A DNA stretch of 64,000 nt from Microbacterium paraoxydans (GTDB taxonomy: Bacteria; Actinomycetota; Actinomycetes; Actinomycetales; Microbacteriaceae): contig NZ_CP064873.1 in the NCBI RefSeq assembly GCF_019056515.1, positions 3,286,001 through 3,350,000 on the forward strand, given 5' to 3'. The position numbers and the translations under genes were made by a program. Below the pieces are notes generated by a model, which was given only the letters and a program-made list of their open reading frames with translations, did no database searches and was not told the origin of the DNA. This document shows, one piece after another, positions 1 through 64,000 of the stretch. Position 1 is the first letter of the stretch; every line of letters starts with the position of its first letter.

Positions 1-284
1 ACGGTCCCGGGTGCGACCGAACCGGTCCCCGAGCCGGCCGCGGGGTCGGTCACGAAGGTGATGATCGGGGTGCCGACCTCGACCGTCGCCCCCTCGTCGA
101 CGAGCAGCTCACCGACCACGCCCGCGTGCGGGGAGGGCAGCTCGACCAGGGACTTCGCGGTCTCGATCTCGCAGATGACGTCGTTGATGGCCACCCGGTC
201 GCCCGGTGCCACCTTCCACGCGACGATCTCGGCCTCGGTCAGCCCTTCGCCGACGTCCGGAAGGGGGAAGTTCTGCGTGCTCAT
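1..284 (-). CDS. bkdC: 2-oxoacid dehydrogenase E2 component (dihydrolipoamide acyltransferase), N-terminal part only
   Basis: Only the first ~94 residues are in the window; the gene continues past position 1. They form a lipoyl (biotinyl-like) domain: the start [14 protein letters not shown] is typical, and the ETAKS tetrad-like loop holds the lysine (about residue 44) that would carry lipoate. An Ala/Gly/Ser/Pro linker follows from about residue 80. The E2 core transfers the acyl group made by E1 to CoA. It lies 28 nt downstream of E1 beta on the same strand, so it is the third gene of the E1 alpha-E1 beta-E2 operon. The branched-chain rather than pyruvate assignment rests on the operon type and is probable, not certain. 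Confidence 0.85.
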
Positions 285-312
285 GACGGGTCCTTTCGGC
301 GGATGCCGGGTG

Positions 313-1293
313 TCAGTAGGCCAGGGAGCGGTCGACGGCTTCGAGGATGCGGTCGGCATCCGGCAGGTAGGCGCCCTCGAGCTTCGCGGGCGGGAACGGG
401 GTGTCGTACCCCGAGACCCGCAGCACCGGAGCCTCGAGGGCGTAGAACGCGCGCTCCATCACGGTCGCGGCGATCTCGCTGCCGAGGCTCGTGAACCCCG
501 GAGCCTCCTGCGCGTAGACCATGCGACCGGTCTTGCGCACCGACCCGAGGATCGGCTCGTAGTCCACCGGCGACAGCGAGCGCACGTCGACGACCTCGCA
601 GCTCGTGCCCTCGGCCTCGGCGAGCGCGGCGGCCTGGAGCAGCGTCGTGACCATGGCGCCGTGTCCGACGAGCGTCACGTCGGTCCCGGTCCGCACCACC
701 CGCGAGGAGTGCAGCGGGACGGCGGGGGCGTCGAGCTCGACCTCGCCCTTCGGCCAGTACCGGCTCTTCGGCTCCAGGAAGATCACCGGATCGTCCGACG
801 CGATGGCCTCCTGGATCATCCAGTAGGCATCGTTCGCGGTCGACGGCGACACCACCCGCAGACCGGGGGTGTGCGTGAAGTAGGCCTCCGGGCTCTCCTG
901 GTGGTGCTCGACCGCCCCGATGTGCCCGCCGTACGGGATGCGGATCACGACGGGCAGCCGCAGCGACCCCTCGTGCCGGTTGGTGAGCTTGGCGAGCTGG
1001 GTGGTGATCTGGTCGAACGCGGGGAAGACGAAGCCGTCGAACTGGATCTCGACGACAGGACGGAACCCGGCCATCGCGAGGCCGATCGCGGTGCCCACCA
1101 GGGCTGACTCCGCGAGCGGAGTGTCCAGCACGCGCTGCTCCCCGAAGTCGCGCTGCAGGTGCTCGGTGATGCGGAACACGCCGCCGAGCTTGCCGATGTC
1201 CTCGCCCATGAGGAGGACCTTGGGGTCGTCCTCCATCGCCTTGCGCATTCCGGCGTTCAGCGCCTTGCCCAGCGGCATGGTCTCCCGGGTCAC
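313..1293 (-). CDS. bkdB: 2-oxoacid dehydrogenase E1 component, beta subunit
   Basis: A 326-residue transketolase-like beta subunit of a thiamine-diphosphate-dependent decarboxylase. Family landmarks are visible: [16 protein letters not shown] near the N-terminus, [17 protein letters not shown], the [19 protein letters not shown] block and a C-terminal transketolase domain ending in [12 protein letters not shown] chose the GTG at 1293 because it overlaps the E1 alpha stop (GTGA, 1290-1293), which implies translational coupling; an ATG at 1278 is the alternative. Together with E1 alpha it forms the alpha2beta2 decarboxylase that oxidises branched-chain 2-oxoacids, supplying iso/anteiso fatty-acid primers, the dominant membrane lipids in this group (family knowledge). 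Confidence 0.9.
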
Positions 1294-2417
1294 TGGCCCT
1301 CTCCTTCGAACGACGCCTCGTAGCGGGCGCGCCACGCTTTCTGCTCCTCGATCAGCGGATGCGGCTCGCTGTACACGTGGTCGAACATGAGGTCGGCGCG
1401 GGGCGGGCCGAGCTGCACGGTGCGGGCGCGGAGGTCTTCCGCGGCATCGGCGGCCTCGGCGTCGACCTCGGCGAAGAAGCTCTCCTCGGCGCCGCGGTTC
1501 TCCAGGAAGGCGCGCATGCGGACGATCGGGTCACGCCCGGCCCACGCGAGCTCCTCGTCGTCGCCGCGGTACTTCGTGGGATCGTCGCTGGTCGTGTGCG
1601 CGCCGAGCCGGTACGTCACGGCCTCGATGGCACGGGGTCCGCCGCCGGCGCGCGCCTCGTCGAGGGCCACGCGGGACACCGCGTAGCTGGCGAGTACGTC
1701 GTTGCCGTCCACGCGGACGCTCGGGATGCCGTACCCGGCGCTGCGCTGCACGAGCGGCACCCGGGACTGCGTGGTGACGGGGACCGAGATGGCCCAGTGG
1801 TTGTTCTGCAGGAAGAAGAGCGTCGGGGCCTGGTAGCTGGCCGCGAACACCATGGCCTCGTGCACGTCGCCCTGGCTGGAGGCGCCGTCGCCGTAGTAGA
1901 CGACGACCGCCTCGTCGCGCTCGGGGTCGCCGGTGCCGGTGCGGCCGTCGAACGTGAGGCCCATCGCATAGCCGGCGGCGTGCAGCACCTGGGAGCCGAG
2001 CACGAGCGTGTAGAGCCGGGTGTTGCCGTTCTTCGGGTCGGTCGGATCCCAGCCGCCGTGGGAGACGCCGCGCATGAGCTTGATGATGTCCAACGGATCC
2101 ACGCCGCGGATCCGGGTGACCGCGTGCTCGCGGTACGAGGGGAAGATCGTGTCCTGCGCGCGGGCGGCCCGACCGGAGCCGACCTGCGCCGCCTCCTGTC
2201 CGCGGCTCGGCGGCCACAGGGCGAGCTGGCCCTGGCGCTGCAGGTTGGTGGCCTGGGTGTCGATCGCGCGGATGCCCACCATGTCGCGGTAGAACTGCGC
2301 GAGCTCGTCGTCGGGGATGGCCTCGATGAGCGGCAGGTACTGCTCCGCAGCCGGCGTCGGGGCGACCTTTCCGGTCTCGTCCAGAACGCGCACGAGGGGG
2401 GTCTCAGAGGTGCTCAC
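1290..2417 (-). CDS. bkdA: 2-oxoacid dehydrogenase E1 component, alpha subunit
   Basis: A 375-residue alpha subunit with the ThDP/Mg signature GDGASSQGDVHEAM followed by FFLQNNHWAISVP (the GDGX24-30NN motif). Residues ~45-340 form the dehydrogenase E1 domain; YRLGAHTTSDDPTKYR is the family's conserved phosphorylation-loop equivalent. The GTG at 2417 is preferred; an upstream in-frame ATG at 2453 would add 12 unconserved residues. It is first in the operon bkdA-bkdB-bkdC, with a 4-nt overlap to bkdB. A 105-nt gap separates it from hisC, transcribed the same way. Confidence 0.9.
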   Translation of the reverse strand: MSTSETPLVRVLDETGKVAPTPAAEQYLPLIEAIPDDELAQFYRDMVGIRAIDTQATNLQRQGQLALWPPSRGQEAAQVGSGRAARAQDTIFPSYREHAVTRIRGVDPLDIIKLMRGVSHGGWDPTDPKNGNTRLYTLVLGSQVLHAAGYAMGLTFDGRTGTGDPERDEAVVVYYGDGASSQGDVHEAMVFAASYQAPTLFFLQNNHWAISVPVTTQSRVPLVQRSAGYGIPSVRVDGNDVLASYAVSRVALDEARAGGGPRAIEAVTYRLGAHTTSDDPTKYRGDDEELAWAGRDPIVRMRAFLENRGAEESFFAEVDAEAADAAEDLRARTVQLGPPRADLMFDHVYSEPHPLIEEQKAWRARYEASFEGEGQ

Positions 2418-2522
2418 GGCCCCCACGCTACCCGCGTCGGCATGCCGGGTCACGCATACCTAGGACGCCCTCGTATCTCCCCGGAACCCCGAGATTCCGC
2501 GGTTCGCAGGGCGGTGCCGCGT

Positions 2523-3590
2523 TCAGCGGAGGGTCGCCGCGACCTCGAGCACGCGGGCGACGGCCGCCTCCTCGCCGACGGAGATCCGGATGCCGTCGCC
2601 GGAGAACGGACGCACGATCAGGTCGGCGTCGATGAACGCCGCTGCGACCTCGTCGGTGCGCGCGCCGGTCGGCAGCCAGACGAAGTTGCCCTGGGCGTCC
2701 GGCACCTCCCAGCCCTGCGCGCGGAGCCCCTCGACGAGACGAGCGCGGCGTTCGACGATCACGGCGACGCGCTCCAGGAGCTCGGCTTCGGCGTCGAGGC
2801 TCGCGATGGCGGCGTTCTCGGCCGCGGACGTGACAGACAGCGGGATGCCGGTCGTCCGTGCCGCGTCGAGCACCTTCTCGTGGCCGACCGCATAGCCGAC
2901 CCGGAGCCCGGCCAGACCGTAGGCCTTGGAGAACGTGCGGAGGACGACCACGTTCGGGTGCGCCTCGAAGACGCGCTCGGCCAGGCCGTCGACGGCATCG
3001 GGGGCGGTGACGAACTCGGCGTAGGCCTCGTCGAGGATGATGAGCACGTCGGACGGCACGCGGTCCACGAACGCCGCGAACTCGGCAGACGTGACGATGG
3101 GACCGGTCGGGTTGTTCGGCGTGCAGACGATGATCGCGCGTGTGCGGTCGGTCACGGCGTCGGCCATCGCGTCGAGGTCGTGGCGGGAGTCGGCCGTCAG
3201 CGGCACCTGCACCCCGGTCGCGCCCGCGACCAGCGGCAGGCTCGGGTACGCCTCGAACGACCGCCAGGCGTAGACGACCTCGTCGCCGACCGAGGCAGTG
3301 GCGAGGACGAGCTGATGCAGGATCGCGACACTGCCGGAGGCGACATGGACCTGCTCGGGCTCGACCCCGTAGCGAGCCCCGAGCCGCGCACGCAGGCGGC
3401 CGGCGGTGGCATCGGGATACCGGTTCATCGGCGTCGTGTGCTGCAGCGCGTCGAGGACCGAGGGCAGCGGATCGAACGGGTTCTCGTTGCTGGAGAGCTT
3501 GAAGGCCTCGGGACCGGCCTGCTTGCCCTGTCGATACGGCGCGAGGGAGGCGATGGCGGGACGGATGCGGGGCAGGATCGGCTCGGTCAC
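2523..3590 (-). CDS. hisC: Histidinol-phosphate / aromatic aminotransferase (class I/II PLP aminotransferase)
   Basis: A 355-residue fold-type I PLP enzyme. Landmarks: [10 protein letters not shown] near the N-terminus, TPNNPTGP, the LDEAYAEF cofactor-binding strand, and [16 protein letters not shown], whose lysine (about residue 220) forms the Schiff base. A GTG at 3590 starts it. Such free-standing copies may be the histidine-pathway HisC or the Pat/aromatic paralogue: no other his gene is nearby, so substrate is undecided. It sits upstream of the bkd operon on the same strand and diverges from the toxin-antitoxin module, leaving a 67-nt shared promoter gap. Confidence 0.85.
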
Positions 3591-3644
3591 GCGTCGAGTC
3601 TAGGACGTGCGGCCCGCCACCCTTTCGAGGCCGAGGGTGCGGTG

Positions 3645-3659
3645 ATACCATTCTGGTAT
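3645..3659. promoter_or_regulatory. Candidate antitoxin operator overlapping the start codon
   Basis: A perfect inverted repeat ATACCA-TTC-TGGTAT. Its right arm runs into the ATG (3658) of the antitoxin gene. Ribbon-helix-helix antitoxins bind short palindromes in their own promoters, so this is the probable autorepression site; binding over the start region would block transcription or initiation. Function is inferred from position and symmetry. Confidence 0.6.
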
Positions 3660-3864
3660 GGCTATGACGGTGCGACTCCCTGAGGAACTCGATGCGCGGC
3701 TCGAAGACATCGCACGAGCCCGGCACGTCTCCAAGCACGCCGTGATCATCGAGGCGGCCACCCGGTTCGCGAACAGCGAGTCCAAGACGGATCGAGTTCT
3801 GGCGCTCGCGGACGAGGTGACCGAACGCTACGGCGACGCCATCACGCGCCTCGAAGACGCCTGA
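3658..3864 (+). CDS. Ribbon-helix-helix (CopG/MetJ-type) antitoxin
   Basis: A 68-residue protein. The first ~45 residues form a canonical ribbon-helix-helix: the strand AMTVRLPEELDARL, then a helix (EDIARARHV) and the SKHAVIIEAATRF helix. The acidic C-terminal tail would wrap and neutralise the partner toxin. It lies 3 nt upstream of the Doc gene, the usual antitoxin-first order. ATG 3658 is used; ATG 3664 (MTVRL) is an equally good start. The RHH domain binds DNA for autoregulation. Confidence 0.85.
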   Translation: MAMTVRLPEELDARLEDIARARHVSKHAVIIEAATRFANSESKTDRVLALADEVTERYGDAITRLEDA

Positions 3865-3867
3865 TCG

Positions 3868-4251
3868 ATGGCCACCGAGTACGTCGAGCCCGAGCAGGCC
3901 CTCGCGCTGATCGCGAAGCTCGGCCTGCATGTGCGCGACGAGGGGCTGCTCTTCTCCGCCCTGGCGCGACCCGCCGCCGGCATGTTCGGCGTCGATGCGT
4001 ATCCGACGTTCGCGGAGAAGGCAGCGGCCCTGATGAGCTCCGTCGCCCAGAATCACGCACTGTTCGACGGGAACAAGCGCACAGCGCTCTATCTCACCTT
4101 CATCTTCATCCGGCTGAACGGCTACGACATCACCTTCACGAACGACGAAGCCTTCGAGTTCGTCATCGATGTCGCGCAGAGCCGGATGGATCTCGGGGAG
4201 ATCGCCCAGGTTCTCGCCGCCCACATCCGTCCCGTGGACGACCGCGGCTGA
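3868..4251 (+). CDS. doc: Doc-type (Fic family) death-on-curing toxin
   Basis: A 127-residue protein carrying the Doc/Fic signature HALFDGNKRTAL (about residues 64-75), matching the short HxFx(D/N)GNKR form of Doc rather than the longer Fic loop. Doc of phage P1 phosphorylates elongation factor Tu and arrests translation; the same activity is inferred here. Its length equals that of known Doc proteins, so it appears intact. It is co-transcribed with the RHH antitoxin. Pairing Doc with an RHH rather than a Phd antitoxin is common in actinobacterial chromosomes. Confidence 0.88.
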   Translation: MATEYVEPEQALALIAKLGLHVRDEGLLFSALARPAAGMFGVDAYPTFAEKAAALMSSVAQNHALFDGNKRTALYLTFIFIRLNGYDITFTNDEAFEFVIDVAQSRMDLGEIAQVLAAHIRPVDDRG

Positions 4252-4285
4252 CACCACGGGCCCCGCGTGGGAGACTGAACGCATC

Positions 4286-4690
4286 ATGCGCTTCATCATC
4301 CGGGTCGTCGTCAACGCGTTCGCCATCTGGGTCGTCACGCTCATCCCCGTGCTCCAGGTCACGGTGCGCGCCTTCCCGCCGGGCGAGACGCTGCAGCTCG
4401 TCCTGACGCTCCTCGCGGTCGGCGCCCTCTTCGCGCTGGTGAACACCATCATCGGCACGATCGTGAAGATCGTCGCCTTCCCGCTGTACATCCTCACGTT
4501 CGGCCTCATCGGCTTCCTCATCAACGGCTTCCTGCTCTGGCTGACCGCGTGGATCACCAGCAGCTTCGGGTGGGGCCTGTCGGTCGAGTCGTTCTGGTGG
4601 GGAGTGCTCGCCGCGCTGATCATCTCGATCATCAACGGCATCTTCGGCTTCATCCTGCGTCCGCAGAACAAGCGCTCCCGCCGCGACTGA
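4286..4690 (+). CDS. Phage-holin-like four-helix membrane protein (PF04020 type)
   Basis: A 134-residue protein with four hydrophobic segments separated by short loops and a basic tail (RPQNKRSRRD). Composition and the pattern VNTIIGTIVKIVAFPLYILTFG fit the 'phage holin family / mycobacterial four-TMS holin' group, which is chromosomal, widespread in Actinobacteria and not tied to a prophage. ATG 4286 gives a clean N-terminal first helix. It is monocistronic, convergent with the lipase-like gene. Function is unknown; the name reflects topology only. Confidence 0.7.
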   Translation: MRFIIRVVVNAFAIWVVTLIPVLQVTVRAFPPGETLQLVLTLLAVGALFALVNTIIGTIVKIVAFPLYILTFGLIGFLINGFLLWLTAWITSSFGWGLSVESFWWGVLAALIISIINGIFGFILRPQNKRSRRD

Positions 4691-4715
4691 CCCGTCTGCG
4701 GAGGGCGCGTACGGC

Positions 4716-6011
4716 TCACGGATCGGGGAGCACCCGCTCCGCGCGGTACTCGGTGCGTTCGACGGTGACGGCGCGGTCGAGGTCGGCCCAGTAGGCGTCG
4801 AGAGCCACCGCCCGCGGGTCGGCGGAGGCGTCGACCATCGCCGCGGTATCGATGTAGTTCTCCAGGGAGTGGGTCTCGAGCGCGAGGTCCTGGCGACCGG
4901 CATCCGTGTCGCCCACCCGGCTCGCGGTGAAGCTGTCGGCGGACCCCGTGCCCTCCCTCGCCCCTCCTGCGGCGAGCGCGGACACCGCGTCGTCGGTGTG
5001 CCGGAGCTGCACGAGCGTCTGGTCGGCGGGCAGCGTCGGCTCGACCGGGCTCCCGGCGGTGATCTGGGTCGTCACCGTGAACGCGCTCTCCATCGACAGG
5101 TGCGCCGCGATCATGCCACCCTGCGAGTGGGCGACGACGTCCACCCGATCCCCGGGTCTCGCACCCGCCGCGGCCAGCGCGTCGAGGGTCGCCTGATACG
5201 ACGCGGACCGGCCCCCGGTGTAGAGCTCGATGTTCGACTTCATGTCCCAGGCCTCGACACCCCCGCCCTCCCGGAGGGACATCGAGCGGCTGCCCGAGAC
5301 GTAGGCGACGTAGCGCGGAGACTCGCCCGGAACCGTGTACTTCTCGATCGCCACCTGCGCCCCGGAAGCGGAGGGCAGGCGCCCGAAGGCGCTGGCCAGT
5401 CCGTTCGGAGCCCCGGCCGGGCGGGAACGCGAGGTGACCGATACCCGCACCGGATCCGCCGTCGCGCCGAGTGCCATCCCCGGTCGCACCCGCCCCAGCC
5501 CCGACGTCACGCCGACGACAGCGCCGCCCAGGAACACCGGTGGAAGCAGTCCCCCGGCGTCGAACTGGTCGCCCAAGCCACGGAAGCGTCGGTCGTCCGC
5601 CATCCGCTCCCGCGCGTCGGCCAGCGCGGCCAGACGCTCGTCGCCGGCGAGGAGCAGCCGCAGGCGCCCCTCCACCGCAGCGGCCGCAACCGTATCCGTC
5701 CGCGCCAGCGCCTCCGCCTGCGCCCGCAGCTCGACCACCTCGTAGACCTCGGCCATGAGGTCGAGATCGGCGGCCGTCTCCTGGACACGCGCCGCGAGCG
5801 CCTCCAGCGCCGTCACTGCGGACCGCAGGGACCACGCCGCCGAGGCGAGCGCGGTCCATGCGGCGGAGCCGAGCAGCGCCTCGGCACGCCCCACCGCGTC
5901 CTGCACCTCCGCGCACACCGGCTCGGCGGCCCGCACGCGCACCGCGAGCTCGCGGAGCTGCGCCGTGTCCACCGCGATCGCGCCGCCGTGGTCGATGTCG
6001 AGCCCGCTCAT
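4716..6011 (-). CDS. Helical N-terminal domain fused to alpha/beta-hydrolase (lipase-like), possible ESX/T7-type substrate
   Basis: A 431-residue protein. Residues ~1-150 are Ala/Leu-rich amphipathic helices resembling the WXG100/LXG-type N-terminal hairpin of type VII substrates. The C-terminal half carries a lipase nucleophile elbow AHSQGGM (GxSxG-like, about residue 310) followed by SPVEPTLPADQ and RHTDDAVSA, which may supply the catalytic Asp. There is no classical signal peptide. The start overlaps the stop of the small upstream gene by 4 nt (ATGA), so the two are translationally coupled. Export through a type VII system is inference; no secretion genes lie nearby. Confidence 0.6.
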   Translation of the reverse strand: MSGLDIDHGGAIAVDTAQLRELAVRVRAAEPVCAEVQDAVGRAEALLGSAAWTALASAAWSLRSAVTALEALAARVQETAADLDLMAEVYEVVELRAQAEALARTDTVAAAAVEGRLRLLLAGDERLAALADARERMADDRRFRGLGDQFDAGGLLPPVFLGGAVVGVTSGLGRVRPGMALGATADPVRVSVTSRSRPAGAPNGLASAFGRLPSASGAQVAIEKYTVPGESPRYVAYVSGSRSMSLREGGGVEAWDMKSNIELYTGGRSASYQATLDALAAAGARPGDRVDVVAHSQGGMIAAHLSMESAFTVTTQITAGSPVEPTLPADQTLVQLRHTDDAVSALAAGGAREGTGSADSFTASRVGDTDAGRQDLALETHSLENYIDTAAMVDASADPRAVALDAYWADLDRAVTVERTEYRAERVLPDP

Positions 6012-6262
6012 GCACCCTCGACCTCCCCGCGGCACGCCTGCAGCGTCCGGCGCACCGTCGCCGTGTCGTCCGACAGCCGCCAGAGGGCCCATCGCAGCGC
6101 CTCGACGCCGTCGGACTCCCAGGCGCACGCGTCACGCAGCGCCGTCAGCGTGGAAGCGAGATCGTCGAGCCCCGCGATGGCGGCGTCCAGCTCGGACAGC
6201 ACTCCGGCCCGCAGCGCAGGATCGACGTCGGCAGAGGGCGCGGTGAGGACGAAGGACGACAT
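6008..6262 (-). CDS. Small WXG100-like helical-hairpin protein
   Basis: An 84-residue protein predicted to be two helices around a central ACAWESDGVEAL turn, reminiscent of the W-x-G hairpin of WXG100 partners (here W-E-S, not a strict WXG). It overlaps the start of the lipase-like gene by 4 nt. Small WXG-like proteins are commonly encoded immediately before their LXG/lipase substrate and act as a targeting partner; that role is inferred from arrangement. A weak match is admitted, and it could simply be an uncharacterised helical protein. Confidence 0.6.
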   Translation of the reverse strand: MSSFVLTAPSADVDPALRAGVLSELDAAIAGLDDLASTLTALRDACAWESDGVEALRWALWRLSDDTATVRRTLQACRGEVEGA

Positions 6263-6426
6263 GGACCCAGCCTTCCGCCGGACCGCGTCCGTTACGGCCA
6301 GGGCCCCGTCAGACGGCCACGACCAGTGGAGAGCCCGTTCTCCCCCAGCACCGTGCAGGAGGCTCGAGCCACCCCGCGATCCGATGCCCGCTGTGCAGGA
6401 ACGGCATCGACCGGCAGAATGGATCC

Positions 6427-6966
6427 GTGACAGCCCGAGATCCCTTCCGCGTGATCTTCGTCTGCACCGGCAACATCTGCCGCTCCCCCATGGCGGAGGT
6501 CGTGTTCCGGGACCTCGCGGAGCGGCAGGGTCTCGGCTCCCAGATCGTCTCGCGCAGCGCGGGCACCGGGGACTGGCACCTCGGAGAGCGCGCCGACCAC
6601 CGCACCATCGACGCCCTCGCCCGCCGTGGCTACGACGGCTCGCTGCACCGCGCCCGCCAGTTCACCGCCGCCTCCTTCGCCGAGAACGACCTCGTGGTGG
6701 CCCTGGACCGCACGCATGAGCGCATCCTCCGCGAATGGGCCGGGGACGAGGACGAGGACGGCAAGGTGACCCTCCTCCTCGCTTTCGATCCCGATGCCTC
6801 GACGCACGACGTCCCCGACCCGTACTACGCCGGCCCGGAGATGTTCGATTCGGTGCTCGGTATGATCGAGACGGCGACTCGCGGCTTGTTCCGCCAGCTC
6901 GAACCCGCCCTGCGCCTGCCCCGCACGCCCCGAACCTTCGGGGCCTCATCAGGAGGACTCCCCTGA
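6427..6966 (+). CDS. Low-molecular-weight protein-tyrosine-phosphatase
   Basis: A 179-residue protein with the phosphate loop VCTGNICRSPMAE (CX5R, Cys about residue 16) at the N-terminus and the general-acid loop VPDPYYAG (Asp about residue 129), the two diagnostic LMW-PTP sites. GTG 6427 starts it. Actinobacterial homologues dephosphorylate protein tyrosine and may act in exopolysaccharide or stress signalling; no cognate kinase is nearby. Its last codons carry the Shine-Dalgarno sequence of purB, and its TGA overlaps the presumed purB start, indicating coupled expression. Confidence 0.9.
   Translation: MTARDPFRVIFVCTGNICRSPMAEVVFRDLAERQGLGSQIVSRSAGTGDWHLGERADHRTIDALARRGYDGSLHRARQFTAASFAENDLVVALDRTHERILREWAGDEDEDGKVTLLLAFDPDASTHDVPDPYYAGPEMFDSVLGMIETATRGLFRQLEPALRLPRTPRTFGASSGGLP
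6951..6965 (+). promoter_or_regulatory. Strong ribosome-binding site placing purB at a CTG start
   Basis: AGGAGG (6951-6956) is followed by six nucleotides and CTG (6963-6965). No ATG, GTG or TTG occurs in the purB frame between this site and the conserved SPLDGRY block. Spacing and strength are ideal, so the site decides the start codon. Confidence 0.7.
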
Positions 6967-8345
6967 CTTTCCAGCCTTCACTCCCGCCGCAGCCCCTCAG
7001 CCCCCTCGACGGCCGCTATCGCGGTGCCGTCACCGGGCTCGCCGACTTCCTCTCCGAGGCCGGACTCAACCGCGCCAGGGTCGAGGTGGAGGTGGAATGG
7101 CTGATCGCCCTCACCGACCGTTCGCTGTTCGAGACGACCCCGCTGTCGGACGACGACAAGGAGCGCCTGCGCGCCCTGTACCGCGACTTCGGGCAGGCCG
7201 AGATCGACTGGCTCGCCGAGAAGGAGGCCGTCACGCAGCACGATGTGAAGGCCATCGAGTACCTCGTCCGCGACCGGCTCTCCACGCTCGGCCTCGACCG
7301 CATCGCCGAGCTGACGCACTTCGCCTGCACGAGCGAGGACATCAACTCCGCGTCCTACGCCCTCACCGTCAAGCGCGCGGTCGAGGAGGTCTGGCTCCCG
7401 GCCCTCGACACCGTGATCGCGAAGCTGCGCGAGCTCGCGGTCGAGCACGCCGACGCCGCCATGCTGTCCCGCACGCACGGGCAGCCCGCCACCCCCTCGA
7501 CGATGGGCAAGGAGCTCGCGGTCTTCGCCTGGCGTCTCGAGCGCGTGCGCAGCCAGATCGCCGGCTCCGAGTACCTCGCGAAGTTCTCCGGGGCGACCGG
7601 CACCTGGTCCGCTCACCTCGCAGCCGACCCGGACGCCGACTGGCCGACCATCGCCCGCGAGTACATCGAGGGACTGGGCCTGGGCTTCAACCCGCTCACG
7701 ACGCAGATCGAGTCGCACGACTGGCAGGTCGAGCTCTACGACCGCGTGCGTCACGCCGGCGGGATCCTGCACAACCTCGCGACGGACATCTGGACCTACA
7801 TCTCGCTCGGCTACTTCGCGCAGATCCCGGTCGCCGGCGCCACCGGCTCCTCGACCATGCCGCACAAGATCAACCCGATCCGCTTCGAGAACGCCGAGGC
7901 CAACCTCGAGATCTCGGGAGCCCTGCTCGCGTCGCTGGGCCAGACGCTGGTCACGAGCCGGCTGCAGCGCGACCTCACCGACTCCACGACTCAGCGCAAC
8001 ATCGGCGTCGCGTTCGGGCACTCGCTGCTCGCTCTCGACAACCTGCGCCGCGGCCTGAACGCGATCTCGCTCTCGCGTGATGTGCTGCTCGCCGACCTCG
8101 ACGTGAACTGGGAGGTGCTCGCCGAGGCGATCCAGACGGTGATCCGCGCCGAGGTCGTCGCCGGCCGGTCGAGCATCCAGGACCCGTATGCGCTGCTCAA
8201 GGAGCTCACCCGTGGGCACCGCGTCGGCGCCGCCGACCTCGCGTCGTTCGTGGAGGGTCTGGAGATCGGGGACGCGGCCAAGCAGCGGCTCCTCGCGCTG
8301 ACCCCCGCGACCTACACCGGCATCGCGGAGCGCCTCGCCCGCTGA
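6963..8345 (+). CDS. purB: Adenylosuccinate lyase
   Basis: About 460 residues, a fumarase/aspartase-superfamily enzyme acting twice in purine synthesis (SAICAR to AICAR; adenylosuccinate to AMP). Visible: SPLDGRY at the N-terminus, FACTSEDINS, the catalytic SRTHGQPATPSTMGKE block and the signature loop GSSTMPHKINPIRFENAE with the catalytic serine. The start is unusual: a CTG at 6963, overlapping the phosphatase stop (CTGA), is the only candidate with a Shine-Dalgarno sequence and a complete N-terminus. Length matches the E. coli-type enzyme. Confidence 0.92.
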   Translation: MTFQPSLPPQPLSPLDGRYRGAVTGLADFLSEAGLNRARVEVEVEWLIALTDRSLFETTPLSDDDKERLRALYRDFGQAEIDWLAEKEAVTQHDVKAIEYLVRDRLSTLGLDRIAELTHFACTSEDINSASYALTVKRAVEEVWLPALDTVIAKLRELAVEHADAAMLSRTHGQPATPSTMGKELAVFAWRLERVRSQIAGSEYLAKFSGATGTWSAHLAADPDADWPTIAREYIEGLGLGFNPLTTQIESHDWQVELYDRVRHAGGILHNLATDIWTYISLGYFAQIPVAGATGSSTMPHKINPIRFENAEANLEISGALLASLGQTLVTSRLQRDLTDSTTQRNIGVAFGHSLLALDNLRRGLNAISLSRDVLLADLDVNWEVLAEAIQTVIRAEVVAGRSSIQDPYALLKELTRGHRVGAADLASFVEGLEIGDAAKQRLLALTPATYTGIAERLAR

Positions 8346-8349
8346 GGAG

Positions 8350-9783
8350 CTAGGAGCCCGACTCCCCGGAGTGCTCCTCGACCCTGTCCTTCGGCATGAA
8401 CGACGCCGCCAGGAGGGTGAGAACCGCGGTCACGGCGACCGCGACGAACACCCACACCGACGCGCGGACGATCGTGTCGGGGTCATCGGGTCCCGCACCC
8501 TGCGCGATGACCGCGTTCGAGATCGCCCCGAACACCGCCACGCCCACGGCGCTTCCCGCTGACCGTGCGAACGCGTTCATCCCGGTCACCGCGCCCCGCT
8601 CCCCCCAGCCGACCGAGGCCTGTGCGGCGATGAGGGTCGGGGCCGCGCTCCACCCGAGCCCGAAGCCGAGGAGGAACGCGATGCCGGCGACGATGAACGG
8701 GTTCGGCCAGGAGGCGACGGCGGCGAGCGCGACGGCTGCGACGGTCGTGATGCTCATGCCGATGAGCGTGGTGCGACGGAAGCCGATGCGCAGGTACAGC
8801 CGTCCGGCGTTCGCGGCGGCGAGCGGCCAGCCGAGGGTCAGAGCGGCCACCGCCAGACCCGACAGCAGCGGAGCGATGCCGATGGACCCCTCGAGGTAGG
8901 CCGGGGCGAAGCTGGTCACGCCGAGCATGAGCGCCCCGATGCCGAGCGAGACCACCGTGGTCGTGAGGATGAGCCGACGGGTCACGAGGCGCAGATCGAC
9001 GATCGGCTCCGCCACCCGGCGCTCGACGAACCCGAAGGCCCCGAGCGCGACCGCCCCGATCCCGAAGCAGAGGGCACTCGGCACGGACAGCCACGCCCAG
9101 GCGTTCCCGCCCTCCAGCATGCCGAGGATGAGCGCGGTCAACCCGATCGTGAGCAGCACCGCGCCCCCGTAGTCGATGCTGTGCCGCTGGGTCTGCTTCT
9201 GCTCCTTGTACGTGCGCAGCAGCATCCATCCGGCGATCAGGCACAGGGGCACGTTGATCCAGAAGATCCATCGCCAGGCGTCGAGCTGGGCGAAGATGCC
9301 GCCGAGTGCGGGGCCCACCACCGAGGAGATGGCCCAGACGCTGGCGACGTATCCCTGCACCTTCGCGCGCTCGGCGACCGTGTAGATGTCGCCGACGATG
9401 GTCATCGACATCGGCGCGACGGCACCGGCACCGATGCCCTGGATGATGCGGAAGACGATCAGCGCCGGCATGCTCCAGGCGAACCCGCAGAGGACGGATC
9501 CGAGCAGGAAGAGGGCGATGCCGAGCAGGATGATCGGCTTGCGACCCACGGTGTCCGCGAAGCGGGAGTAGATGGGCACGCTCACGGCCTGCGCCAGGAG
9601 GTACACCGAGAACAGCCAGGGGAACTGCTGGTAGCTGCCGAGGTCGCGCACGATGCTCGGCACCGCGGTGGCGAGGATCGTCGCGTCGATCGCGATGAGG
9701 CCGGTGGCGAGCATGAGCGCGCCGAGGATGGGTCCCCGCTCCGACCGGAGTCCGATGGAGGCGCGGTCGACGGAGGCAGTCAC
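8350..9783 (-). CDS. MFS multidrug efflux transporter, DHA2 (EmrB/QacA-like) family
   Basis: A 477-residue protein with about 14 hydrophobic segments. MFS motif A appears after helix 2 (SRFADTVGRKPIILLG), and motif C-like VVGPALGGIF in helix 5 marks drug:H+ antiporters. No regulator is adjacent. It ends 4 nt from the convergent purB stop, so terminators must overlap coding sequence. Substrate cannot be read from sequence; exporters of this family expel cationic drugs, antibiotics or dyes. Confidence 0.85.
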   Translation of the reverse strand: MTASVDRASIGLRSERGPILGALMLATGLIAIDATILATAVPSIVRDLGSYQQFPWLFSVYLLAQAVSVPIYSRFADTVGRKPIILLGIALFLLGSVLCGFAWSMPALIVFRIIQGIGAGAVAPMSMTIVGDIYTVAERAKVQGYVASVWAISSVVGPALGGIFAQLDAWRWIFWINVPLCLIAGWMLLRTYKEQKQTQRHSIDYGGAVLLTIGLTALILGMLEGGNAWAWLSVPSALCFGIGAVALGAFGFVERRVAEPIVDLRLVTRRLILTTTVVSLGIGALMLGVTSFAPAYLEGSIGIAPLLSGLAVAALTLGWPLAAANAGRLYLRIGFRRTTLIGMSITTVAAVALAAVASWPNPFIVAGIAFLLGFGLGWSAAPTLIAAQASVGWGERGAVTGMNAFARSAGSAVGVAVFGAISNAVIAQGAGPDDPDTIVRASVWVFVAVAVTAVLTLLAASFMPKDRVEEHSGESGS

Positions 9784-9832
9784 TCCAGAGACAAGCGGAA
9801 CGACCTCACCGATATTCCGCCCGATCTCCGCG

Positions 9833-10192
9833 TCACGAGGAGGCGGGGCGTCCCGGCTCGTCGGTGGGGCCGTCGCTCGCGCCCTCGTCCTCCGCGTCGT
9901 ACAGCACGGGGCGGTCGACGGTCTTCGTGACGTCGGCGGGATCGACCGCGAGCATGAGCATCGCGAGGATCAGGAGGGTCGCGATGAAGGCGCCGCCGCC
10001 CACGACGAGGCTCAGCGCCACCGGGGTGAGACCCTCATAGGTGCCGTTCGCGATGGCGGTGTTCACGCGGAGGGTGAAGGCGCCGGTGGAGACGAGGGTG
10101 ACCACCATGGCGAACACGCCGCAGCCCAGGGCGATGCCGAGCAGGTGGAGGGGCCGGAGGATGTCCCGTCGGGTGGGCTTGTCGTCGCTCAT
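9833..10192 (-). CDS. Small two-helix membrane protein of unknown function
   Basis: A 119-residue protein starting MSDDKPTRRDILRP, with two strong transmembrane segments (about residues 15-38 and 58-82) and a long acidic, Pro/Gly-rich cytoplasmic tail. I do not recognise a family. Its ATG forms an ATGA overlap with the stop that the upstream membrane gene would have if a 1-nt homopolymer deletion at 10231-10234 were repaired. The two genes probably form one operon, read away from the divergent regulator at 11129. Confidence 0.7.
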   Translation of the reverse strand: MSDDKPTRRDILRPLHLLGIALGCGVFAMVVTLVSTGAFTLRVNTAIANGTYEGLTPVALSLVVGGGAFIATLLILAMLMLAVDPADVTKTVDRPVLYDAEDEGASDGPTDEPGRPASS

Positions 10193-10838
10193 CGCTCTCC
10201 TCCGTGCTCCACAGGAGCCGCATCGTTCTCGGGGCGGCAGCGACGTCATCGGCGTCCGCGCGCTTCGGGGTGAGGCCGGCGATGCCGAGGAAGACGGCGA
10301 CGATGGCCGCATACCCGCCGAACATCCCCACGCCGAGGATGATGCCGGACAGCTCGAACGTGCCCGCCTTCTCGATCGTGTACTCCTGGACGAAGCCCGA
10401 CGGGATCAGCAGCAGGACGACCGCGAGGAGCACGCCCAGCGCCCCGACCGTGATCGCGTCGGTGGCGAGCGCTCCCCCGACGCGGCGGGCGCGGAAGCCG
10501 GCGAGCAGCTCGAGGCCGCCGCTGAGCACGCCCCAGGTGATGAGCACGATGAAGAACATGTCGTCCGTGCGCCAGGCCGGCACGCCCCCGGCCATTCCGG
10601 CGATCGCGCTCACGACCGCCAGGAGGATCGCCGACCAGCGCGACCCCGACGGGAGGACGAGCCAGGCCGCGAGGATGTGCACCAGGGCGGTGACCAGCGC
10701 GAAGCCGCTGAAGACGGCGAGACCGACCGCGGCGGAGTGATCCGAGGAGAAGGTGATCATCAGGGCGGCGACGGCCGCGAACAGCGCGCGCAGCAATTGC
10801 ACGTGGCGCATGGTGAACGCGCGAGCAGGGGCAGACAT
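10035..10838 (-). CDS. Polytopic membrane protein of unknown function, apparently frameshifted near its 3' end
   Basis: Residues 1-205 hold six or so hydrophobic helices (for example SAAVGLAVFSGFALVTALV and VGALGVLLAVVLLLIPSG) ending ...GIAGLTPKRADADDVAAAP. After this the frame as written runs 158 nt into the next gene and turns into Arg/His/Pro-rich nonsense. One extra G in the GGGG run at 10231-10234 would instead give a short tail ending PVEHGGER and a stop at 10189-10191 that overlaps the next ATG as ATGA. The intact protein is therefore probably 216 residues (10189-10838). No function is assigned. Confidence 0.65.
   Translation of the reverse strand: MSAPARAFTMRHVQLLRALFAAVAALMITFSSDHSAAVGLAVFSGFALVTALVHILAAWLVLPSGSRWSAILLAVVSAIAGMAGGVPAWRTDDMFFIVLITWGVLSGGLELLAGFRARRVGGALATDAITVGALGVLLAVVLLLIPSGFVQEYTIEKAGTFELSGIILGVGMFGGYAAIVAVFLGIAGLTPKRADADDVAAAPRTMRLLWSTEESDERRQAHPTGHPPAPPPARHRPGLRRVRHGGHPRLHRRLHPPREHRHRERHL
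10231..10234. other. Probable 1-nt homopolymer deletion (frameshift site)
   Basis: A GGGG run on the + strand. Adding one G restores a typical acidic C-terminus and an ATGA operon overlap to the membrane gene ending here. It may be an assembly error or a true indel. Confidence 0.55.
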
Positions 10839-10908
10839 AACGGCCAGATCCTCCGGGGTTTCCCCACCAGTCTACGCGGGGCCGCGAGCCGCACGCGCCG
10901 GGGGATGC

Positions 10909-10955
10909 TCGTGAAGCCCGGCGGATCTCCCCAGATCGATTGCCGGGCTTCACGA
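10909..10955. repeat. Intergenic perfect inverted repeat (14-nt arms)
   Basis: TCGTGAAGCCCGGC at 10909-10922 pairs perfectly with its complement at 10942-10955 across a 19-nt loop. It lies in the 290-nt divergent gap between the membrane gene at 10838 and the regulator at 11129, and is the only strong structure there. Unlike the 77-nt elements it has no second arm pair at 19-nt spacing. Role unknown. Confidence 0.6.
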
Positions 10956-11128
10956 CATACGCAGCAAGGGGGGCATCACTGCGTCGGGCCGCTGCCGCAG
11001 GGTCGGGCACCCTCCCCGCGACATCACAGCCCCGTGACCCACTTGCCCACCTGGTCCCCTGAGGTGTGCGCGTGCGGTCGTATGCTCACTCTAGAGGTGT
11101 GTTCTTCACATACCGGGTGGGGGCTGTG

Positions 11129-12055
11129 ATGGGTTTTGGGGACGACGAGAAGAGGGCCGCGACGCCGGACGCGTTCGCGGCGGCGCTGCGGGATGCCATC
11201 AACGCGAGACCGGTGACTCTGTCGTGGTTGCAGCGACAGCTCCGCGACCGGGGCAACCGCGTCTCGATGGCCACGCTGAGCTACTGGCGGTCGGGAGCCC
11301 GCCGCCCTGAAGGACCGCAGTCGCTCGCCGCCCTCGCCGACATCGAGGACCTGCTGTGCCTCGAGTCCGGCGCGTTGAGCAGGCTCCTGCGTCCGCACCG
11401 CACCGGGCCCCTGGGGCCGCAGGGGTTCCCGCTGGAGCAGGTCGACATGGAGCGGGCGGTCCGCGAGGTCTACGCGGCCCTCGGCGCCACGTACCCGGAT
11501 CCGTCGCGGGAGCTCACCGTCCACTCCGTCACGGAGGTGGACGCCGACGGCGAGGTGTCCTCCTGCCTCACCCGCAGCATCGTGCAGTCGACGAGCGGCG
11601 TGATCACCGCCATCCCCGTCCTCGACCTCACCCCCGGCGTCCCCGGGCCTCCACCGCTCCTCACGGCCGTGGCCGGCGGACGGATCGCCGCGCGCTACTC
11701 CCACCCGAACGGCGAGGCGCACGGCGCGCTGATCGAGCTCGATGTCCCGCTCGAGGCTCCGGACACCGCGGTCGTCGAGTGGTCGGTGCAGTACGAGCCC
11801 GGTCGCCCCTCGGATCGGGAGACCGGGCATGCTCTGTCCCGCCAGGCTCGCGAGCTCCTGGTGTGGACGCGCTTCCACCCCGATGCCGTGCCGGACTGGT
11901 GCGACGAGCTCGTCGAGACCGCTGGAGGCACCGTCGTCACCGCGCTCCCGCGACCTCGCGGCACGTCGGTGCATCAGGTCCGCCGGGCGTTCGGTCCGGG
12001 CGCCCTCGGTCTGCGCTGGGGGTACGGCCCTCGCGGCGGCGATCAGCCCGGCTGA
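11129..12055 (+). CDS. Helix-turn-helix (XRE-like) DNA-binding protein with unknown C-terminal domain
   Basis: A 308-residue protein. Residues ~15-70 look like a HTH: PVTLSWLQRQL, then NRVSMATLSYWRSGARRPEG, the stretch expected for the recognition helix of XRE-type proteins that also contain a 'WRSG' turn. The remaining ~230 residues are beta-rich and unrecognised. ATG 11129 lies behind a GGGTGGGGG Shine-Dalgarno; in-frame upstream starts (11066, 11117) are less well supported. It overlaps the convergent rhodanese gene by 13 nt at the 3' ends. Target genes are unknown. Confidence 0.6.
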   Translation: MGFGDDEKRAATPDAFAAALRDAINARPVTLSWLQRQLRDRGNRVSMATLSYWRSGARRPEGPQSLAALADIEDLLCLESGALSRLLRPHRTGPLGPQGFPLEQVDMERAVREVYAALGATYPDPSRELTVHSVTEVDADGEVSSCLTRSIVQSTSGVITAIPVLDLTPGVPGPPPLLTAVAGGRIAARYSHPNGEAHGALIELDVPLEAPDTAVVEWSVQYEPGRPSDRETGHALSRQARELLVWTRFHPDAVPDWCDELVETAGGTVVTALPRPRGTSVHQVRRAFGPGALGLRWGYGPRGGDQPG

Positions 12056-12882
12056 TCACCCGTCGCGACCGGTCGTCCCGGCGTGTTGGACCACTGGCTC
12101 CAGGAGCCGGGGAAGACCTTCGCCGGGATGCCGACCTCCTGCAGCACGAGAGCCGTATGCGCCGCCGTGATGCCGGAGCCGCAGTAGGCCGCGACCGGCG
12201 TCTCCGTCGTGATGCCGACCTCCGCGAGCGTCGCCAGGACCGTGTCGCGGTCACGGATGCGCCCGCTCTCGTCGAGGTGCCGCGTGGTGGGGAGGTTCCG
12301 GGCCCCGGGGATGTGTCCGGCGATCGGGTCGAGCGGCTCGGTCTCGCCCCGGTAGCGCTCCGGGGCGCGCACGTCGAGCAGGACCCCGGTTTCCGGGAAC
12401 GCCGCCGCCTCGTCGATCGAGAGGGCGTCCTGCCCGGGATCCGCGAGGACGACGTCACCGGTCTCCGGCACGACGTCGTCGGTCGCCAGGTCGTATCCGG
12501 CCGCGGTCCAGGCCCGCAGCCCGCCGTCGAGCACCCGGACCTCGACGCCGGCCTGCCGGAGCAGCCACCACGCCCGAGCCGCCGCGAGTCCCTTGGTGTC
12601 GTCGTAGGCCACGACCGTGTCGCCCTGCCGCACGCCCCAGCGCCGTGCCGCCGCCTGCAGGGTCTCCGTCGAGGGGAGCGGATGCCGGCCCTCGGTGGGC
12701 GCTCCGGGCGTGGAGAGCTCCTGATCCAACGACGCGAACACGGCGCCGGGGATGTGGCCAGAGCGGTAGTCGCCCGGGCCCGCCTCGGGACGGTCCAGGC
12801 GCCAGCGCACGTCGACGACCCGGATCGGGGCGCCGTTCTCGAGGAGGTCGTGGAGTTCTGCCGCGGAGACGAAGTGACTCAT
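12043..12882 (-). CDS. sseA: Sulfurtransferase (tandem rhodanese domains)
   Basis: A 279-residue protein with two rhodanese domains. The N-terminal, structural one contains VVDVRWRLDRPEAG and GHIPGAVF; the C-terminal, catalytic one has LLDVRAPERYRGE and the active-site loop CGSGITA (Cys about residue 234). That loop is close to the CG[S/T]G[V/I]T signature of 3-mercaptopyruvate sulfurtransferases; thiosulfate is the alternative donor. Length matches the family. It is monocistronic, divergent from ribA. Confidence 0.88.
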   Translation of the reverse strand: MSHFVSAAELHDLLENGAPIRVVDVRWRLDRPEAGPGDYRSGHIPGAVFASLDQELSTPGAPTEGRHPLPSTETLQAAARRWGVRQGDTVVAYDDTKGLAAARAWWLLRQAGVEVRVLDGGLRAWTAAGYDLATDDVVPETGDVVLADPGQDALSIDEAAAFPETGVLLDVRAPERYRGETEPLDPIAGHIPGARNLPTTRHLDESGRIRDRDTVLATLAEVGITTETPVAAYCGSGITAAHTALVLQEVGIPAKVFPGSWSQWSNTPGRPVATGDQPG

Positions 12883-12988
12883 GGTGCGAGGCTACCGAGT
12901 CCGCGGCGCCACGCGTCGATCGCCGTCACGGACCGACACGGTCCTCGCGGCCCGGGAATAGCCACGCGCCCACGGCGTTTCCCCTCAC

Positions 12989-13639
12989 ATGATTGAAACT
13001 TCAACGGTCGCCGCGGAGCGCACCCGCGTGCGGGTGCCCCTGCGCTTCGCGGACGGCTTCGCGACGACGGCCGACGTCGTGACCTTCGATGGACTCGTGG
13101 ACGGGCGCGAGCACCTGCTGCTCGGACTCGGTGACTGGCAGGCGGCGCTCGCCCGCTCCGCCGCCGGCGGCGAAGCTCCCCTCGTCCGCCCGCACAGCGA
13201 GTGCCTCACGGGAGACGTGTTCGGCTCCGAGCGCTGCGACTGCGGGCCGCAGCTGCGGGAGGCCGTCGAGCGGATCGCCGCCGAGGGCGGCTTCCTCCTC
13301 TACCTCCGGCAGGAAGGCCGCGGCATCGGGCTCTACGCCAAGCTCGACGCGTACGCGCTGCAGGACGCCGGCCTCGACACCTATGAGGCGAACGTGGCCC
13401 TCGGACGCGGCGAGGATGAGCGGGACTACACCGTCGCGGCGCAGATGCTGCGCGCGCTGGGCGTGGACCGCATCCGCCTGCTGAGCAACAATCCCGACAA
13501 GGCCGCGCAGCTCGACGGGCTCGGCATCCATGTCACCGAGCGGGTGCGCACCGAGGTGCACCTGTCCGAGGCGAACTCGCGCTACCTCCAGGCGAAGCGC
13601 GACCACACGGCGCACACGATCGACCTGACCGCGGCGTGA
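12989..13639 (+). CDS. ribA: GTP cyclohydrolase II
   Basis: A 216-residue enzyme opening the GTP ring in riboflavin synthesis. Diagnostic sites: the zinc ligands in HSECLTGDVFGSERCDCG, YLRQEGRGIGLYAK, and RLLSNNPDK near the C-terminus. It is a stand-alone RibA, not the RibBA fusion, and no other rib gene is nearby. A 12-nt inverted repeat covers codons 2-6. The stop overlaps an alternative start of the following MarR gene (GTGA at 13636-13639), so regulator and enzyme look co-transcribed. It may serve a dedicated flavin or deazaflavin-like pathway under MarR control (inference). Confidence 0.9.
   Translation: MIETSTVAAERTRVRVPLRFADGFATTADVVTFDGLVDGREHLLLGLGDWQAALARSAAGGEAPLVRPHSECLTGDVFGSERCDCGPQLREAVERIAAEGGFLLYLRQEGRGIGLYAKLDAYALQDAGLDTYEANVALGRGEDERDYTVAAQMLRALGVDRIRLLSNNPDKAAQLDGLGIHVTERVRTEVHLSEANSRYLQAKRDHTAHTIDLTAA
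12993..13004. promoter_or_regulatory. Candidate MarR operator inside the ribA start region
   Basis: TTGAA-AC-TTCAA is a perfect palindromic pair beginning 4 nt after the A of the ribA ATG. MarR-family dimers typically bind such short AT-rich palindromes near their own operon's promoter, and a MarR gene follows ribA directly. If the transcript is nearly leaderless the site would overlap the transcription start. Inference only. Confidence 0.45.
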
Positions 13640-13656
13640 CCTCCGAGGAGCACGAC

Positions 13657-14127
13657 ATGAACGAGACGCGGCACCCGCGGCGGCTCGACGACGACGAGCT
13701 CGCGACGTGGCTCCCGATCATCCGGTTCGTCCAGCTGCTGCCCCAGGTCCTCGACCGGGCGCTGAAGGACGAGGTGGGCCTGAACCACGCCCGCTACGCG
13801 ATCCTGGTGACCCTCGCCGGGCAGGGGGAGGAGGCCGTCACCATGACCGAGCTCGCGCGCATCGCCGGACTCAGCCGGTCGCGTCTGAGCCACGCCCTGG
13901 ACTCCCTGGAGGAGCGCGGGTGGGTGGAGCGGACGTCGTGCTCCACGGACAAGCGCACGCTCTCCGCGACGCTGACCCCGGCGGGGCGGGAGATGCTCCG
14001 GGCGGCCGCGCCCGTCCACGTGGCCCAGATCCGCGAGCTCATCCTCGACCCGCTGTCCGCGGAGGATCGGCAGCGGCTGCAGGACATCCTGGGCGCGCTG
14101 CTTCCCGGCGTCACGGCGGCGCTGTGA
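13657..14127 (+). CDS. MarR-family transcriptional regulator
   Basis: A 156-residue winged-helix dimer-type regulator: TMTELARIAGLSRSRLSHALDSLEERGWVER is split here as helix-turn-helix and recognition helix (about residues 62-92), followed by the wing with STDKRTLSATLTPAG. ATG 13657 has GAGGAG at 13645-13650, better than the overlapping GTG at 13636. It is the second gene of the ribA-marR unit. MarR proteins usually respond to phenolic or oxidising ligands; the ligand here is unknown. Confidence 0.85.
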   Translation: MNETRHPRRLDDDELATWLPIIRFVQLLPQVLDRALKDEVGLNHARYAILVTLAGQGEEAVTMTELARIAGLSRSRLSHALDSLEERGWVERTSCSTDKRTLSATLTPAGREMLRAAAPVHVAQIRELILDPLSAEDRQRLQDILGALLPGVTAAL

Positions 14128-14133
14128 GCCGCT

Positions 14134-14150
14134 TTCTGCTCTGAGCAGAA
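14134..14150. promoter_or_regulatory. Candidate PopR-type operator (TCTGCT-N3-AGCAGA palindrome)
   Basis: TTCTGCTCTGAGCAGAA is a perfect palindrome (8+1+8) 40 nt before the downstream regulator's ATG. It closely resembles the TCTGCC-N3-GGCAGA motif bound by Streptomyces PopR, the activator of clpP3-clpP4 (recalled family knowledge). The neighbouring regulator and ClpP genes make it a likely autoregulatory site. I could not find a clear copy upstream of the ClpP pair. Confidence 0.6.
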
Positions 14151-14189
14151 CGTCTCGATCGCCGCACAGACGGCGGCTTATCGTGAGGC

Positions 14190-14540
14190 ATGGCCGACAT
14201 CGTCCCGTTCCCCCACGCCCCGCATCCCGTCCGTCCGCCGTCGAACGGCCCCGAACCGCTGTGGCGCGACCTGCTCGGGGATCAGCTCCGGCGGCGGCGC
14301 CATGACCGCGGCGAGACGCTCAGCGAGACCGCGGAGAAGGCCGGGGTCTCGCCGCAGTACCTCTCCGAGGTCGAGCGCGGCAGGAAGGAACCGTCCAGCG
14401 AGATGATCGCCGCGATCGCCGGGGCCCTGGACGCCACCCTCGTGGAGCTCACGAGCGCGGTCGCCGAGGAGCTTCGTCAGGCCACCCCCGCCGCGGCGGT
14501 GGTGTCGGCCTCCCGCGGCGCCTTGGCCCTCGCCGCCTGA
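14190..14540 (+). CDS. XRE-family regulator of ClgR/PopR type with C-terminal degron
   Basis: A 116-residue protein with one HTH_3 domain (about residues 28-90): LRRRRHDRGETLSETAEKAG, then VSPQYLSEVERGRKEPSSE, the recognition helix shared with ClgR. It ends in ALALAA, close to the ssrA-type ALAA tail that ClpXP recognises; PopR and ClgR of Streptomyces also end in alanines and are degraded by ClpP. It converges on two ClpP-like genes and has a PopR-like palindrome upstream, so it probably activates the Clp genes and is destroyed by Clp protease. Confidence 0.8.
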   Translation: MADIVPFPHAPHPVRPPSNGPEPLWRDLLGDQLRRRRHDRGETLSETAEKAGVSPQYLSEVERGRKEPSSEMIAAIAGALDATLVELTSAVAEELRQATPAAAVVSASRGALALAA

Positions 14541-14551
14541 CCCGTTTCCCC

Positions 14552-14620
14552 TGCACGACCGGAGTCCGGGTGCACGACGGATCCTGGAGATCCGTCGTGC
14601 ACCCGTCACTTCATCGTGCC
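14552..14620. repeat. Nested inverted-repeat element (X-X-X'-X', 19-nt spacing), terminator-like
   Basis: A perfect 16-nt stem, GGGTGCACGACGGATC (14568-14583), faces its complement at 14589-14604 over a 5-nt loop. A second copy of TGCACGAC lies 19 nt to the left (14552-14559), and a second TCGTGC 19 nt to the right (14614-14619), giving the same four-unit plan as the 77-nt elements but with a shorter core. It separates the convergent regulator and ClpP genes and enters the last codons of the latter. Confidence 0.65.
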
Positions 14621-15213
14621 TCCGGATCACGGGGACCGAGCACAGTGTCGATGAGGCCGTAGTCGAGGGCGGCGGCGGCGGTGAAGACCCGGTCCCGGTC
14701 GGTGTCGGCGCGGAGCTCCGCGAGGGAGCGGCCGGTGTGCCGACCCAGGATCGTCTCCATGTCCGCGCGCACCCGCACGACCTCGTCGGCCGCGAGGATG
14801 AGGTCCGGGATGGCTCCGCGCGACTGACCGGCCGGCTGATGCAGCACGATGCGCGCGTGGGCGAGGGCCGCCCGCTCCCCCGGCGCTCCCGCCGCGACCA
14901 GCAGGGCGGCCGGACCGATGGCCTGCCCGACGCACGTCGTCGCGATCCGCGGACGGATGTGCTGCATGGTGTCGTAGATCGCCAGCGCGGCACCGGGATC
15001 CCCGCCCTCGCTGTTGATGTAGAACTGGACGCCGGTCTCCGGGCTGTCCGCGTCGAGGTGCAGGAGCTGCGCGATGAGGGCGTTCGCCACCCCCGCGTCG
15101 ATGCCGGTGCCGAGGTAGATGACCCGCTCGGCGAGCAGATGCGAGTACACGTCCATGACCCGCTCGCCCCGCGGATGCTGGGCGATGACGTTCGGGATCG
15201 TGTAGCTGCTCAT
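14611..15213 (-). CDS. ClpP-like subunit lacking the catalytic serine (ClpR-like)
   Basis: A 200-residue ClpP fold. The nucleophile elbow, GQAASMG in ordinary ClpP, reads GQAIGPA here: position 100, where Ser should be, is Gly. His125 (VLHQPAGQ) and Asp174 (TDRDRVFTA) of the triad remain. It is therefore predicted to be proteolytically inactive but able to form heptamer rings, like ClpR of cyanobacteria and plastids. Its ATG overlaps the upstream clpP stop (ATGA), arguing for equimolar hetero-oligomers. These are not the housekeeping clpP1-clpP2 genes, which normally sit beside clpX and tig. Confidence 0.85.
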   Translation of the reverse strand: MSSYTIPNVIAQHPRGERVMDVYSHLLAERVIYLGTGIDAGVANALIAQLLHLDADSPETGVQFYINSEGGDPGAALAIYDTMQHIRPRIATTCVGQAIGPAALLVAAGAPGERAALAHARIVLHQPAGQSRGAIPDLILAADEVVRVRADMETILGRHTGRSLAELRADTDRDRVFTAAAALDYGLIDTVLGPRDPEAR

Positions 15214-15824
15214 GCGTCCGCCCCCAGTCCCACCCGCGCACGACGACGCGGCAGGATCTCCGCCGTCGACTGCACGATCTCGTCGATGAACCCGTAGTCC
15301 CGCGCCTCGGCGGCGGTGTACCAGCGGTCATGGAGGGAGTCCTCGAAGATCCGCGCGAGGGGCTGACCGGTGTCGTCGGCGATGAGGCCGAGGACGGTGT
15401 CGCGCATGTGCCGGAGGTCGTCGGCCTGTGCCTCGATCTCCACCGCCGATCCGCCGATCCCCGCCGAGCCCTGGTGCATGAGGATCCGCGCGTGCGGGAG
15501 AGCGCGCCGCTTGCCCTTCGTCCCCGCGGAGAGCAGGAACTGCCCGGCGCTGCAGGCGAGACCGAGGGCGAGGGTGGAGACGTCGTTCGGGATGAGGTGC
15601 ATGAGGTCGCGGATCGCCAGCATCGACGGCACGGACCCGCCGGGCGAGTGGATCCAGAGGGCGATGTCGGCCGCCGGATCCTCGGCGGAGAGGCCGAGGA
15701 GCTGCGTCATCAGGAGGGTGCCGTTGTCGTCGTCGAGGGCGCCGTCGAGGACGAGCACCCGCTCGTGGAACAGGGCGCGCCGGGCCTCGGGGCCGAACTG
15801 CGGGAGAGGTTTGTCTTCGCTCAT
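15210..15824 (-). CDS. clpP: ATP-dependent Clp protease proteolytic subunit, ClpP (active triad)
   Basis: A 204-residue serine protease with a complete triad: Ser92 (LACSAGQFLL), His117 (LMHQGSAG) and Asp166 (LHDRWYTA). ATG 15824 (MSEDKPLPQ) starts it; an upstream in-frame start would add 35 low-complexity residues. It is the first gene of a two-gene operon with the serine-less ClpP-like subunit and should provide the only cutting sites of a mixed tetradecamer. AAA+ partners (ClpX, ClpC) must come from elsewhere. Likely regulated by the adjacent PopR/ClgR-type protein. Confidence 0.9.
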   Translation of the reverse strand: MSEDKPLPQFGPEARRALFHERVLVLDGALDDDNGTLLMTQLLGLSAEDPAADIALWIHSPGGSVPSMLAIRDLMHLIPNDVSTLALGLACSAGQFLLSAGTKGKRRALPHARILMHQGSAGIGGSAVEIEAQADDLRHMRDTVLGLIADDTGQPLARIFEDSLHDRWYTAAEARDYGFIDEIVQSTAEILPRRRARVGLGADA

Positions 15825-15960
15825 GACCCCAGCCTCCGGCTCCGGCTGCGGCCGCGGAAGCGAATCCGCCCGGAGCAGATCCGCTGTGGGCGGCGGCGTG
15901 TGCACCCGCCGGAAAACGCGACGTAACACCGCCGACGCACGACCCGCCTAGCCTCGGGGC

Positions 15961-16431
15961 ATGGCGAAACAGAAAGCACCCGCATGGCAGTCCGAGGACG
16001 GCCTGAACTTCCGCACCCGCAAGTGGGTGCGCCCGGAAGACCTCAACGCGAACGGCACGCTGTTCGGCGGAAGCCTGCTGAAGTGGATCGACGAGGAGGC
16101 CGCGATCTACGCGATCGTGCAACTCGGCAACTACCGCGTCGTCACCCGGCACATCTCCGCCATCACGTTCGAGGCGTCGGCGGTGCAGGGCGACCTCATC
16201 GAGATCGGGCTGCAGGCCACCCGTTTCGGCACCACGTCGCTCACCATGCGGGCCGTCGCGCGCAACATGATCACGCGCAAGCGCATCCTCACCATCGACG
16301 AGATCGTGTTCGTCAGCATCGGCGAGGACGGCCTGCCCACCCCGCACGGCTACGACGAGATCACCTACGATCGCGACCGCATGCCCACCGAGCGCATCGC
16401 CACCGGCACGATCCCCCTCCCGAAGCGCTGA
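15961..16431 (+). CDS. Acyl-CoA thioesterase (hotdog fold, YciA/BACH type)
   Basis: A 156-residue single hotdog-domain protein. The motif NANGTLFGGSLLKWIDEEAA is the signature of this thioesterase group, with Asn and Asp as active-site residues; the central strand HISAITFEASAVQGD and RFGTTSLTMRAVA follow. It hydrolyses acyl-CoA, probably short to medium chain. It is monocistronic, divergent from clpP with a 136-nt gap. A 77-nt repeat element follows its stop. Confidence 0.82.
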   Translation: MAKQKAPAWQSEDGLNFRTRKWVRPEDLNANGTLFGGSLLKWIDEEAAIYAIVQLGNYRVVTRHISAITFEASAVQGDLIEIGLQATRFGTTSLTMRAVARNMITRKRILTIDEIVFVSIGEDGLPTPHGYDEITYDRDRMPTERIATGTIPLPKR

Positions 16432-16443
16432 CCCTCATTCGCC

Positions 16444-16520
16444 GACCCACCCCCTTGAGGTCGACCCACCCCCGAAAGTGCGTCATTTATGGGGGTGGGT
16501 CGCACGGAAGGGGGTGGGTC
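16444..16520. repeat. 77-nt nested inverted-repeat element, GACCCACCCCC family, copy 1
   Basis: GACCCACCCCC occurs at 16444 and again at 16463; its complement GGGGGTGGGTC at 16491 and 16510. The order X-X-X'-X' has 19-nt unit spacing and a 17-nt central loop beginning GAAAGTGCGTCA. It fills the gap between the convergent thioesterase and coiled membrane protein genes, so it may end transcription from both sides. A second copy lies at 18071-18147 in the opposite orientation. Confidence 0.85.
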
Positions 16521-16525
16521 AACGA

Positions 16526-17931
16526 TCAGCGGTGGGTGACGCGGTGACCGATCCAGAAGCCGATCGCGATCAGGCCGACCAGACCGATCCCGAGGATCCA
16601 CGGGAGCAGAGAGGGTGCGGCGCCGGCCGTGGCCGTCGCGAGGGTGCCGGAGCCGTCGGCGATGCGCCCGTTGCCCGCCGCGAGGTCGGCGGCACCCGCG
16701 TCGAGCTTCGCGCTTCCGGCCGCGAGGGTACCGGACCCCTCGGCGACCGCGTCGGCGCCGGTACGGAGTTCGGTCATCCCGGACCGGAGGTCACCGGCAC
16801 CCGACTGCAGCGCGTCGACGCCCGTGGCCAGAGTCCCGGCACCCTCGTCGAGCCGGGCCGCGCCGGCGCTGAGCTCCGCGGTGCCGGAGTACAGCGACGA
16901 TGCTCCGGTCGAGAGGGTCTGCAGCCCGGACGAGAGATCCGCCGCGCCCGCCGCGAGCCGGGAGGTGCCGTCCTGCAGCGTCTGCGCTCCGGCGACGAGG
17001 GCGGGAGCGCCCTTCGGGGAGACCAGCGCCACGGTTCCCGGCCAGCCCTTCGAGGTGTCGCCGTTGATGAGCGCACCGACGCCGGCCGTAACACGAGCGG
17101 AGCCGTCGGCGGCGCCGATGAGTCCCTGTGCGAGGCCCGGAGCAGCCGCGGCGGGGGCGGCCAGCGCGCCGACCTGCTTCTCGACGCCGGCGGCGAGCCC
17201 CGCGAGCTGCTGGAGCTGCACATCGGCAGGGTTCGCCGCGAGGAGACCCTGCAGACCGGCGGCGAGCGTCCGCGCATTGCCGGGAGCACTCGTGGCGACG
17301 CCCGTCAGCAGGGCCTTCGTCTCCGGATGGGCGAGTTTCTGCACATCGGCACTCACTCCGGCGCGCAGGGTGGTGCTGAGGGTCGTCGCCCCCTCGAGCA
17401 CACCGTTCGCGTACCGGTGCGCGCCGTCGACACCGGCGGCGAGAGTGGTCGCGCCGTCGACGAGCTGCCGGGCCCCGGCGTCCGCCGCCGCCATCTTCGC
17501 CGCGAGCTCCTGCGATCCGGCGAGCGCCGTCTGGGCTCCGCCGCTCACCCGTCCCGCACCGTCGAGGGCCGTGGCGGCTCCCGCGGCGAGGGTGCCCGCA
17601 CCCTCCGCGAGCGTGGTGGCGCCCGCGGCGGCGGTCGTCGCGCCGTCACTGAGCTTCGCCGATCCCTGCTGCGCCGTCGCGGTGCCTGTCGCGAGATCCT
17701 GCGTGCCCGCGGCCAGCTCGTCGGCCCCCGCGGCGAGGTCGGCAGCACCTGCGGCGAGGTCCGCGGATCCCCCTGTGCGGTGGTGGTGCCGTCCGCGAGT
17801 TCCGAGGCGCCCGCGGACACCTTGCTCATCGTGGCGAAGAACAACAGCACCATCGCCGCCAGCAGAAGGCTGAGGACGATCACGGCGATGCGCATGCCGA
17901 GGCCGTGCGCGTGGGTCTTTTCACTCGTCAT
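16526..17931 (-). pseudogene. YhgE-like membrane protein with long Gly/Ala heptad-like stalk, broken by a 1-nt frameshift
   Basis: The 5' part (17545-17931) gives MTSEKTHAHGLGMRIAV, a transmembrane helix and the start of an ASELADGTTTAQG repeat. The 3' part (16526 to about 17768) continues the same repeat style (LAAGAADLSSGLQ, LDEGAGTLATGVD) and ends in a second membrane helix and HRVTHR. They are one gene: adding one nucleotide to the CCCCC run at 17769-17773 joins the frames into a 468-residue protein with N- and C-terminal anchors and a helical extracytoplasmic stalk typical of the YhgE/Pip group. It could be a sequencing indel or a real lesion. Confidence 0.75.
17769..17773. other. Homopolymer frameshift site in the YhgE-like gene
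   Basis: CCCCC on the + strand. One more C restores the repeat pattern in a single frame (TAQGG-SADLAAG). Downstream of this point the upstream frame becomes Arg/Pro/Ser-rich shadow sequence. Confidence 0.65.
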
Positions 17932-18070
17932 TGAGGACTCCCGGGGTCAGTGGCGTCGTTGCCACCCGCGACTGTAGGCCCGCCCTCTCCGCGACCCCCC
18001 GGTTTTGCCGCTAGGAACCAAGTCCCACCTCAGGCGATACTCAGTTTCTTGTCGTCCTCACACAATCGCC

Positions 18071-18147
18071 GATCCGGCCCCTTATGTGCGAGCCACCCCC
18101 ATATGTGACGCACTTTCGGGGGTGGGTCGCACGGAAAGGGGTGGGTC
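18071..18147. repeat. 77-nt nested inverted-repeat element, GACCCACCCCC family, copy 2 (inverted)
   Basis: Read on the minus strand it begins GACCCACCCC, then CGACCCACCCCC, loop GAAAGTGCGTCACATAT, and GGGGGTGGCTCG, matching copy 1 position for position over most of 77 nt. The last arm has degenerated (GGGGCCGGATC). It covers the 3' end of the adjoining PLP-enzyme gene, whose last ~22 codons and stop (18082) lie inside it. Confidence 0.8.
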
Positions 18148-19320
18148 GGCGAGAGTCGCGAAGGCGTTCGCGAGGTCGGCGAGGAGATCGTCGACGTCCT
18201 CGAGGCCGATGGACAGGCGCAGGACGTCGGCGGCGGGACGCGCCTCCGCGGGGACCGGGCGGTGCGTGAGCGCGGCGGGGTGCTGGATGAGGGAGTCCAC
18301 GCCCCCGAGCGACACGGCGTGCGTGAAGAGGCGGGTCGCCCCGGCCACCGCTGCGGCCGCTGCATAGCCGCCGCGCAGCCGCAACGCGATCATCGCCCCC
18401 GGCCCGCGGAGCTGCCGTTCCAGGATGCCGCGCGGATCCCCGTCGAGCCCGGGATAGAAGACCTCGGCGACCTCCGGCCGATCGACCAGCCACTGCACGA
18501 TGCGACGAGCGCTCTCCTGCTGGTGCCGCACGCGGACCGGCAGGGTCGTGAGACCGCGGTGCAGCAGGTACGCGCCGAGCGGGTGCAGGAGCCCCCCGGT
18601 CACCGCACGCACGCGACGCAGCGCCTCCGCGGTCGTCTCGTCACAGGCGACGACGCCGGCGATGACATCACCGTGGCCGCCGAGGTATTTGGTGGCGCTG
18701 TGCAGCGACATCGCCGCGCCGTGATCGATCGGGTTCTGCAGCACGGGGGTCGCGAACGTGTTGTCGACCACGACCGGCGCGCTCCCCGCCTGCCGCACGA
18801 CCTCGGCGATGTCCGCGACCTCGAGGGTCGGGTTCGCCGGCGTCTCCACGACGACGAGTCCGGTGTCGGCGCGCAGCGCGGCGGCGACCTCGTCGGGACG
18901 GCAGTACGTCGTCTCCACGCCGAGCAGACCGGACCCGAGCAGGTGGTCGGTCCCCCCGTAGAGCGGACGCACCGCGACGACGTGCCGCGCTCCCGTGGCG
19001 CCCGTGTGCGCGAGGATCACGGCGGTCATGGCCGCCATCCCGGAACCGAAGGCCACGGCGGCCTCGGCGTGCTCCAGCTCGGCGAGGGCGTCCTCGAAGC
19101 GCGCGACCGTCGGGTTCCAGAGGCGGGCGTACACCATGCTGCCGTCCTGCGGCGGCCGCCCCCCGGTGGCCATCGCCTCATACGAGTCGCCGCCGCGCTC
19201 GACGTCGGGCAACGGGTTCGTCGTGGAGAGGTCGATCGGCAGGGCGTGGACCCCGAGCGCCTCGAGGTCGGCACGGCCGCTGTGGACGGCCACGGTGTCG
19301 GGATGCAGCGGTGCGGTCAT
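18082..19320 (-). CDS. Trans-sulfuration PLP enzyme (cystathionine gamma-synthase/lyase or methionine gamma-lyase family)
   Basis: A 412-residue Cys/Met-metabolism PLP enzyme: YARLWNPTVARFEDALAELE, VVVETPANPTLEVADI, and the cofactor lysine in SLHSATKYLGGHGDV (about residue 206). HAVSLGGVDSLIQHPA and LRLSIGLEDVDDLLADL complete the fold, where relatives normally end. The final ~22 residues (from LADPPLS onward) are translated from a 77-nt repeat element and are probably an add-on. It diverges from an Lrp/AsnC regulator, which suggests amino-acid-controlled catabolism; synthase versus lyase cannot be told from sequence alone. Confidence 0.85.
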   Translation of the reverse strand: MTAPLHPDTVAVHSGRADLEALGVHALPIDLSTTNPLPDVERGGDSYEAMATGGRPPQDGSMVYARLWNPTVARFEDALAELEHAEAAVAFGSGMAAMTAVILAHTGATGARHVVAVRPLYGGTDHLLGSGLLGVETTYCRPDEVAAALRADTGLVVVETPANPTLEVADIAEVVRQAGSAPVVVDNTFATPVLQNPIDHGAAMSLHSATKYLGGHGDVIAGVVACDETTAEALRRVRAVTGGLLHPLGAYLLHRGLTTLPVRVRHQQESARRIVQWLVDRPEVAEVFYPGLDGDPRGILERQLRGPGAMIALRLRGGYAAAAAVAGATRLFTHAVSLGGVDSLIQHPAALTHRPVPAEARPAADVLRLSIGLEDVDDLLADLANAFATLADPPLSVRPTPESASHMGVART

Positions 19321-19432
19321 CCCTCCACGCTGGCCGAATCGCGGGGTTCTCGCTGGTCTTCGACAGAACAACTCATCGAATCCGGGATCCTCGCTATTCT
19401 GTGCAACATCCGGCCGTACCGTGGAGGGCACG
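19321..19432. promoter_or_regulatory. Divergent promoter region between PLP enzyme and Lrp regulator
   Basis: This 112-nt gap must hold both promoters. It contains ACAGAA (19363-19368) and TTCTGT (19397-19402) as inverted arms and an extra GTTCT at 19346, in a locally AT-richer stretch. Lrp/AsnC octamers bind such spaced degenerate arms, so this is the likely control region. Confidence 0.4.
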
Positions 19433-19900
19433 TTGGCGAAAGCGCAACTCGACGAGATCGACCTGGAGCTGCTCGCCGCCCTGAGCCGCGATGCGGCCGT
19501 CACCAACAAGGCTCTGGCCCACCGCCTCGGACTCGCGGAATCCACCTGCGCCCACCGGATCCGCGGCCTGCGCGAGCGCGGAGTCATCCGCGACACGCGC
19601 GTCCGCCTCGACGGCTCCGCTCTCGGCTACCCCCTGCAGGCGATCATCAAGGTCCGCCTCGCGCATCACACCGGGCCCAAGGTCACGGCGCTCTTCGACG
19701 CGCTCGTCGCGATCCCCCGCGTGCTCCAGGTGTTCCACGTCGCCGGGGTGGACGACTTCCTCGTGCACGTGGCCGTCCAGGACGCGACCGCCCTCCGCGA
19801 CATCGTGCTCGAGCACATCACCGTCCACCCCGTCGTCCGCGGCACCGAGACCCAGCTCGTGTTCGAGCTCCGCGACGGCACGGGTTTCCTCCCCCGCTGA
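19433..19900 (+). CDS. Lrp/AsnC-family transcriptional regulator
   Basis: A 155-residue protein: N-terminal HTH (AQLDEIDLELLAALSRDA, then ESTCAHRIRGLRERGVI) and a C-terminal RAM/AsnC ligand domain (ALGYPLQAIIKVRL, VFHVAGVDDFLVHV). TTG 19433 with GGAGGG at 19423-19428 is the likely start; GTG 19421 is possible. It is divergent from the trans-sulfuration enzyme, the usual arrangement for local control by an amino-acid ligand. An acyl-CoA synthetase follows after 42 nt. Confidence 0.85.
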   Translation: MAKAQLDEIDLELLAALSRDAAVTNKALAHRLGLAESTCAHRIRGLRERGVIRDTRVRLDGSALGYPLQAIIKVRLAHHTGPKVTALFDALVAIPRVLQVFHVAGVDDFLVHVAVQDATALRDIVLEHITVHPVVRGTETQLVFELRDGTGFLPR

Positions 19901-19942
19901 ACGAGGGGGCAGGATGGAGGGACGCCGTTGCAAAGGAGCACC

Positions 19943-21652
19943 ATGAGCCGTCGTGCCACCCCCGCCACCGAAGCGATCCGCGGGATGAGGGACCTCCTCT
20001 TCACGCACGCCACGGACTACGACGCCGCGCGCCGCGAGTTCGCCTGGCCCGACCCGACCGCCTTCAACTTCGCGCTCGAGTGGTTCGACGTCGTCGCCGG
20101 GGAGAACCCCGACCGTCCGGCCGTGCAGATCGTCGAGGCCGACCTCAGCCTCCGCTCCTGGACGTACGGCGAGCTCTCCGCCCGGTCCGACCAGGTCGCC
20201 GCCTGGTTGCGCGGCCTCGGCATCGGCCGGGGCGACCACGTGATCGTCATGCTCAACAACACGATCGAGCTGTGGGAGGTGATGCTCGCGATCACGAAGC
20301 TGGGCGCGGTGTCGATCCCGACCTCGACGCTGCTGTCGGCCTCCGACCTCGCGTACCGCATCGAGCACGGCCGCGCCGGCGCCGTCGTCACCCTCGGCAC
20401 CCTGGCCGACCGCCTCGAGGGGATCGACCCCGCGGTACTGCGCATCGGCGTGGGCGCGTCGCTGCCTGCCGACTGGAAGCGGTTCGCGGACGCCGCCGCC
20501 ACCACGGAGGAGTTCGTTCCGGACGGCCCGACGCCCGCCGGCGACACGGCCCTGCTGTACTTCACGTCCGGCACGACGAACCGCCCGAAGCTCGTGCAGC
20601 ACACCCACGTCTCCTACCCGGTCGGCCACCTCTCCACGATGTGGTGGCTCGGCGTACGCCCGGACGACGTGCACCTCAACATCTCCTCCCCCGGGTGGGC
20701 CAAGCACGCCTGGTCGAGCTTCTACTCGCCGTTCCTGGCCGAGGCGACGGTGTTCGTCTACAACTACGACCGCTTCGACGCGAACACGCTCATGGAGGTC
20801 ATGGACACCCATCACGTCTCGACGTTCTGCGCCCCGCCCACCGTCTGGCGCATGCTCATCCAGGCCGACCTCTCCCGGCTCGGGCACCCTCCGCGCGAGC
20901 TCGTCGGCGCCGGCGAGCCGCTGAATCCCGAGGTCATCGACCGGGTGCGCGAAGCATGGGGCGGCACGATCCGCGACGGCTTCGGGCAGACGGAGATGAC
21001 CGCCTGCATCGGCAACTCCCCGGGGCAGACGGTCAAGGTGGGATCGATGGGCCGTCCGCTGCCCGGGTACCCGGTCGTGCTGCTCGATCCGTCGACGGGC
21101 GAGGTCGTGGAGGACGAGGGCGAGATCGCGCTCGACCTCGCCCAGCCGCCACTCGGCCTCATGGCGGGGTACTACGACGATCCGGAGAAGACCGCGGAGT
21201 CGCGGGCCGGGGGCTTCCATCACACCGGAGACATCGCCGTGCGCGACGCCGACGGCTACCTGACCTACATCGGACGCTCCGACGACGTGTTCAAGGCCTC
21301 CGACTACAAGATCTCGCCGTTCGAGCTCGAGTCCGTGCTGCTGGAGCACGACCTCGTCGTCGAAGCGGCCGTCATCCCCAGCCCCGACCCCACGCGCCTG
21401 GCGGTCCCGAAGGCGTACGTGTGCCTGACGCCGGACGCGGGCGCGGACGAGGCCGCCGCCGCGCGCGCCGTGTTCGGCTACGCGCACGAACGGCTGTCCT
21501 CGCACCTGTGGGTGCGGATCATCGAGTTCGTGCCCGAGCTGCCGAAGACGATCTCCGGGAAGATCCGCCGCGTCGAGCTGCGGGCACGCGAGAGCGCCCG
21601 CGTGGCCGCGGGCGACGAGGCGCGGCAGCACCGCGACCGCGACTACCGCTGA
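19943..21652 (+). CDS. Acyl-CoA synthetase (AMP-forming, medium-chain/benzoate-like)
   Basis: A 569-residue ANL-superfamily enzyme. Motifs: the P-loop-like LLYFTSGTTNRPKLVQHTH, the adenine-binding GFGQTEMTA, HHTGDIAVRDADGYL, and the C-terminal lysine in LPKTISGKIRRVELR. The N-terminal extension and the SSPGWAKHAWSSFYSPF block suggest the ACSM (MACS) subgroup acting on medium-chain or aromatic acids. AAGGAG precedes ATG 19943. The substrate is not determinable from the window; the gene may be co-transcribed with the Lrp regulator. Confidence 0.85.
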   Translation: MSRRATPATEAIRGMRDLLFTHATDYDAARREFAWPDPTAFNFALEWFDVVAGENPDRPAVQIVEADLSLRSWTYGELSARSDQVAAWLRGLGIGRGDHVIVMLNNTIELWEVMLAITKLGAVSIPTSTLLSASDLAYRIEHGRAGAVVTLGTLADRLEGIDPAVLRIGVGASLPADWKRFADAAATTEEFVPDGPTPAGDTALLYFTSGTTNRPKLVQHTHVSYPVGHLSTMWWLGVRPDDVHLNISSPGWAKHAWSSFYSPFLAEATVFVYNYDRFDANTLMEVMDTHHVSTFCAPPTVWRMLIQADLSRLGHPPRELVGAGEPLNPEVIDRVREAWGGTIRDGFGQTEMTACIGNSPGQTVKVGSMGRPLPGYPVVLLDPSTGEVVEDEGEIALDLAQPPLGLMAGYYDDPEKTAESRAGGFHHTGDIAVRDADGYLTYIGRSDDVFKASDYKISPFELESVLLEHDLVVEAAVIPSPDPTRLAVPKAYVCLTPDAGADEAAAARAVFGYAHERLSSHLWVRIIEFVPELPKTISGKIRRVELRARESARVAAGDEARQHRDRDYR

Positions 21653-21655
21653 GCG

Positions 21656-22057
21656 CTAGGAGACGACGGCGACCGGCGCCGTGGGCGTCGCGGTCGAGCC
21701 GGTCTTGAGCGTGGCCGTCGTCGTGGTCGACGGCGCCGGCTTCACGCGCGCGGCCCGGCGTCGCGACTCGAAGCCGCCCGCCGTGAGCATCGCGCGCACG
21801 ACCCCGCCGATCACGAGCATGCCCACGAGCGACGCGCCCGCCGCGATCAGCGGAAGCCACTGATTGGCGAAGCTCGCGGTGAAGCTCATCAGCGCGCACA
21901 CGATCCACAGTCCGACCGCGCCGCCCGCGAGCCCCCCGGCTCCGCGGATGATCGCGATCGCGGCCACGATCGCGCAGACCGCGGCGAGCGCCGCACCCAC
22001 GTATCCGATCGGTACCAGAATGGCGGCCAGGTCTCTGGCCACTCCCAATGTCGTCAT
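21656..22057 (-). CDS. Small three-helix membrane protein of unknown function
   Basis: About 133 residues from ATG 22057 (MTTLGVARDLAAILV), preceded by a GGGGGG Shine-Dalgarno. Three hydrophobic segments cover most of residues 8-85; a basic ESRRRAARVK stretch and a Ser/Thr/Pro-rich tail follow. The topology resembles TrbC/VirB2-like pilin precursors, but no secretion genes are near and no signature can be confirmed. It converges on the acyl-CoA synthetase with a 3-nt gap. Confidence 0.55.
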   Translation of the reverse strand: MTTLGVARDLAAILVPIGYVGAALAAVCAIVAAIAIIRGAGGLAGGAVGLWIVCALMSFTASFANQWLPLIAAGASLVGMLVIGGVVRAMLTAGGFESRRRAARVKPAPSTTTTATLKTGSTATPTAPVAVVS

Positions 22058-22170
22058 GACGACCCCCCGTCCGGCGGAACCCCTCCGCACCTTCGACATT
22101 AGAAGTGTCTCTCCGGAAGGCCATCCGTCTCAAGTCCGATCCGGGTCATCCTTCCGGTGGATATCGCGGA

Positions 22171-23643
22171 TCAGCGCCGGACCGGCCACCGCAGCCGGCG
22201 GGGGCGCACGACGCGGACCGGGCGGGTGACGACCGCGTCGACCACCATCGAGCCGTCGGTGGGGCCGACGATCGCGATCGCGGAGGTCTCCGTGGCCTCG
22301 GCCGGGGCCACGGGTTGCGTCGCGAGCGCGCGATGCGCCTTGACGTAGGCCGGCACGAGGAGCACGATCGCGCCCACCCAGGCGAGCGGGTTGCTGAGGG
22401 CCACGCCGTCGAACCCGATCATCGCCCCGAGGACGACCGCGGCGACGACGCGCATCACGAGCTCGATCACGCCGGTGACCGTCGGCACCAGCGTGTGGCC
22501 GAGCCCCTGCAGCGCGCCGCGGAGCACGAAGAGCATGCCGAGCGCCCAGTAGCCGCAGCCGTTGATGATGAGCATGCGGTGCGCCATGTCGACGACGTCG
22601 TCCGAGCCGTCGCCGACGAACAGCCGGACCATCGGCGCGCCGAACGCGATGAGCAGCCCGCCGAGGACGATCGCCGCGGCGACCGCCATCCAGGTGGCCT
22701 CGACCACACCGCGCCGGATGCGGTCGGGGCGGCGGCCGCCGTGGTTCTGCGCCGCGTACATCGACACGGCGAGCCCGAGCGAGGAGAGCAGGGCGACCGC
22801 CAGGCTGTCCACGCGGGACGCCGTCGTGTAGGCCGCGACCGCGTCGGCGCCGAGCGTGTTGAGGGCGACCTGCACCGTGAGGGTCCCGATCGCGATGATC
22901 GAGGCCTGGAAGCCCATGGGCAGGCCGAGGCGCAGGTGGTCGGCGATGTCCGTGCGGGAGATGCGCCAGTCCGAACGACGCAGGTGCAGCATGGGCAGCC
23001 GCCGGCGCACGAACTCCAGGCAGAGGATCACCGAGACGGCCTGTGCGACCACGGTGGCGAGTGCGGCACCCGCGACGCCCCACTCCAGCGGACCGACCAT
23101 GAGCACCACGAGGCCGACGTTGAGCGCACAGGAGACCGTGAGGAACACCAGCGGGGTCTTCGAGTCGCCGATGGCGCGGATGATGGCGGAGAGGTAGTTG
23201 AAGAACATCGTCGCGCCCGCGCCGAGGAAGCTGATCTGCGTGAACACCGTCGCCTCGGCCATGAGCTCGGGCGGCGTCTGCAGCAGTGCGAGGATCGGCC
23301 CGGCGATGAGCGGCGCGACCACCGTGAGGACCACGCTCGTGATGCCGCTGAGGAGCACGCCCGTGGCGACCGAGCGGCGCACGGCGGCGTCGTCGCGCGC
23401 ACCGAAGGCCTGGGCGATGGGGATCGCGAAGCCGCTCGTGAGACCCCAGGCGAAGCCGAGGAGGAGGAAGAGCAGGCTGCCCGTCGCGCCGACGGCGGCG
23501 AGGGACTGGACGCCGAGATGGCGTCCGACGACGATCGCGTCGGCGAACTGGTAGAGCTGCTGCACGACGTTGCCGAGCAGCAGCGGGATCGAGAAGGCGA
23601 GGATGACGCGCCACGGACGGCCCGTGGTGAGGGTGGTGGCCAT
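22171..23643 (-). CDS. MATE-family efflux transporter
   Basis: A 490-residue protein with 12 predicted helices in two pseudo-symmetric halves. The start RVILAFSIPLLLGNVVQQLYQFADAIVVGRHLG is the family hallmark, and SKTPLVFLTVSCALNVGL and PMGFQASIIAIGTLTVQ mark the later halves. It exports organic cations or drugs by Na+ or H+ antiport. The C-terminal ~45 residues are soluble and unconserved. It diverges from an amino-acid permease with a 170-nt gap. Confidence 0.88.
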   Translation of the reverse strand: MATTLTTGRPWRVILAFSIPLLLGNVVQQLYQFADAIVVGRHLGVQSLAAVGATGSLLFLLLGFAWGLTSGFAIPIAQAFGARDDAAVRRSVATGVLLSGITSVVLTVVAPLIAGPILALLQTPPELMAEATVFTQISFLGAGATMFFNYLSAIIRAIGDSKTPLVFLTVSCALNVGLVVLMVGPLEWGVAGAALATVVAQAVSVILCLEFVRRRLPMLHLRRSDWRISRTDIADHLRLGLPMGFQASIIAIGTLTVQVALNTLGADAVAAYTTASRVDSLAVALLSSLGLAVSMYAAQNHGGRRPDRIRRGVVEATWMAVAAAIVLGGLLIAFGAPMVRLFVGDGSDDVVDMAHRMLIINGCGYWALGMLFVLRGALQGLGHTLVPTVTGVIELVMRVVAAVVLGAMIGFDGVALSNPLAWVGAIVLLVPAYVKAHRALATQPVAPAEATETSAIAIVGPTDGSMVVDAVVTRPVRVVRPRRLRWPVRR

Positions 23644-23813
23644 GAAGGAAGGGGCTCGCAGGGAAAGAGGGGATGGATCGGGGGTGCGCCCAGTTTATCG
23701 AATCGTTTCGGGCGAACGGAACACCCCGGGCCGGATTGCCATCGCCGGGGCGTCGATTTCGGACGAGCGGGCCCCGGTGGTTACTCTGCATCAGTCGAGG
23801 ACGACCGGAGGAG

Positions 23814-25283
23814 ATGAGCGTGACGAAGGAAGACACGGGGGCCATCCGCCAGGGGCAGACCGCAGCCGGAGGCGAGGAGCACCTGCGGCGCGCGCTCAGC
23901 AACCGGCACATCCAGCTGCTCGCGATCGGCGGGGCGATCGGCACGGGCCTGTTCATGGGCAGCGGCAAGACGATCTCCGTCGCCGGCCCCTCCGTGATCT
24001 TCGTCTACATGATCATCGGGTTCATGCTGTTCTTCGTCATGCGGGCGATGGGCGAGCTGCTGCTGTCGAACCTCAAGTACAAGTCGTTCAGCGACTTCGC
24101 GAGCGACCTGCTCGGCCCGTGGGCGGGCTTCTTCACCGGCTGGACGTACTGGTTCTGCTGGGTGGTCACGGGCGTGGCCGACGTGATCGCGATCGCGGGG
24201 TACACCGATGCGCTCATCCCCGGCATCCCGCTGTGGATCCCCGGCCTCCTCGTGGTCGTGATCCTCCTGGCGCTCAACCTGCCCACCGTCGCGGCGTTCG
24301 GCGAGATGGAGTTCTGGTTCGCGCTCATCAAGATCGTCGCGATCGTCGCCCTCATCGTGACCGGTCTCGTCATGATCCTCACCGGCTTCTCGCACGACGC
24401 CGGCACCGCGAGCTTCGCCAACCTGTGGGAGCACGGCGGCATGTTCCCGCACGGCTTCCTCGGCTTCGTCGCCGGCTTCCAGATCGCGGTGTTCGCGTTC
24501 GTCGGGATCGAGCTCGTCGGCACGGCCGCCGCGGAGACGAAGGACCCGAAGCGCAACCTTCCTAAGGCCATCAACGCCATCCCGATCCGGGTCCTGCTGT
24601 TCTACGTGGGCGCGCTCATCATCCTCATGTCCGTCACGCCGTGGACCGAGTACGTCGCCGGCGAGAGCCCCTTCATCGCGATGTTCGCCCTCGCCGGACT
24701 GGGCATCGCCGCCACCGTCGTCAACCTCGTGGTGCTGACCTCCGCGATGTCCAGCGCGAACTCCGGCATCTACTCCACCTCGCGCATGGTCTTCGGGCTG
24801 GCGCAGGACGGCGACGCCCCCCGGTTCTTCGGCCGGCTCTCGAAGCGCCGCGTGCCGCAGAACGCCCTGTTCCTGTCCTGCATCCTGCTGCTGTCCGGCG
24901 TCGTGCTGCTCTACGCGGGCAAGGACATCGGTACGGCGTTCGAGATGGTCACCACGGTGTCGGCCGTGTGCTTCATGTTCGTGTGGACGATCTTCCTCTG
25001 CAGCTACCTCGTGTACCGGCGCCGGCGTCCGGAGAAGGCGGCGACCTCGGCGTTCAAGATGCCGGGCGGCGTGTTCATGGTGTTCGTGGTGCTCGCGTTC
25101 TTCCTGTTCATCCTCTGGGCGCTGACCACTCAGCCGGACACCCTGATCGCCCTGCTCGTGACACCGATCTGGTTCGCGATCCTCATCGTCGCCTGGCTGT
25201 TCGTGCGGAAGTCGCCGCACCACCTGGAGCGCCACGCCGCGCACATCGCGTACCTGCGCGACGACACGATCCCGGCCGACTGA
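23814..25283 (+). CDS. Amino-acid permease (APC superfamily, AAT family)
   Basis: A 489-residue protein with 12 transmembrane segments. Conserved: HIQLLAIGGAIGTGLFMGSGK at helix 1, the EFWFALIKIVAIVALI helix, and FVGIELVGTAAAETKDPKRN near helix 6. These place it with the AAT group (D-serine/D-alanine/glycine, GABA, proline or lysine permeases). GGAG is 5 nt before ATG 23814. The exact substrate is not readable. It is monocistronic. Confidence 0.85.
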   Translation: MSVTKEDTGAIRQGQTAAGGEEHLRRALSNRHIQLLAIGGAIGTGLFMGSGKTISVAGPSVIFVYMIIGFMLFFVMRAMGELLLSNLKYKSFSDFASDLLGPWAGFFTGWTYWFCWVVTGVADVIAIAGYTDALIPGIPLWIPGLLVVVILLALNLPTVAAFGEMEFWFALIKIVAIVALIVTGLVMILTGFSHDAGTASFANLWEHGGMFPHGFLGFVAGFQIAVFAFVGIELVGTAAAETKDPKRNLPKAINAIPIRVLLFYVGALIILMSVTPWTEYVAGESPFIAMFALAGLGIAATVVNLVVLTSAMSSANSGIYSTSRMVFGLAQDGDAPRFFGRLSKRRVPQNALFLSCILLLSGVVLLYAGKDIGTAFEMVTTVSAVCFMFVWTIFLCSYLVYRRRRPEKAATSAFKMPGGVFMVFVVLAFFLFILWALTTQPDTLIALLVTPIWFAILIVAWLFVRKSPHHLERHAAHIAYLRDDTIPAD

Positions 25284-25286
25284 GCG

Positions 25287-25739
25287 TCAGGCGACCGACT
25301 CGAGGGTCGCGGGCCGTGCGGCCGCGACCTTCGGGGCGAAGACGCGGGGGCGGAGCGCGAGGAACAGCAGCACCATGCCGGCGGCGAGCAGCATGTGCCC
25401 CACGCCCGCGATGCCGGCGATCATCTTCGTCGACTCCTGGCCGAGCACCGTGAGGCAGCCGTGCCAGACGAGCATCGCCGAGGTCAGCACGAGCCCGGCG
25501 GTGTAGGTCCAGAAGAACCAGCCGAACAGCCGGCTCTCGGAGAGCGCGAAAGCCTTCTCCAGGAGCATCACCACGAGGAAGACGACGAAGCCCAGCACGA
25601 GCAGATGCGTGTGCACGAGTCCGAGCTGCGTCGGCGCCCCCTCCGGGAAGCCGTTGATCTTGGTGAACTCACGGTAGAAGAGTCCGGAGGCGACGCCCAC
25701 CAGCATGGAGGCGAACGCGGCGGTGAAGAGCCTGCGCAT
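25287..25739 (-). CDS. DUF2871-family membrane protein
   Basis: A 150-residue protein with four hydrophobic helices. FYREFTKINGFPEGAPTQLG and LVHTHLLVLGFVVFLVVMLLE are the characteristic DUF2871 blocks; conserved His residues in HTH and GHM might bind a metal or haem, but this is speculative. It converges on the permease with a 3-nt gap and lies upstream (same strand) of the two-component response regulator. Function unknown. Confidence 0.75.
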   Translation of the reverse strand: MRRLFTAAFASMLVGVASGLFYREFTKINGFPEGAPTQLGLVHTHLLVLGFVVFLVVMLLEKAFALSESRLFGWFFWTYTAGLVLTSAMLVWHGCLTVLGQESTKMIAGIAGVGHMLLAAGMVLLFLALRPRVFAPKVAAARPATLESVA

Positions 25740-25817
25740 GGGAGTCCTTTCTGTCTGCCTCCAGCCTCGCCGTGGGGCCGTCGCCGCGGATCCATCGAAC
25801 GGTTGAGACCGCGGGCG

Positions 25818-26441
25818 TCAGAGCAGACCGGACTCCCTGGCGATCGCGACCGCCTTCGCGCGGCTGTCGGCCCCGAGCTTCTCGAAGACGTGCACGAGGT
25901 GGGTCTTCACCGTCGCCTCCGTGACGAACAGCGCCTTCGCGATCTCCCGGTTCGAGGCCCCGGTGTCGAGCAGCCGCAGCACGTCGAGCTCGCGCCCCGT
26001 GAGCTGCACCCGCGGGGCGCGGAGGGCGCGGCCGACGCGCGCCGTGAGCTCCGGCGTCAGCGCCTGCCCGCCCGACGCGGCCTGTCGCACGGCCCGGACG
26101 ATGTCCTCCGGGTCGATGTCCTTGAGCAGGTACCCCGCCGCCCCCGCCTCGATCGCGCCGAGGATCTGGGCGTCGCGGTCGAACGTCGTGAGGATGAGCA
26201 CCGCCGGGGCCGGGTCGAGCGCCCGGAGCGCCGCCGTCGTCTGCACGCCGTCCATGCCCGCCCCCAGCCGCAGATCGCAGAGGACGACGTCGGGACGGAG
26301 GTGCCGGGCGAGGACGACCGCCTCCTCCCCCGACGCGGCCTCGCCCACGACCTCGGCGTCGTCGCGGCGGTCGAACAACGAGCGCACGCCGGCGCGCACG
26401 ATGGGGTGGTCGTCGACGAGCAGGATCCGTACAGGGGTCAC
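25818..26441 (-). CDS. NarL/LuxR-family response regulator
   Basis: A 207-residue protein. The N-terminal receiver has DDHPIVR, the phospho-acceptor Asp in VVLCDLRLG (about residue 55), TTFD and K in YLLKDIDPED. The C-terminal LuxR HTH reads LTGRELDVLRLLDTGASNREIAKAL with recognition helix EATVKTHLVHV. GTG 26441 overlaps the histidine-kinase stop (GTGA), so kinase and regulator form one operon. The regulated genes are not obvious; the DUF2871 gene downstream is one candidate. Confidence 0.9.
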   Translation of the reverse strand: MTPVRILLVDDHPIVRAGVRSLFDRRDDAEVVGEAASGEEAVVLARHLRPDVVLCDLRLGAGMDGVQTTAALRALDPAPAVLILTTFDRDAQILGAIEAGAAGYLLKDIDPEDIVRAVRQAASGGQALTPELTARVGRALRAPRVQLTGRELDVLRLLDTGASNREIAKALFVTEATVKTHLVHVFEKLGADSRAKAVAIARESGLL

Positions 26442-27679
26442 GACCGGCCTCCGAGGGGCAGGTGGGCCGACAGCGCGGTGCCGTCGCCGGGGGCGCTCTC
26501 CACGTCGAGACCGCCGCCGAGCTCGCGCAGTCGGGCGCGCATCGACCGCAGGCCGTAGCCGCCGCCGGGCCCCGCCGAGTCCAGCCGCGACGGGTCGAAG
26601 CCGCGACCGTCGTCGACCACGTCCAGCCGCACCGCGTCGCCGGCGTCCGCGAGGGTCACCACCACCCGAGTGGCGCCGGCGTGGCTGCGCACGTTGGCGA
26701 GCGCGGACTGCGCCGTCCGCAGCAGGGCGACCTCGGCATCGAGGCCGAGTGCGGGCAGATCGTCGGCATGGAAGGTGGCCGCGATCCCGGTCTCGGCGGT
26801 CAGGCGCTCGAGCATCCGGGCAAGGGCGTCGCTCAGCGCGGAGCCGTCCAGCTCGGCGGGCATGAGGTCGTCGACGATGCGTCGGGCGTCGGCGAGCCCT
26901 TCCGCGGCGAGCGCCCCGATCTGCCCGAGCGCCCGCTCCCGGCCGTCCTCGTGCTCGGCCGCCGACCGCGCCAGCAGGACGATGGAGGACAGGCTCTGGG
27001 CGACCGTGTCGTGGATGTCGCGCGACACCCTGGTGCGCTCGGCGGCGGCGCCGGACTCCCGCTGGGTCCGGGCGAGCTCGTCCTGGAGGGCCGCCATCTC
27101 CTGCTGCGTCGCGACGAGGGACGCGATGAGTCGCCGCCGCTCCCGCCCGTCGCGGACGAGCTCCAGGTAGCCGCGGGAGATCCCGAGGGCGAAGATGCCG
27201 CCCACCAGCGGCCCGATCACGTTCGCGTAGGTGGTCGTCCCGGTGTGCAGCAGCGGCGCGACGATCACGACGGCGAGGATGAGGACGCTGAGCAGCACAG
27301 CCCATCGCAGTCGCAGCAGGAAGCCGGCGAGCAGCCACAGCGAGAACGCCAGCCAGACGAACTCCGGCGACAGCGCCACCGCCCCCAGCCAGATGGCCGT
27401 GAGCCCCAGCAGCCAGCCGGCGGCGAGCGCCCGGTCGTCCGTGCGGGAGGAGAGCAGGAGTCCGCCGCCGTACCAGCCGAGGAAGGCGAGGGCGGTCGCG
27501 AGCAGCCACGGCACCGGGACCCCGTCGGCGAGGGAGCGGACGACGCCGACGACGGTGAGCACGACCGTGATGACGGCCTGGCCGATGCGGAGCGACGTGA
27601 CCAGGCGCCCCCAGGAGCGCGTGCGTGCTCCCGACCGCCCACCGGGGTGGTCGGTCGCGGCGGTGTCTCCGGTCGGCAT
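26438..27679 (-). CDS. Two-component sensor histidine kinase (HisKA_3 type)
   Basis: About 413 residues. Six or so hydrophobic helices span residues ~20-165, then a coiled segment and the HisKA_3 phospho-acceptor SRDIHDTVAQSLSSI (His about residue 216). The ATPase follows with N-box-like SALANVRSHA, VDDGRGFDP and GGGYGLRSM. ATG 27679 is used; ATG 27718 is possible. The membrane input domain without a large loop suggests sensing within the bilayer (envelope stress or a lipophilic signal). It is the partner of the downstream response regulator. Confidence 0.85.
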   Translation of the reverse strand: MPTGDTAATDHPGGRSGARTRSWGRLVTSLRIGQAVITVVLTVVGVVRSLADGVPVPWLLATALAFLGWYGGGLLLSSRTDDRALAAGWLLGLTAIWLGAVALSPEFVWLAFSLWLLAGFLLRLRWAVLLSVLILAVVIVAPLLHTGTTTYANVIGPLVGGIFALGISRGYLELVRDGRERRRLIASLVATQQEMAALQDELARTQRESGAAAERTRVSRDIHDTVAQSLSSIVLLARSAAEHEDGRERALGQIGALAAEGLADARRIVDDLMPAELDGSALSDALARMLERLTAETGIAATFHADDLPALGLDAEVALLRTAQSALANVRSHAGATRVVVTLADAGDAVRLDVVDDGRGFDPSRLDSAGPGGGYGLRSMRARLRELGGGLDVESAPGDGTALSAHLPLGGRS

Positions 27680-27734
27680 GCTGACATTCTCGTCCGCCGG
27701 GCCGGTGTGCGCCTCCATCGTTCGGTCGACCCGG

Positions 27735-27793
27735 TTCGAATCGCCCGATTGGCGGCATCCGGCCCGGATTTGGGACCAATCAGGCGATTCGAA
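27735..27793. repeat. 59-nt inverted-repeat element bounded by TTCGAA, copy 1
   Basis: TTCGAATCGCCCGATTGG (27735-27752) pairs with the complementary 27776-27793 segment with one mismatch in 18. It lies between the divergent histidine kinase and YigZ genes, within their promoter gap. Two other elements of exactly the same length and end sequence occur at 47058-47116 and 50277-50335. Confidence 0.8.
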
Positions 27794-27812
27794 CGGAGGT
27801 ATCGTGGGGCCG

Positions 27813-28466
27813 ATGTCGACACCGCACCCGTTCCCGGCGACGATCGCGGCAGCCGTCGACCACGAGCTCGTCATCCGCAAGTCGCGCTTCCTCACGCACG
27901 TCGCACCGGTGTCGACGGTGGCCGAAGCCGAAGCCGTCATCGCGACGATCCGGAAGCGCGCCTGGGACGCGAACCACAACTGCACCGCGATGGTGACCGG
28001 TCTGCACGGGGATCAGGCGCGCTCCTCGGACGACGGCGAGCCCTCCGGAACAGCCGGCGTCCCGATGCTCGAGGTCCTCCGGCGCCGCGGCCTCACGGAC
28101 GTCGTCGCGGTGGTCACCCGCTACTTCGGCGGGGTGAAGCTCGGGGCGGGCGGCCTCATCCGCGCCTACTCCACCGCGGTGTCCGAGACGCTCGACCGCG
28201 CCGCACTCGTCCGTCGCGCGGCGCTCACCCAGGCGACCGTCGAGGTCCCGCACGCCGAGGCCGGCCGCTACGACAACCTGCTCCGCGACTGGGCGGCGTC
28301 CCACGGGGCCACGCTCGGCACGCCGACCTACGGGGCCTCCGCCCAGCTGGAGCTGTGGGTACCCGCCGCCGCGCTTCCGCGTCTGACCGCCGACCTCGCC
28401 GCCGCGTCCGGGGGCGCCGTGGCCCCGGTGGCCGGGATCGAGCAGATCGTCGACGTCGCGGACTGA
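27813..28466 (+). CDS. yigZ: YigZ/IMPACT family protein
   Basis: A 217-residue protein with the UPF0029 N-terminal domain: IRKSRFLTHVAPVSTVAEAE, AWDANHNCTAMV, DDGEPSGTAGVPML and VTRYFGGVKLGAGGLIRAY, all diagnostic. The C-terminal ~75 residues match the DUF1949 ferredoxin-like domain. Eukaryotic IMPACT binds GCN1 and modulates translation control; the bacterial role is unclear. GGAGG precedes ATG 27813. A J-domain protein follows 65 nt downstream. Confidence 0.88.
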   Translation: MSTPHPFPATIAAAVDHELVIRKSRFLTHVAPVSTVAEAEAVIATIRKRAWDANHNCTAMVTGLHGDQARSSDDGEPSGTAGVPMLEVLRRRGLTDVVAVVTRYFGGVKLGAGGLIRAYSTAVSETLDRAALVRRAALTQATVEVPHAEAGRYDNLLRDWAASHGATLGTPTYGASAQLELWVPAAALPRLTADLAAASGGAVAPVAGIEQIVDVAD

Positions 28467-28531
28467 GGCCTCCCGGCGGCCGCACACCGTCCGACGGATA
28501 TCCTGGACGCCGCGGTCGCGGAAGGAGAGCG

Positions 28532-29449
28532 ATGTTCGACAGTCCGCTCTCGGCCTCGCCGTACGAGATCCTCGGCGTGGATCCGGCCGTCGACGACGCC
28601 GAGCTCCGGCGGGCGTATCGGCTGCGACTGCGGCAGACCCACCCCGACACCGGCGGCGACGCGGCCGTGTTCATCCAGGTCCAGCGCGCGTGGGAGCTCA
28701 TCGGCACTGCAGAGGACCGCGCCGCGTACGACCGCCGCGCGGGCCTGACCGACGACGGCGGCGAATGGAGCGGCTGGCGTCCCCCGACGGTGCGCACCGA
28801 CACCCGGCCGCGCGCCCGCTCCTACGGACACCCCGGGGGCTGGCGCCGCGAACGCTACCTCTCCCTGATCCGCGAGTGGGCGGGTCACGGGGTCGAGGTC
28901 CCCGATCCGTACGCCCCGGCCCTCGTCCGCGCCGCCCCGCGGGAGCTCCGCCGGCTGCTCGCCGACGCGCTCGCGGAGGAGGCCACGGCCCGCACGGTCT
29001 CCGACCTCGGCATGGGCTTCACGGTCTGGCACGACGTCGCCGCAGGACAGACCCCCGAGGACAAGCTCGACCACGTGGTGCTCAGTCCCTCCGGCCTCTA
29101 CGGCGTCATGTCCGAGGACTTCGGCGGGGTCGTGGGGTTCCGCCGCGGGGAGATCACCGGCCCGAGCCTCGGCACGCGGGCCCCGGTCACCGCGGCTCTC
29201 GCCCGGATGCGCGCGGTGGCGAAGGCCGCGAAGGTGAAGTTCGGCGGGGCGATCGTGGTGCTGCCCGACGACGACCTCGCCCAGGCGGTCACCCCGCTCG
29301 GCAGCAACCGCGGGGTCCCGGTCGTGGTGGTGCGGCGCAGCGCGCTGGCGATGGTCCTGCGGCAGGGCGTCCCCGGGGCGCGGGCCATCGGCGGCAACGA
29401 GCTGTTCGATGTCCGCACCCGTCTGCAGCAGACGGTCCGCTTCGTCTGA
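28532..29449 (+). CDS. J-domain protein with NERD-like C-terminal domain
   Basis: A 305-residue protein. Residues ~9-67 form a J domain (SPYEILGVDPAVDDAELRRAY) with the essential HPD in QTHPDTGG, so it should stimulate a DnaK ATPase. There is no Gly/Phe or zinc-finger region. The C-terminal half contains DKLDHVVLSPSGLYGV, resembling the core strand of NERD (nuclease-related) domains with its conserved D-H, followed by VKFGGAIVVLPDDD. The combination is unusual; a nuclease or DNA-linked role is speculative. GGAGAG precedes ATG 28532. Confidence 0.7.
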   Translation: MFDSPLSASPYEILGVDPAVDDAELRRAYRLRLRQTHPDTGGDAAVFIQVQRAWELIGTAEDRAAYDRRAGLTDDGGEWSGWRPPTVRTDTRPRARSYGHPGGWRRERYLSLIREWAGHGVEVPDPYAPALVRAAPRELRRLLADALAEEATARTVSDLGMGFTVWHDVAAGQTPEDKLDHVVLSPSGLYGVMSEDFGGVVGFRRGEITGPSLGTRAPVTAALARMRAVAKAAKVKFGGAIVVLPDDDLAQAVTPLGSNRGVPVVVVRRSALAMVLRQGVPGARAIGGNELFDVRTRLQQTVRFV

Positions 29450-29482
29450 CGGCGGCGACGCGCCCGGCATCCCGGCATGCTC

Positions 29483-29499
29483 TTTTGAATCACTCAAAA
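29483..29499. promoter_or_regulatory. Candidate FurA operator
   Basis: TTTTGAATCACTCAAAA is a perfect 6-5-6 inverted repeat in an AT-rich patch 20 nt before the furA ATG. FurA-type repressors of the furA-kat locus bind AT-rich sequences at their own promoter, so autoregulation of the furA-katA unit is the probable role. Confidence 0.6.
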
Positions 29500-29518
29500 C
29501 ACGTGTAGAGTCGAGGGC

Positions 29519-29938
29519 ATGGAGACGGAACTCGACTCGGCGTTGCGCGACGCCGGGCTGCGTGCGACTGCGGGCCGCGTCGCCGTTCTCGAGGCTCTCG
29601 GCTCCATGGCCCACACGGATGCGGAGCGGGTGTACCGCGCCGTGTCCGACGTGCTTCCGACCACGTCGATCCAGTCGGTGCACAACATCCTCGCGGACCT
29701 GACGACGGCGGGCCTCATCCGCCGGATCGAACCGGCAGGCTCCGCGGCGCTGTACGAGCGGCGCATCGACGACAACCACCACCATGTCGTCTGCACCTCC
29801 TGCGGTGCGGTCGGCGATGTGGACTGCGTCGTCGGCGAGGCGCCGTGTCTCACCCCGTCCTCGACGGGGGGCTTCACCGTGCAGACAGCTGAAGTCACCT
29901 TCTGGGGCCTCTGCCCCAGCTGCCAGAACGCCGCGTAG
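29519..29938 (+). CDS. furA: Fur-family peroxide/iron regulator (FurA/CatR-like)
   Basis: A 139-residue protein. The winged HTH ([17 protein letters not shown], then [20 protein letters not shown]) is followed by the metal-binding dimerisation domain, with [20 protein letters not shown] and CPSCQNA giving two CxxC zinc sites. The position directly upstream of katA is the classic furA/catR-catalase arrangement in Actinobacteria, where the repressor is inactivated by peroxide oxidation. It should control itself and katA from the palindrome at 29483-29499. Confidence 0.9.
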
Positions 29939-30002
29939 GCGCATCCACCGATCCCCTCCCCGAGGGTCCGTTCGGCATGTCCGCGCGGAGAAGGAGAAGA
30001 CC

Positions 30003-31472
30003 ATGACCAACCCCACCGACGCGGGCCGTCCGGCCACGACGACGCAGGCCGGAGCGCCGATCGCGAGCGACACGCACTCGCTGACCGTGGGCCCCGACGG
30101 CCCCACCGCGCTGCACGACCACTACCTGGTCGAGAAGCTCGCCTCCTTCAACCGCGAGCGGGTGCCGGAGCGCAACCCGCACGCCAAGGGCGGCGGCGCG
30201 TTCGGCGAGTTCGTCGTCACCGAGGACGTCTCGAAGTACACGCGTGCGGCCGTGTTCCAGCCGGGCGCCACCTCGGAGACCCTCCTCCGCTTCTCCTCCG
30301 TCGCCGGTGAGCAGGGCTCGCCCGACACCTGGCGCGACGTCCGCGGGTTCTCGCTGCGCTTCTACACGACCGAGGGCAACCTCGACATCGTCGGCAACAA
30401 CACCCCGACGTTCTTCCTCCGCGACGCCATCAAGTTCCCCGACTTCATCCACTCGCAGAAGCGCCTCGGCGACTCCGGCCTGCGCGACGCGGACATGCAG
30501 TGGGACTTCTGGACCCTCTCGCCCGAGAGCGCCCACCAGGTCACCTACCTCATGGGCGAGCGCGGCCTGCCCCGCAGCTGGCGTCACATGAACGGCTACG
30601 GCTCGCACACCTACTCGTGGATCAACGCCGAGGGCGAGGTGTTCTGGGTGAAGTACCACTTCATCTCGCACCAGGGCGTCGAGGCGATGAGCCCGGAGGA
30701 GGCCGAGCAGCTGGCCGGTTCCGACGCGGACCACTACCGTCGCGACCTGTTCCAGTCGATCGCCGAGGGCGACTTCCCGAAGTGGGACCTGTACGTGCAG
30801 ATCATGCCGTACGACGAGGCCAAGGACTACCGCTTCAACCCCTTCGACCTCACCAAGACGATCTCGAAGAAGGACTACCCGCGCATCAAGGTCGGCACGC
30901 TGACCCTGAACCGCAACCCGGAGAACTTCTTCGCGCAGATCGAGCAGGCCGGCTTCGCGCCGGGGAATCAGGTGCCCGGTACCGGCATCTCCCCCGACAA
31001 GATGCTCATGGGCCGCATGTTCGCCTACCCGGACGCCCAGCGTCACCGCATCGGCGCGAACTACAACCAGCTGCCGGTCAACCAGCCGCACGCCGCCGAG
31101 ACCCGCAACTACCAGCACGAGGGCTCGATGCGGTACCAGTACAACGACGCCGCGCACCGCACCTACCAGCCGAACTCCTTCGGGACCCCCGGTGGCCCCG
31201 CGGCCGACCCGGCGAAGGGCATCGAGGTGAACTGGTCGGCGGACGGCGAGCTCACCCGCTCCGCCGCGACGCTGCACGCCGAGGACGACGACTTCGGTCA
31301 GGCCGGCACGCTGTACCGCGAGGTCTTCGACGGCCCGCAGCGCGCCCGCTTCCTGGAGGTCTTGACCGGTCAGGGCCGCTCGATCACGGTCGACGCCATC
31401 CGCGAGCGCTTCTTCCAGTACTGGACGAACGTGGACGCCGAGCTCGGCGCCGCTCTGCGCGACCGCGTCTGA
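30003..31472 (+). CDS. katA: Monofunctional haem catalase
   Basis: A 489-residue small-subunit (clade 3) catalase. The active-site His lies in [18 protein letters not shown] (about residue 60), the distal Asn in [12 protein letters not shown], and the proximal haem ligand Tyr in [23 protein letters not shown] precedes ATG 30003. It disproportionates hydrogen peroxide in the cytoplasm and is presumably derepressed with furA, 64 nt upstream. The 77-nt GAGACCCC element immediately after its stop may terminate it. Confidence 0.95.
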
Positions 31473-31475
31473 CCC

Positions 31476-31552
31476 GAGACCCCGGGTTCTCCTCGAAACC
31501 CCCTCTCCGCGACACCGCGGGGAGGGGGTTTCGGCGTGTAACCGGGGTCTCG
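31476..31552. repeat. 77-nt nested inverted-repeat element, GAGACCCC family, copy 1
   Basis: GAGACCCCG (31476) and GAAACCCCC (31495) are followed by the complements GGGGGTTTC (31524) and GGGGTCTCG (31544). The unit spacing is 19 nt, the central loop 18 nt and the total 77 nt. It begins 4 nt after the katA stop and ends before the hydrolase start. It shares every segment length with copy 2 at 32397-32473. Confidence 0.85.
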
Positions 31553-31589
31553 GCGCCAGGGAAGGGAGGAGTGGGGGGAGGATGGTGGG

Positions 31590-32390
31590 GTGGCTGTTCC
31601 CCTCTCCGACCTCACCGAGATGCCCGACCCGCAGCACGTCTACGCGGCGGACGGCACACGACTGGCGACGTACACGTGGGGAGAGCTCGACGCCCCCGTC
31701 GTGGTGACCGTGCACGGCTTCGCCTCGGGCGCGCGCGACAACTGGGTGCTCACCGGCTGGGTGCGCGAGCTGACCAGGGCCGGGTACCGCGTGCTCGCAC
31801 TCGACCAGCGGGGGCACGGGCAGAGCGACAAGCCGCACGAGTCCGACGCCTACGCCATCCGCAACCTCGTGACCGACGTCGAGACCGTCATGGACACGTA
31901 CCTCGTCGACGACGCGTTCTACCTCGGCTACTCGCTCGGCGCCCGGGTGGGGTGGGAGGTGGCCCGCGAGCTCCCGCATCGGATCGGCCGGGCGGTCCTG
32001 GGCGGGGTCCCCGACGGCATCCCCCTCGCGCGTCTGGACCTCGACCAGGTGCGCGCGTACATCGCGGACGGCACCCCGGTGGAGGACCGCACGACGCAGA
32101 ACTACATCGCGCTGACCGAGCGGGTGCCCGGGAACGATCTGCGCGCGCTCATCGCCCTGGCCGAGGGACTTCGGGGCTCCGGCACGATCGATCCCGATCC
32201 CGCGGACGCCCCGGTCGTGCCGCTGCTGTTCGCGACGGGATCGAAGGACGCGATCATCGAGGGCTCCCGGGCGCTGGCGGCCGCGGCTCCCGATGCCCGT
32301 TTCGTCGAGCTCCCGAACCGCCACCACTTCAACGCCCCCGGCTCCCGCGACTTCAAGCAGGCCGCGCTCGGTTTCTTTGCCGAGTCCTGA
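31590..32390 (+). CDS. Alpha/beta-hydrolase
   Basis: A 266-residue hydrolase with VVTVHGFASGARDNW (oxyanion region), DQRGHGQSDKP, the nucleophile elbow GYSLGAR (Ser about residue 113), a late Asp in ATGSKDAII and a catalytic His in LPNRHHFNAPG. The substrate is unknown; esterase, lactonase or C-C hydrolase are open. GTG 31590 lies behind GGGGGGAGG; ATG 31620 is an alternative. The gene is bracketed on both sides by GAGACCCC-family 77-nt elements. Confidence 0.85.
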   Translation: MAVPLSDLTEMPDPQHVYAADGTRLATYTWGELDAPVVVTVHGFASGARDNWVLTGWVRELTRAGYRVLALDQRGHGQSDKPHESDAYAIRNLVTDVETVMDTYLVDDAFYLGYSLGARVGWEVARELPHRIGRAVLGGVPDGIPLARLDLDQVRAYIADGTPVEDRTTQNYIALTERVPGNDLRALIALAEGLRGSGTIDPDPADAPVVPLLFATGSKDAIIEGSRALAAAAPDARFVELPNRHHFNAPGSRDFKQAALGFFAES

Positions 32391-32396
32391 CCCCGC

Positions 32397-32473
32397 GAGA
32401 CCCCGTCTACGCGCCGAGACCCCCTCCTACACTCGCGTGCAGGAGGGGGTCTCGGCGGGAAAGCGGGGTCTCG
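32397..32473. repeat. 77-nt nested inverted-repeat element, GAGACCCC family, copy 2
   Basis: GAGACCCCG (32397), GAGACCCCC (32416), GGGGGTCTC (32445) and GGGGTCTCG (32465) in X-X-X'-X' order. Segment lengths equal those of copy 1 (9-9-12-18-10-8-11). It fills the gap between the convergent hydrolase and msrA genes. The inner loop sequence differs from copy 1, so only the arms and geometry are conserved. Confidence 0.85.
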
Positions 32474-32477
32474 GGGA

Positions 32478-33020
32478 TCAGGCGGTGGCGTCCTCGCGCT
32501 TCGGGAGGACCCAGCCGGCGCGCGGGAAGTGGCACGTGTAGCCGTTCGGGTACTTGATCAGGTAATCCTGGTGCTCGGGCTCGGCCTCCCAGAACGGACC
32601 GGCGGGCTCGATCGTCGTGACGGCCTTCCCTGGCCACAGCCCGGAGGCGTCGACGTCGGCGATCGTGTCCCGGGCGACCTGCTCCTGCTCGGGGGTGAGC
32701 GGGAAGATCGCCGACCGGTAGCTCGACCCGATGTCGTTGCCCTGGCGGTTCAGCGTCGACGGGTCGTGGATCTGGAAGAAGAACGCCAGGATGTCGCGAT
32801 AGGTCGTCGCGCTCGGGTCGAAGACGATCTCCACGGCCTCCGCGTGACCGGGGTGGTTGCGGTAGGTCGCGTGGTCGTTCTCCCCGCCGGTGTAGCCCAC
32901 ACGGGTGTCGATCACCCCGGGCTGACGGCGGATGAGGTCTTCCATGCCCCAGAAGCAGCCGCCCGCGAGGACGGCCGTCTCGGTCCCGGGGGTGCGGGTG
33001 ATGGTTCCGGTGTCGGTCAT
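32478..33020 (-). CDS. msrA: Peptide methionine-(S)-S-oxide reductase MsrA
   Basis: A 180-residue enzyme with the catalytic motif [10 protein letters not shown] (Cys about residue 22), [25 protein letters not shown] and [18 protein letters not shown], all classic. It repairs S-methionine sulfoxide using thioredoxin. Its ATG overlaps the msrB stop (ATGA), giving an msrB-msrA operon that repairs both sulfoxide epimers; proximity to furA-katA groups oxidative-stress functions. Confidence 0.95.
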
Positions 33021-33484
33021 GACTGCTCCTCAGAGGTGTCGGTGGTGAAGAGGGGGCTGTAGCGACCGTACCCCTCCTTCTCGAGATCCTCCGCCGGGAT
33101 GAAGCGGAGGGCCGCCGAGTTCATGCAGTAGCGGAGGCCGCCCTCGGCGCGGGGCCCGTCGTCGAAGACGTGTCCCAGGTGGCTGTCGGCCCCGGACGAC
33201 CGCGCCTCGGTGCGGGTCATCCACAGCGTGCGGTCGGTCTTCGTGGTCACGGCGTCGGCGTCGATCGGGCGCGTGAAGCTCGGCCAGCCGGTGCCGCTGT
33301 CGTACTTGTCCCGGGAGGAGAACAGCGGCTGCCCGGAGACGACGTCGACGTAGATGCCGTCGTCGTGATTGTTCCAGTAGGCGTTGCGGAAGGGCGGCTC
33401 GGTGGCGTCCTGCTGCGTGACCTCGTACTGCAGGTTCGTGAGACCGCTGACGGCCTCGGGGGTCCTGCCGTAGTCGTTCGACAT
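33017..33484 (-). CDS. msrB: Peptide methionine-(R)-S-oxide reductase MsrB
   Basis: A 155-residue SelR-domain enzyme: [36 protein letters not shown], and the catalytic Cys in [14 protein letters not shown] (about residue 126). The two zinc CxxC motifs of many MsrB proteins are absent, so this is the zinc-free form. ATG 33484 gives the typical N-terminus. It is first in the operon, coupled to msrA by a 4-nt overlap. Confidence 0.95.
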
Positions 33485-33591
33485 GAGTGGCTCCTTGTCC
33501 GACGCCGCTGGCTGCGGCGTCACTGAGGAGAACCAGGGACGAGCCCGTTTTGGTCCCGCGGGGCTGGGAGCGGGCTGAGAGTTTCTCGCGC

Positions 33592-34506
33592 TCAGTCTGC
33601 GTCTCGGACGACGGCGAGGTTCCGGTCCGCGGTGCGGACGATCTCCGCGACCGTGCGATCCTCCGGCCGTCGCGCGACCTTGAGGCCGAGCCAGGGCACG
33701 TCGCCCGCGACGCGGAGCCCCGCGCGGACGTGTGCCGCGTCGAGCAGTGACGCGGACGCGGGATGGGTCTCCGCGATGGGCAGGTGCGCGTCCACCCAGG
33801 CGGGGCCGTACGGGCTCTCGACCGGCGCGGCCCCGGAGAACGCGAGCCCGGTCAGCAGCCCCGAGGCCGCGGCGTCGGCGATCTGCGCGGTCACCGCGTC
33901 CGCGTCTCGCAGCTCGATCGCCGACCGCCCCCAGTTGAGCCAGAGGCCGACCGGGGCGTCGGCGGACCGGATGGCCGCGATCTCGGCAGCGAGCGGAAGG
34001 AACCCCTTCTCCGGCGTCTGACCGGGAACGGCGGCGTCGCAGTGCTCGATGACGAGCCGGGTTCCGCTCCAGTCGAACGCCGCGACCTCCTCCAGCGACC
34101 GGGCGAGCGCGTCCCCGTCTCCCCTCCCGCGGGGCGCGGTGTGCAGCATCACCACCGCGACCGATGCGGCGCTCTCGGCGGTGAGCCGCGCGACGTCGTC
34201 CGCCACGCGCCGCAGATCCGCCACCGCCGCGGCTCTCCCCTCCGCCTGCGAGGCGAGGCCATACGACGGGTCCTCCCCGAGCCGCCGCATCACGAAAGGC
34301 ACCGGGGTGACCGCGAGGGGCACGCCCGGTACCTGGCCGAGGAACCAGGACGGGTCGTGCGGATGGACCGCCCCCATCCACGGCACCTCGAGCCCGGCCA
34401 CCCCGGGGAGCGCGCAGAGCTCCGGCAGCAGCGCGGCCTCCAGCGCCGGATCCCACCGGGCGTGCGCGGGCGACAGCGGATAGGCGCTGAGGAGCACGGG
34501 GGTCAC
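33592..34506 (-). CDS. DUF4862 family protein (TIM-barrel-like, sialic-acid cluster)
   Basis: A 304-residue protein of the DUF4862 type: [16 protein letters not shown] at the N-terminus, [27 protein letters not shown], and LVIEHCDAA with metal-ligand-like E and H. It looks like an AP-endonuclease-2/sugar-isomerase-type barrel. GTG 34506 overlaps the nanE stop (GTGA), so it is the last gene of the sialic-acid operon. A role in modifying or recycling a sialic-acid derivative is inferred from context only. Confidence 0.7.
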
Positions 34507-35189
34507 GGACGGGCCTCGGCGAGACTCCGCGCAAACCACGACGTGATGGTGGCCGGATGGGTGATGGCCGTGCCGACGCACACGGCGTAGGCCCCCGCGG
34601 CGATCGCGGCGGCGGCGTGCGCCGGGGTGTGGATGCGCCCTTCCGCGACGATCGGGCGCGTGCAGCGTGCCGCGATGAGGCCGATGAGCTCGAGGTCGGG
34701 GCCGTCGCCCTTCGGACGCTCCCCGGTGTAGCCGGACAGGGTCGTGCCGAGGATGTCGGCGCCCGCGGCTTCGGCGGCGATCGCGTCGTCGAGCGAACCG
34801 CAGTCAGCCATGATGAGCGCGTCGGAATGCGCGCGCAGCCCGACGATGGTCTCCGCGAGGGTCCGGCCGTCGGGCCGCGGGCGTCGGGTGCCGTCGATCG
34901 CCACGATGTCGGCGCCCGCGTCGGCGACGGCCACGGCATGCTCCAGCGTCGGCGTGATGAAGACGTCGGCATCGCCGTCCTTCCACAGTCCGATGATCGG
35001 CACCGCGAGGTCCGCGACCGCGCGGATGTCGTCGATCCCCTGCACGCGGATCCCGGCGGCACCGCCGACGAGGGCGGCGTCGGCGACCTGCGCCATGGTC
35101 CGCGGGTCGCGCATCGCCTCCCCGGGGTAGGCCTGACAGGAGACGATCAGGCCGCCGCGCAGGCGTTCGAGGATGGGGGTCGGTGTCAT
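34503..35189 (-). CDS. nanE: N-acetylmannosamine-6-phosphate 2-epimerase
   Basis: A 228-residue TIM barrel with the NanE pattern: [74 protein letters not shown] and [11 protein letters not shown]. It converts ManNAc-6-P to GlcNAc-6-P, the step after NanK. It overlaps nanK and the DUF4862 gene by 4 nt on either side, so it is tightly coupled. Confidence 0.93.
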
Positions 35190-36118
35190 GGTCGCCTCCA
35201 GGCGGATGCCGCGGCTCCTCGCAGCGGCGCGTCGTCGCCGAGGGTTCCCGGCAGGATGGGGGTGTCGTGCAGGGCGTCGATGGCGTCCGCGTGGAAGGTC
35301 GCACGCAGGGAGTCCCACCACAGCTCGCCGATGCGCGGCACGCCGCCGGTGACGACGATCCGCTCCGGGTCGAGGAGGGTCGCGGCTCCCGCGAGCGCGC
35401 GGCCGACGGCGGCGGCGGAGTCCTGGATGGCGCGGGCGGCGAGCGGGTCCCCCGCGCCGGCCGCGACGGCGACCCCGCGCGCATCGCGCAGCGCCGGGTC
35501 GCCGCCGAGCGAGAGGTAGTGCCGGTGCAGGCCGATGCCGGAGCCGAGGGCTTCGAGGTGTCCGTTCCGCCCGCAGGGACAGCGGAGGTGCGCGGCACCC
35601 GGGATCGGGAGATGCGCGAGCTCGCCCGCCACGTGATGGGCGCCGCGCACCGGACGGCCGTCGAGGATGACGCCCGCGCCGACGCCGGTGCCGACGGCGA
35701 CGACGAGGGCGCTCGCGGCTCCGGCGGCGGCTCCGTGCCGGTGCTCCCCCGCGGCGTGCGCGTCGACGTCGTTCTGCACGGCGACCGGCGCATCGGCGGG
35801 GAGGCGATCCGCAAGGGCTTCCCGGATCAGGGCGGCCAGCGGGGTGCCCGGCCAGTCGGCGAAGGTATCGGTGGCCGACACGATCGTCCCCGTCCGCGCG
35901 TCGACCACGCCCGCGGTGCCGATGCCGACGCCCGCCAGCGCGGACTCCTCGTCGAGCAGTTCCTCCGCGAGCGCGGCGACGGTCGCCACGACGGCGGCGG
36001 GTCCCGCGCTCGCGGGGGTCGGCGCCGCGGCGGTGCGCAGCAGCGCGTCCGCCCGATCGGCGAGCGCCGCGGCCGTCTTGGTGCCGCCGATGTCGACGGC
36101 GAGGACGACCTCGCGCAT
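35186..36118 (-). CDS. nanK: N-acetylmannosamine kinase (ROK family)
   Basis: A 310-residue ROK-fold sugar kinase: phosphate loop AVDIGGTKTAAALAD, VQNDVDAHAAGE with the catalytic Asp, VAVGTGVGAGVILDG and the ROK zinc region GELAHLPIPGAAHLRCPCGRNG. In that region the usual GC after CGxxG reads GH, an altered zinc ligand. The ManNAc assignment comes from its place between nanA and nanE; ROK kinases cannot be separated by sequence alone. Confidence 0.88.
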   Translation of the reverse strand: MREVVLAVDIGGTKTAAALADRADALLRTAAAPTPASAGPAAVVATVAALAEELLDEESALAGVGIGTAGVVDARTGTIVSATDTFADWPGTPLAALIREALADRLPADAPVAVQNDVDAHAAGEHRHGAAAGAASALVVAVGTGVGAGVILDGRPVRGAHHVAGELAHLPIPGAAHLRCPCGRNGHLEALGSGIGLHRHYLSLGGDPALRDARGVAVAAGAGDPLAARAIQDSAAAVGRALAGAATLLDPERIVVTGGVPRIGELWWDSLRATFHADAIDALHDTPILPGTLGDDAPLRGAAASAWRRP

Positions 36119-37062
36119 CAGACGGCGACCGGAAGCAGACCGAGCTCGTCGAGGATCGTGCGGATGCCGGCGACGGCCTCCGGGGAGAGCGACTCCACCG
36201 TGTCGGCCATCGCCGCGTGGTCGATGATGCCGCGCGCGTGCATCGCCGCCTTGAACGCGCCGACGCCGGTGGCGTCGCCGGACAGCCCCTGCGGCTGGAA
36301 CACGATGTCGAAGAGCCGGTTGATGCGCTCCTGCTCGGCCCGGGCGGTCGCCCAGTCACCGCGCTGCGCGGCCTCCCAGAGGCGCACGTAGCCCGCGGCC
36401 TCCACGTTCGCCAGGCCCGGGACGACCCCGGCGGCACCGACGAGGGCCATCGCGTCGACCACGACCTCGTGCCCGGTGAGCAGCTGCAGCGGGCGACCGG
36501 CGGCCTCGTTCGCCGCGATCAGTCGGCGGAATCCGACGTCGTCGCCGGAGGAATCCTTCACCCCCTGGATGACGCCCTCCCGGCCGAGCTGCACGAGCAG
36601 GTCGATGCCGAGCTTGGAGTGCACCCGCACCGGCACGTCGTAGGCCCAGAGCGGCACGTCGATCGCGGCGGCGATCGTCCGGAAGTGCGCGGCGACCTCG
36701 GCCGGGGAGTTCAGCGTGTACAGCGGCGCGGTGGTCACGATCGCCTGCGCGCCCGCGGCGACGAGCCGGCGGGCGGTCTCGATGATGCGCGGGGCCGTGA
36801 GCTCGATCGCGCCGGCGATGACGGGCACGCGTCCGGCGTTCGCGGCGACGATGGTCTGCAGCAACTCGACGCGCTGGTCGTCCGTGAAGTACGCCGTCTC
36901 CCCGGTGGAGCCGAGCGCGAACAGTCCGGAGACGCCCTCCCCGATCAGGCGCTCGACCAGGCGGGTGAGCGACGCGTGGTCGATCGTCCCGTCGGGGAGC
37001 AGCGGGGTGGCGACCGGCGGGACGACGCCGGAGAACGACAGGGCGGGAGCGGGGGAAGGCAT
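36118..37062 (-). CDS. nanA: N-acetylneuraminate lyase (DapA/NanA family aldolase)
   Basis: A 314-residue class I aldolase of the DHDPS/NAL family: VPPVATPLLPDG, LGSTGETAYFT (the GSTGE carboxylate loop), VTTAPLYTLNSP with the active Tyr, and the Schiff-base Lys in VIQGVKDSSGDD (about residue 170). Sialic-acid lyase is preferred over dihydrodipicolinate synthase because nanK and nanE follow with overlaps of 1 and 4 nt. It lies 15 nt after the last transporter gene. Confidence 0.88.
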   Translation of the reverse strand: MPSPAPALSFSGVVPPVATPLLPDGTIDHASLTRLVERLIGEGVSGLFALGSTGETAYFTDDQRVELLQTIVAANAGRVPVIAGAIELTAPRIIETARRLVAAGAQAIVTTAPLYTLNSPAEVAAHFRTIAAAIDVPLWAYDVPVRVHSKLGIDLLVQLGREGVIQGVKDSSGDDVGFRRLIAANEAAGRPLQLLTGHEVVVDAMALVGAAGVVPGLANVEAAGYVRLWEAAQRGDWATARAEQERINRLFDIVFQPQGLSGDATGVGAFKAAMHARGIIDHAAMADTVESLSPEAVAGIRTILDELGLLPVAV

Positions 37063-37077
37063 AGGTGTTCCGTCTTT

Positions 37078-37878
37078 TCAGTGGTGGGGTTCGAGCAGCG
37101 AGGGCGCGGCGCCCAGCAGCGTGCGGGTGTAGGGGTCGGCGGGGGCGTCGAAGACCCGGGCGGCGTCGCCGTGCTCGACGACGCGGCCCTTGTTCATCAC
37201 CGCGATCTCGTCGGAGAGGTAGCGGACGGTCTGGATGTCGTGGGAGATGAAGACCATGCCGAGCCCGAGCTGCTGCTTCAGGTCGGTCAGCAGGTTCAGG
37301 ATCTGCGCGCGCACGGAGACGTCGAGGGCCGAGGTCGGCTCGTCCGCCACGATGACCTGGGGGTCGAGGACGAGGGCCCTGGCGATCGCGACGCGCTGCC
37401 GCTGGCCGCCGGAGAGCTGGCTGGGCAGCGCCTCCAGCGCCGACGACGGCAGCCCCACGAGCCCGATGAGGTCGCGCACCTTGCGCTCCCGGCTCGCCGG
37501 GGAGCCGAGGCGATGCACCTGCAGCGGATCCAGCAGCGCGTCCCGCACAGTCATGCGGGCGTTCAGAGCCGTCGCCGGGTCCTGGAAGACCACGGAGAGG
37601 ATGCGCCCCAGGCGCTTGCGCACCGCGGGGGTGAAGGAGCGCACCGTCTCCCCGTCGAAGACGACCTGACCGCTCGTGGGCTTCTCGAGGCCGATCAGCA
37701 CCTTCGCGGAGGTGGACTTGCCCGAGCCGGACTCGCCCACGATGCCCAGCGTCTGTCCGCGGCGGACCGTGAGCGAGACCCCGGCGAGCGCGTCGACGTA
37801 GTGCGGGCGGAACAACGACGAGCTGCGGGCCCGGTAGCGGACGCGCACGTCCTGCAGCTGGATGACGGGTTCGCTCAT
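37078..37878 (-). CDS. ABC transporter ATP-binding protein (oligopeptide/sialic-acid type, DppF-like)
   Basis: A 266-residue ATPase: Walker A GESGSGKSTSAK, Q-loop VFQDPATALN, signature LSGGQRQRVAIARAL, Walker B VIVADEPTSALD and H-loop FISHDIQ. The C-terminal GDAARVFDAPADPYTRTLL tail is typical of the DppF/OppF subfamily. It overlaps the fused permease-ATPase gene by 4 nt. It supplies the second nucleotide-binding domain of the transporter. Confidence 0.9.
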   Translation of the reverse strand: MSEPVIQLQDVRVRYRARSSSLFRPHYVDALAGVSLTVRRGQTLGIVGESGSGKSTSAKVLIGLEKPTSGQVVFDGETVRSFTPAVRKRLGRILSVVFQDPATALNARMTVRDALLDPLQVHRLGSPASRERKVRDLIGLVGLPSSALEALPSQLSGGQRQRVAIARALVLDPQVIVADEPTSALDVSVRAQILNLLTDLKQQLGLGMVFISHDIQTVRYLSDEIAVMNKGRVVEHGDAARVFDAPADPYTRTLLGAAPSLLEPHH

Positions 37879-39926
37879 CGTCCTGCTCCGATCGGTTCGA
37901 CGGGCGCATCGTCGGGATGCGCGGAGTAGTAGTGCTCGGTGCCGTCGATGTGCCGCCGCACGGGTTCCACTCCGGCGTACCGGGCGGGTTCCGCGGAGCG
38001 CGGCGCGAAGCGGTCGCCCTGCGGGAAGTCCCGCGGGGAGGGGACGACACCGGACACCTGGTGCAGGCGGTCGGAGCCGGCCTCGATCGAGAGCACCGCC
38101 CCGAGCAGGCCCTGGGTGTACTCGTGGACGGGCTGCGTGAGCACCTCGCGGGTGGTGCCCTGCTCCACGACCTGGCCCGCGTACATCACGGTTATCCGGT
38201 GCGAGAGCTCGGCGACGAGGGCGAGGTCGTGCGAGACGAACACCAGTGCGAACCCGAGCTCGCGCTGCAGCCGCATGAGCAGCTCCACGACCTGCGCCTG
38301 CACTGTCACGTCGAGGGCCGTGGTGGGCTCGTCGGCGATCACCAGCCGCGGGTCGCGGGTCAGGGCCATCGCGATGAGCACGCGCTGCCGCTGGCCGCCC
38401 GAGAGCTCATGCGGGTACGAGGCGAGCGTGCGCTTCGGATCGAGACCGACGAGCTCCAGCAGCTCCTCGGCCGTGCGAGTGCCGCCGCGGGAGGTGAGCT
38501 GCTTCATCTGCGCGCGGATCAACATCGCGGGGTTCAGCGAGCTCAGGGCGTCCTGGTAGATCATCGCGATGTCGTGTCCGCGCAGCGCGTTGCGCTCCTT
38601 CGGCGTCATCCGCAGCAGATCCTTCCCGTCGAACAGGATGCGCCCGCGGATGTCGGCCTTCGGATCGAGCAGCCCCATGATCGCCAGCGAGGTGATGGAC
38701 TTGCCGCACCCCGACTCCCCCACGAGCGACATGGTCTCGCCGGGGCGCACGGTGAAGCTGACGTGGTCGACCACGTCGACGTCGCCGTGGCGCGGGAAGG
38801 AGATGCACAGGTCCTGCACCTCGAGCAGCGGCGTGGCGTCTCCCGTGTAGACCAGGCGATCGGTAGGGGAGAGTTCGCGGACGCGCAGCTCGGCGAGGCG
38901 CTCCGCCAGCGGCATCGTCTCCGCGGTGGGCACGAGCACGTCGGGCACACCGCTGGGCACCGAGAGGTTGACCGCGGTATCGACCGTCGGGATGACGTGG
39001 GTGTCGTCCGGGGCGGCGGCCTCCTCCAGGTCGTGCGTCGACTCCTCCGTGTTCGCGGCGTCGGCCGTGATCTTCCTGGCGCGCGGCGAGACCATGGCGT
39101 CGGTCATCCCCTCGGACAGGATGTTGAGGCACAGCACCGTGATCATGATGAGGATGCCGGGGAAGAAGGTCGCCCACCAGGCTCCGCTCATGAGCAGGTT
39201 GCGCCCCGCGGCGATCACGTTGCCCCAGGACGGCTCGGGGTCCGGCACACCGGCCTGGAGGAAGGACAGCGAGGCCTCGAACACGATCGCGTCGGCGACG
39301 AGCACCGTGGCGAAGACGAGCACGGGTGCCATGGCGTTGCGGGCGACGTGCCGCACGATGATCCGCGGGGTCCCCGCGCCCATCACGCGGACGGCCGAGA
39401 CGTAGTCCTCGCCGTACTGGTCGAGGATGTTCGCGCGGACGATGCGGGTCAGCTGCGGCACGTAGAGGAATGCGATCGTGAGCACGAGCACCGGCAGCGA
39501 CTTGCCGAACACCGCCACGAACACCGCGGCGAGCGCGATGCCGGGGAACGACATGATCACGTCCATGACGCGCATGAGGGTCTCGGAGATCCACTTCGGC
39601 GCGGTCGCGGCGATCGTGCCCAGCACGCAGGCGACGGCGAGGGCGACGAGGGTGGCCCCGAGCCCGATCACGAGGGAGTAGCGGGCCCCGTAGACCAGTC
39701 GGGAGAAGATGTCGCGGCCCTGCCTGTCGGTGCCGAACCAGTGCTCCCCGCTCGGCGGCTGCACCGGCGGGCCGGAGGCGAGCGGGTCGTACGGCGAGAT
39801 CAGCGGAGCGAGGATCGCGGCGAGCGCGATGATCGCGAGCACGGCGAGGCAGATGATCGAGCCGAGGGAGAGACGGCCCCAGCGGAGGCCGGGGACGGAG
39901 AGCCGTTCCGTGAGTCTGCGTCGCAT
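37875..39926 (-). CDS. Fused ABC permease-ATPase (DppC-DppD fusion) for sialic-acid/oligopeptide-type uptake
   Basis: A 683-residue fusion. Residues ~1-290 are a DppC-like permease (first helix at 25-45; GEHWFGTDRQGRDIFSRLVYG; EAA loop YVSAVRVMGAGTPRII). A ~75-residue acidic linker follows, then residues ~365-640 form a DppD-like ATPase with GESGCGKSITSLAI, LSGGQRQRVLIAMAL and VIADEPTTALD, and the QPVHEYTQGLLGAV tail. There is no stop or frameshift between the domains, so it appears genuine. It lies 1 nt after the permease. Sialic-acid transporters of Corynebacterium have a comparable layout (recollection). Confidence 0.9.
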   Translation of the reverse strand: MRRRLTERLSVPGLRWGRLSLGSIICLAVLAIIALAAILAPLISPYDPLASGPPVQPPSGEHWFGTDRQGRDIFSRLVYGARYSLVIGLGATLVALAVACVLGTIAATAPKWISETLMRVMDVIMSFPGIALAAVFVAVFGKSLPVLVLTIAFLYVPQLTRIVRANILDQYGEDYVSAVRVMGAGTPRIIVRHVARNAMAPVLVFATVLVADAIVFEASLSFLQAGVPDPEPSWGNVIAAGRNLLMSGAWWATFFPGILIMITVLCLNILSEGMTDAMVSPRARKITADAANTEESTHDLEEAAAPDDTHVIPTVDTAVNLSVPSGVPDVLVPTAETMPLAERLAELRVRELSPTDRLVYTGDATPLLEVQDLCISFPRHGDVDVVDHVSFTVRPGETMSLVGESGCGKSITSLAIMGLLDPKADIRGRILFDGKDLLRMTPKERNALRGHDIAMIYQDALSSLNPAMLIRAQMKQLTSRGGTRTAEELLELVGLDPKRTLASYPHELSGGQRQRVLIAMALTRDPRLVIADEPTTALDVTVQAQVVELLMRLQRELGFALVFVSHDLALVAELSHRITVMYAGQVVEQGTTREVLTQPVHEYTQGLLGAVLSIEAGSDRLHQVSGVVPSPRDFPQGDRFAPRSAEPARYAGVEPVRRHIDGTEHYYSAHPDDAPVEPIGAGR

Positions 39927-39927
39927 G

Positions 39928-40884
39928 TCACACCGCCCGGATTCGAGGATTGATGAGCACGTACAGGAGGTCGACGATGATGTTGATCACGACGAACGCG
40001 AGCGCGACCGCGAGCGTCACGCCCTGCACGAGGTTGGGTTCGTTGTTGGTGACCCCGTTGAGGATGAGGGTGCCCATCCCGGGGATCGCGAAGATGATCT
40101 CGATCACCACGGCGCCGCCGAGCAGGTACCCGATGCGGAGACCGAGCACGGTCACGGGGGTGATCAGCGCGTTGCGCAGCACGTTGCGGCCGACGACGAT
40201 CACCCGCGGGATCCCGGCGCCGAGGGCGGTGCGCACGTAGTCGCGGTCGAGCTCCTCGACCATCGAGGTGCGCACGACCCGGGAGAGCTGCCCGATCACG
40301 GGCACGGCGAGCGCGACCGCGGGAAGGGTCATCCGGGCGAGCCACCCGGACGGGTCGTCGGCGAAGGCCGGCAGCGGGCCCGAGGCCGGCAGCACGCCGA
40401 GCGCCAGGGTGAACACCTGGATGAGGAGGATCGCGAGCCAGAAGGAGGGCGTGGACAGCGCGGCGACGCCGAAGACGCGGATGACCTGGTCGGGCCAGCG
40501 GTCGCGGTAGACCGCGGCGAGGACGCCGATCACGAACGCCACGACCACCGCGATCGCCAGCCCGAGGAAGGTCAGGGCCAGCGTCACCGGGAAGGCCCTG
40601 GCGACCTCGTCGACCACGGGCAGGCTGCGGGCGGAGTAGGTGCCCAGGTCGCCCTGGACGAGGCCGAACAGGAAGTTCACGTAGCGGACGAACAGCGGGA
40701 GGTTCAGTCCGTGGTCTTCGCGGTACGCCTCCAGCGCTTCGGGGGAGGCGGTCTCGCCGAGCGCGGTGCGTGCCGGGTCGACGGGCGAGAAGGACATCAC
40801 GAAGAAGACCAGGAACGTGATGCCGAGGATCATCAGCGGCAACTGCAGCAGTCGCCGGCCGACGAGGCGGAGCGTGTGGGACAC
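39928..40884 (-). CDS. ABC transporter permease (DppB-like)
   Basis: A 318-residue permease with six helices: LLQLPLMILGITFLVFFVMSF at the N-terminus, DLGTYSARSLPVVDEV, and the EAA loop DYVRTALGAGIPRVIVVGRNVLRNA. It is one half of the channel, partnered by the permease half of the fused gene. It is separated from the binding-protein gene by a strong GC hairpin that may reduce read-through. Confidence 0.9.
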   Translation of the reverse strand: MSHTLRLVGRRLLQLPLMILGITFLVFFVMSFSPVDPARTALGETASPEALEAYREDHGLNLPLFVRYVNFLFGLVQGDLGTYSARSLPVVDEVARAFPVTLALTFLGLAIAVVVAFVIGVLAAVYRDRWPDQVIRVFGVAALSTPSFWLAILLIQVFTLALGVLPASGPLPAFADDPSGWLARMTLPAVALAVPVIGQLSRVVRTSMVEELDRDYVRTALGAGIPRVIVVGRNVLRNALITPVTVLGLRIGYLLGGAVVIEIIFAIPGMGTLILNGVTNNEPNLVQGVTLAVALAFVVINIIVDLLYVLINPRIRAV

Positions 40885-40909
40885 GTGCCGCTCCTTCCGG
40901 GGGTGGGGT

Positions 40910-40946
40910 GGCGGGGGCGCGCTCTTCGGGCGAGCGCGCCCCCGCC
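40910..40946. terminator. Intercistronic GC-rich hairpin between binding protein and permeases
   Basis: GGCGGGGGCGCGCTC (40910-40924) pairs perfectly with 40932-40946 over a TTCGGGC loop. Lying in the 76-nt gap after the solute-binding-protein stop, it may act as a partial terminator or 3' stabiliser, giving more binding protein than permease, as in many ABC operons. There is no U tract. Confidence 0.7.
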
Positions 40947-40960
40947 CTGTCGGGCAGGTG

Positions 40961-42556
40961 CTACTTCGCGGCCACGCCGACGTCGAGGAACGACAGTCCG
41001 GTCGTGGGGACCGGCTGGAAGCCGACCAGCTCCTGCGAGCTCCAGGCGGTGGGCAGCTTGCGGTGGAACAGCGGGTACAGCACGGCCTGGTCGGAGATCA
41101 GGTCGTACGCCTGGTTCCAGGACTCCTGCTGCTCCTCGCCCTCCTGGGTGACGGCGGTGTCGAGCAGCGTGCGCAGCTCGGCGTACTCCGGGGAGTCGGC
41201 CCAGGCGGTGCGCGTCTGGGTCCAGACGTTCTCGCCGTACCACCAGTTCATGAGCAGGTCGGGGTCCACGCCGAACACCGACGGGTCACCGGGGGCGATG
41301 GCGACGGTGTAGTCGCCGGAGTCGACCTTCTCGTACATCGACGCCGACTGGCTGATGTCGAGGGTGGTGTCGATGCCGATCGCGTCGAGGGACTCCTTGA
41401 TGAGCGGGGCCACCTCCTTCACCCATCCGGTGTCGGTCATGCGCAGCGTGATCGCGAGGTCGGAGACCCCGGCCTCCGCCAGCAGCTCCTCCGCCTTCTC
41501 CGGGTCGTACGAATAGACCGTGGAGGCCTCGTGGTAGTTCGGGTAGTCCTCGGGAAGGAACGACGTGGCCGGGGTGGCGTTGCCGAGCATGCCGGTCTCG
41601 ATGATCTTGTCCATGTCGAGCGCGTAGTGCAGGGCCTGGCGGACGCGGACGTCGTCGAACGGCTCGGCCTTCGTGTTGAACATCATGAAGAGGAGGCCGA
41701 ACGACTGCACGCTCTCGACCTCGGCCGAGGCGGCCAGCCCGTCGGCGTCGATGTAGGGCACGTCCTCGATCGCCTGCACCGTGCCGGTCGACATCGCGGT
41801 GACGCGGGCGGAGGCGTCGGCGAGGAGGTTCCAGTTCATGCCCGCGGCGAGCGCGGGACGCGGGCCGTTGTAGTCGTCGTACCGCTCGAAGACGATCTTG
41901 TCCTCGGGAACGGCGGAGACGAGCGCGTACGGACCGGAGCCGATCGGGTTCGCGCCGAACTCCTCGGGATCGGCCTCGACCACGGCCTTCGGCACGATCT
42001 TGACGACGCCGAGACGGTCGTCGATGAGGGAGAACGGGTAGTCGGTGGTGATCCGGACGGTGTCCTCGTCGACGGCCGTGACGGTGTCGATGAACTCGAC
42101 GAACGAGCGGAACAGGGAGTTGTTCGCGGGGTCGAGGACGCGCTCGTAGCTGAAGACCACGTCGTCGGCGGTGACCGGGTCTCCGTTCTGGAACGTCGCG
42201 CCTTCGCGGAGGTCGATGTCGTAGGTCGTCTCGTCGACCTGCGTCGGGAAGTCGGCGGCGAGGGCGGGGGCGGGCTCCTGCGTGACGGGGTCGAGGTCGA
42301 TGAGTCCCTCGAAGACGTGCCAGTTCGCCGAGACCGTCACGGCGCCGGAGGCGACCATCGGGTCGAAGCTGCCGTTCAGGGTGTACGAGATCCCGGCCTC
42401 GATGATGCCGTCCGGGTCGATGTCGCTCGCGGCGGGGCTCTCGGCGGTGCTGGCGGCGCCGCCGCCGCAGCCGGCGAGGGCGAGGGACGCGGCGACCGTG
42501 CCGGCGACCGCCATCGCGAGACGACCCGCGCGGCGGCGAGTGCTGTGTCGGTTCAT
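40961..42556 (-). CDS. ABC transporter solute-binding lipoprotein (family 5)
   Basis: A 531-residue protein with a lipoprotein signal (RRRAGRLAMAVAGTV, lipobox LALAGC, Cys about residue 30) and an SBP_bac_5 fold: VFEGLIDLDPVTQEPAPALA, DLREGATFQNGDPVTADDVVFSYERV and VRQALHYALDMDKI. It captures the solute outside the membrane. Placement at the head of the nan operon points to sialic acid rather than peptide. The divergent GntR regulator and an 18-nt palindrome lie upstream. Confidence 0.9.
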   Translation of the reverse strand: MNRHSTRRRAGRLAMAVAGTVAASLALAGCGGGAASTAESPAASDIDPDGIIEAGISYTLNGSFDPMVASGAVTVSANWHVFEGLIDLDPVTQEPAPALAADFPTQVDETTYDIDLREGATFQNGDPVTADDVVFSYERVLDPANNSLFRSFVEFIDTVTAVDEDTVRITTDYPFSLIDDRLGVVKIVPKAVVEADPEEFGANPIGSGPYALVSAVPEDKIVFERYDDYNGPRPALAAGMNWNLLADASARVTAMSTGTVQAIEDVPYIDADGLAASAEVESVQSFGLLFMMFNTKAEPFDDVRVRQALHYALDMDKIIETGMLGNATPATSFLPEDYPNYHEASTVYSYDPEKAEELLAEAGVSDLAITLRMTDTGWVKEVAPLIKESLDAIGIDTTLDISQSASMYEKVDSGDYTVAIAPGDPSVFGVDPDLLMNWWYGENVWTQTRTAWADSPEYAELRTLLDTAVTQEGEEQQESWNQAYDLISDQAVLYPLFHRKLPTAWSSQELVGFQPVPTTGLSFLDVGVAAK

Positions 42557-42591
42557 GTGTGCTCCAGGTGGTGGGGGGCGACGCCTTGAGG

Positions 42592-42609
42592 ACATCTGAC
42601 GTCTGATGT
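42592..42609. promoter_or_regulatory. Candidate GntR/FadR-type operator of the sialic-acid operon
   Basis: ACATCTGACGTCTGATGT is an almost perfect palindrome (16 of 18 symmetric, centred on GACGTC) in the 128-nt gap between the binding-protein gene and the divergent GntR regulator. It sits 36 nt upstream of the former. Position and symmetry suit a FadR-subfamily dimer that responds to a sialic-acid catabolite. Confidence 0.6.
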
Positions 42610-42684
42610 ACTCTAAACACACGTTCGACCGGATCACAAGAGTGAGAGGATCGGAGCGTTTCCGGCAGGCAGGAGAGGGACCCT

Positions 42685-43407
42685 ATGAAGTCCACCACGG
42701 GGAGGGCGTCGCGGATGCGGCGAGCCACGACGGCGGATCAGATCAAGCAGCTCATCCTCACGCGCGGACTCACCCCCGGCGACCCGCTGCCGACCGAGGC
42801 CGAGCTCTGCGAGGAGCTCGACGTGTCGCGCTCCTCGGTCCGTGAGGCGATCCGCACGCTCTCCACCCTCGACATCGTCGACGTCCGGCACGGACACGGC
42901 ACCTACGTGGGTCCGATGTCGCTGGACCCGATGGTCGAGGCGCTCGTCTTCCGGGGCGTGCTGTCCCCCGAGGGGTCGCTGCAGGCCCTGCGCGAGGTCG
43001 TCGAGGTGCGCCTCGCGCTCGACCTCTCCATGGCCGAGCGCGTGGTCGAGGCCGCTCAGGCGCAGGCGGACCCGGAGCTCGACGAGCTCGTCGCCGAGAT
43101 GGTCGACAAGGCCGGCCGCGGCGAGTACTTCCTCGACGAGGACAGGGCGTTCCACACCCGCCTCTTCGGCGCCATCGACAACCGCCTGGTCGGCCAGCTC
43201 GTCGGCGCGTTCTGGGACGTGCACACCGCCGTGCTCCCGCAGCTCGGCATCGCGCAGCCCGACGACATCCACAAGACCGCCAAGGCGCACGGCGACATGC
43301 TGGACGCCGCGCGCTCCGGCGACGTCGAGCGCTACCGCCGGGCCGTCATCGAGCACTACCAGCCGCTGCAGCGGGTGCTGGCGACCGCGGAGGACGTGCG
43401 GGCCTGA
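42685..43407 (+). CDS. GntR-family (FadR/FCD subfamily) regulator, probable NanR
   Basis: A 240-residue protein. The winged HTH covers residues ~14-75 (TADQIKQLILTRGLTPGD, VSRSSVREAIRTLSTLDIV, RHGHGTYV). The FCD ligand domain follows, with conserved metal/acid ligands in RAFHTRLFGAIDN and AKAHGDMLDAARSG. It is divergent from the nan operon, so it probably represses it and is released by a sialic-acid intermediate. FCD regulators often use a bound Zn2+ for ligand binding. Confidence 0.85.
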   Translation: MKSTTGRASRMRRATTADQIKQLILTRGLTPGDPLPTEAELCEELDVSRSSVREAIRTLSTLDIVDVRHGHGTYVGPMSLDPMVEALVFRGVLSPEGSLQALREVVEVRLALDLSMAERVVEAAQAQADPELDELVAEMVDKAGRGEYFLDEDRAFHTRLFGAIDNRLVGQLVGAFWDVHTAVLPQLGIAQPDDIHKTAKAHGDMLDAARSGDVERYRRAVIEHYQPLQRVLATAEDVRA

Positions 43408-43455
43408 GCCCGGGAGTCGGTAGTCTGACTTTCCCACCACGGAAAGAGGACCTGC

Positions 43456-44373
43456 ATGTCCGTTGGACTGCTCGCCGTCGTCGACGACATCCTGAGCGCC
43501 GCGATGAAGGCGTCGGCGAAGGCCGCCGGAGTCGTCATCGACGACGCCGCCGTGACCCCGCAGTACGTGCAGGGCCTCACCCCGGCCCGCGAGCTCCCTG
43601 TGGTCGGCAAGATCGCCCTCGGGTCGCTGGTGAACAAGTTCGTCATCATCATCCCCATCGCCCTGCTGCTCACGGCCTTCGCGCCGTGGGTGCTGCCCTA
43701 CCTGCTGATCCTCGGCGGCTCGTACCTGTGCTTCGAGGGCGCGGAGAAGGTGCTCGAGTGGTTCGGCGTGCAGCACGGCCACGCCGACGAGGGCGCCCGC
43801 GACGAGAGGAAGCTCGTGCTCGGCGCCGTCCGCACCGACCTCATCCTCTCGACCGAGATCATGCTCATCTCCCTCGCCAGCCTCGACAAGGGACTCGGCA
43901 TCTGGTCCACCCTCGCGATCCTCGCGGTGATCGCGCTGGTCATGACCGTCGCGGTGTACGGGGCCGTGGCGCTCCTGGTGAAGATCGACGACATCGGCCT
44001 GAAGATGGCGAAGAACCCCGCGCAGCGCGTCCGGCACACCGGCACCCGCATCGTCCGCTCCATGCCCGCGGTCTTCCGCTTCATCAGCGTGCTCGGCACG
44101 GTCGCCATGCTCTGGGTCGGCGGGCACCTCGTCCTCATCAACCTCGGCGAGGTCGGGCTGCACGCCCCGGCCGACGTGCTCCATGCGGTCGAACACGCGC
44201 TGGAGCCCCTCGGCGGCTTCGTGGTGTGGGTGGTCGACACCCTCATCTCCGCGATCGCCGGTCTCGTCTGGGGCCTCGTGATCGTCGGCGTCGTCCTCGG
44301 CATCGCGAAGCTCTTCGGCAGGAAGCCGAGCTTCCACGAGGGCGAGGCCTCCCCCGCCGACATCCACGTCTGA
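43456..44373 (+). CDS. DUF808 family membrane protein (YedI-like)
   Basis: A 305-residue protein. Its N-terminus, LLAVVDDILSAAMKASAKAAG, and VDDAAVTPQYVQGL-type block are characteristic of DUF808; IILGG-type helices follow (LLILGGSYLCFEGAEKVLEW), and about five more hydrophobic segments reach the C-terminus. GAAAGAGGA precedes ATG 43456. The family is widespread with unknown function. It starts a likely three-gene unit with the acetyltransferase and PnuC (gaps of 2 nt each). Confidence 0.8.
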   Translation: MSVGLLAVVDDILSAAMKASAKAAGVVIDDAAVTPQYVQGLTPARELPVVGKIALGSLVNKFVIIIPIALLLTAFAPWVLPYLLILGGSYLCFEGAEKVLEWFGVQHGHADEGARDERKLVLGAVRTDLILSTEIMLISLASLDKGLGIWSTLAILAVIALVMTVAVYGAVALLVKIDDIGLKMAKNPAQRVRHTGTRIVRSMPAVFRFISVLGTVAMLWVGGHLVLINLGEVGLHAPADVLHAVEHALEPLGGFVVWVVDTLISAIAGLVWGLVIVGVVLGIAKLFGRKPSFHEGEASPADIHV

Positions 44374-44375
44374 CG

Positions 44376-44903
44376 ATGACCGCCGTGCACCTCAGGCCCG
44401 CCGAGAGCGCCGACCTCGACACGATCACCGAGATCCACAACCACGCCGTCCTGCACACGACCGCGATCTGGAACGAGGAGGCCGTGGATCGCGCCGACCG
44501 GGAGGCGTGGCTCGCCGACCGGACCGCGCGCGGCTGTCCCGTCATCGTCGCCGCCGACGAGAGCGGCGTCGTGGGCTATGCGTCCTACGCCCAGTGGCGC
44601 CCGCACAGCGGCTACCGCCTCACCGTGGAGCACTCCGTCTACGTGCGCGGCGATCAGCGCGGACGCGGCATCGGCACGCTCCTCATGATCGAGCTCATCG
44701 CCCGGGCCCGGGCAGCCGGGATGCACGTGATGATCGGCGGTGTGGAGAGCGGCAACACCGCCTCCCTCGCCCTCCACGAACGCCTCGGATTCCGGGAGGT
44801 GGGCCGCATGCCCCAGGTCGGCGCGAAGTTCGGCCGGTGGCTCGACCTCAGCATGCTGCAGCTCGTGCTCGACGAGCGCCCCACCCCCGACGCGGCGCTC
44901 TAG
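44376..44903 (+). CDS. GNAT N-acetyltransferase (phosphinothricin/methionine-sulfoximine-type)
   Basis: A 175-residue GNAT: HLRPAESADLDTITEIHNHAV, the acetyl-CoA loop DQRGRGIGTLLM, VESGNTASLALHERLGF and MPQVGAKFGRWLDL. IHNHAV and NTASLALHE place it in the Pat/YncA group that acetylates phosphinothricin or methionine sulfoximine. It begins 2 nt after the DUF808 stop. No self-resistance context is visible, so the natural substrate is open. Confidence 0.85.
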   Translation: MTAVHLRPAESADLDTITEIHNHAVLHTTAIWNEEAVDRADREAWLADRTARGCPVIVAADESGVVGYASYAQWRPHSGYRLTVEHSVYVRGDQRGRGIGTLLMIELIARARAAGMHVMIGGVESGNTASLALHERLGFREVGRMPQVGAKFGRWLDLSMLQLVLDERPTPDAAL

Positions 44904-44905
44904 CG

Positions 44906-45613
44906 ATGGGCTTCCTGCAGTGGCTCGTCGACGCCTTCTCCTCGTCCTGGGTGCTTCCGGGTGGGCAGACGCTCCTGGTGCGTGAGGTCGTCGGGAACGC
45001 GTTCGGACTCGCGAGCGCCCTCGGCGGCATGCGGCGCAAGGTCTGGGCGTGGCCGATCGGCATCGTCGGCAACCTCCTGCTGCTCACGGTGTTCCTCGGC
45101 TCCGCACTGAGCCCCGACCCGTCGCTCCCGCATCTGCTCGGTCAGGCCGGGCGGCAGATCATGTTCATCGCCGTCGCGATCTATGGATGGGTCCGCTGGC
45201 GGAATGCCGACGGCGGTCGCATCGTGCCGCGGTGGGCGCCGACCGGGGCCCGCATCGGTCTGGTCGTCGTCCTCGTCGTCGGGACCGTGGCGCTCACCCC
45301 CCTGTTCCGCGCCCTGGGTTCGTGGGAGCCGGTCTGGGCCGACGCCTGGACCTTCGTCGGGTCGCTGCTCGCGACCTACGGCATGGCCAAGGGCTGGACC
45401 GAGTTCTGGCTCATCTGGATCGCCGTGGACGTGGTGGGGGTGCCGCTGCTGTTCAGCTCCGGCTACTACGCGACCGGCCTCATGTACGTGTTCTACGGCG
45501 TCTTCACGGCGGTCGGGTTCGTGATCTGGTGGCGAGCGCAGCGACAGGCCGCACACCCGATCGAGATCCTCCCTCCCGACCCGAGCCCCCGCCGTCCGGA
45601 CGACGAGGCCTGA
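44906..45613 (+). CDS. pnuC: Nicotinamide riboside transporter PnuC
   Basis: A 235-residue protein with about seven hydrophobic helices and PnuC landmarks: VVGNAFGLASALGGMRRKVWAWPIGIVGN, split by a short loop, and IYGWVRWRN. W-W-x-G pairs and FWLIWIAVDVVGVPLLF shape the substrate channel. It imports nicotinamide riboside by facilitated diffusion and depends on a cytoplasmic kinase, not in this window. It begins 2 nt after the acetyltransferase stop. Confidence 0.85.
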   Translation: MGFLQWLVDAFSSSWVLPGGQTLLVREVVGNAFGLASALGGMRRKVWAWPIGIVGNLLLLTVFLGSALSPDPSLPHLLGQAGRQIMFIAVAIYGWVRWRNADGGRIVPRWAPTGARIGLVVVLVVGTVALTPLFRALGSWEPVWADAWTFVGSLLATYGMAKGWTEFWLIWIAVDVVGVPLLFSSGYYATGLMYVFYGVFTAVGFVIWWRAQRQAAHPIEILPPDPSPRRPDDEA

Positions 45614-45687
45614 GCCGCACCACGGATTGTTTCCGTGCGTGTCGATCCCGCTCGCCCCGGCCCCGTCCGGTCCCGTTTCATGGGGGC

Positions 45688-47052
45688 ATGACCCGGCAGA
45701 TCCGCTTCAACGCGTTCGACATGAACTGCGTCGCCCACCAGTCGTCCGGCCTGTGGCGGCATCCGGAAGACCGCTCGCGGCAGTACAACACCCTGTCGTA
45801 CTGGACCGACCTGGCGAAGCTGCTGGAGAGCGCGACCTTCGACGGCATCTTCATCGCCGATGTCCTGGGCACCTACGACGTCTACGGCGGTACGAACGAG
45901 GCCGCCATCCGCAACGGCGCCCAGGTGCCGGTGAACGACCCGATCCTCCTGGTCAGCGCGATGGCCGCGGTGACCGAGCACCTCGGCTTCGGCGTCACGG
46001 CCGGCACCGCGTTCGAGCACCCCTACCCGTTCGCTCGACGACTCAGCACGCTCGATCACCTCACCCAGGGCCGCGTCGGCTGGAACGTCGTGACCGGCTA
46101 TCTGCCCAGCGCCGCGCGGAACATGGGCCAGGAGGACCAGCTCGCCCACGACGACCGCTACGACCACGCGGACGAGTACGTCGAGGTGCTCTACAAGCTC
46201 TGGGAGGGGTCGTGGGAGGACGACGCGGTGGTGGAGGACCGTGAGCGCGGCATCTTCACCGACCCGTCGAAGGTGCACCCGATCCGGCACGAGGGGAAGC
46301 ACTTCTCCGTGCCCGGCATCCACATCTCGGAGCCGTCGCCGCAGCGCACCCCGGTGATCTACCAGGCCGGCGCCAGCCCGCGCGGGGTGCGGTTCGCGGC
46401 GGAGAACGCCGAGGCCATCTTCGTCGCGGCGCCCTCGAAGGAGGTGCTCGCCGGGACGGTGAAGCGCATCCGCGACGCCCTCGAGGCCGCGGGGCGCGAC
46501 CGTTACGACGCCCGCATCTACACGCTGCTGACGGTGATCACCGCGGCGACGAGCGAGGAGGCGGCCGCGAAGCACGCCGAGTACCTCTCCTACGCGAGCC
46601 CGGAGGGGGCGCTCACCTTCATGTCGGGGTGGATGGGCGTCGACCTGTCGCAGTACGCCGAGGATGAGCCGGTCGGGAACGTCGAGTCGAACGCGATCCA
46701 GTCCGTGCTGCAGCACCTCAAGGAGGAGGCCGACCTCGGTCGCGAGTGGACGGTGGGCGACTTCGGCCGCCACAACGCGATCGGCGGGCTCGGTCCGACG
46801 ATCGTCGGCTCCGGGGTCGAGATCGCCGACGAGCTGCAGTCCTGGGTCGAGCAGACCGACATCGATGGCTTCAACCTCGCGTACGCGGTCACTCCCGGCA
46901 CCTGGCAGGACGTCATCGAGCACGTCATCCCGGTGCTGCGGGAGCGGGGCGCCTACCCGGAGGAGTACGTGCCCGGCACGCTCCGCCACAAGCTGCACGG
47001 CCGCGGCGACCGGGTCCAGCCCACGCACCGCGCCGCCCAGTATCGCCTCTGA
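45688..47052 (+). CDS. LLM-class flavin-dependent monooxygenase (NtaA/SnaA/DszA family)
   Basis: A 454-residue two-component FMNH2-dependent monooxygenase: FNAFDMNCVAHQSSGLWRHP, FDGIFIADVLGTYDVYGG, LSTLDHLTQGRVGWNVVTGYL and PVIYQAGASPRGVRFAAENAEAIF (read as consecutive blocks) match the NtaA/SnaA/SoxA/DszA group. Substrates include chelators, sulfones and alkyl sulfur compounds. The flavin reductase partner is not adjacent. It is monocistronic, with a 59-nt repeat after its stop. Confidence 0.88.
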   Translation: MTRQIRFNAFDMNCVAHQSSGLWRHPEDRSRQYNTLSYWTDLAKLLESATFDGIFIADVLGTYDVYGGTNEAAIRNGAQVPVNDPILLVSAMAAVTEHLGFGVTAGTAFEHPYPFARRLSTLDHLTQGRVGWNVVTGYLPSAARNMGQEDQLAHDDRYDHADEYVEVLYKLWEGSWEDDAVVEDRERGIFTDPSKVHPIRHEGKHFSVPGIHISEPSPQRTPVIYQAGASPRGVRFAAENAEAIFVAAPSKEVLAGTVKRIRDALEAAGRDRYDARIYTLLTVITAATSEEAAAKHAEYLSYASPEGALTFMSGWMGVDLSQYAEDEPVGNVESNAIQSVLQHLKEEADLGREWTVGDFGRHNAIGGLGPTIVGSGVEIADELQSWVEQTDIDGFNLAYAVTPGTWQDVIEHVIPVLRERGAYPEEYVPGTLRHKLHGRGDRVQPTHRAAQYRL

Positions 47053-47057
47053 CCCCG

Positions 47058-47116
47058 TTCGAGTCGCCCACTTTGCTGCAAAACCGGCCGTTTTGCCGCA
47101 AAGTGAGCGATTCGAA
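47058..47116. repeat. 59-nt inverted-repeat element bounded by TTCGA, copy 2
   Basis: The arms 47058-47084 and 47090-47116 pair over 27 nt with three mismatches around a CGGCC centre. The left end is TTCGAGTCGC, the right end GCGATTCGAA. It fills the space between the convergent monooxygenase and the small membrane gene, so it may act as a two-way terminator. Confidence 0.8.
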
Positions 47117-47122
47117 GGCAGG

Positions 47123-47299
47123 TCAGTCGGCGTCGCGAGTGAAGAGGCTCCGCAGCACGAGGAAGACCACCACGGCGACGACAGCGACGATGGCGAGCTT
47201 CGCGATGAACCAGAGCACCGAGAACAGCGCGCTGACGATCCACCACGCGATCACGACGGCGAGGATGACGCCGAGGACGGTCCAGATGTTCTTGGTCAT
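47123..47299 (-). CDS. Small two-helix membrane protein
   Basis: A 58-residue protein, MTKNIWTVLGVILAVV at the start, with a helix at about 5-25, a second at 30-50 and a charged end RSLFTRDAD. A purine-rich GGAGGC lies just before ATG 47299. The coding pattern (third-position GC) and the fit between neighbours support a real gene. Such short proteins may associate with larger membrane complexes; none is identified. Confidence 0.65.
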   Translation of the reverse strand: MTKNIWTVLGVILAVVIAWWIVSALFSVLWFIAKLAIVAVVAVVVFLVLRSLFTRDAD

Positions 47300-47308
47300 G
47301 CCTCCAGC

Positions 47309-47674
47309 CTACGGAGTCGACGCTGCGGGAATCTCGTCGAGCGATCGGTAGACGGGCAGCCCGAGCTCGTGGGCGATGGCGACGTCCTTGTCCGCGCCCG
47401 ACGATTCCCCCGGCAGCCGGAGCACCGCGTCGCAGTGCAGGAGCAGTCGGCGGGCGGTCTCGTACATGACGTCGCCCTCGCCGGAGTCGGCGGGCTCGAG
47501 GGTGCGGAGGACCGGGAGCGCGACCCACTCCCCGATCATCGGCACGTGGCCGAGGCGGAAGATCGGACCGGACGCCTCCTCCAGGCGCGCCAGATTCCGA
47601 GCGATCAGGGCGGGGTCGCCGTCGGTGCCGGAACGGTAGGGACCCGCGATCAGGATCAGGAGTGGCTTCATCAT
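47309..47674 (-). CDS. DUF4406-type protein (nucleoside 2-deoxyribosyltransferase-like fold)
   Basis: A 121-residue protein: LLILIAGPYRSGTDGDP at the N-terminus is the Rossmann-like loop of the deoxyribosyltransferase-like family, with LGHVPMIGEW and HCDAVLRLPGESSGADKDVAIAHELG, the last carrying the conserved acidic residue of that fold. A catalytic role in nucleotide or sugar hydrolysis is possible. It diverges from a DeoR-type regulator with a 54-nt gap. Confidence 0.65.
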   Translation of the reverse strand: MMKPLLILIAGPYRSGTDGDPALIARNLARLEEASGPIFRLGHVPMIGEWVALPVLRTLEPADSGEGDVMYETARRLLLHCDAVLRLPGESSGADKDVAIAHELGLPVYRSLDEIPAASTP

Positions 47675-47695
47675 GGAGACGACTGTAATCTGAAT

Positions 47696-47711
47696 CGTGC
47701 ATAAACGTGCA
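47696..47711. promoter_or_regulatory. Candidate DeoR operator (direct repeat)
   Basis: CGTGCA-TAAA-CGTGCA gives two hexamers spaced 10 nt apart, one helical turn, in the 54-nt gap between the DUF4406 gene and the divergent DeoR regulator. DeoR-family proteins bind direct repeats near their own promoter. Confidence 0.45.
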
Positions 47712-47728
47712 ACTTCGTGAGGAATCGT

Positions 47729-48478
47729 ATGCTCGCTGCTCAGCGCAAGGACCACCTGCTCGCCGCGCTCGCCCGCGAGGGACGGGTCGTGGCGAAGGCT
47801 GCGGCCGATGAACTCGGAGTCTCGGAGGACGCCATCCGCCGCGACCTCCGCGAGCTCGCCGAGGAGGGCAGGCTCCAGCGCGTGTACGGCGGCGCGCTGC
47901 CCATCGCCGCGGCCGATCGCCCGGTGCGGGAGCGCCACGATCTGGCGACCGAGAGCAAGGAGCGGGTCGCCCGCCAGGCGGTCACGACCATCCTCCCCGG
48001 ATCGACGATCGTGCTGGATGCCGGAACCACCACGCTCGCAATGGCGCGACTGCTTCCCTCCGGCACCGACATCACGGTCATCACCCCGAGTCCTGCCGTC
48101 GCCCTGGCCGTCGCCGAGCACTCGGATGCGCGCGTGATCATGATCGGCGGCGAGCTCGCCCGGCACTCCCTCGTCGCCGGAGGGGGACTCGCGATGGAGG
48201 CGATCCAGCACCTCGCCGCCGACGTGTTCTTCGTCGGCGTCACGGGCGTCGACCCCCGACACGGTCTCACGACGGGCGAGCTCGACGATGCCGTCACCAA
48301 GCGGGCGATCGCCTCCCGATGCGCCGCGACCGTCGTGCTGGCCAGCGACGAGAAGATCGGCGCCGCTTCGCGCTACCCGGTGTTGCCGTTCGACGCGGTC
48401 GCCGCGGTCATCACCGACCCGCTCGACGAGAATCCGCTGATCCAGGATGTGCTGGCGCAGATCCCGGCGCGGGCGTGA
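47729..48478 (+). CDS. DeoR-family transcriptional regulator
   Basis: A 249-residue protein with an N-terminal HTH (LLAALAREGRVVAKAAADELG, VSEDAIRRDLRELAEEGRLQRVYGGA) and the DeoRC sugar-phosphate-sensing domain: VLDAGTTTLAMARLL, VIMIGGELARHSL, ADVFFVGVTGVDPRHGLTT and the VLASDEKIG block. It responds to a phosphorylated sugar. No sugar operon lies beside it; the divergent DUF4406 gene is the nearest target. ATG 47729 is chosen; GTG 47717 is possible. Confidence 0.88.
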   Translation: MLAAQRKDHLLAALAREGRVVAKAAADELGVSEDAIRRDLRELAEEGRLQRVYGGALPIAAADRPVRERHDLATESKERVARQAVTTILPGSTIVLDAGTTTLAMARLLPSGTDITVITPSPAVALAVAEHSDARVIMIGGELARHSLVAGGGLAMEAIQHLAADVFFVGVTGVDPRHGLTTGELDDAVTKRAIASRCAATVVLASDEKIGAASRYPVLPFDAVAAVITDPLDENPLIQDVLAQIPARA

Positions 48479-49211
48479 GCGACGAACCCGCCTCCTCCGC
48501 GAGGCGTTCCGTCAGCAGGGCGTGCAGGTGACCTGCCGCCGCGAGAAGCGCGATGCTGCGGCGCGTGAGGTCGGCCAGACGCTCCGCGAGGATGCGCTGC
48601 ACGTCTTCGGTGTCACCATGCGCGCGCACCTCGTCGATGATGCGCGAAACGGCGGGGATGCCGTAGCCGCCCGAGCGCAGAGCGGCGGCGATCCGCGCCT
48701 CGGTGATCGCGAGGGAGTCATAGGAGCGCACCGATCCCGCACGACGACGGGGGCGCACGAGCCCTTCTCGCTCCCAGTGCCGCAGCGCGGAGGACCGGAC
48801 ACCGAGCGCCTGGGCGAGTTCGCCGATGGCCATCGCATCGTCCTCGACGAACGGATCGTCGGCCTCCGCCACCGCGTCCTCGAGTCCCCGCAGGGCCGCG
48901 CGCACCCGTGAGCGTTCGAGGGCGAGATCCGCGTGCAGGGTGTCGATCCGCTCCGCCGCCTGCTCGACCGATCCGCCGATGAGAGCGGGCATCAGTCGAC
49001 GCGCGGGTACCGGACCGAGTGCCGTCGCCAACGCGCGGTAGGCGCGCAGCGCCAGGGCATGCGGCATCCGATACCGCCGGTACCCGTTCGCACCGCGCTC
49101 TGCGGCGGGGAGGACACCGAGGCGCTCGAGGTCGCGCACCTGCTGGGTCGAGTAGTCGACCAGCCGTCCGAGCGCCGCCGTCGTCATCACCTGCTCTTGA
49201 GGGTTCTGCAC
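48411..49211 (-). CDS. MerR-family regulator with two MerR-type HTH domains
   Basis: About 266 residues. The first HTH, TTAALGRLVDYSTQQVRDLERLGVL (split by a turn) with GYRRYRMPHAL, is MerR-like. A second MerR domain occurs at mid-protein: MAIGELAQALGVRSSALRHWEREGLVRP with VRSYDSLAI. Two DNA-binding domains in one chain are uncommon. GTG 49211 follows AGGA; an internal ATG at 49187 is another candidate. Its last 22 codons overlap the end of the convergent DeoR gene (68 nt). Confidence 0.75.
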   Translation of the reverse strand: MQNPQEQVMTTAALGRLVDYSTQQVRDLERLGVLPAAERGANGYRRYRMPHALALRAYRALATALGPVPARRLMPALIGGSVEQAAERIDTLHADLALERSRVRAALRGLEDAVAEADDPFVEDDAMAIGELAQALGVRSSALRHWEREGLVRPRRRAGSVRSYDSLAITEARIAAALRSGGYGIPAVSRIIDEVRAHGDTEDVQRILAERLADLTRRSIALLAAAGHLHALLTERLAEEAGSSLTPAPGSAPAHPGSADSRRAGR

Positions 49212-49272
49212 GTGCTTCCTCGTCTTTCCGGGCCTTGCGTCCACATAAGCACATCAGCCACAGCATTGAAGG

Positions 49273-49731
49273 ATGGATATGCAGGAGATCATCGAAGAGG
49301 TCCGCTCGTTCGACGGCGTGCTCGTCGTGGCCCCGGAGGCAGGTAGCGACTTCCCCGAACTGTCATGGGGAGACGCGTACTTCTACCACGCGCCCGACGG
49401 CCGGATGCCGGAGCGCACGCAGCCGTACGGGACGATCATCACGAAGGACTATCCCGACGACACGTCCTCCGCGCTGGATGCTCCCGGGCGCTTCCGGGTG
49501 AACATCCACGTCGGACGCGAGCGCGCGGAGTCGATCGTCGCGGCGGGGGCTCTCACGGGCGGCGACACCGACCCGACGGCGGTCGACGTCTTCCGCCCCC
49601 ACCCCCTGTACGGCGACGCCGGCTGGGTGTGCGTGATCGATCCCGCCGAGGCGACGGCGGGTACCGTGCTCGCCCTTCTCCGGGAGGCACACGAGGCGGC
49701 ACGTGCGCGCACCGGACGACGGGCGAGGTGA
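49273..49731 (+). CDS. DUF6194 family protein
   Basis: A 152-residue protein with features of DUF6194: DVLVVAPEAGSDFPELSWGD-like opening (here GVLVVAPEAGSDFPELSWG), TQPYGTIITKDYPDDTSSAL, FRVNIHVGRERAES and the VFRPHPLYGDAGWVCVI end block. Function unknown; a small MmcQ/YjbR-like fold is possible. It diverges from the MerR regulator (61-nt gap), so the regulator may control it. The Imm5-like gene follows after 5 nt. Confidence 0.7.
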   Translation: MDMQEIIEEVRSFDGVLVVAPEAGSDFPELSWGDAYFYHAPDGRMPERTQPYGTIITKDYPDDTSSALDAPGRFRVNIHVGRERAESIVAAGALTGGDTDPTAVDVFRPHPLYGDAGWVCVIDPAEATAGTVLALLREAHEAARARTGRRAR

Positions 49732-49736
49732 GTCCC

Positions 49737-50237
49737 ATGTCGACTCCTCAGGGCATGACCGAGGCCGACCGCCGGATCGTCGCGGTGTGGGCGGCCGACT
49801 GCGCCGAGCGCGTGCTGCCGCTGTTCGAGAGCGAGGCCCCGGACGACGACCGTGCGCGCGATGCCATCGCCAGGACGCGCGCCTTCGCGCGGGGCGAGCT
49901 CACAGCTGCAGGCGAGATCCGTCGCCGCTTCGTCGCGGGCAGGGCCGCCCGCAGCGCCGTGACCCCTGCCGGCACCGCGGCCGCCCGCTCCGCGGCGCAG
50001 GCCGCCGGGGTCGCGCACATGGGAGCGCATGCTCTCGGGGCAGCCGCCTACGCCGCGCGAGCTGTCGAGCTGGCACGCCCGGATGATCCGGACTCCCGTG
50101 CCGCCGAGGTGCGCTGGCAACTCGCGCACCTCTCCCCGGAGGCCGCTGCAGCCCTGCGCACCCTCCCGCCCTGGGCACCGACCCCGCCGGCCCCCTCGGC
50201 CCCGGACTCCTCTCCTCCGGCCCCCTCGGCGAGGTGA
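49737..50237 (+). CDS. Putative immunity protein (Imm5-like)
   Basis: A 166-residue helical protein. EADRRIVAVWAADCAERVLPLFE, then AIARTRAFARGE and AGVAHMGAHALGAAAYAARAV resemble the Imm5 family that protects against polymorphic toxins. The last 25 residues are Pro/Ser-rich. No toxin gene is beside it, so it would be an orphan immunity gene or serve another purpose. Start ATG 49737 lies 5 nt after DUF6194. Confidence 0.6.
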   Translation: MSTPQGMTEADRRIVAVWAADCAERVLPLFESEAPDDDRARDAIARTRAFARGELTAAGEIRRRFVAGRAARSAVTPAGTAAARSAAQAAGVAHMGAHALGAAAYAARAVELARPDDPDSRAAEVRWQLAHLSPEAAAALRTLPPWAPTPPAPSAPDSSPPAPSAR

Positions 50238-50276
50238 TCCGCGAGATCCAGGCGCACTTCTCGTCGTAAGTCGCTC

Positions 50277-50335
50277 TTCGAATCGCGCAACTTGCTGCAT
50301 CTGAGCCCGGAATGGAACCAGGTGCGCGATTCGAA
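50277..50335. repeat. 59-nt inverted-repeat element bounded by TTCGAA, copy 3
   Basis: TTCGAATCGCGCA (50277-50289) pairs perfectly with TGCGCGATTCGAA (50323-50335); the interior is only partly complementary. It is exactly 59 nt, as in copies 1 and 2, and shares GCTGCA near position 18 with copy 2. It lies between the Imm5-like gene and the response regulator, 10 nt before the latter's direct repeats. Confidence 0.75.
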
Positions 50336-50345
50336 AGCGGCCGAC

Positions 50346-50364
50346 GGCTTCAGCCCCGATTCAG
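50346..50364 (+). promoter_or_regulatory. Candidate response-regulator site (phased direct repeats)
   Basis: GGCTTCAG (50346-50353) and CGATTCAG (50357-50364) are 11 nt apart, 23 nt before the regulator's ATG. OmpR-family regulators bind 10-11-nt phased direct repeats, and the same GGCTTCAG unit occurs three times before the gene at 52553, suggesting autoregulation. Confidence 0.5.
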
Positions 50365-50387
50365 CGACGAGCCACCACACTGGAGGG

Positions 50388-51057
<670 letters not shown>

Positions 51058-51065
<8 letters not shown>

Positions 51066-52383
51066 GCGGCTCTGGCGGTCGGTCCGCGGTCGGACGACCC
51101 TGGGCGCCACCCTCGTCGTCGCGGTCGCGCTGCTCCTCGGAGCCTTCTCCTTCTACGGGGTGCTGAGCGCGAGCATCCACGGCAGCACCGAACGCGCGGC
51201 GGAACAGCGGCTGGAGGAGCTCGTCAGCCGATTCGACGGTCCGGGCCGACGCGGACCCGACCAGCTCGACGATGACCTCGTGCAGCTGCTCGGGCGGGAC
51301 GGAGCGGTGCGCGCGGCGAGCGAGGAGGCCGCCGATGCGCTCGGCGCCACCCCGCTGCCCGTGGACGACGATCCGCAAGTCGTCCGGATCGACGGCGAGC
51401 CGATGGTCGTGGTGTCGGAAGACGTCGAGGGCGACCAGACCCTCGTCCTCGCGGTGCCGATGGACGAGGATGCGGAGACCCTGTCGACGGTGGCGACGCT
51501 GCTCGTGATCGCCGTCCCCGCGCTGCTGCTGCTCGTGGCCGTCACGACCTGGCTCGTCACGGGGCGCGCGCTGCGCCCGGTCACCCGCATCCGCCAGGAG
51601 GTCGAGGGCATCACCGCCGAGCGCCTCGATCACCGGGTGCCCGTTCCCGACACCGCGGACGAGATCCACTCCCTCGCCGTGACGATGAACGGGATGCTCG
51701 ACCGGCTCGACGCGGCGGCGACCGCGCAGCGCCGCTTCGTGTCCGATGCCTCGCACGAGCTCCGCTCGCCCCTGGCGACGATCCGTCAGCACGCCGAGCT
51801 CGCCCAGGCGCACCCGGAGGTGACGAGCATCGACGAGCTCGCGGAGGTGGTGTCCGAGGAGGGGCTGCGGCTGCAGGGCATCGTGGAGTCGCTGCTGCTC
51901 CTCGCCCGCCTCGACGAGGGTGTCACCGGGAGCACCGAACCGGTGGACCTGGACGACCTGGCCCTCGCGGAGGTGCGTCGGCTGCGAGCCACCGGGCTCG
52001 ACGTCGACGGCTCCGGAATCCGTGCGGCCCGCACCGTCGGCGACCCCCGGCTGCTCGGCCAGCTGCTGCGGAACCTCGCCGACAACGCCGCGCGGCACAG
52101 CAACGGCCGCGTGGCGATCGGGGTGGAGCCGCAGGCGGAGCACGTCGTCCTCACGGTCGAAGACGACGGGGCCGGCATCCCGCCGGAGGAGCGGGACCGC
52201 ATCTTCGAACGCTTCGTCCGGCTCGACGAGGCCCGCAGTCGCGACGTGGGAGGCAGCGGGCTCGGTCTCGCGATCGCGCACGGCATCGCCACCGCCGCCC
52301 ACGGCGCGATCACGGTGGACACCTCCCGGTGGGGCGGCGCCCGCTTCACCGTCACCCTCCCCCTCGCCGGCCCTCTCTCCTGA
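51058..52383 (+). CDS. Two-component sensor histidine kinase (HisKA/HATPase_c)
   Basis: A 441-residue kinase with two membrane helices (about residues 15-38 and 145-168) flanking a ~105-residue acidic extracytoplasmic sensor, then a HAMP domain (GRALRPVTRIRQEVEGI), the phospho-acceptor His in VSDASHELRSPLATI (about residue 233) and ATPase boxes (NLADNAARHSNG, VEDDGAGIPPE, GGSGLGLAIAHG). It is the partner of the OmpR-type regulator. The acidic sensor suggests detection of cations or cationic peptides (inference). Confidence 0.92.
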
Positions 52384-52500
52384 CCGACCGCCCGGGCACA
52401 GTTTCGGAGATCCCCGACGACACCCCGGTCATGGCCGCCGCGCGGCGGCGTGTCGTTCCCGAGCTCCGAAGTCGGGCCCGAGATATCGGTTCCTGAACGG

Positions 52501-52529
52501 GGCTTCAGGAGGCTTCAGGGTGGCTTCAG
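52501..52529 (+). promoter_or_regulatory. Triple direct repeat GGCTTCAG, candidate response-regulator binding array
   Basis: GGCTTCAG starts at 52501, 52511 and 52522, spacings of 10 and 11 nt (one DNA turn). It lies 24 nt before the ATG of the downstream gene. The same unit is present before the OmpR-type regulator, so this is a probable activation site for that regulator. Confidence 0.6.
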
Positions 52530-52552
52530 CGGCGTCGGGAGACCATCGAGAC

Positions 52553-53458
52553 ATGAACGACAAGACTCCTGCTCCCGACCAGAACCCCACGCCGGACGAG
52601 AACGACACCGCAGGTCAGAACGCGGCTCCCGCCGTCCCGAATGCGGGCCAGGACGAGCACGCCGGACAGGACACCCCCGCCGGCCCCGGCACCACCGCCG
52701 ACGCCCCGACGGTCCCGGTCGCACCGACCCCCGGCCCCGCCTCCGGCCCTGCCGCTGCCCCGAACGCCGCCCCGGAGGCACCGGCCGCCGCCGCAACCCC
52801 CGCCACGCCCGGACGCAAGCGCGCGCTCCTGATCGGCGGCGGGATCGCGGCCGCGGTGCTGCTCGCCGGCGGAGGCGTCGCGGTGGGTGCCGCGATCGGC
52901 GACGAGTTCGGCGACGACGACGACCGCCCCGCCATGGAGGGCCCCCGACACGAGGGCGACCACGGCCCGCGCGGTGACCACCGCGGCGACGAGGATGCCC
53001 GCCCGAGCGGAGACCGGGGCGACCGCGGCCCTGTCACCGGCATCGGCACCGACGACGTCGACGAGCTCCTCGCGATCGCCGCCGCCGCCCAGGACGCCGC
53101 CGAGGGCGAGGTCACCTCGATCGACGCGAAGCGCGACGGAACGTGGGAAGTGCAGCTGACCACGTCCGCCGGGGACGAGACCGAGGTGCGCGTGGACGAC
53201 GACCTCACCGCGACCGTGGTGTCGACCGACGCCGCAGACGACGACGACAAGGGACCGACTCTCACGCTGGACGAGGAGACCATCCGCACTCTCGTCGACG
53301 CCGCCCTCGCCGTGGCCGAGGGGATGATCACCGACCTCGATGTGGAATCCGACGACGTGAGCCCCTACGACGCCTCCGTCCTCACGACGGACAACCGCTC
53401 GATCGACATCTCCTTCGACGCCTCGTTCGCGGTCGTCGGCACCGACGTCGACGAGTGA
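52553..53458 (+). CDS. Single-pass membrane protein with PepSY-like extracytoplasmic domain
   Basis: A 301-residue protein. Residues ~1-88 are Pro/Ala-rich and cytoplasmic. One membrane helix follows (LIGGGIAAAVLLAGGGVAVG), then a His/Asp/Arg-rich linker and two repeated modules, one reading DVDELLAIAAAAQDAAEGEVTSID and one TIRTLVDAALAVAEGMITDLD. These match the PepSY fold of secreted inhibitor or metal-binding proteins. It is downstream of the two-component pair and its promoter carries three phased repeats, so it may feed back on the sensor. Confidence 0.75.
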   Translation: MNDKTPAPDQNPTPDENDTAGQNAAPAVPNAGQDEHAGQDTPAGPGTTADAPTVPVAPTPGPASGPAAAPNAAPEAPAAAATPATPGRKRALLIGGGIAAAVLLAGGGVAVGAAIGDEFGDDDDRPAMEGPRHEGDHGPRGDHRGDEDARPSGDRGDRGPVTGIGTDDVDELLAIAAAAQDAAEGEVTSIDAKRDGTWEVQLTTSAGDETEVRVDDDLTATVVSTDAADDDDKGPTLTLDEETIRTLVDAALAVAEGMITDLDVESDDVSPYDASVLTTDNRSIDISFDASFAVVGTDVDE

Positions 53459-53486
53459 CCGCGGCCCTGACGGCTAGCATGCAAGG

Positions 53487-53714
53487 ATGACGAACTCCGA
53501 TCCGATCGACGAGGTCTCCATCGGCGGCGAGGTCATCCGCCTCGGCCAGTTCCTCAAGTTCGCGGGACTGCTGGACTCGGGCGGCGACGCGAAAGAGGTC
53601 ATCATCGACGGCTACGTCACCGTGAACGGCGAGGTGGACCGGCGCCGCGGGCGTCAGCTCCGCGACGGCGATGTGGTGACCTTCGAGGGCCGGGCGGTCC
53701 GCGTCCGGCCCTGA
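53487..53714 (+). CDS. S4-domain RNA-binding protein (YaaA/RlbA-like)
   Basis: A 75-residue single S4 domain: VIRLGQFLKFAGLLDSGGDAK, VIIDGYVTVNGEVDRRRGRQL and LRDGDVVTFEGRAVRV, the minimal YaaA type found in Gram-positives. It binds RNA, probably ribosomal. Its 3' end overlaps the convergent EamA gene by 61 nt. Confidence 0.85.
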   Translation: MTNSDPIDEVSIGGEVIRLGQFLKFAGLLDSGGDAKEVIIDGYVTVNGEVDRRRGRQLRDGDVVTFEGRAVRVRP

Positions 53715-54646
53715 CCCGGCATCGCGGAGCCTCCCTCCACCTCCGCGCCCCGGTTCCGCGCCTCGCTCACGAGCACCGCGGTCACCCCGGCGCCGCACAG
53801 CACGAACCCGCCGAGCGTGATCGCCGTGAGGGGTTCGCCGAGCAGCAGCGCCCCGCCGATCGCGGTCGCCGGGGCGACGAGGAAGAGCAGCGCCTGCAGT
53901 GCGGTGATGCCGACCCGGCGCAGTAGCCACCAGTAGAGGCCATAGGCGCCGAGCGTGGGGAAGACGGCGGTCAGGACCACGGCGATCCAGAACGACGGTC
54001 GCGCCGGCGGAACGAGTGCCCCGGCGAGCGCGGCGATGACGAGGAGCAGCACGGCGGTCACGCTCACGTGGATGGTCAGGGTCAGCAGCACCCCCGTACG
54101 CACGGCCGTCCGCCGCTGCACCAGGGTGCCGATCACGAGGCAGACCATCGCCGCCGCCGGAAGCAGATACGCGACGAGCGGCGCGGAGCCCGCGCCGAAC
54201 TGGGACTGCACCACGAGCAGCACCCCCACCGCCCCGATCACCAGTCCCGCCACCTGGGCGCCGCGCACACGGAGGCCCAGCACCGGCCCGACCAGCACGG
54301 CGACGAGCAGCGGCTGGACCGCGTCGATCAGCGCGACGGTGCCGGTGGCGATCCCTGCGGCGACGGCTGCGTACACCGCAGCGCAGTACCCGAATTGGGC
54401 GAGCGCTCCGATGACCGCTTGGACACCGAGCTCCCGCGCGGTCATCCCCTTCGCCGCTCCGGACACCGCGACAAGGGTCACGAGCAGGACGGCGAGCGGC
54501 GTGAACCGCCAGACCAGGAGCGTCAGCGGGTCGACGTCCGCGGTGGCGACCGCAGGGATGAGGAATCCCGAGCTCCACGTGAGGACGAAGGCCACCGCTG
54601 CACCCGCGGTCACGACCCGGGAGAGTATACCGATCTGTTTACTCAT
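53654..54646 (-). CDS. EamA/DMT-family exporter
   Basis: A 330-residue protein with ten predicted helices in two EamA repeats: FVLTWSSGFLIPAVATADVD in helix 1, PLTLLVWRFTPLAVLLV, and the second repeat around YLLPAAAMVCLVIGTLVQRR and VGITALQALLFLVAPATAI. It exports metabolites such as amino acids or purines. It is divergent from a TetR regulator whose paired operators overlap its start. The C-terminal tail lies within the S4 gene. Confidence 0.85.
   Translation of the reverse strand: MSKQIGILSRVVTAGAAVAFVLTWSSGFLIPAVATADVDPLTLLVWRFTPLAVLLVTLVAVSGAAKGMTARELGVQAVIGALAQFGYCAAVYAAVAAGIATGTVALIDAVQPLLVAVLVGPVLGLRVRGAQVAGLVIGAVGVLLVVQSQFGAGSAPLVAYLLPAAAMVCLVIGTLVQRRTAVRTGVLLTLTIHVSVTAVLLLVIAALAGALVPPARPSFWIAVVLTAVFPTLGAYGLYWWLLRRVGITALQALLFLVAPATAIGGALLLGEPLTAITLGGFVLCGAGVTAVLVSEARNRGAEVEGGSAMPGQGRTRTARPSKVTTSPSRS
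54623..54644. promoter_or_regulatory. Candidate TetR operator O1
   Basis: GAGTATAC - N6 - GTTTACTC, arms complementary at 7 of 8 positions, ending at the start codon of the EamA gene. The same arm and N6 spacing recur 29 nt away, so the pair probably controls both divergent genes. Confidence 0.6.
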
Positions 54647-54651
54647 CCCGT

Positions 54652-54673
54652 CACTATACAGGTTGGTATACTC
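54652..54673. promoter_or_regulatory. Candidate TetR operator O2
   Basis: CACTATAC - N6 - GTATACTC (6 of 8 symmetric; right arm identical to the O1 consensus) just before the TetR ATG at 54679. A TetR dimer at O2 would block its own transcription, and at O1 the exporter's. Confidence 0.6.
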
Positions 54674-54678
54674 ATCGC

Positions 54679-55284
54679 ATGTCGACCGCCGTGCCGGAGC
54701 TCCCGCCGCTGACCCCCGGGGCGCGCCGCGTGCTCGATGCCGCCTCCGACCTCTTCTACGAGCGCGGCATCCACGCCGTCGGGGTCGACACCATCGCCGC
54801 TGCGGCCGGGGTGACGAAGAAGACCCTGTATGACCGCTTCGGATCGAAGGAAGCGCTCGTCGTGTCCTACCTGCAGCACCGGGACGCCCGCTGGCGGGAT
54901 CACGTCGCCGCTCACCTCGCACGGGTCCCGGATCCGGGGCACGCCCGCGTGCTCGCGATCTTCGATGCCGCCATCTCCTGGGCGCCGGACCACAGCACCA
55001 AGGGATGCAGCGCCATCAACGCGCGCGCCGAGATCGACGGCCCCGGGGACGCCCCGCTGGTGCTCGCCGAGGCTCGTCGCGAGAAGGAGTGGCTGCTCGC
55101 GGTCTTCGCTGAGCTCTGCGGTGAGGCCGGGCTCCACCACCCGGACCGGCTCGCCGAGACGCTCATGCTGCTCTATGAAGGCGCGATCGTCACCGTCGGC
55201 ATGGGGACGTTCGCGGAGCCGTTCGCGACCGCTCGGGACAGCGCGCGCCGACTGCTGGAATCCGCTGCGTCCGACGCGTCCTAG
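54679..55284 (+). CDS. TetR-family repressor
   Basis: A 201-residue protein with the N-terminal TetR HTH (RRVLDAASDLFYERGIHAVG, VDTIAAAAGVTKKTLYDRFGSKEAL) and an all-helical ligand domain containing STKGCSAINARAEI. It lies 32 nt from the divergent EamA gene with two matching operators, so it is the local repressor of that exporter. Ligand unknown. Confidence 0.88.
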   Translation: MSTAVPELPPLTPGARRVLDAASDLFYERGIHAVGVDTIAAAAGVTKKTLYDRFGSKEALVVSYLQHRDARWRDHVAAHLARVPDPGHARVLAIFDAAISWAPDHSTKGCSAINARAEIDGPGDAPLVLAEARREKEWLLAVFAELCGEAGLHHPDRLAETLMLLYEGAIVTVGMGTFAEPFATARDSARRLLESAASDAS

Positions 55285-55757
55285 ACGCCGGTCGTCGGTG
55301 AGGACGCGCGCGGCGGCAGCACCGCGCGCACCGTGACCACGAGGAACGCCACGAGCAGCACCACCATCGTCACGTCCGCGACGATGTAGGCGTAGTGCGC
55401 GCCGTCGGTTCCCGGAGCCTCCTGCCCTGCGATGACGAGGTCGCTGCGCCGATTGAGGATCGGGCGGATGACGATGACCTCGACGAGGAACACCAGCCAC
55501 AGCCCGCCGAGCAGCAGAGCCGAGGAGCGCCCGGCACGGGCACGGACGCTGACCGCCGTCAACACGAGGAGCACCGCTCCCGCGAGGACGTTGAGGGCGA
55601 TGAACACGAGGCGACCGATGCCGAGACCCAGCGGGATCGTGATTCCGGGAGCCAGGAACTTCAGCGGTGCCTCCAGGAACGAGATCGCGATGATCGCCCC
55701 GAGCAGGAAAGCGGGCAGCAGCAGGCGAAGTGCCGTCACCGTGCGTCCACCCGTCAT
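55281..55757 (-). CDS. Four-helix membrane protein of unknown function
   Basis: A 158-residue protein: helices at about 8-28 (LLLPAFLLGAIIAISFLE), 42-65, 75-95 and 122-145. LEAPLKFLAPGITIPLGLGIGR resembles DUF4149-type proteins, but the match is not firm. It overlaps the convergent TetR gene by 4 nt and diverges from the regulator at 55849. Function unknown. Confidence 0.6.
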   Translation of the reverse strand: MTGGRTVTALRLLLPAFLLGAIIAISFLEAPLKFLAPGITIPLGLGIGRLVFIALNVLAGAVLLVLTAVSVRARAGRSSALLLGGLWLVFLVEVIVIRPILNRRSDLVIAGQEAPGTDGAHYAYIVADVTMVVLLVAFLVVTVRAVLPPRASSPTTGV

Positions 55758-55848
55758 GGCCTCAGGCTAACCGGGCGGTCCGCACCCCCGGCGGCGGGTG
55801 ACCGTGGAAATCGGCCCCTCGCTCTGCGCTCAGGGGATAATGGGTAAC

Positions 55849-56481
55849 ATGCCACGTCCTACCGACGCCTACCGCGGACTCATGCAGAGCAGCCGGCTGC
55901 GGGTTCTCGCCGCCTTGATGGACACTCCGGGAATCGGCCTCGCCGAGCTCTCCCTCCGCATGGGCCTCCACGTGAACACCCTGCGCGACCACCTCCGCGT
56001 GCTCGAGGGTGAGGGTCTCGCCCGGTCCGAGGTGGAGCACACGGGCCGCCGAGGAAGACCGCGCCTCCGCTTCTCCCCCGTGCTGCCGAGTGAGCCGAAT
56101 GAGATCGAGGAACGGCGGGTCCAGGAGGCGATCCGCCACGGCGACCTCATGCGCGCGGTGCTCCCGGCGACGCGATCAGGCCTGCCCGAGGCCGCGACGC
56201 ATCAGCTCGACGCACTGTTCCACCACCTCGACGACGTGGGCCTGCAGCCCGACATCGACGAGAAGGCGATGACCGTCGACCTCTCCCCCTGCCGCTTCCA
56301 CACGCTGCTGACCGATGACCAGACCGTGGTCTGCCGGGTGCACGAGGAGCTCATGAAGTCGGTGCTGGCGAGAGCGGGCGGACCCGTGGAGATCGAACGC
56401 GTGATCCCGTTCACGAGCGCGCACTCCTGCCACGTCCGGCTCAGCCTCCGCGAGGAGTCGGCGTCCGACGCAGGAAGCTGA
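55849..56481 (+). CDS. Winged-helix regulator with cysteine cluster (possible Fe-S or metal-sensing, SufR-like)
   Basis: About 210 residues. The HTH occupies residues ~10-65: SSRLRVLAALMDTPGIGLAE, GLHVNTLRDHLRVLEGEGLA and a wing HTGRRGRPRLRFS. The C-terminal third has three Cys in DLSPCRFHTLL, TVVCRVHEELMK and SAHSCHVRL, the pattern of SufR/NsrR-like regulators that hold an iron-sulfur cluster. ATG 55849 is used; ATG 55840 is nearby. It is divergent from the membrane protein at 55757 and convergent with dnaB. Confidence 0.7.
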   Translation: MPRPTDAYRGLMQSSRLRVLAALMDTPGIGLAELSLRMGLHVNTLRDHLRVLEGEGLARSEVEHTGRRGRPRLRFSPVLPSEPNEIEERRVQEAIRHGDLMRAVLPATRSGLPEAATHQLDALFHHLDDVGLQPDIDEKAMTVDLSPCRFHTLLTDDQTVVCRVHEELMKSVLARAGGPVEIERVIPFTSAHSCHVRLSLREESASDAGS

Positions 56482-56490
56482 CGCCACAGC

Positions 56491-57864
56491 TCAGTTGAAG
56501 TCGCCGCCCGGCGCCATGTCGGCGAACCGGGAGTAGTGCCCCTGGAAGGCGACGGTGATGGTCGCGGTCGGACCGTTACGGTGCTTGGCCACGATGAGGT
56601 CGGCCTCGCCGGGACGGACGTCCTTGTCGTAGACCGAGTCGCGGTGCAGCAGGATGACCATGTCGGCGTCCTGCTCGATCGATCCGGACTCTCGCAGGTC
56701 GCTGATCGCGGGCTTCTTGTCCTGGCGCTGCTCGGGACCACGGTTCAGCTGCGACAGTGCGATGACCGGGACCTGCAGCTCCTTGGCGATGAGCTTGAGG
56801 CTTCGAGAGAACTCCGAGACCTCCTGCTGACGGGACTCGACGCGCTTACCCGACGTCATGAGCTGGAGGTAGTCGATGATGACCATGCGCAGACCGGCAC
56901 GCTGCTTCAGCCGTCGGCACTTCGCCCGGATCTCGACGAGCGTCATGTTCGGGCTGTCGTCGATGTAGAGCGGGGCGTCGTTGATGCGGCCGCGGGTGGC
57001 GGCGACCGTCGTCCAGTCCCGCGGGTCGAGCGTTCCCTTGCGCATGTTCTGCAGCGGGATCGCCCCCTCGGCGCTGAGCAGACGCATCGCGATCTCGCTC
57101 TTGCCCATCTCGAGGGAGAAGAAGATCGAGGGGAAGTCGTGCCCGATCGAGGCCGCACGGGCGAAGTCGAGGGCGAGCGTGGACTTTCCCATCGCGGGTC
57201 GCGCGGCGACGACGATCATCTGCCCGCCGTGCAGGCCGTTGGTGAGCTCGTCGAGCTCGCGGAAGCCGGTGGGGATGCCGGTCATGGAACCGTCGCGGCC
57301 GTTGGCCGCCTCGATCTCCTCGACCGCGGCGTCGACCGCGACCGTGAGCGGCACGTAGTCCTCGGCCGTCTCCGAGCCGGTCACCGAATAGATCTCGGCC
57401 TGCGCGTTGTTGACGATGTCGGTCGCGTCGCCCTGGCCGTCGTAGCCGAGCTGGACGATGCGCGTCCCGGCGTCGACGAGGCGGCGGAGGATCGCGCGCT
57501 CGGAGACGATGCCGGCGTAGTAGCCGGCGTTGGCCGCGGTCGGGACGATCGACGTGAGCGTGTGCAGGTAGTCGGCGCCGCCGGCCTTGTTCAGCTCACC
57601 GGTCTTGATCAGCTCGTCGGTGACCGCGACGACGTCGGTCGGTTCACCGTGGGAGTAGAGCGAGAGGATCGCCTCGAAGATGAGTTCGTGCTTGGGGATG
57701 TAGAAGTCGGCGCCCTTGAGCGTCTCGATCACGTCGGCGACCGCGTCCTTCGACAGGAGCATGCCGCCCAGGGCGCTCTGCTCGGCGAGGAGGTCGTGCG
57801 GAGGGGTGCGCTCGGGCGGACGCTGCCCTCCCAGGCGCTCCTCGGAGATGTCGGCGATCGACAC
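56491..57864 (-). CDS. dnaB: Replicative DNA helicase DnaB
   Basis: A 457-residue helicase. The N-terminal primase-interacting domain opens PPHDLLAEQSALGGMLLSKDA. The RecA-like motor has Walker A ARPAMGKSTLALDFA, Walker B MVIIDYLQLM, VIALSQLNRGPEQRQDKKP and the arginine-finger block DLRESGSIEQDADMVI. No intein is present. GTG 57864 has GAAGGGAA upstream. It unwinds DNA at the replication fork; an unusual DnaA-box group lies upstream. Confidence 0.95.
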   Translation of the reverse strand: MSIADISEERLGGQRPPERTPPHDLLAEQSALGGMLLSKDAVADVIETLKGADFYIPKHELIFEAILSLYSHGEPTDVVAVTDELIKTGELNKAGGADYLHTLTSIVPTAANAGYYAGIVSERAILRRLVDAGTRIVQLGYDGQGDATDIVNNAQAEIYSVTGSETAEDYVPLTVAVDAAVEEIEAANGRDGSMTGIPTGFRELDELTNGLHGGQMIVVAARPAMGKSTLALDFARAASIGHDFPSIFFSLEMGKSEIAMRLLSAEGAIPLQNMRKGTLDPRDWTTVAATRGRINDAPLYIDDSPNMTLVEIRAKCRRLKQRAGLRMVIIDYLQLMTSGKRVESRQQEVSEFSRSLKLIAKELQVPVIALSQLNRGPEQRQDKKPAISDLRESGSIEQDADMVILLHRDSVYDKDVRPGEADLIVAKHRNGPTATITVAFQGHYSRFADMAPGGDFN

Positions 57865-58380
57865 TGTGTTCCCTTCGATGCGACGATTCTGAGGCGGGCC
57901 CCGCGCGCGCATCCGCGGATGCCGGTGCGGGGGACCGCGGCCGCGCGGCGGCCATCCCCAGACAAGCAGGTGCCCCCGACATTCGGTCGCTCGACCACGC
58001 TATGAGCGGTCTCCACACGGTGCAACACGGCCTGTGGATAACCATGTGGACAGCGTGCGGACAATCTCGGAGTGTCTGTGCAGAACAGGTGTGGATAACC
58101 CGGTGGACGGTGTGAACGCCGAACTTTTTTTATTGCCCTGACCGGGGTTTCATCGTTTCCCCACCCTGTGGATGAAAACGAGTTTAAATTGCGCGTTGAA
58201 GGTTTCCCCTCCGGAGGGGGCATGTGTAGAACCTGGGGAAAGTCAAGCCGGAAATCCGCCGGGCGCGTCACGATCTGACACGAGAAGAATCGGATGTAAA
58301 CGCCCCTGGACAGACAGGGGGTGCGCGAGTATTCTGCCTCCCATCGACACACCCGTGGACCTTCGGAGGGGGAGGACGAC
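57865..58380. other. 516-nt intergenic region between dnaB and the surface-protein gene, with DnaA boxes
   Basis: No gene is seen. The region is AT-richer than the surrounding sequence, with a T7 run (58125-58131), a TTTAAATT patch (about 58182-58189) and three strong DnaA-box-like nonamers. A 14-nt palindrome CCCCTCCGGAGGGG lies at 58206-58219. The dnaB promoter and the promoter of 58381 must both be here. Confidence 0.7.
58033..58175 (+). promoter_or_regulatory. DnaA-box cluster
   Basis: TGTGGATAA at 58033-58041 and 58090-58098 (reverse complement TTATCCACA, the consensus DnaA box) and TGTGGATGA at 58167-58175, all in one orientation, plus a weaker TGTGGACAG at 58045-58053. Spacings are 57 and 77 nt. 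With neighbouring AT-rich patches this looks like a DnaA-regulated promoter for dnaB or a DnaA-titration site rather than oriC, since dnaA and dnaN are absent. Confidence 0.65.
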
Positions 58381-59445
58381 GTGGACGCTCGGACCACCCG
58401 ACGCGGCGTACCCCACGCCGTCCTCTGGGGTGGAATCGGCGCGCTCGCCTGGGCAGCCCTGACCGTCCTCACCGGCGGCGGCTCCGCGCACGCGGACGAG
58501 CAGCCGAAGGGTCCGCTCGACAGCCTCACCTCGGTCGTATCCGAGACCGTCACCGCCGTGACGAAGCCGGTCGTGAACGACGTCGTGGCTCCGGTGGTGA
58601 ACCAGGTGGCGACTCCGGTGGTCCAGGAGGTCGTCGCGCCCGTGGTGCACGAGGTCGTGGCTCCGGTCGTGACCCACACCGTCGCTCCCGTGCAGGAGGC
58701 CGCTCCCGCCGTCGTCGAGACGGTGACCGAGACGGTGACGCAGGTCCCGGTCGTCGGAGACACCGCGGCCCCGGTGCTCGAGGCGGTGGCCGAGACCACC
58801 GAGACGGTCGCCGAGCCCGTGACCGACGTGCTCGGCTCTGCACCGGTCTCGCAGATCACGGCGCCCGTGCTCGACCTCGTCGGCGGCCTTCCGCTGGTCG
58901 GCGGCATCGTCGTCGACTCCGGCGCCATCGACCTGGTCGAGAACGTCGTCGGCGTCGTCGATGGCACGACCGGCCTGATCGGCGGCGTCGTCGAGGAGAC
59001 CGTTCCGCCGGTCGTCGAGGTGCTCACGCCACACGAGCCGGCCGCACCGCAGACCCCGGAGGGCTCCGTCCCCGCGGGTGTGACCACAGCGCGCGACGGG
59101 ATCGCCGCGCTTCCCGAGCCTGCGCCCGCACCGTCGGCCTCCCCGAGCACGGGCCAGCACTCTGCGCTCCGTACCGTGGCTTCCTTTGCAGGCCCGGTCT
59201 CCGCGCCCCACTCCTCGGACGCCGGCGCCGGTGACGCTGCTCCGGTGCCGCTCGGTGCTCCTCCGGCCGCTCCGGCCGCCCCCGCCTCTTCCTCCGCCAC
59301 CTCGGCCGGAGGTTCCACCAGCGCCCCCGCTCGCCTCAGCGAGATCGGGGCGACCCCGCTCCGTGCTGGGGAGCGGGCAGCCGGCGCACGGGACGACGTC
59401 CTTCCGGGCGCCCCCGTCGCCGACACCGACGTCTCTCCCGACTGA
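58381..59445 (+). CDS. Secreted Val/Pro-repeat protein of unknown function
   Basis: A 354-residue protein from GTG 58381 behind GGAGGGGGAGG. The signal peptide (ARTTRRGVPHAVLWGGIG, hydrophobic core, SAHA cleavage) precedes an array of valine-rich units like VVNDVVAPVVNQVATPVV, then ETVTETVTQVPVV, DLVGGLPLVGGIVVDSG and a long Ala/Pro/Ser tail. There is no sortase motif or second membrane helix. Its leader resembles that of the next gene (VLWG...), so the two may work together in the envelope. I do not recognise the family. Confidence 0.65.
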   Translation: MDARTTRRGVPHAVLWGGIGALAWAALTVLTGGGSAHADEQPKGPLDSLTSVVSETVTAVTKPVVNDVVAPVVNQVATPVVQEVVAPVVHEVVAPVVTHTVAPVQEAAPAVVETVTETVTQVPVVGDTAAPVLEAVAETTETVAEPVTDVLGSAPVSQITAPVLDLVGGLPLVGGIVVDSGAIDLVENVVGVVDGTTGLIGGVVEETVPPVVEVLTPHEPAAPQTPEGSVPAGVTTARDGIAALPEPAPAPSASPSTGQHSALRTVASFAGPVSAPHSSDAGAGDAAPVPLGAPPAAPAAPASSSATSAGGSTSAPARLSEIGATPLRAGERAAGARDDVLPGAPVADTDVSPD

Positions 59446-59547
59446 CGGACTGTCGCGTCATCCCACCCGGATGACAGATGCCGTGCTGCGCGCGCACTTC
59501 CTCGCGTGCATCCCATCAGACAGACCAGTCACGTCAGGAGAACCATC

Positions 59548-61410
59548 ATGCGTACCTACGCGAAGCGCGTCCTCTGGGGCACGCTCATCGCCGGCGGGAT
59601 CACCCTGCTCGGCGCGACGGCCGCCAATGCGGCCGAGACATCCGGAGACGACGGCTTGCTCTCCGGCACCCAGGCCGTAGCGCCCATCACCGCCCCGATC
59701 ACGGTCGTCGACAACGCGATCTCCGTGCTCGGCGATGCGGCATCCACGGCGCCTGCCCCGGCCCCTGCTCCGGCACCGGCTCCCGCTCCCGCCCCCGCTC
59801 CGCAGACGAGCGGCGAGGAGGGCACGGCATCCGGCACCCAAGCCGTGGTGACCGTGAACCTTCCCGTCACGGTGACGGACAACGCCATCAGTCTCACCGA
59901 AGACTCCACGACCAGCACCCCGGCCGCCGCTCCTCCCCAGAGCGCGGCTCCCCAGGCCCCTGACGCGGCCGGGGTGCTTTCCCTCGACACGGACGGCCTG
60001 GATGGTGTGCTCTCGGGCACCCAGGCTCTCGTGGCGGTCAACGCCCCGGTGACCGTGTCCGACAACGCCATCTCGCTGCTCGGTGACTCCGAGTCGGCCG
60101 CCGAGGGGGAGAGCGCCGCAGCACCGGCGCCTGCCCCGGCGACCGGGTCGAGCACCTCGGGCGAGGACGGCACCGCGAGTGGCACGCAGGTCGTCGCCCC
60201 GGTGACGGCCCCGGTCACGGTGGGCGGCAACGCCATCTCGGTCCTCGGCGACAGCGAGGCCACCGGCACCACCGGCGGCACCACGGCCCCGACCGCACCC
60301 GCGGCCGGCGGGAGCACCACCGGCGGTGGGGACAGCATTTTCGGAGGCACGCAGGCCGTGGCACCCGTGACGGCTCCTGTCACCGTCGGCGGCAACGCCA
60401 TCTCGGTCCTCGGCGACAGCGAGGCCTCCGGCACCACCGGCGGCACTGCGACCCCGACCGCACCCGCGACCGGGTCGAGCACCTCGGGCGAGGACGGCAC
60501 CGCGAGCGGCACCCAGGTCGTCGCCCCGGTGACGGCCCCGGTCACCGTCGGCGGCAACGCCATCTCGATCCTCGGCGACAGCGAGGCCTCCGGCACCTCC
60601 GGCGGCACCGCGGCCCCGACCGCACCCGCGACCGGGTCAAGCACCTCGGGCGAGGACGGCACCGCGAGCGGCACCCAGGTCGTCGCCCCGGTGACGGCCC
60701 CGGTCACCGTCGACGGCAACGCCATCTCGGTCACCGACGACGCCACCGTCACCGGCACCACCGGCGGCACCACGTCCCCGACCGCACCCGCGACCGGAGG
60801 CAGCACCACCGGCGGCGACGACAGCACCCTCGGCGGCACCCAGGTGGTCGCACCCGTGACCGCCCCCATCGGCGTCACCGGCAACGCCATCTCCGTCACC
60901 GACGACGCCACCGTCACCGGCACCACCGGCGGCACGTCCCCGACCGCACCCGCGGCCGGCGGCAGCACCACCGGCGGCGACGACAGCATCCTCGGCGGGA
61001 CTCAGCTGGAGCTCCCCGTGACGCTTCCCATCACGATCGGCGGGAACGCGATCTCCGTCGTCGGCGAAAGCACGGTGACCGATCCCGGCACGAACCCCGG
61101 AACGGACCCGGGCACGGATCCGGGCACTGATCCCGGAACGGACCCGGGCACCGACCCCGGCACCGACCCCGGCACCAACCCCGGCACGGACCCCGGCACC
61201 AACCCCGGCACCGACCCCGGAGTGAACCCGGGAACGACGCCGAGCACCGGAGCCGGCATGACCAGCATGCCCTGGGCTGCGGGTGCCGCCGCGACGGGTG
61301 AGGCCACCGGCCTCGCGATGACCGGTGGCGCCTCGGCCGCGTGGCTGTGGGCCCTCGCCGCTCTCCTGCTGCTGGGAGGTGCGGGCCTGCTGCGCCGTCG
61401 CACGGCGTAG
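59548..61410 (+). CDS. Cell-wall-anchored repeat protein with chaplin-like repeats and LAMTG sorting signal
   Basis: A 620-residue protein. The signal peptide (MRTYAKRVLWGTLIAGG... ATAANA) is followed by nine repeats of about 24 residues, for example GTQVVAPVTAPVTVGGNA, with the NAIS core in every copy, joined by Ser/Thr/Gly/Ala/Pro linkers. A (T/N)DPG tandem tract (61078-61236) leads to LAMTG, a membrane helix (WLWALAALLLLGGAGLL) and RRRTA: a sortase signal of the LAXTG class recognised by class E sortases. The NAISV core recalls chaplin (GNxVSVVG) repeats. AGGAG precedes ATG 59548. It is likely a surface adhesin or aerial-coat-type protein. Confidence 0.8.
   Translation: MRTYAKRVLWGTLIAGGITLLGATAANAAETSGDDGLLSGTQAVAPITAPITVVDNAISVLGDAASTAPAPAPAPAPAPAPAPAPQTSGEEGTASGTQAVVTVNLPVTVTDNAISLTEDSTTSTPAAAPPQSAAPQAPDAAGVLSLDTDGLDGVLSGTQALVAVNAPVTVSDNAISLLGDSESAAEGESAAAPAPAPATGSSTSGEDGTASGTQVVAPVTAPVTVGGNAISVLGDSEATGTTGGTTAPTAPAAGGSTTGGGDSIFGGTQAVAPVTAPVTVGGNAISVLGDSEASGTTGGTATPTAPATGSSTSGEDGTASGTQVVAPVTAPVTVGGNAISILGDSEASGTSGGTAAPTAPATGSSTSGEDGTASGTQVVAPVTAPVTVDGNAISVTDDATVTGTTGGTTSPTAPATGGSTTGGDDSTLGGTQVVAPVTAPIGVTGNAISVTDDATVTGTTGGTSPTAPAAGGSTTGGDDSILGGTQLELPVTLPITIGGNAISVVGESTVTDPGTNPGTDPGTDPGTDPGTDPGTDPGTDPGTNPGTDPGTNPGTDPGVNPGTTPSTGAGMTSMPWAAGAAATGEATGLAMTGGASAAWLWALAALLLLGGAGLLRRRTA
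59665..61068 (+). repeat. Nine-fold coding repeat (GTQxVAPVTAPVTVxGNAISVxxD)
   Basis: Nine units begin with GTQ. Units 4-8 are nearly identical at protein and DNA level and are spaced by linkers of about 30 residues, indicating recent duplication; units 1-3 and 9 are older. Recombination between copies would change repeat number. Confidence 0.8.
61078..61236 (+). repeat. Tandem 12-nt repeat encoding (T/N)DPG/(T/N)PGT
   Basis: About thirteen copies of a 12-nt unit such as CCCGGCACGGAC-like blocks encode DPGT/NPGT. It forms a flexible stalk before the LAMTG sorting signal. The length is likely to vary among strains. Confidence 0.8.
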
Positions 61411-61541
61411 GCGCTGAGCCCCGGCGGCGGCGATGTCCTCGGGGGAGGAGACTCGCCCCCGCCGGTGCGCGGCAGCGTCCGCACGTGCGGTGCAGCCCTC
61501 GCTGCGCTTCCTCTGCCGAGCGTGACCGCCGCGCAAACGGC

Positions 61542-61575
61542 GGATGCCCCGTGGTCCCCCCACCGCGGGGCATCC
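61542..61575. terminator. Terminator-like hairpin
   Basis: GGATGCCCCGTGG (61542-61554) pairs with CCGCGGGGCATCC (61563-61575), one G-T style mismatch, over an 8-nt loop. It lies in the 206-nt gap between the convergent surface-protein and cupin genes. Confidence 0.65.
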
Positions 61576-61616
61576 GTGCGCCCGTTCTGCGGACGCACGG
61601 GACGCGATGCGGGGGC

Positions 61617-61982
61617 TTAGCCGAGCTCCTGGAGCTCCGCTGTCATGTCGCCGCCTGCGTCTCCGGTGTTGACCGTGCCCTTCGGCTCGAAGAGGATCGC
61701 CTGCACCTCTTCCTCGGCTTTCGGGCAGTGCTCGACGCCCCGGGGCACCACGAACACGTCGTTCGGGTTCAGGACGACGTCGCGGTCGCGGAGCTGGATC
61801 GTCAGGCGTCCGCTCACCACGAAGAACAGCTCGTCGGTCTCGGGATGCGTGTGCCAGACGAACTCCCCCTGCAGCTTCACGACCTTGACGTCGTAGTCGT
61901 TGACGCTCGTCAGCCGGTGCGGCTGCCAGTGCTCGTGGATGGTGGACAGGGCCTCGTGCACGTTGCGAACGTCGTCCGTCAT
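61617..61982 (-). CDS. Cupin-domain protein
   Basis: A 121-residue single cupin. Motif 1 EFVWHTHPETDELFFVVSG contains the metal-binding H-H-E triad; motif 2 is VPRGVEHCPKAEE with the fourth His. ATG 61982 is used. Enzymatic role unknown: small cupins may be dioxygenases, isomerases or storage-like proteins. It is followed upstream by the CapA fusion gene on the same strand, 16 nt away. Confidence 0.85.
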   Translation of the reverse strand: MTDDVRNVHEALSTIHEHWQPHRLTSVNDYDVKVVKLQGEFVWHTHPETDELFFVVSGRLTIQLRDRDVVLNPNDVFVVPRGVEHCPKAEEEVQAILFEPKGTVNTGDAGGDMTAELQELG

Positions 61983-61998
61983 GGCCAGCAGCCTATCC

Positions 61999-64000
61999 TC
62001 ACGGCGGGGCGATCGACCCGTCGGCGTCGACGACGACAGCACTGCCCGGGAAGTCCCGCCGGCCGCGCTCGTCCATCAGGGCGCCGGCCCGACCGGTCGA
62101 ATCGGGCGCCGGGGCGCCGCCGTCGGCCTCCAAGCGGATCGAGCGGACCTGTCCGCCGAGAAACGTTCCGTCGGCACGGAGACGGACCGACAGGTAGGCG
62201 CCGAAGCGGGTCTCCTCCTCGGCCCCGAAGACGCCCCCTCCCGCGAAGTTGCCCAGGCTGTAGGCGATGAGGCGGCCGCGGTAGAACTCCGCACCCCGGA
62301 CGACGTGCGGGCCGTGCCCGACCACCAGATCAGCCCCGGCGTCGACGGCCGCGTGCGCGAACGCCTGCGGATCTCCCCGGTTCTCCCCGAAGCTGAGCTC
62401 GGTCCCCCCGGTGACCGCGTCGGCCTCCGGTCCCTCGGCGCCCATGTGCGCGTGGACGACGACGAGGTCGGCCTGCTCCGCCGCCGCACGCACGACCTGA
62501 CCGACGTGACGCAGGTCGGTGACCCGGTTGAATCCCCCATAGGGCGCGAAGCCGACCAGGGCCACGGTGGTCTCCCCCACCCTCGTCACGACGACCTCGT
62601 TCCGGTCCCCGACGGCGTCCATGCCCTCCGCGCGCAGAACGGCCCTCGTCTCGTCGACGCCCTTCCGGCCGAAGTCGTGACTGTGGTTGTTCGCCTGATT
62701 GAGCACGTCGAAGCCGCGCAGCGCCGCAGCGGCATCCGGCTCGCTGCGGAACGCGAGGCAGTGGTCGCTCCCGCCGCACTTGTCGCCGCCGGTGTCCGCC
62801 GCGATCACCTGCTCCAGATTGCCGGTGACGAGGTCCTCGGTGAACCAGGGGCGTACCTCGTCGAAGGTCGATCGCCCGCGATCCGCCGGGATTCCGCGCG
62901 ACGCGTCGTACAGCAGGATGTCGCCCACGGCGCCGATGCTGACTTCTCCCTCGCTGGTGGCGGCGCGGTCGATGATCGCGGAAGGCCGAGCGGGGATCGC
63001 CGCTGCCGCGGTGACGGCGAGGCCGACCCCCAGCAGTGCCAGCACCGCGACCGGGGTCCGCCAGGGGACTCTGCGTGGCGCGCCGTCGACCGCGGCCCGC
63101 CGACGAGGCAGATCCCACAGCCAGGCGAGTCCGTCGCGAGCGGTGAGCCGATCGAGGCCGATGCACGCGGCGACGAGACCCACCGTGAGCACGATCGGGA
63201 GCAGGAGGGCCGCGATCAGCTGCACCGCCTGCCCCGCGTCGGACAGCACTCCCACGAGCGCGGCGTCGGCGAGCGCGAGCAGCGGCATGTGCAGGAGGTA
63301 GATCGGCAGGGTGCGGACGCCGAGCGCCTGCAGACCCCGCCCGACCAGAGGGAGGCCCGCGAGGATCGGGGCGACCGCGATTCCCATCGCCACCCCGAGG
63401 ACGGACACGGTCGGCCACACCCCGGGAACGGTCTCCGTGCCCGTCACGCGCATGACGGCGTAAGCGGCGAGGTACCCGAGGATCAGGGCCCCGGCGAGTG
63501 CGGGTCGCGGTCGAGCGGTGAAGCGACGGATGCGCGGCGCGAGGTATGCACCTCCGAGGAAGAAGAAGAGGTTGTAGAGGAGCGATCCGCGGTTGCTCAC
63601 CACGTCGACCAGTCCGGCGGCCACCGCCACCGAGAGCATGCCGGCACCCACCAGCAGGACGCCGCGCGGCAGTCGGTGCAGGCCCTTCGCGACGACGAAG
63701 TACAGCGCGAGCGCGTAGAGGTACCAGGTGTTCGGCGGGCTGATCGTCACCCCCTCCACGAACGCGGAGACGCTCCGCGGCACGAACGTCGGGAAGTCCG
63801 GGAATGCCCGCATCGCGGCGGCGTGGATGAGGCTCCACAGCAGATACAGGTAGAGGAAGCGGACGACGCGGGGACGGAACACGACGGCCCACGGTCGGGC
63901 CAGCGCCGCGGAGGCGAAGTACCCGGACAGGAACAGGAACAACGGCATGAGGAACGGCCAGATGAGGTCGCTCGCGAGACCCCAGGCTCCGGGGAGGGGG
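61999..64000 (-). CDS. Acyltransferase-3 membrane domain fused to CapA-type domain (5' end beyond window)
   Basis: The reading frame is open to the window edge, so the N-terminus is missing. The visible ~666 residues start with acyltransferase-3 helices (MPLFLFLSGYFASAALA, NTWYLYALALYFVVAKG). After about ten helices a CapA (PGA-synthesis/phosphoesterase-like) domain begins: VSIGAVGDILLYD, NLEQV, NQANNHSHDFGRKG, VVHAHMGAEG, VVGHGPHVVRG and YSLGNFAGG. The predicted role is acylation or polymer modification at the cell surface. Fusion of the two is unusual; AT-3 and CapA are normally separate. Confidence 0.8.
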   Translation of the reverse strand, partial: PLPGAWGLASDLIWPFLMPLFLFLSGYFASAALARPWAVVFRPRVVRFLYLYLLWSLIHAAAMRAFPDFPTFVPRSVSAFVEGVTISPPNTWYLYALALYFVVAKGLHRLPRGVLLVGAGMLSVAVAAGLVDVVSNRGSLLYNLFFFLGGAYLAPRIRRFTARPRPALAGALILGYLAAYAVMRVTGTETVPGVWPTVSVLGVAMGIAVAPILAGLPLVGRGLQALGVRTLPIYLLHMPLLALADAALVGVLSDAGQAVQLIAALLLPIVLTVGLVAACIGLDRLTARDGLAWLWDLPRRRAAVDGAPRRVPWRTPVAVLALLGVGLAVTAAAAIPARPSAIIDRAATSEGEVSIGAVGDILLYDASRGIPADRGRSTFDEVRPWFTEDLVTGNLEQVIAADTGGDKCGGSDHCLAFRSEPDAAAALRGFDVLNQANNHSHDFGRKGVDETRAVLRAEGMDAVGDRNEVVVTRVGETTVALVGFAPYGGFNRVTDLRHVGQVVRAAAEQADLVVVHAHMGAEGPEADAVTGGTELSFGENRGDPQAFAHAAVDAGADLVVGHGPHVVRGAEFYRGRLIAYSLGNFAGGGVFGAEEETRFGAYLSVRLRADGTFLGGQVRSIRLEADGGAPAPDSTGRAGALMDERGRRDFPGSAVVVDADGSIAPP

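What the first reader, a model, noticed from the sequence alone, without database searches (positions are those of the whole stretch)
14552..32473. Fixed-geometry nested repeats: four 77-nt elements in two unrelated sequence families
Elements at 16444-16520, 18071-18147, 31476-31552 and 32397-32473 are each exactly 77 nt and follow X-X-X'-X' with a 19-nt unit spacing. Arms are GACCCACCCCC in the first pair and GAGACCCC in the second, so the geometry is conserved while the sequence is not. A shorter relative (14552-14620, arms TGCACGAC) keeps the 19-nt spacing. Because outer and inner arms are identical, alternative pairings exist, so the RNA or DNA could switch structure. All lie at or next to gene 3' ends. 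A conserved architecture with interchangeable arms suggests selection on shape, or copying by a mechanism that recognises it.
Basis: partly seen in the sequence, partly recalled or inferred. Interest (0 to 1): 0.78.

Follow-up and report, generated by a model that had tools for sequence, protein, structure and literature searches.

The report
Fixed-spacing palindromes at gene ends
In the bacterial genus Microbacterium, many gene ends carry nested hairpins of roughly 70-80 letters made of short arms set 19 letters apart; several unrelated arm sequences share this one spacing, and what holds it fixed is not known.

Summary
The five elements belong to three families spread over this Microbacterium genome: A (GACCCACCCC, 34 loci), B (GAGACCCC, 32 loci) and C (TGCACGAC, about nine places, mostly not inspected). 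A scan for geometry alone finds 19 nt as the dominant spacing in the Microbacterium DNA sampled, with about ten further arm sequences, and never in the other families of the order sampled. In orthologous copies the arms change about 3-9 times more slowly than spacers and centres. In B the inner stem covaries; the internal loop does not. 58 of 66 A and B elements lie within 30 nt of a stop codon (random placement 10%). Families differ between close species and replace one another at the same gene end; copies of one family cluster at neighbouring genes. Structural switching is not supported. Best reading: dispersed, family-specific 3'-end elements whose arms are read by a factor of fixed spacing and whose inner hairpin acts at RNA 3' ends. 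Neither the factor nor the copying machine was found; Y1 transposases are absent in 8 of 8 genomes. Limits: one family uses 18 nt, unit number varies, centre length differs between families, and some species sampled gave none.

The parts
14552..14620 (.). Family C element (arms TGCACGAC / GTCGTGCA, 19-nt spacing; last arm decayed), between two convergent stop codons (TGA 14538-14540; TCA 14611-14613 overlaps it)
   Evidence: present at the same place in L098 and G172 (L279)
16444..16520 (.). Family A element, X-X-X'-X', arms GACCCACCCCC; 12 nt after TGA 16429-16431, 5 nt before the convergent stop 16526-16528
18071..18147 (.). Family A element, opposite orientation to 16444, two arms decayed; the called stop of the minus-strand gene 18082-19320 lies inside it
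31476..31551 (.). Family B element, 76 nt; outer arms GAGACCCC/GGGGTCTC, inner arms GAAACCCC/GGGGTTTC (compensated); 3 nt after TGA 31470-31472
32397..32472 (.). Family B element, 76 nt; 6 nt after TGA 32388-32390 and 5 nt before the convergent stop 32478-32480
15961..16431 (+). Gene upstream of the 16444 element, used as query for related loci (called a thioesterase from recall; no family search was run)
16526..17931 (-). Gene between the two A elements (YhgE-like by recall), in two reading frames here and in one frame in the relative L098
31590..32390 (+). Gene between the two B elements (alpha/beta hydrolase by recall)

Best explanation
A class of dispersed, non-coding 3'-end elements built from 19-nt modules: a family-specific arm of about 8-13 nt plus a freer spacer, usually two modules in a row followed by the same two inverted. 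Within a family the arm is a sequence-specific recognition site for an unknown factor that reads tandem arms 19 nt apart. The inner arm pair plus a free-sequence stem makes a strong hairpin that works, most likely as RNA, directly after the stop codon (ending or protecting transcripts, often for two convergent genes at once). SHOWN: the geometry across families, dispersal, 3'-end placement, slow change of arms at fixed sites, inner-stem covariation in B, gain/loss and family replacement between species.
For: Geometry: 19 is the dominant spacing in this genome and in the Microbacterium loci sampled. Rigidity: in 32 of 32 B loci the two half-modules start exactly 49 nt apart, 31 by pattern and one by reading. 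Covariation in B: pairs 28-30 have 31, 25 and 25 of 32 paired against 17.9, 13.2 and 15.8 in shuffles (p 0.0005, the limit); positions 10-15 pair no more than shuffled. Selection in place: A orthologs G000/G172, 16 ungapped of 19 aligned of 21 tried: arms 1.6% (inner) and 2.3% (outer) changed, spacer 10.8%, centre 12.8%, flanks 4.5%. B orthologs: arms 2-4%, spacer 8-12%, centre 14-27%. Placement: 58 of 66 within 30 nt of a stop or overlapping it, 55 within 15; random 10.1% and 5.7%; 2 of 58 with both neighbours called are divergent, random 50%. Spread: same-family neighbours under 3 kb, A 7 against 0.96 expected (p 0.0002); under 2 kb, B 4 against 0.58 (p 0.0024); A near B not raised. Turnover: one gene end carries B, a B variant, A, another hairpin or none in different species; G029 has GAGTGCACGG elements where G000 has A.
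Against: No reader or enzyme was found: Y1_Tnp 0 of 8, RVT_1 1 of 8, Mu-transpos_C 6 of 8 genomes, none tracking the elements. No RNA data. Only 1 of 64 B ends has a T-rich tail. Copies were collected by their arms, so arm identity between copies is partly built in; only the ortholog comparisons escape this, and the B one needed exact length. A shows little compensation between orthologs and only a small covariation excess. The single clean presence/absence site shows no target duplication and its polarity is open. G004, G007, G021 and G031 (80 kb each) and two G015 stretches gave no 19-nt hit.
Confidence: 0.5

Rival explanations
1. Ordinary two-way transcription terminators: hairpins kept after stop codons by selection, whose arms doubled by tandem duplication; no special reader and no mobility.
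For: Placement after stops and between convergent genes. Simple hairpins sit at the same 3' ends in some species, including single X-X' hairpins with GAGACCC arms (L226, L228, L246). Inner-stem covariation in B.
Against: Does not explain identical arms in dozens of loci while the rest diverges, one spacing for unrelated arms, same-family clustering or family replacement at one site. T-rich tail in 1 of 64 B ends.
Confidence: 0.2
2. Miniature transposons of a DDE transposase that binds tandem end repeats (Mu/Tn7/Tn5053 type), mobilised in trans; each half is a transposon end with two sites.
For: Tandem sites of about 19-22 bp at both ends, inverted, are a feature of such transposons (recalled). 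Mu-transpos_C genes in 6 of 8 genomes, two in G000. Copy number and local clustering fit.
Against: G034 has no Mu-transpos_C match but carries 19-nt elements. The 6-kb stretches around both G000 genes hold no A or B arm; one lone C arm lies inside a reading frame of L342. B half-modules with 0 or 1 mismatch all belong to the 32 compact elements; the six unpaired matches have 2 mismatches, as many as the control pattern gives. A free-sequence inner stem that covaries is not expected of a transposon end.
Confidence: 0.12
3. Sites of a recombinase that reads folded single-stranded DNA, like integron attC sites, making gene plus element a movable cassette.
For: Two conserved stem segments, a free terminal hairpin and a place right after a stop codon resemble attC; pairs of elements of one family often enclose one or a few genes.
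Against: The two arm copies point the same way within the stem, whereas R and L boxes are inverted (recalled). Copies are dispersed, not in one array. In L099 the gene between the two A elements is present while the site before it holds a simple hairpin. No integrase search was run.
Confidence: 0.05
4. REP/BIME elements spread by a RAYT (Y1) transposase.
For: Dispersed palindromes next to stop codons, several families per genome.
Against: No Y1_Tnp in 8 of 8 genomes, while 5 of 14 control genomes are positive; a GTAG or CTAC within 10 nt of the ends in 1 of 32 B elements.
Confidence: 0.03

Closest known systems
REP / BIME elements with RAYT transposases
   Same: Dispersed palindromic intergenic repeats, several sequence families per genome, often close to a stop codon; PMC12306157 (passages seen) cites work that REPs within 15 nt of a stop codon stall ribosomes
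   Different: No Y1 transposase found, no GTAG-type foot in 31 of 32 B copies, and a tandem-arm geometry with one spacing shared by unrelated families
Stem-loop sequence families and MITEs of bacteria (PMC2267715, abstract and outline seen; PMC10969869, start of abstract in a listing)
   Same: Small, non-coding, inverted-repeat, multi-copy, intergenic
   Different: No longer version with these ends found in the own genome, no target duplication at the one clean site, and the class is held together by geometry, not by sequence
Integron attC sites (PMC11641012, start of abstract in a listing; structure details recalled)
   Same: Two conserved stem segments separated by an unpaired stretch, variable terminal hairpin, just after a stop codon
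   Different: Direct, not inverted, arm order within the stem; dispersed; integrase not examined
Spaced motif pairs near gene 3' ends (PMC5217627, passages seen)
   Same: Genome-specific palindromic pairs at 3' ends, frequent between convergent genes
   Different: The passages describe single pairs in unrelated genomes, not a two-plus-two layout kept across arm families

Membership tests
REP/BIME | Dispersed intergenic palindromes in many copies | tested here: met
   34 A and 32 B loci, none of the 66 inside a called gene
REP/BIME | RAYT-type Y1 transposase in the genome | tested here: not met
   PF01797 in 0 of 8 Microbacterium genomes; 5 of 14 control genomes positive
REP/BIME | GTAG-type foot beside the stem (recalled) | tested here: not met
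   1 of 32 B copies; A and C not tested
MITE | Terminal inverted repeats | tested here: met
MITE | Target-site duplication | tested here: inconclusive
   One clean site (G000 against G172): no duplication visible, 3 nt differ, polarity open
MITE | Autonomous parent with the same ends | tested here: not met
   Own genome, family B: unpaired half-modules (6, all with 2 mismatches) do not exceed the control (5+1); family A and other genomes only by a scan of 1.9 Mb of stretches
Intrinsic terminator | Stable hairpin just after the stop codon | tested here: met
Intrinsic terminator | T-rich tail | tested here: not met
   1 of 64 B ends, counted as TTTT or 6 or more T in the first 12 nt
Intrinsic terminator | RNA 3' ends at the hairpin | not testable with these tools
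   no RNA data held
attC site | Inverted R and L boxes in the folded stem (recalled) | tested here: not met
   arms are direct within each half
attC site | Integron integrase | not tested
   no search run
Tn7/Mu-type end repeats | Transposon carrying the same arms beside a TnsB/TniA-like gene | tested here: not met
   6-kb stretches around both G000 Mu-transpos_C genes hold no A or B arm; ends further out and other genomes were not seen

The most novel reading that the evidence does not exclude
A new class of mobile 3'-end elements run by an unknown family of sequence-specific factors that read two tandem arms 19 nt apart, probably on a folded strand. Each factor has its own arm 'dialect'; dialects turn over and replace each other at the same gene ends between related species while the geometry, set by the protein, stays fixed. 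The genus thereby rewires the ends of its transcripts in bursts.
Probability: 0.3. Interest if true: 0.85.

Novelty: new variant of a known kind. Interest (0 to 1): 0.7.

Why it matters
Repeat families are defined by sequence. Here several unrelated sequences share one exact layout, which points to a reader whose spacing is constant while its sequence taste changes. If true it gives a genus-wide test bed for how dispersed hairpins copy themselves to gene ends, why they stay, and what they do to transcripts; dozens of loci with orthologs of graded age are available.

Tried and rejected
Structural switching between registers: rejected on energies. Shape alone as the selected trait: rejected, arms change slowly in place. 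Nested insertion of one hairpin at the central CG of another (my own idea from the A alignment): not supported; by my reading none of the 56 long hairpins found in 464 kb is a lone A or B palindrome, and arrays with 3+2 or 2+3 units fit module gain better, though single X-X' hairpins with GAGACCC arms exist in other species. A longer transposon with the same ends: none by half-module searches; the 8 long-distance pairs at 19 nt equal the 8 at 21 nt, and at least six of the 8 join two complete neighbouring elements. RAYT, reverse transcriptase, Mu-type transposases; the control rang in none of the 14 known genomes. Rfam: no hit in the window at the gathering score. Covariation for A on a hand-drawn structure: small but above shuffles (84.2% of cells paired against 82.2%, covariation 0.147 against 0.119, 1 of 500 shuffles as high). 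Other genera of the family: the B pattern is near its control in most of 299 genomes; G474 has CGAGACGCC arms at 19 nt, found because the pattern pointed there. Family C copies other than the window's were fetched but not studied. Literature: nothing on these repeats among the listings (open-licence PMC papers only; searches returned no paper). Three papers were opened: PMC12306157 and PMC5217627 as passages, PMC2267715 as outline and abstract.
Full report
What was checked. The window lies in a 3.6-Mb genome. The genus is Microbacterium: the best named hit to the gene 15961-16431 is Microbacterium sp. LCT-H2, 100% in the protein (L098).

Dispersed families. A 161-nt query around 16444 gives 37 matches in the own genome, both orientations counted. 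A covariance model built from 30 own copies gives 68 matches, that is 34 loci on two strands, in the own genome; it also hits G005 (38 matches), G023 (10), G013 (4), G015 (4), G008 (2) and G029 (1), so 7 of 58 genomes with the own one counted, under strict filters. Family B: the half-module GAGACCCC-N11-GAGACCCC with up to 2 mismatches gives 33 forward and 36 reverse matches, the reversed control pattern 5 and 1. I read 32 loci from it; in each the reverse half starts 49 nt after the forward half (31 by pattern; at 1539541 the forward half has more than 2 mismatches but sits at the same distance). The six unpaired matches all have 2 mismatches. Family C: 12 matches at about nine places, several of them partial; apart from the window copy these were not studied.

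Geometry without sequence. I scanned for four 8-nt arms X, X, X', X' with free spacing d and at least 22 of 24 matches. Own genome, 464 kb: 20 of 30 hits at d=19 with d from 10 to 34, 20 of 34 with d up to 40, and 9 of 9 among hits of score 23 or more. Two Markov shuffles gave 2 hits, none at 19. The own stretches are biased: 17 of 20 were taken around A matches; the other three gave none; the window gave 4 of 4. In 42 loci fetched by an unrelated criterion (homologues of the gene 15961-16431; 41 Microbacterium records and one Microbacteriaceae bacterium, 805 kb) 15 of 21 hits are at 19 and shuffles gave none; besides A and C arms these show TGCATGA, GGCGGAGA, CTGCAGGAC, TGTCGGGA, CGAAGGAG, CCGCAGGAG, TGCAGGAG, GCAGGTCG and ACACTTGTCAG, some of which resemble one another. 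In 38 loci of other genera (mostly Arthrobacter and relatives, one Leucobacter of the same family; 713 kb) 0 of 2 hits are at 19, and in 160 kb of two other families of the order 0 of 5. Same-genus stretches at fixed positions: G034 2 of 2; G004, G007, G021 and G031 none at 19. G005 and G013, partly chosen around A matches: 5 of 5; G015 none. G029: 11 at 19 and 3 at 18, the latter one family with ATCAGGC arms. Twenty stretches of other Microbacteriaceae genera: 2 of 9 at 19, both in G474 stretches picked by pattern; the shuffles of this set gave 6 hits, one of them at 19, so this set by itself proves nothing about spacing.

Unit number. In G209, arrays were fetched because the pattern showed extra units. 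By arm search the strings ++--, ++---, +++-- and ++---- occur; the step inside a half is 19, with 17, 20 or 21 at some outer units and one irregular long array (L309); the step across the centre is 31, once 32. So the module repeats, and two plus two is the common state.

Anatomy. In B the period is about 13 conserved letters (CGYCGAGACCCCG) and 6 freer ones with a TT. Over the 32 copies the pairs of the centre next to the inner arms covary, while positions 10 to 15 between outer and inner arms pair no more than shuffled. The four C of the arm are invariant in all four arms of all 32 copies, but the copies were found by these arms. The picture is an outer conserved stem, an internal loop, an inner conserved stem, a free-sequence stem and a small loop. 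In A the same drawing gives a small covariation excess. The nested fold dominates: P(X1:X4) and P(X2:X3) are 0.997 or more in 16444, 31476 and 32397, and 0.74 and 1.0 in 14552; register-shifted folds are 20-33 kcal/mol worse for the first three.

Selection in place. Over the 2-kb test region G172 is 98% and G029 93% identical to the own genome. Of 31 A loci tried (3 of 34 not tried), 25 could be mapped in the G172 stretches I held and 25 of 25 carry an A element at the same place; 6 were unmapped. For 21 of these loci I aligned element and 60 nt on each side: 2 no hit, 3 with gaps, 16 ungapped. Changed letters in the 16: outer arms 8 of 352, inner arms 4 of 256, spacers 38 of 352, centre 37 of 288; flanks of the 19 aligned 100 of 2241, gaps counted. 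Pairing in A is not clearly kept: changed pairs broke about as often as they formed. B orthologs found with an exact-length pattern (so indel-free by construction), 6 pairs with each genome: arms 2-4%, spacers 8-12%, centre 14-27%. Without that pattern, 5 of 8 B loci tried could be mapped in G029: four intact, one (3167891) broken.

Placement. None of 66 A and B elements lies inside a called gene. 60 have a stop codon facing them on at least one side; 58 lie within 30 nt of it and 55 within 15, overlaps included. For 76-nt windows placed at random in the 141 element-free gaps of at least 78 nt the figures are 10.1% and 5.7%. With both neighbours called (58), 28 lie between convergent, 28 between tandem and 2 between divergent genes; random placement gives 11, 39 and 50%. 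Gene calls are from my own codon-usage caller trained on this genome, not from an annotation.

Movement and turnover. In G029, 8 of 14 A loci tried could be compared on both sides and one on one side: by my reading no element at 2571741, 3061165, 2920310 and 2562885; a simple hairpin at 2938335; another long palindrome at 2612569; a degraded A-like sequence at 2983839; at 2604811 an element with unrelated arms GAGTGCACGG, and another of that family beside the one-sided site 2605973. One clean site differs between G000 and G172: TTCCTGATTCCCGGCGGCCTCGATTT against the same flanks with a B element in place of GGC. At that gene end other species hold a B variant (G209), GAGACCCA-arm elements (G002, G063), an A element (G220), another palindrome (G029), a simple hairpin (G151) or nothing that I can see (G005, G148); in most of them an extra gene also lies there, so polarity is open. 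Same-family neighbours are much closer than chance, A to B not. L098 and the window share the 16444 element but the three central letters read ACG against CGT, consistent with an inversion of the loop (one case).

What drives it. Y1_Tnp 0 of 8 genomes. RVT_1 1 of 8, in G005. Mu-transpos_C 6 of 8; not in G034, which carries 19-nt elements, nor in G183, where the B pattern is only a little above control (8 against 3). The two G000 loci look like a four-gene Tn7-like set (L343) and a two-gene IstA/TniB-like set (L342); these names are my reading of the translations. Neither stretch has A or B arms; L342 has one lone C arm inside a reading frame. The factor is unknown.

Verdict. A real, selected class of 3'-end elements, widespread in Microbacterium, whose geometry is kept while the arm sequence is exchanged between families. 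I file it as a new variant of dispersed palindromic repeats, not as a member of REP, MITE or attC. The mechanism is inferred from anatomy: a sequence reader of tandem arms plus an RNA-level hairpin, with spread by copying. I give this 0.5; plain terminators without a reader 0.2.

Noticed in passing
window 47058-47116; L012:17103-17161; L024:13592-13646: A second kind of long near-perfect intergenic palindrome of about 55-59 nt with (TT)CGA-type ends and no tandem arms, three copies with related ends.
   Followed up: no
L250 (G029 site matching G000 2612569) and L329: A long palindrome with TCGCGATATGACAGCCAAAA-like arms sits at gene 3' ends in G029 where G000 (A) or G172 (B) carry an element.
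   Followed up: no
window 16526-17931: The YhgE-like gene (name recalled) is in two reading frames in this genome but in one frame in the relative L098; pseudogene or sequencing error not decided.
   Followed up: no
G000:C1:93500-99500 (L342) and 640500-647000 (L343): Two transposon-like gene sets with Mu-transpos_C proteins, one resembling Tn7 with four genes.
   Followed up: partly
L017:12566-12619; L244 (gap before the minus-strand gene): Palindromes with CTTCGACA(G/A)GCTCAGGGACC arms, several copies in a row in L244.
   Followed up: no
window 59643-61257: Tandem repeats of about 165 nt followed by a 12-nt repeat that would read Thr-Asp-Pro-Gly; a likely surface protein by its look only.
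   Followed up: no
L010:15148-15234: Tandem ATGGATAGC..GCTATCCAT palindromes, perhaps a regulator site.
   Followed up: no
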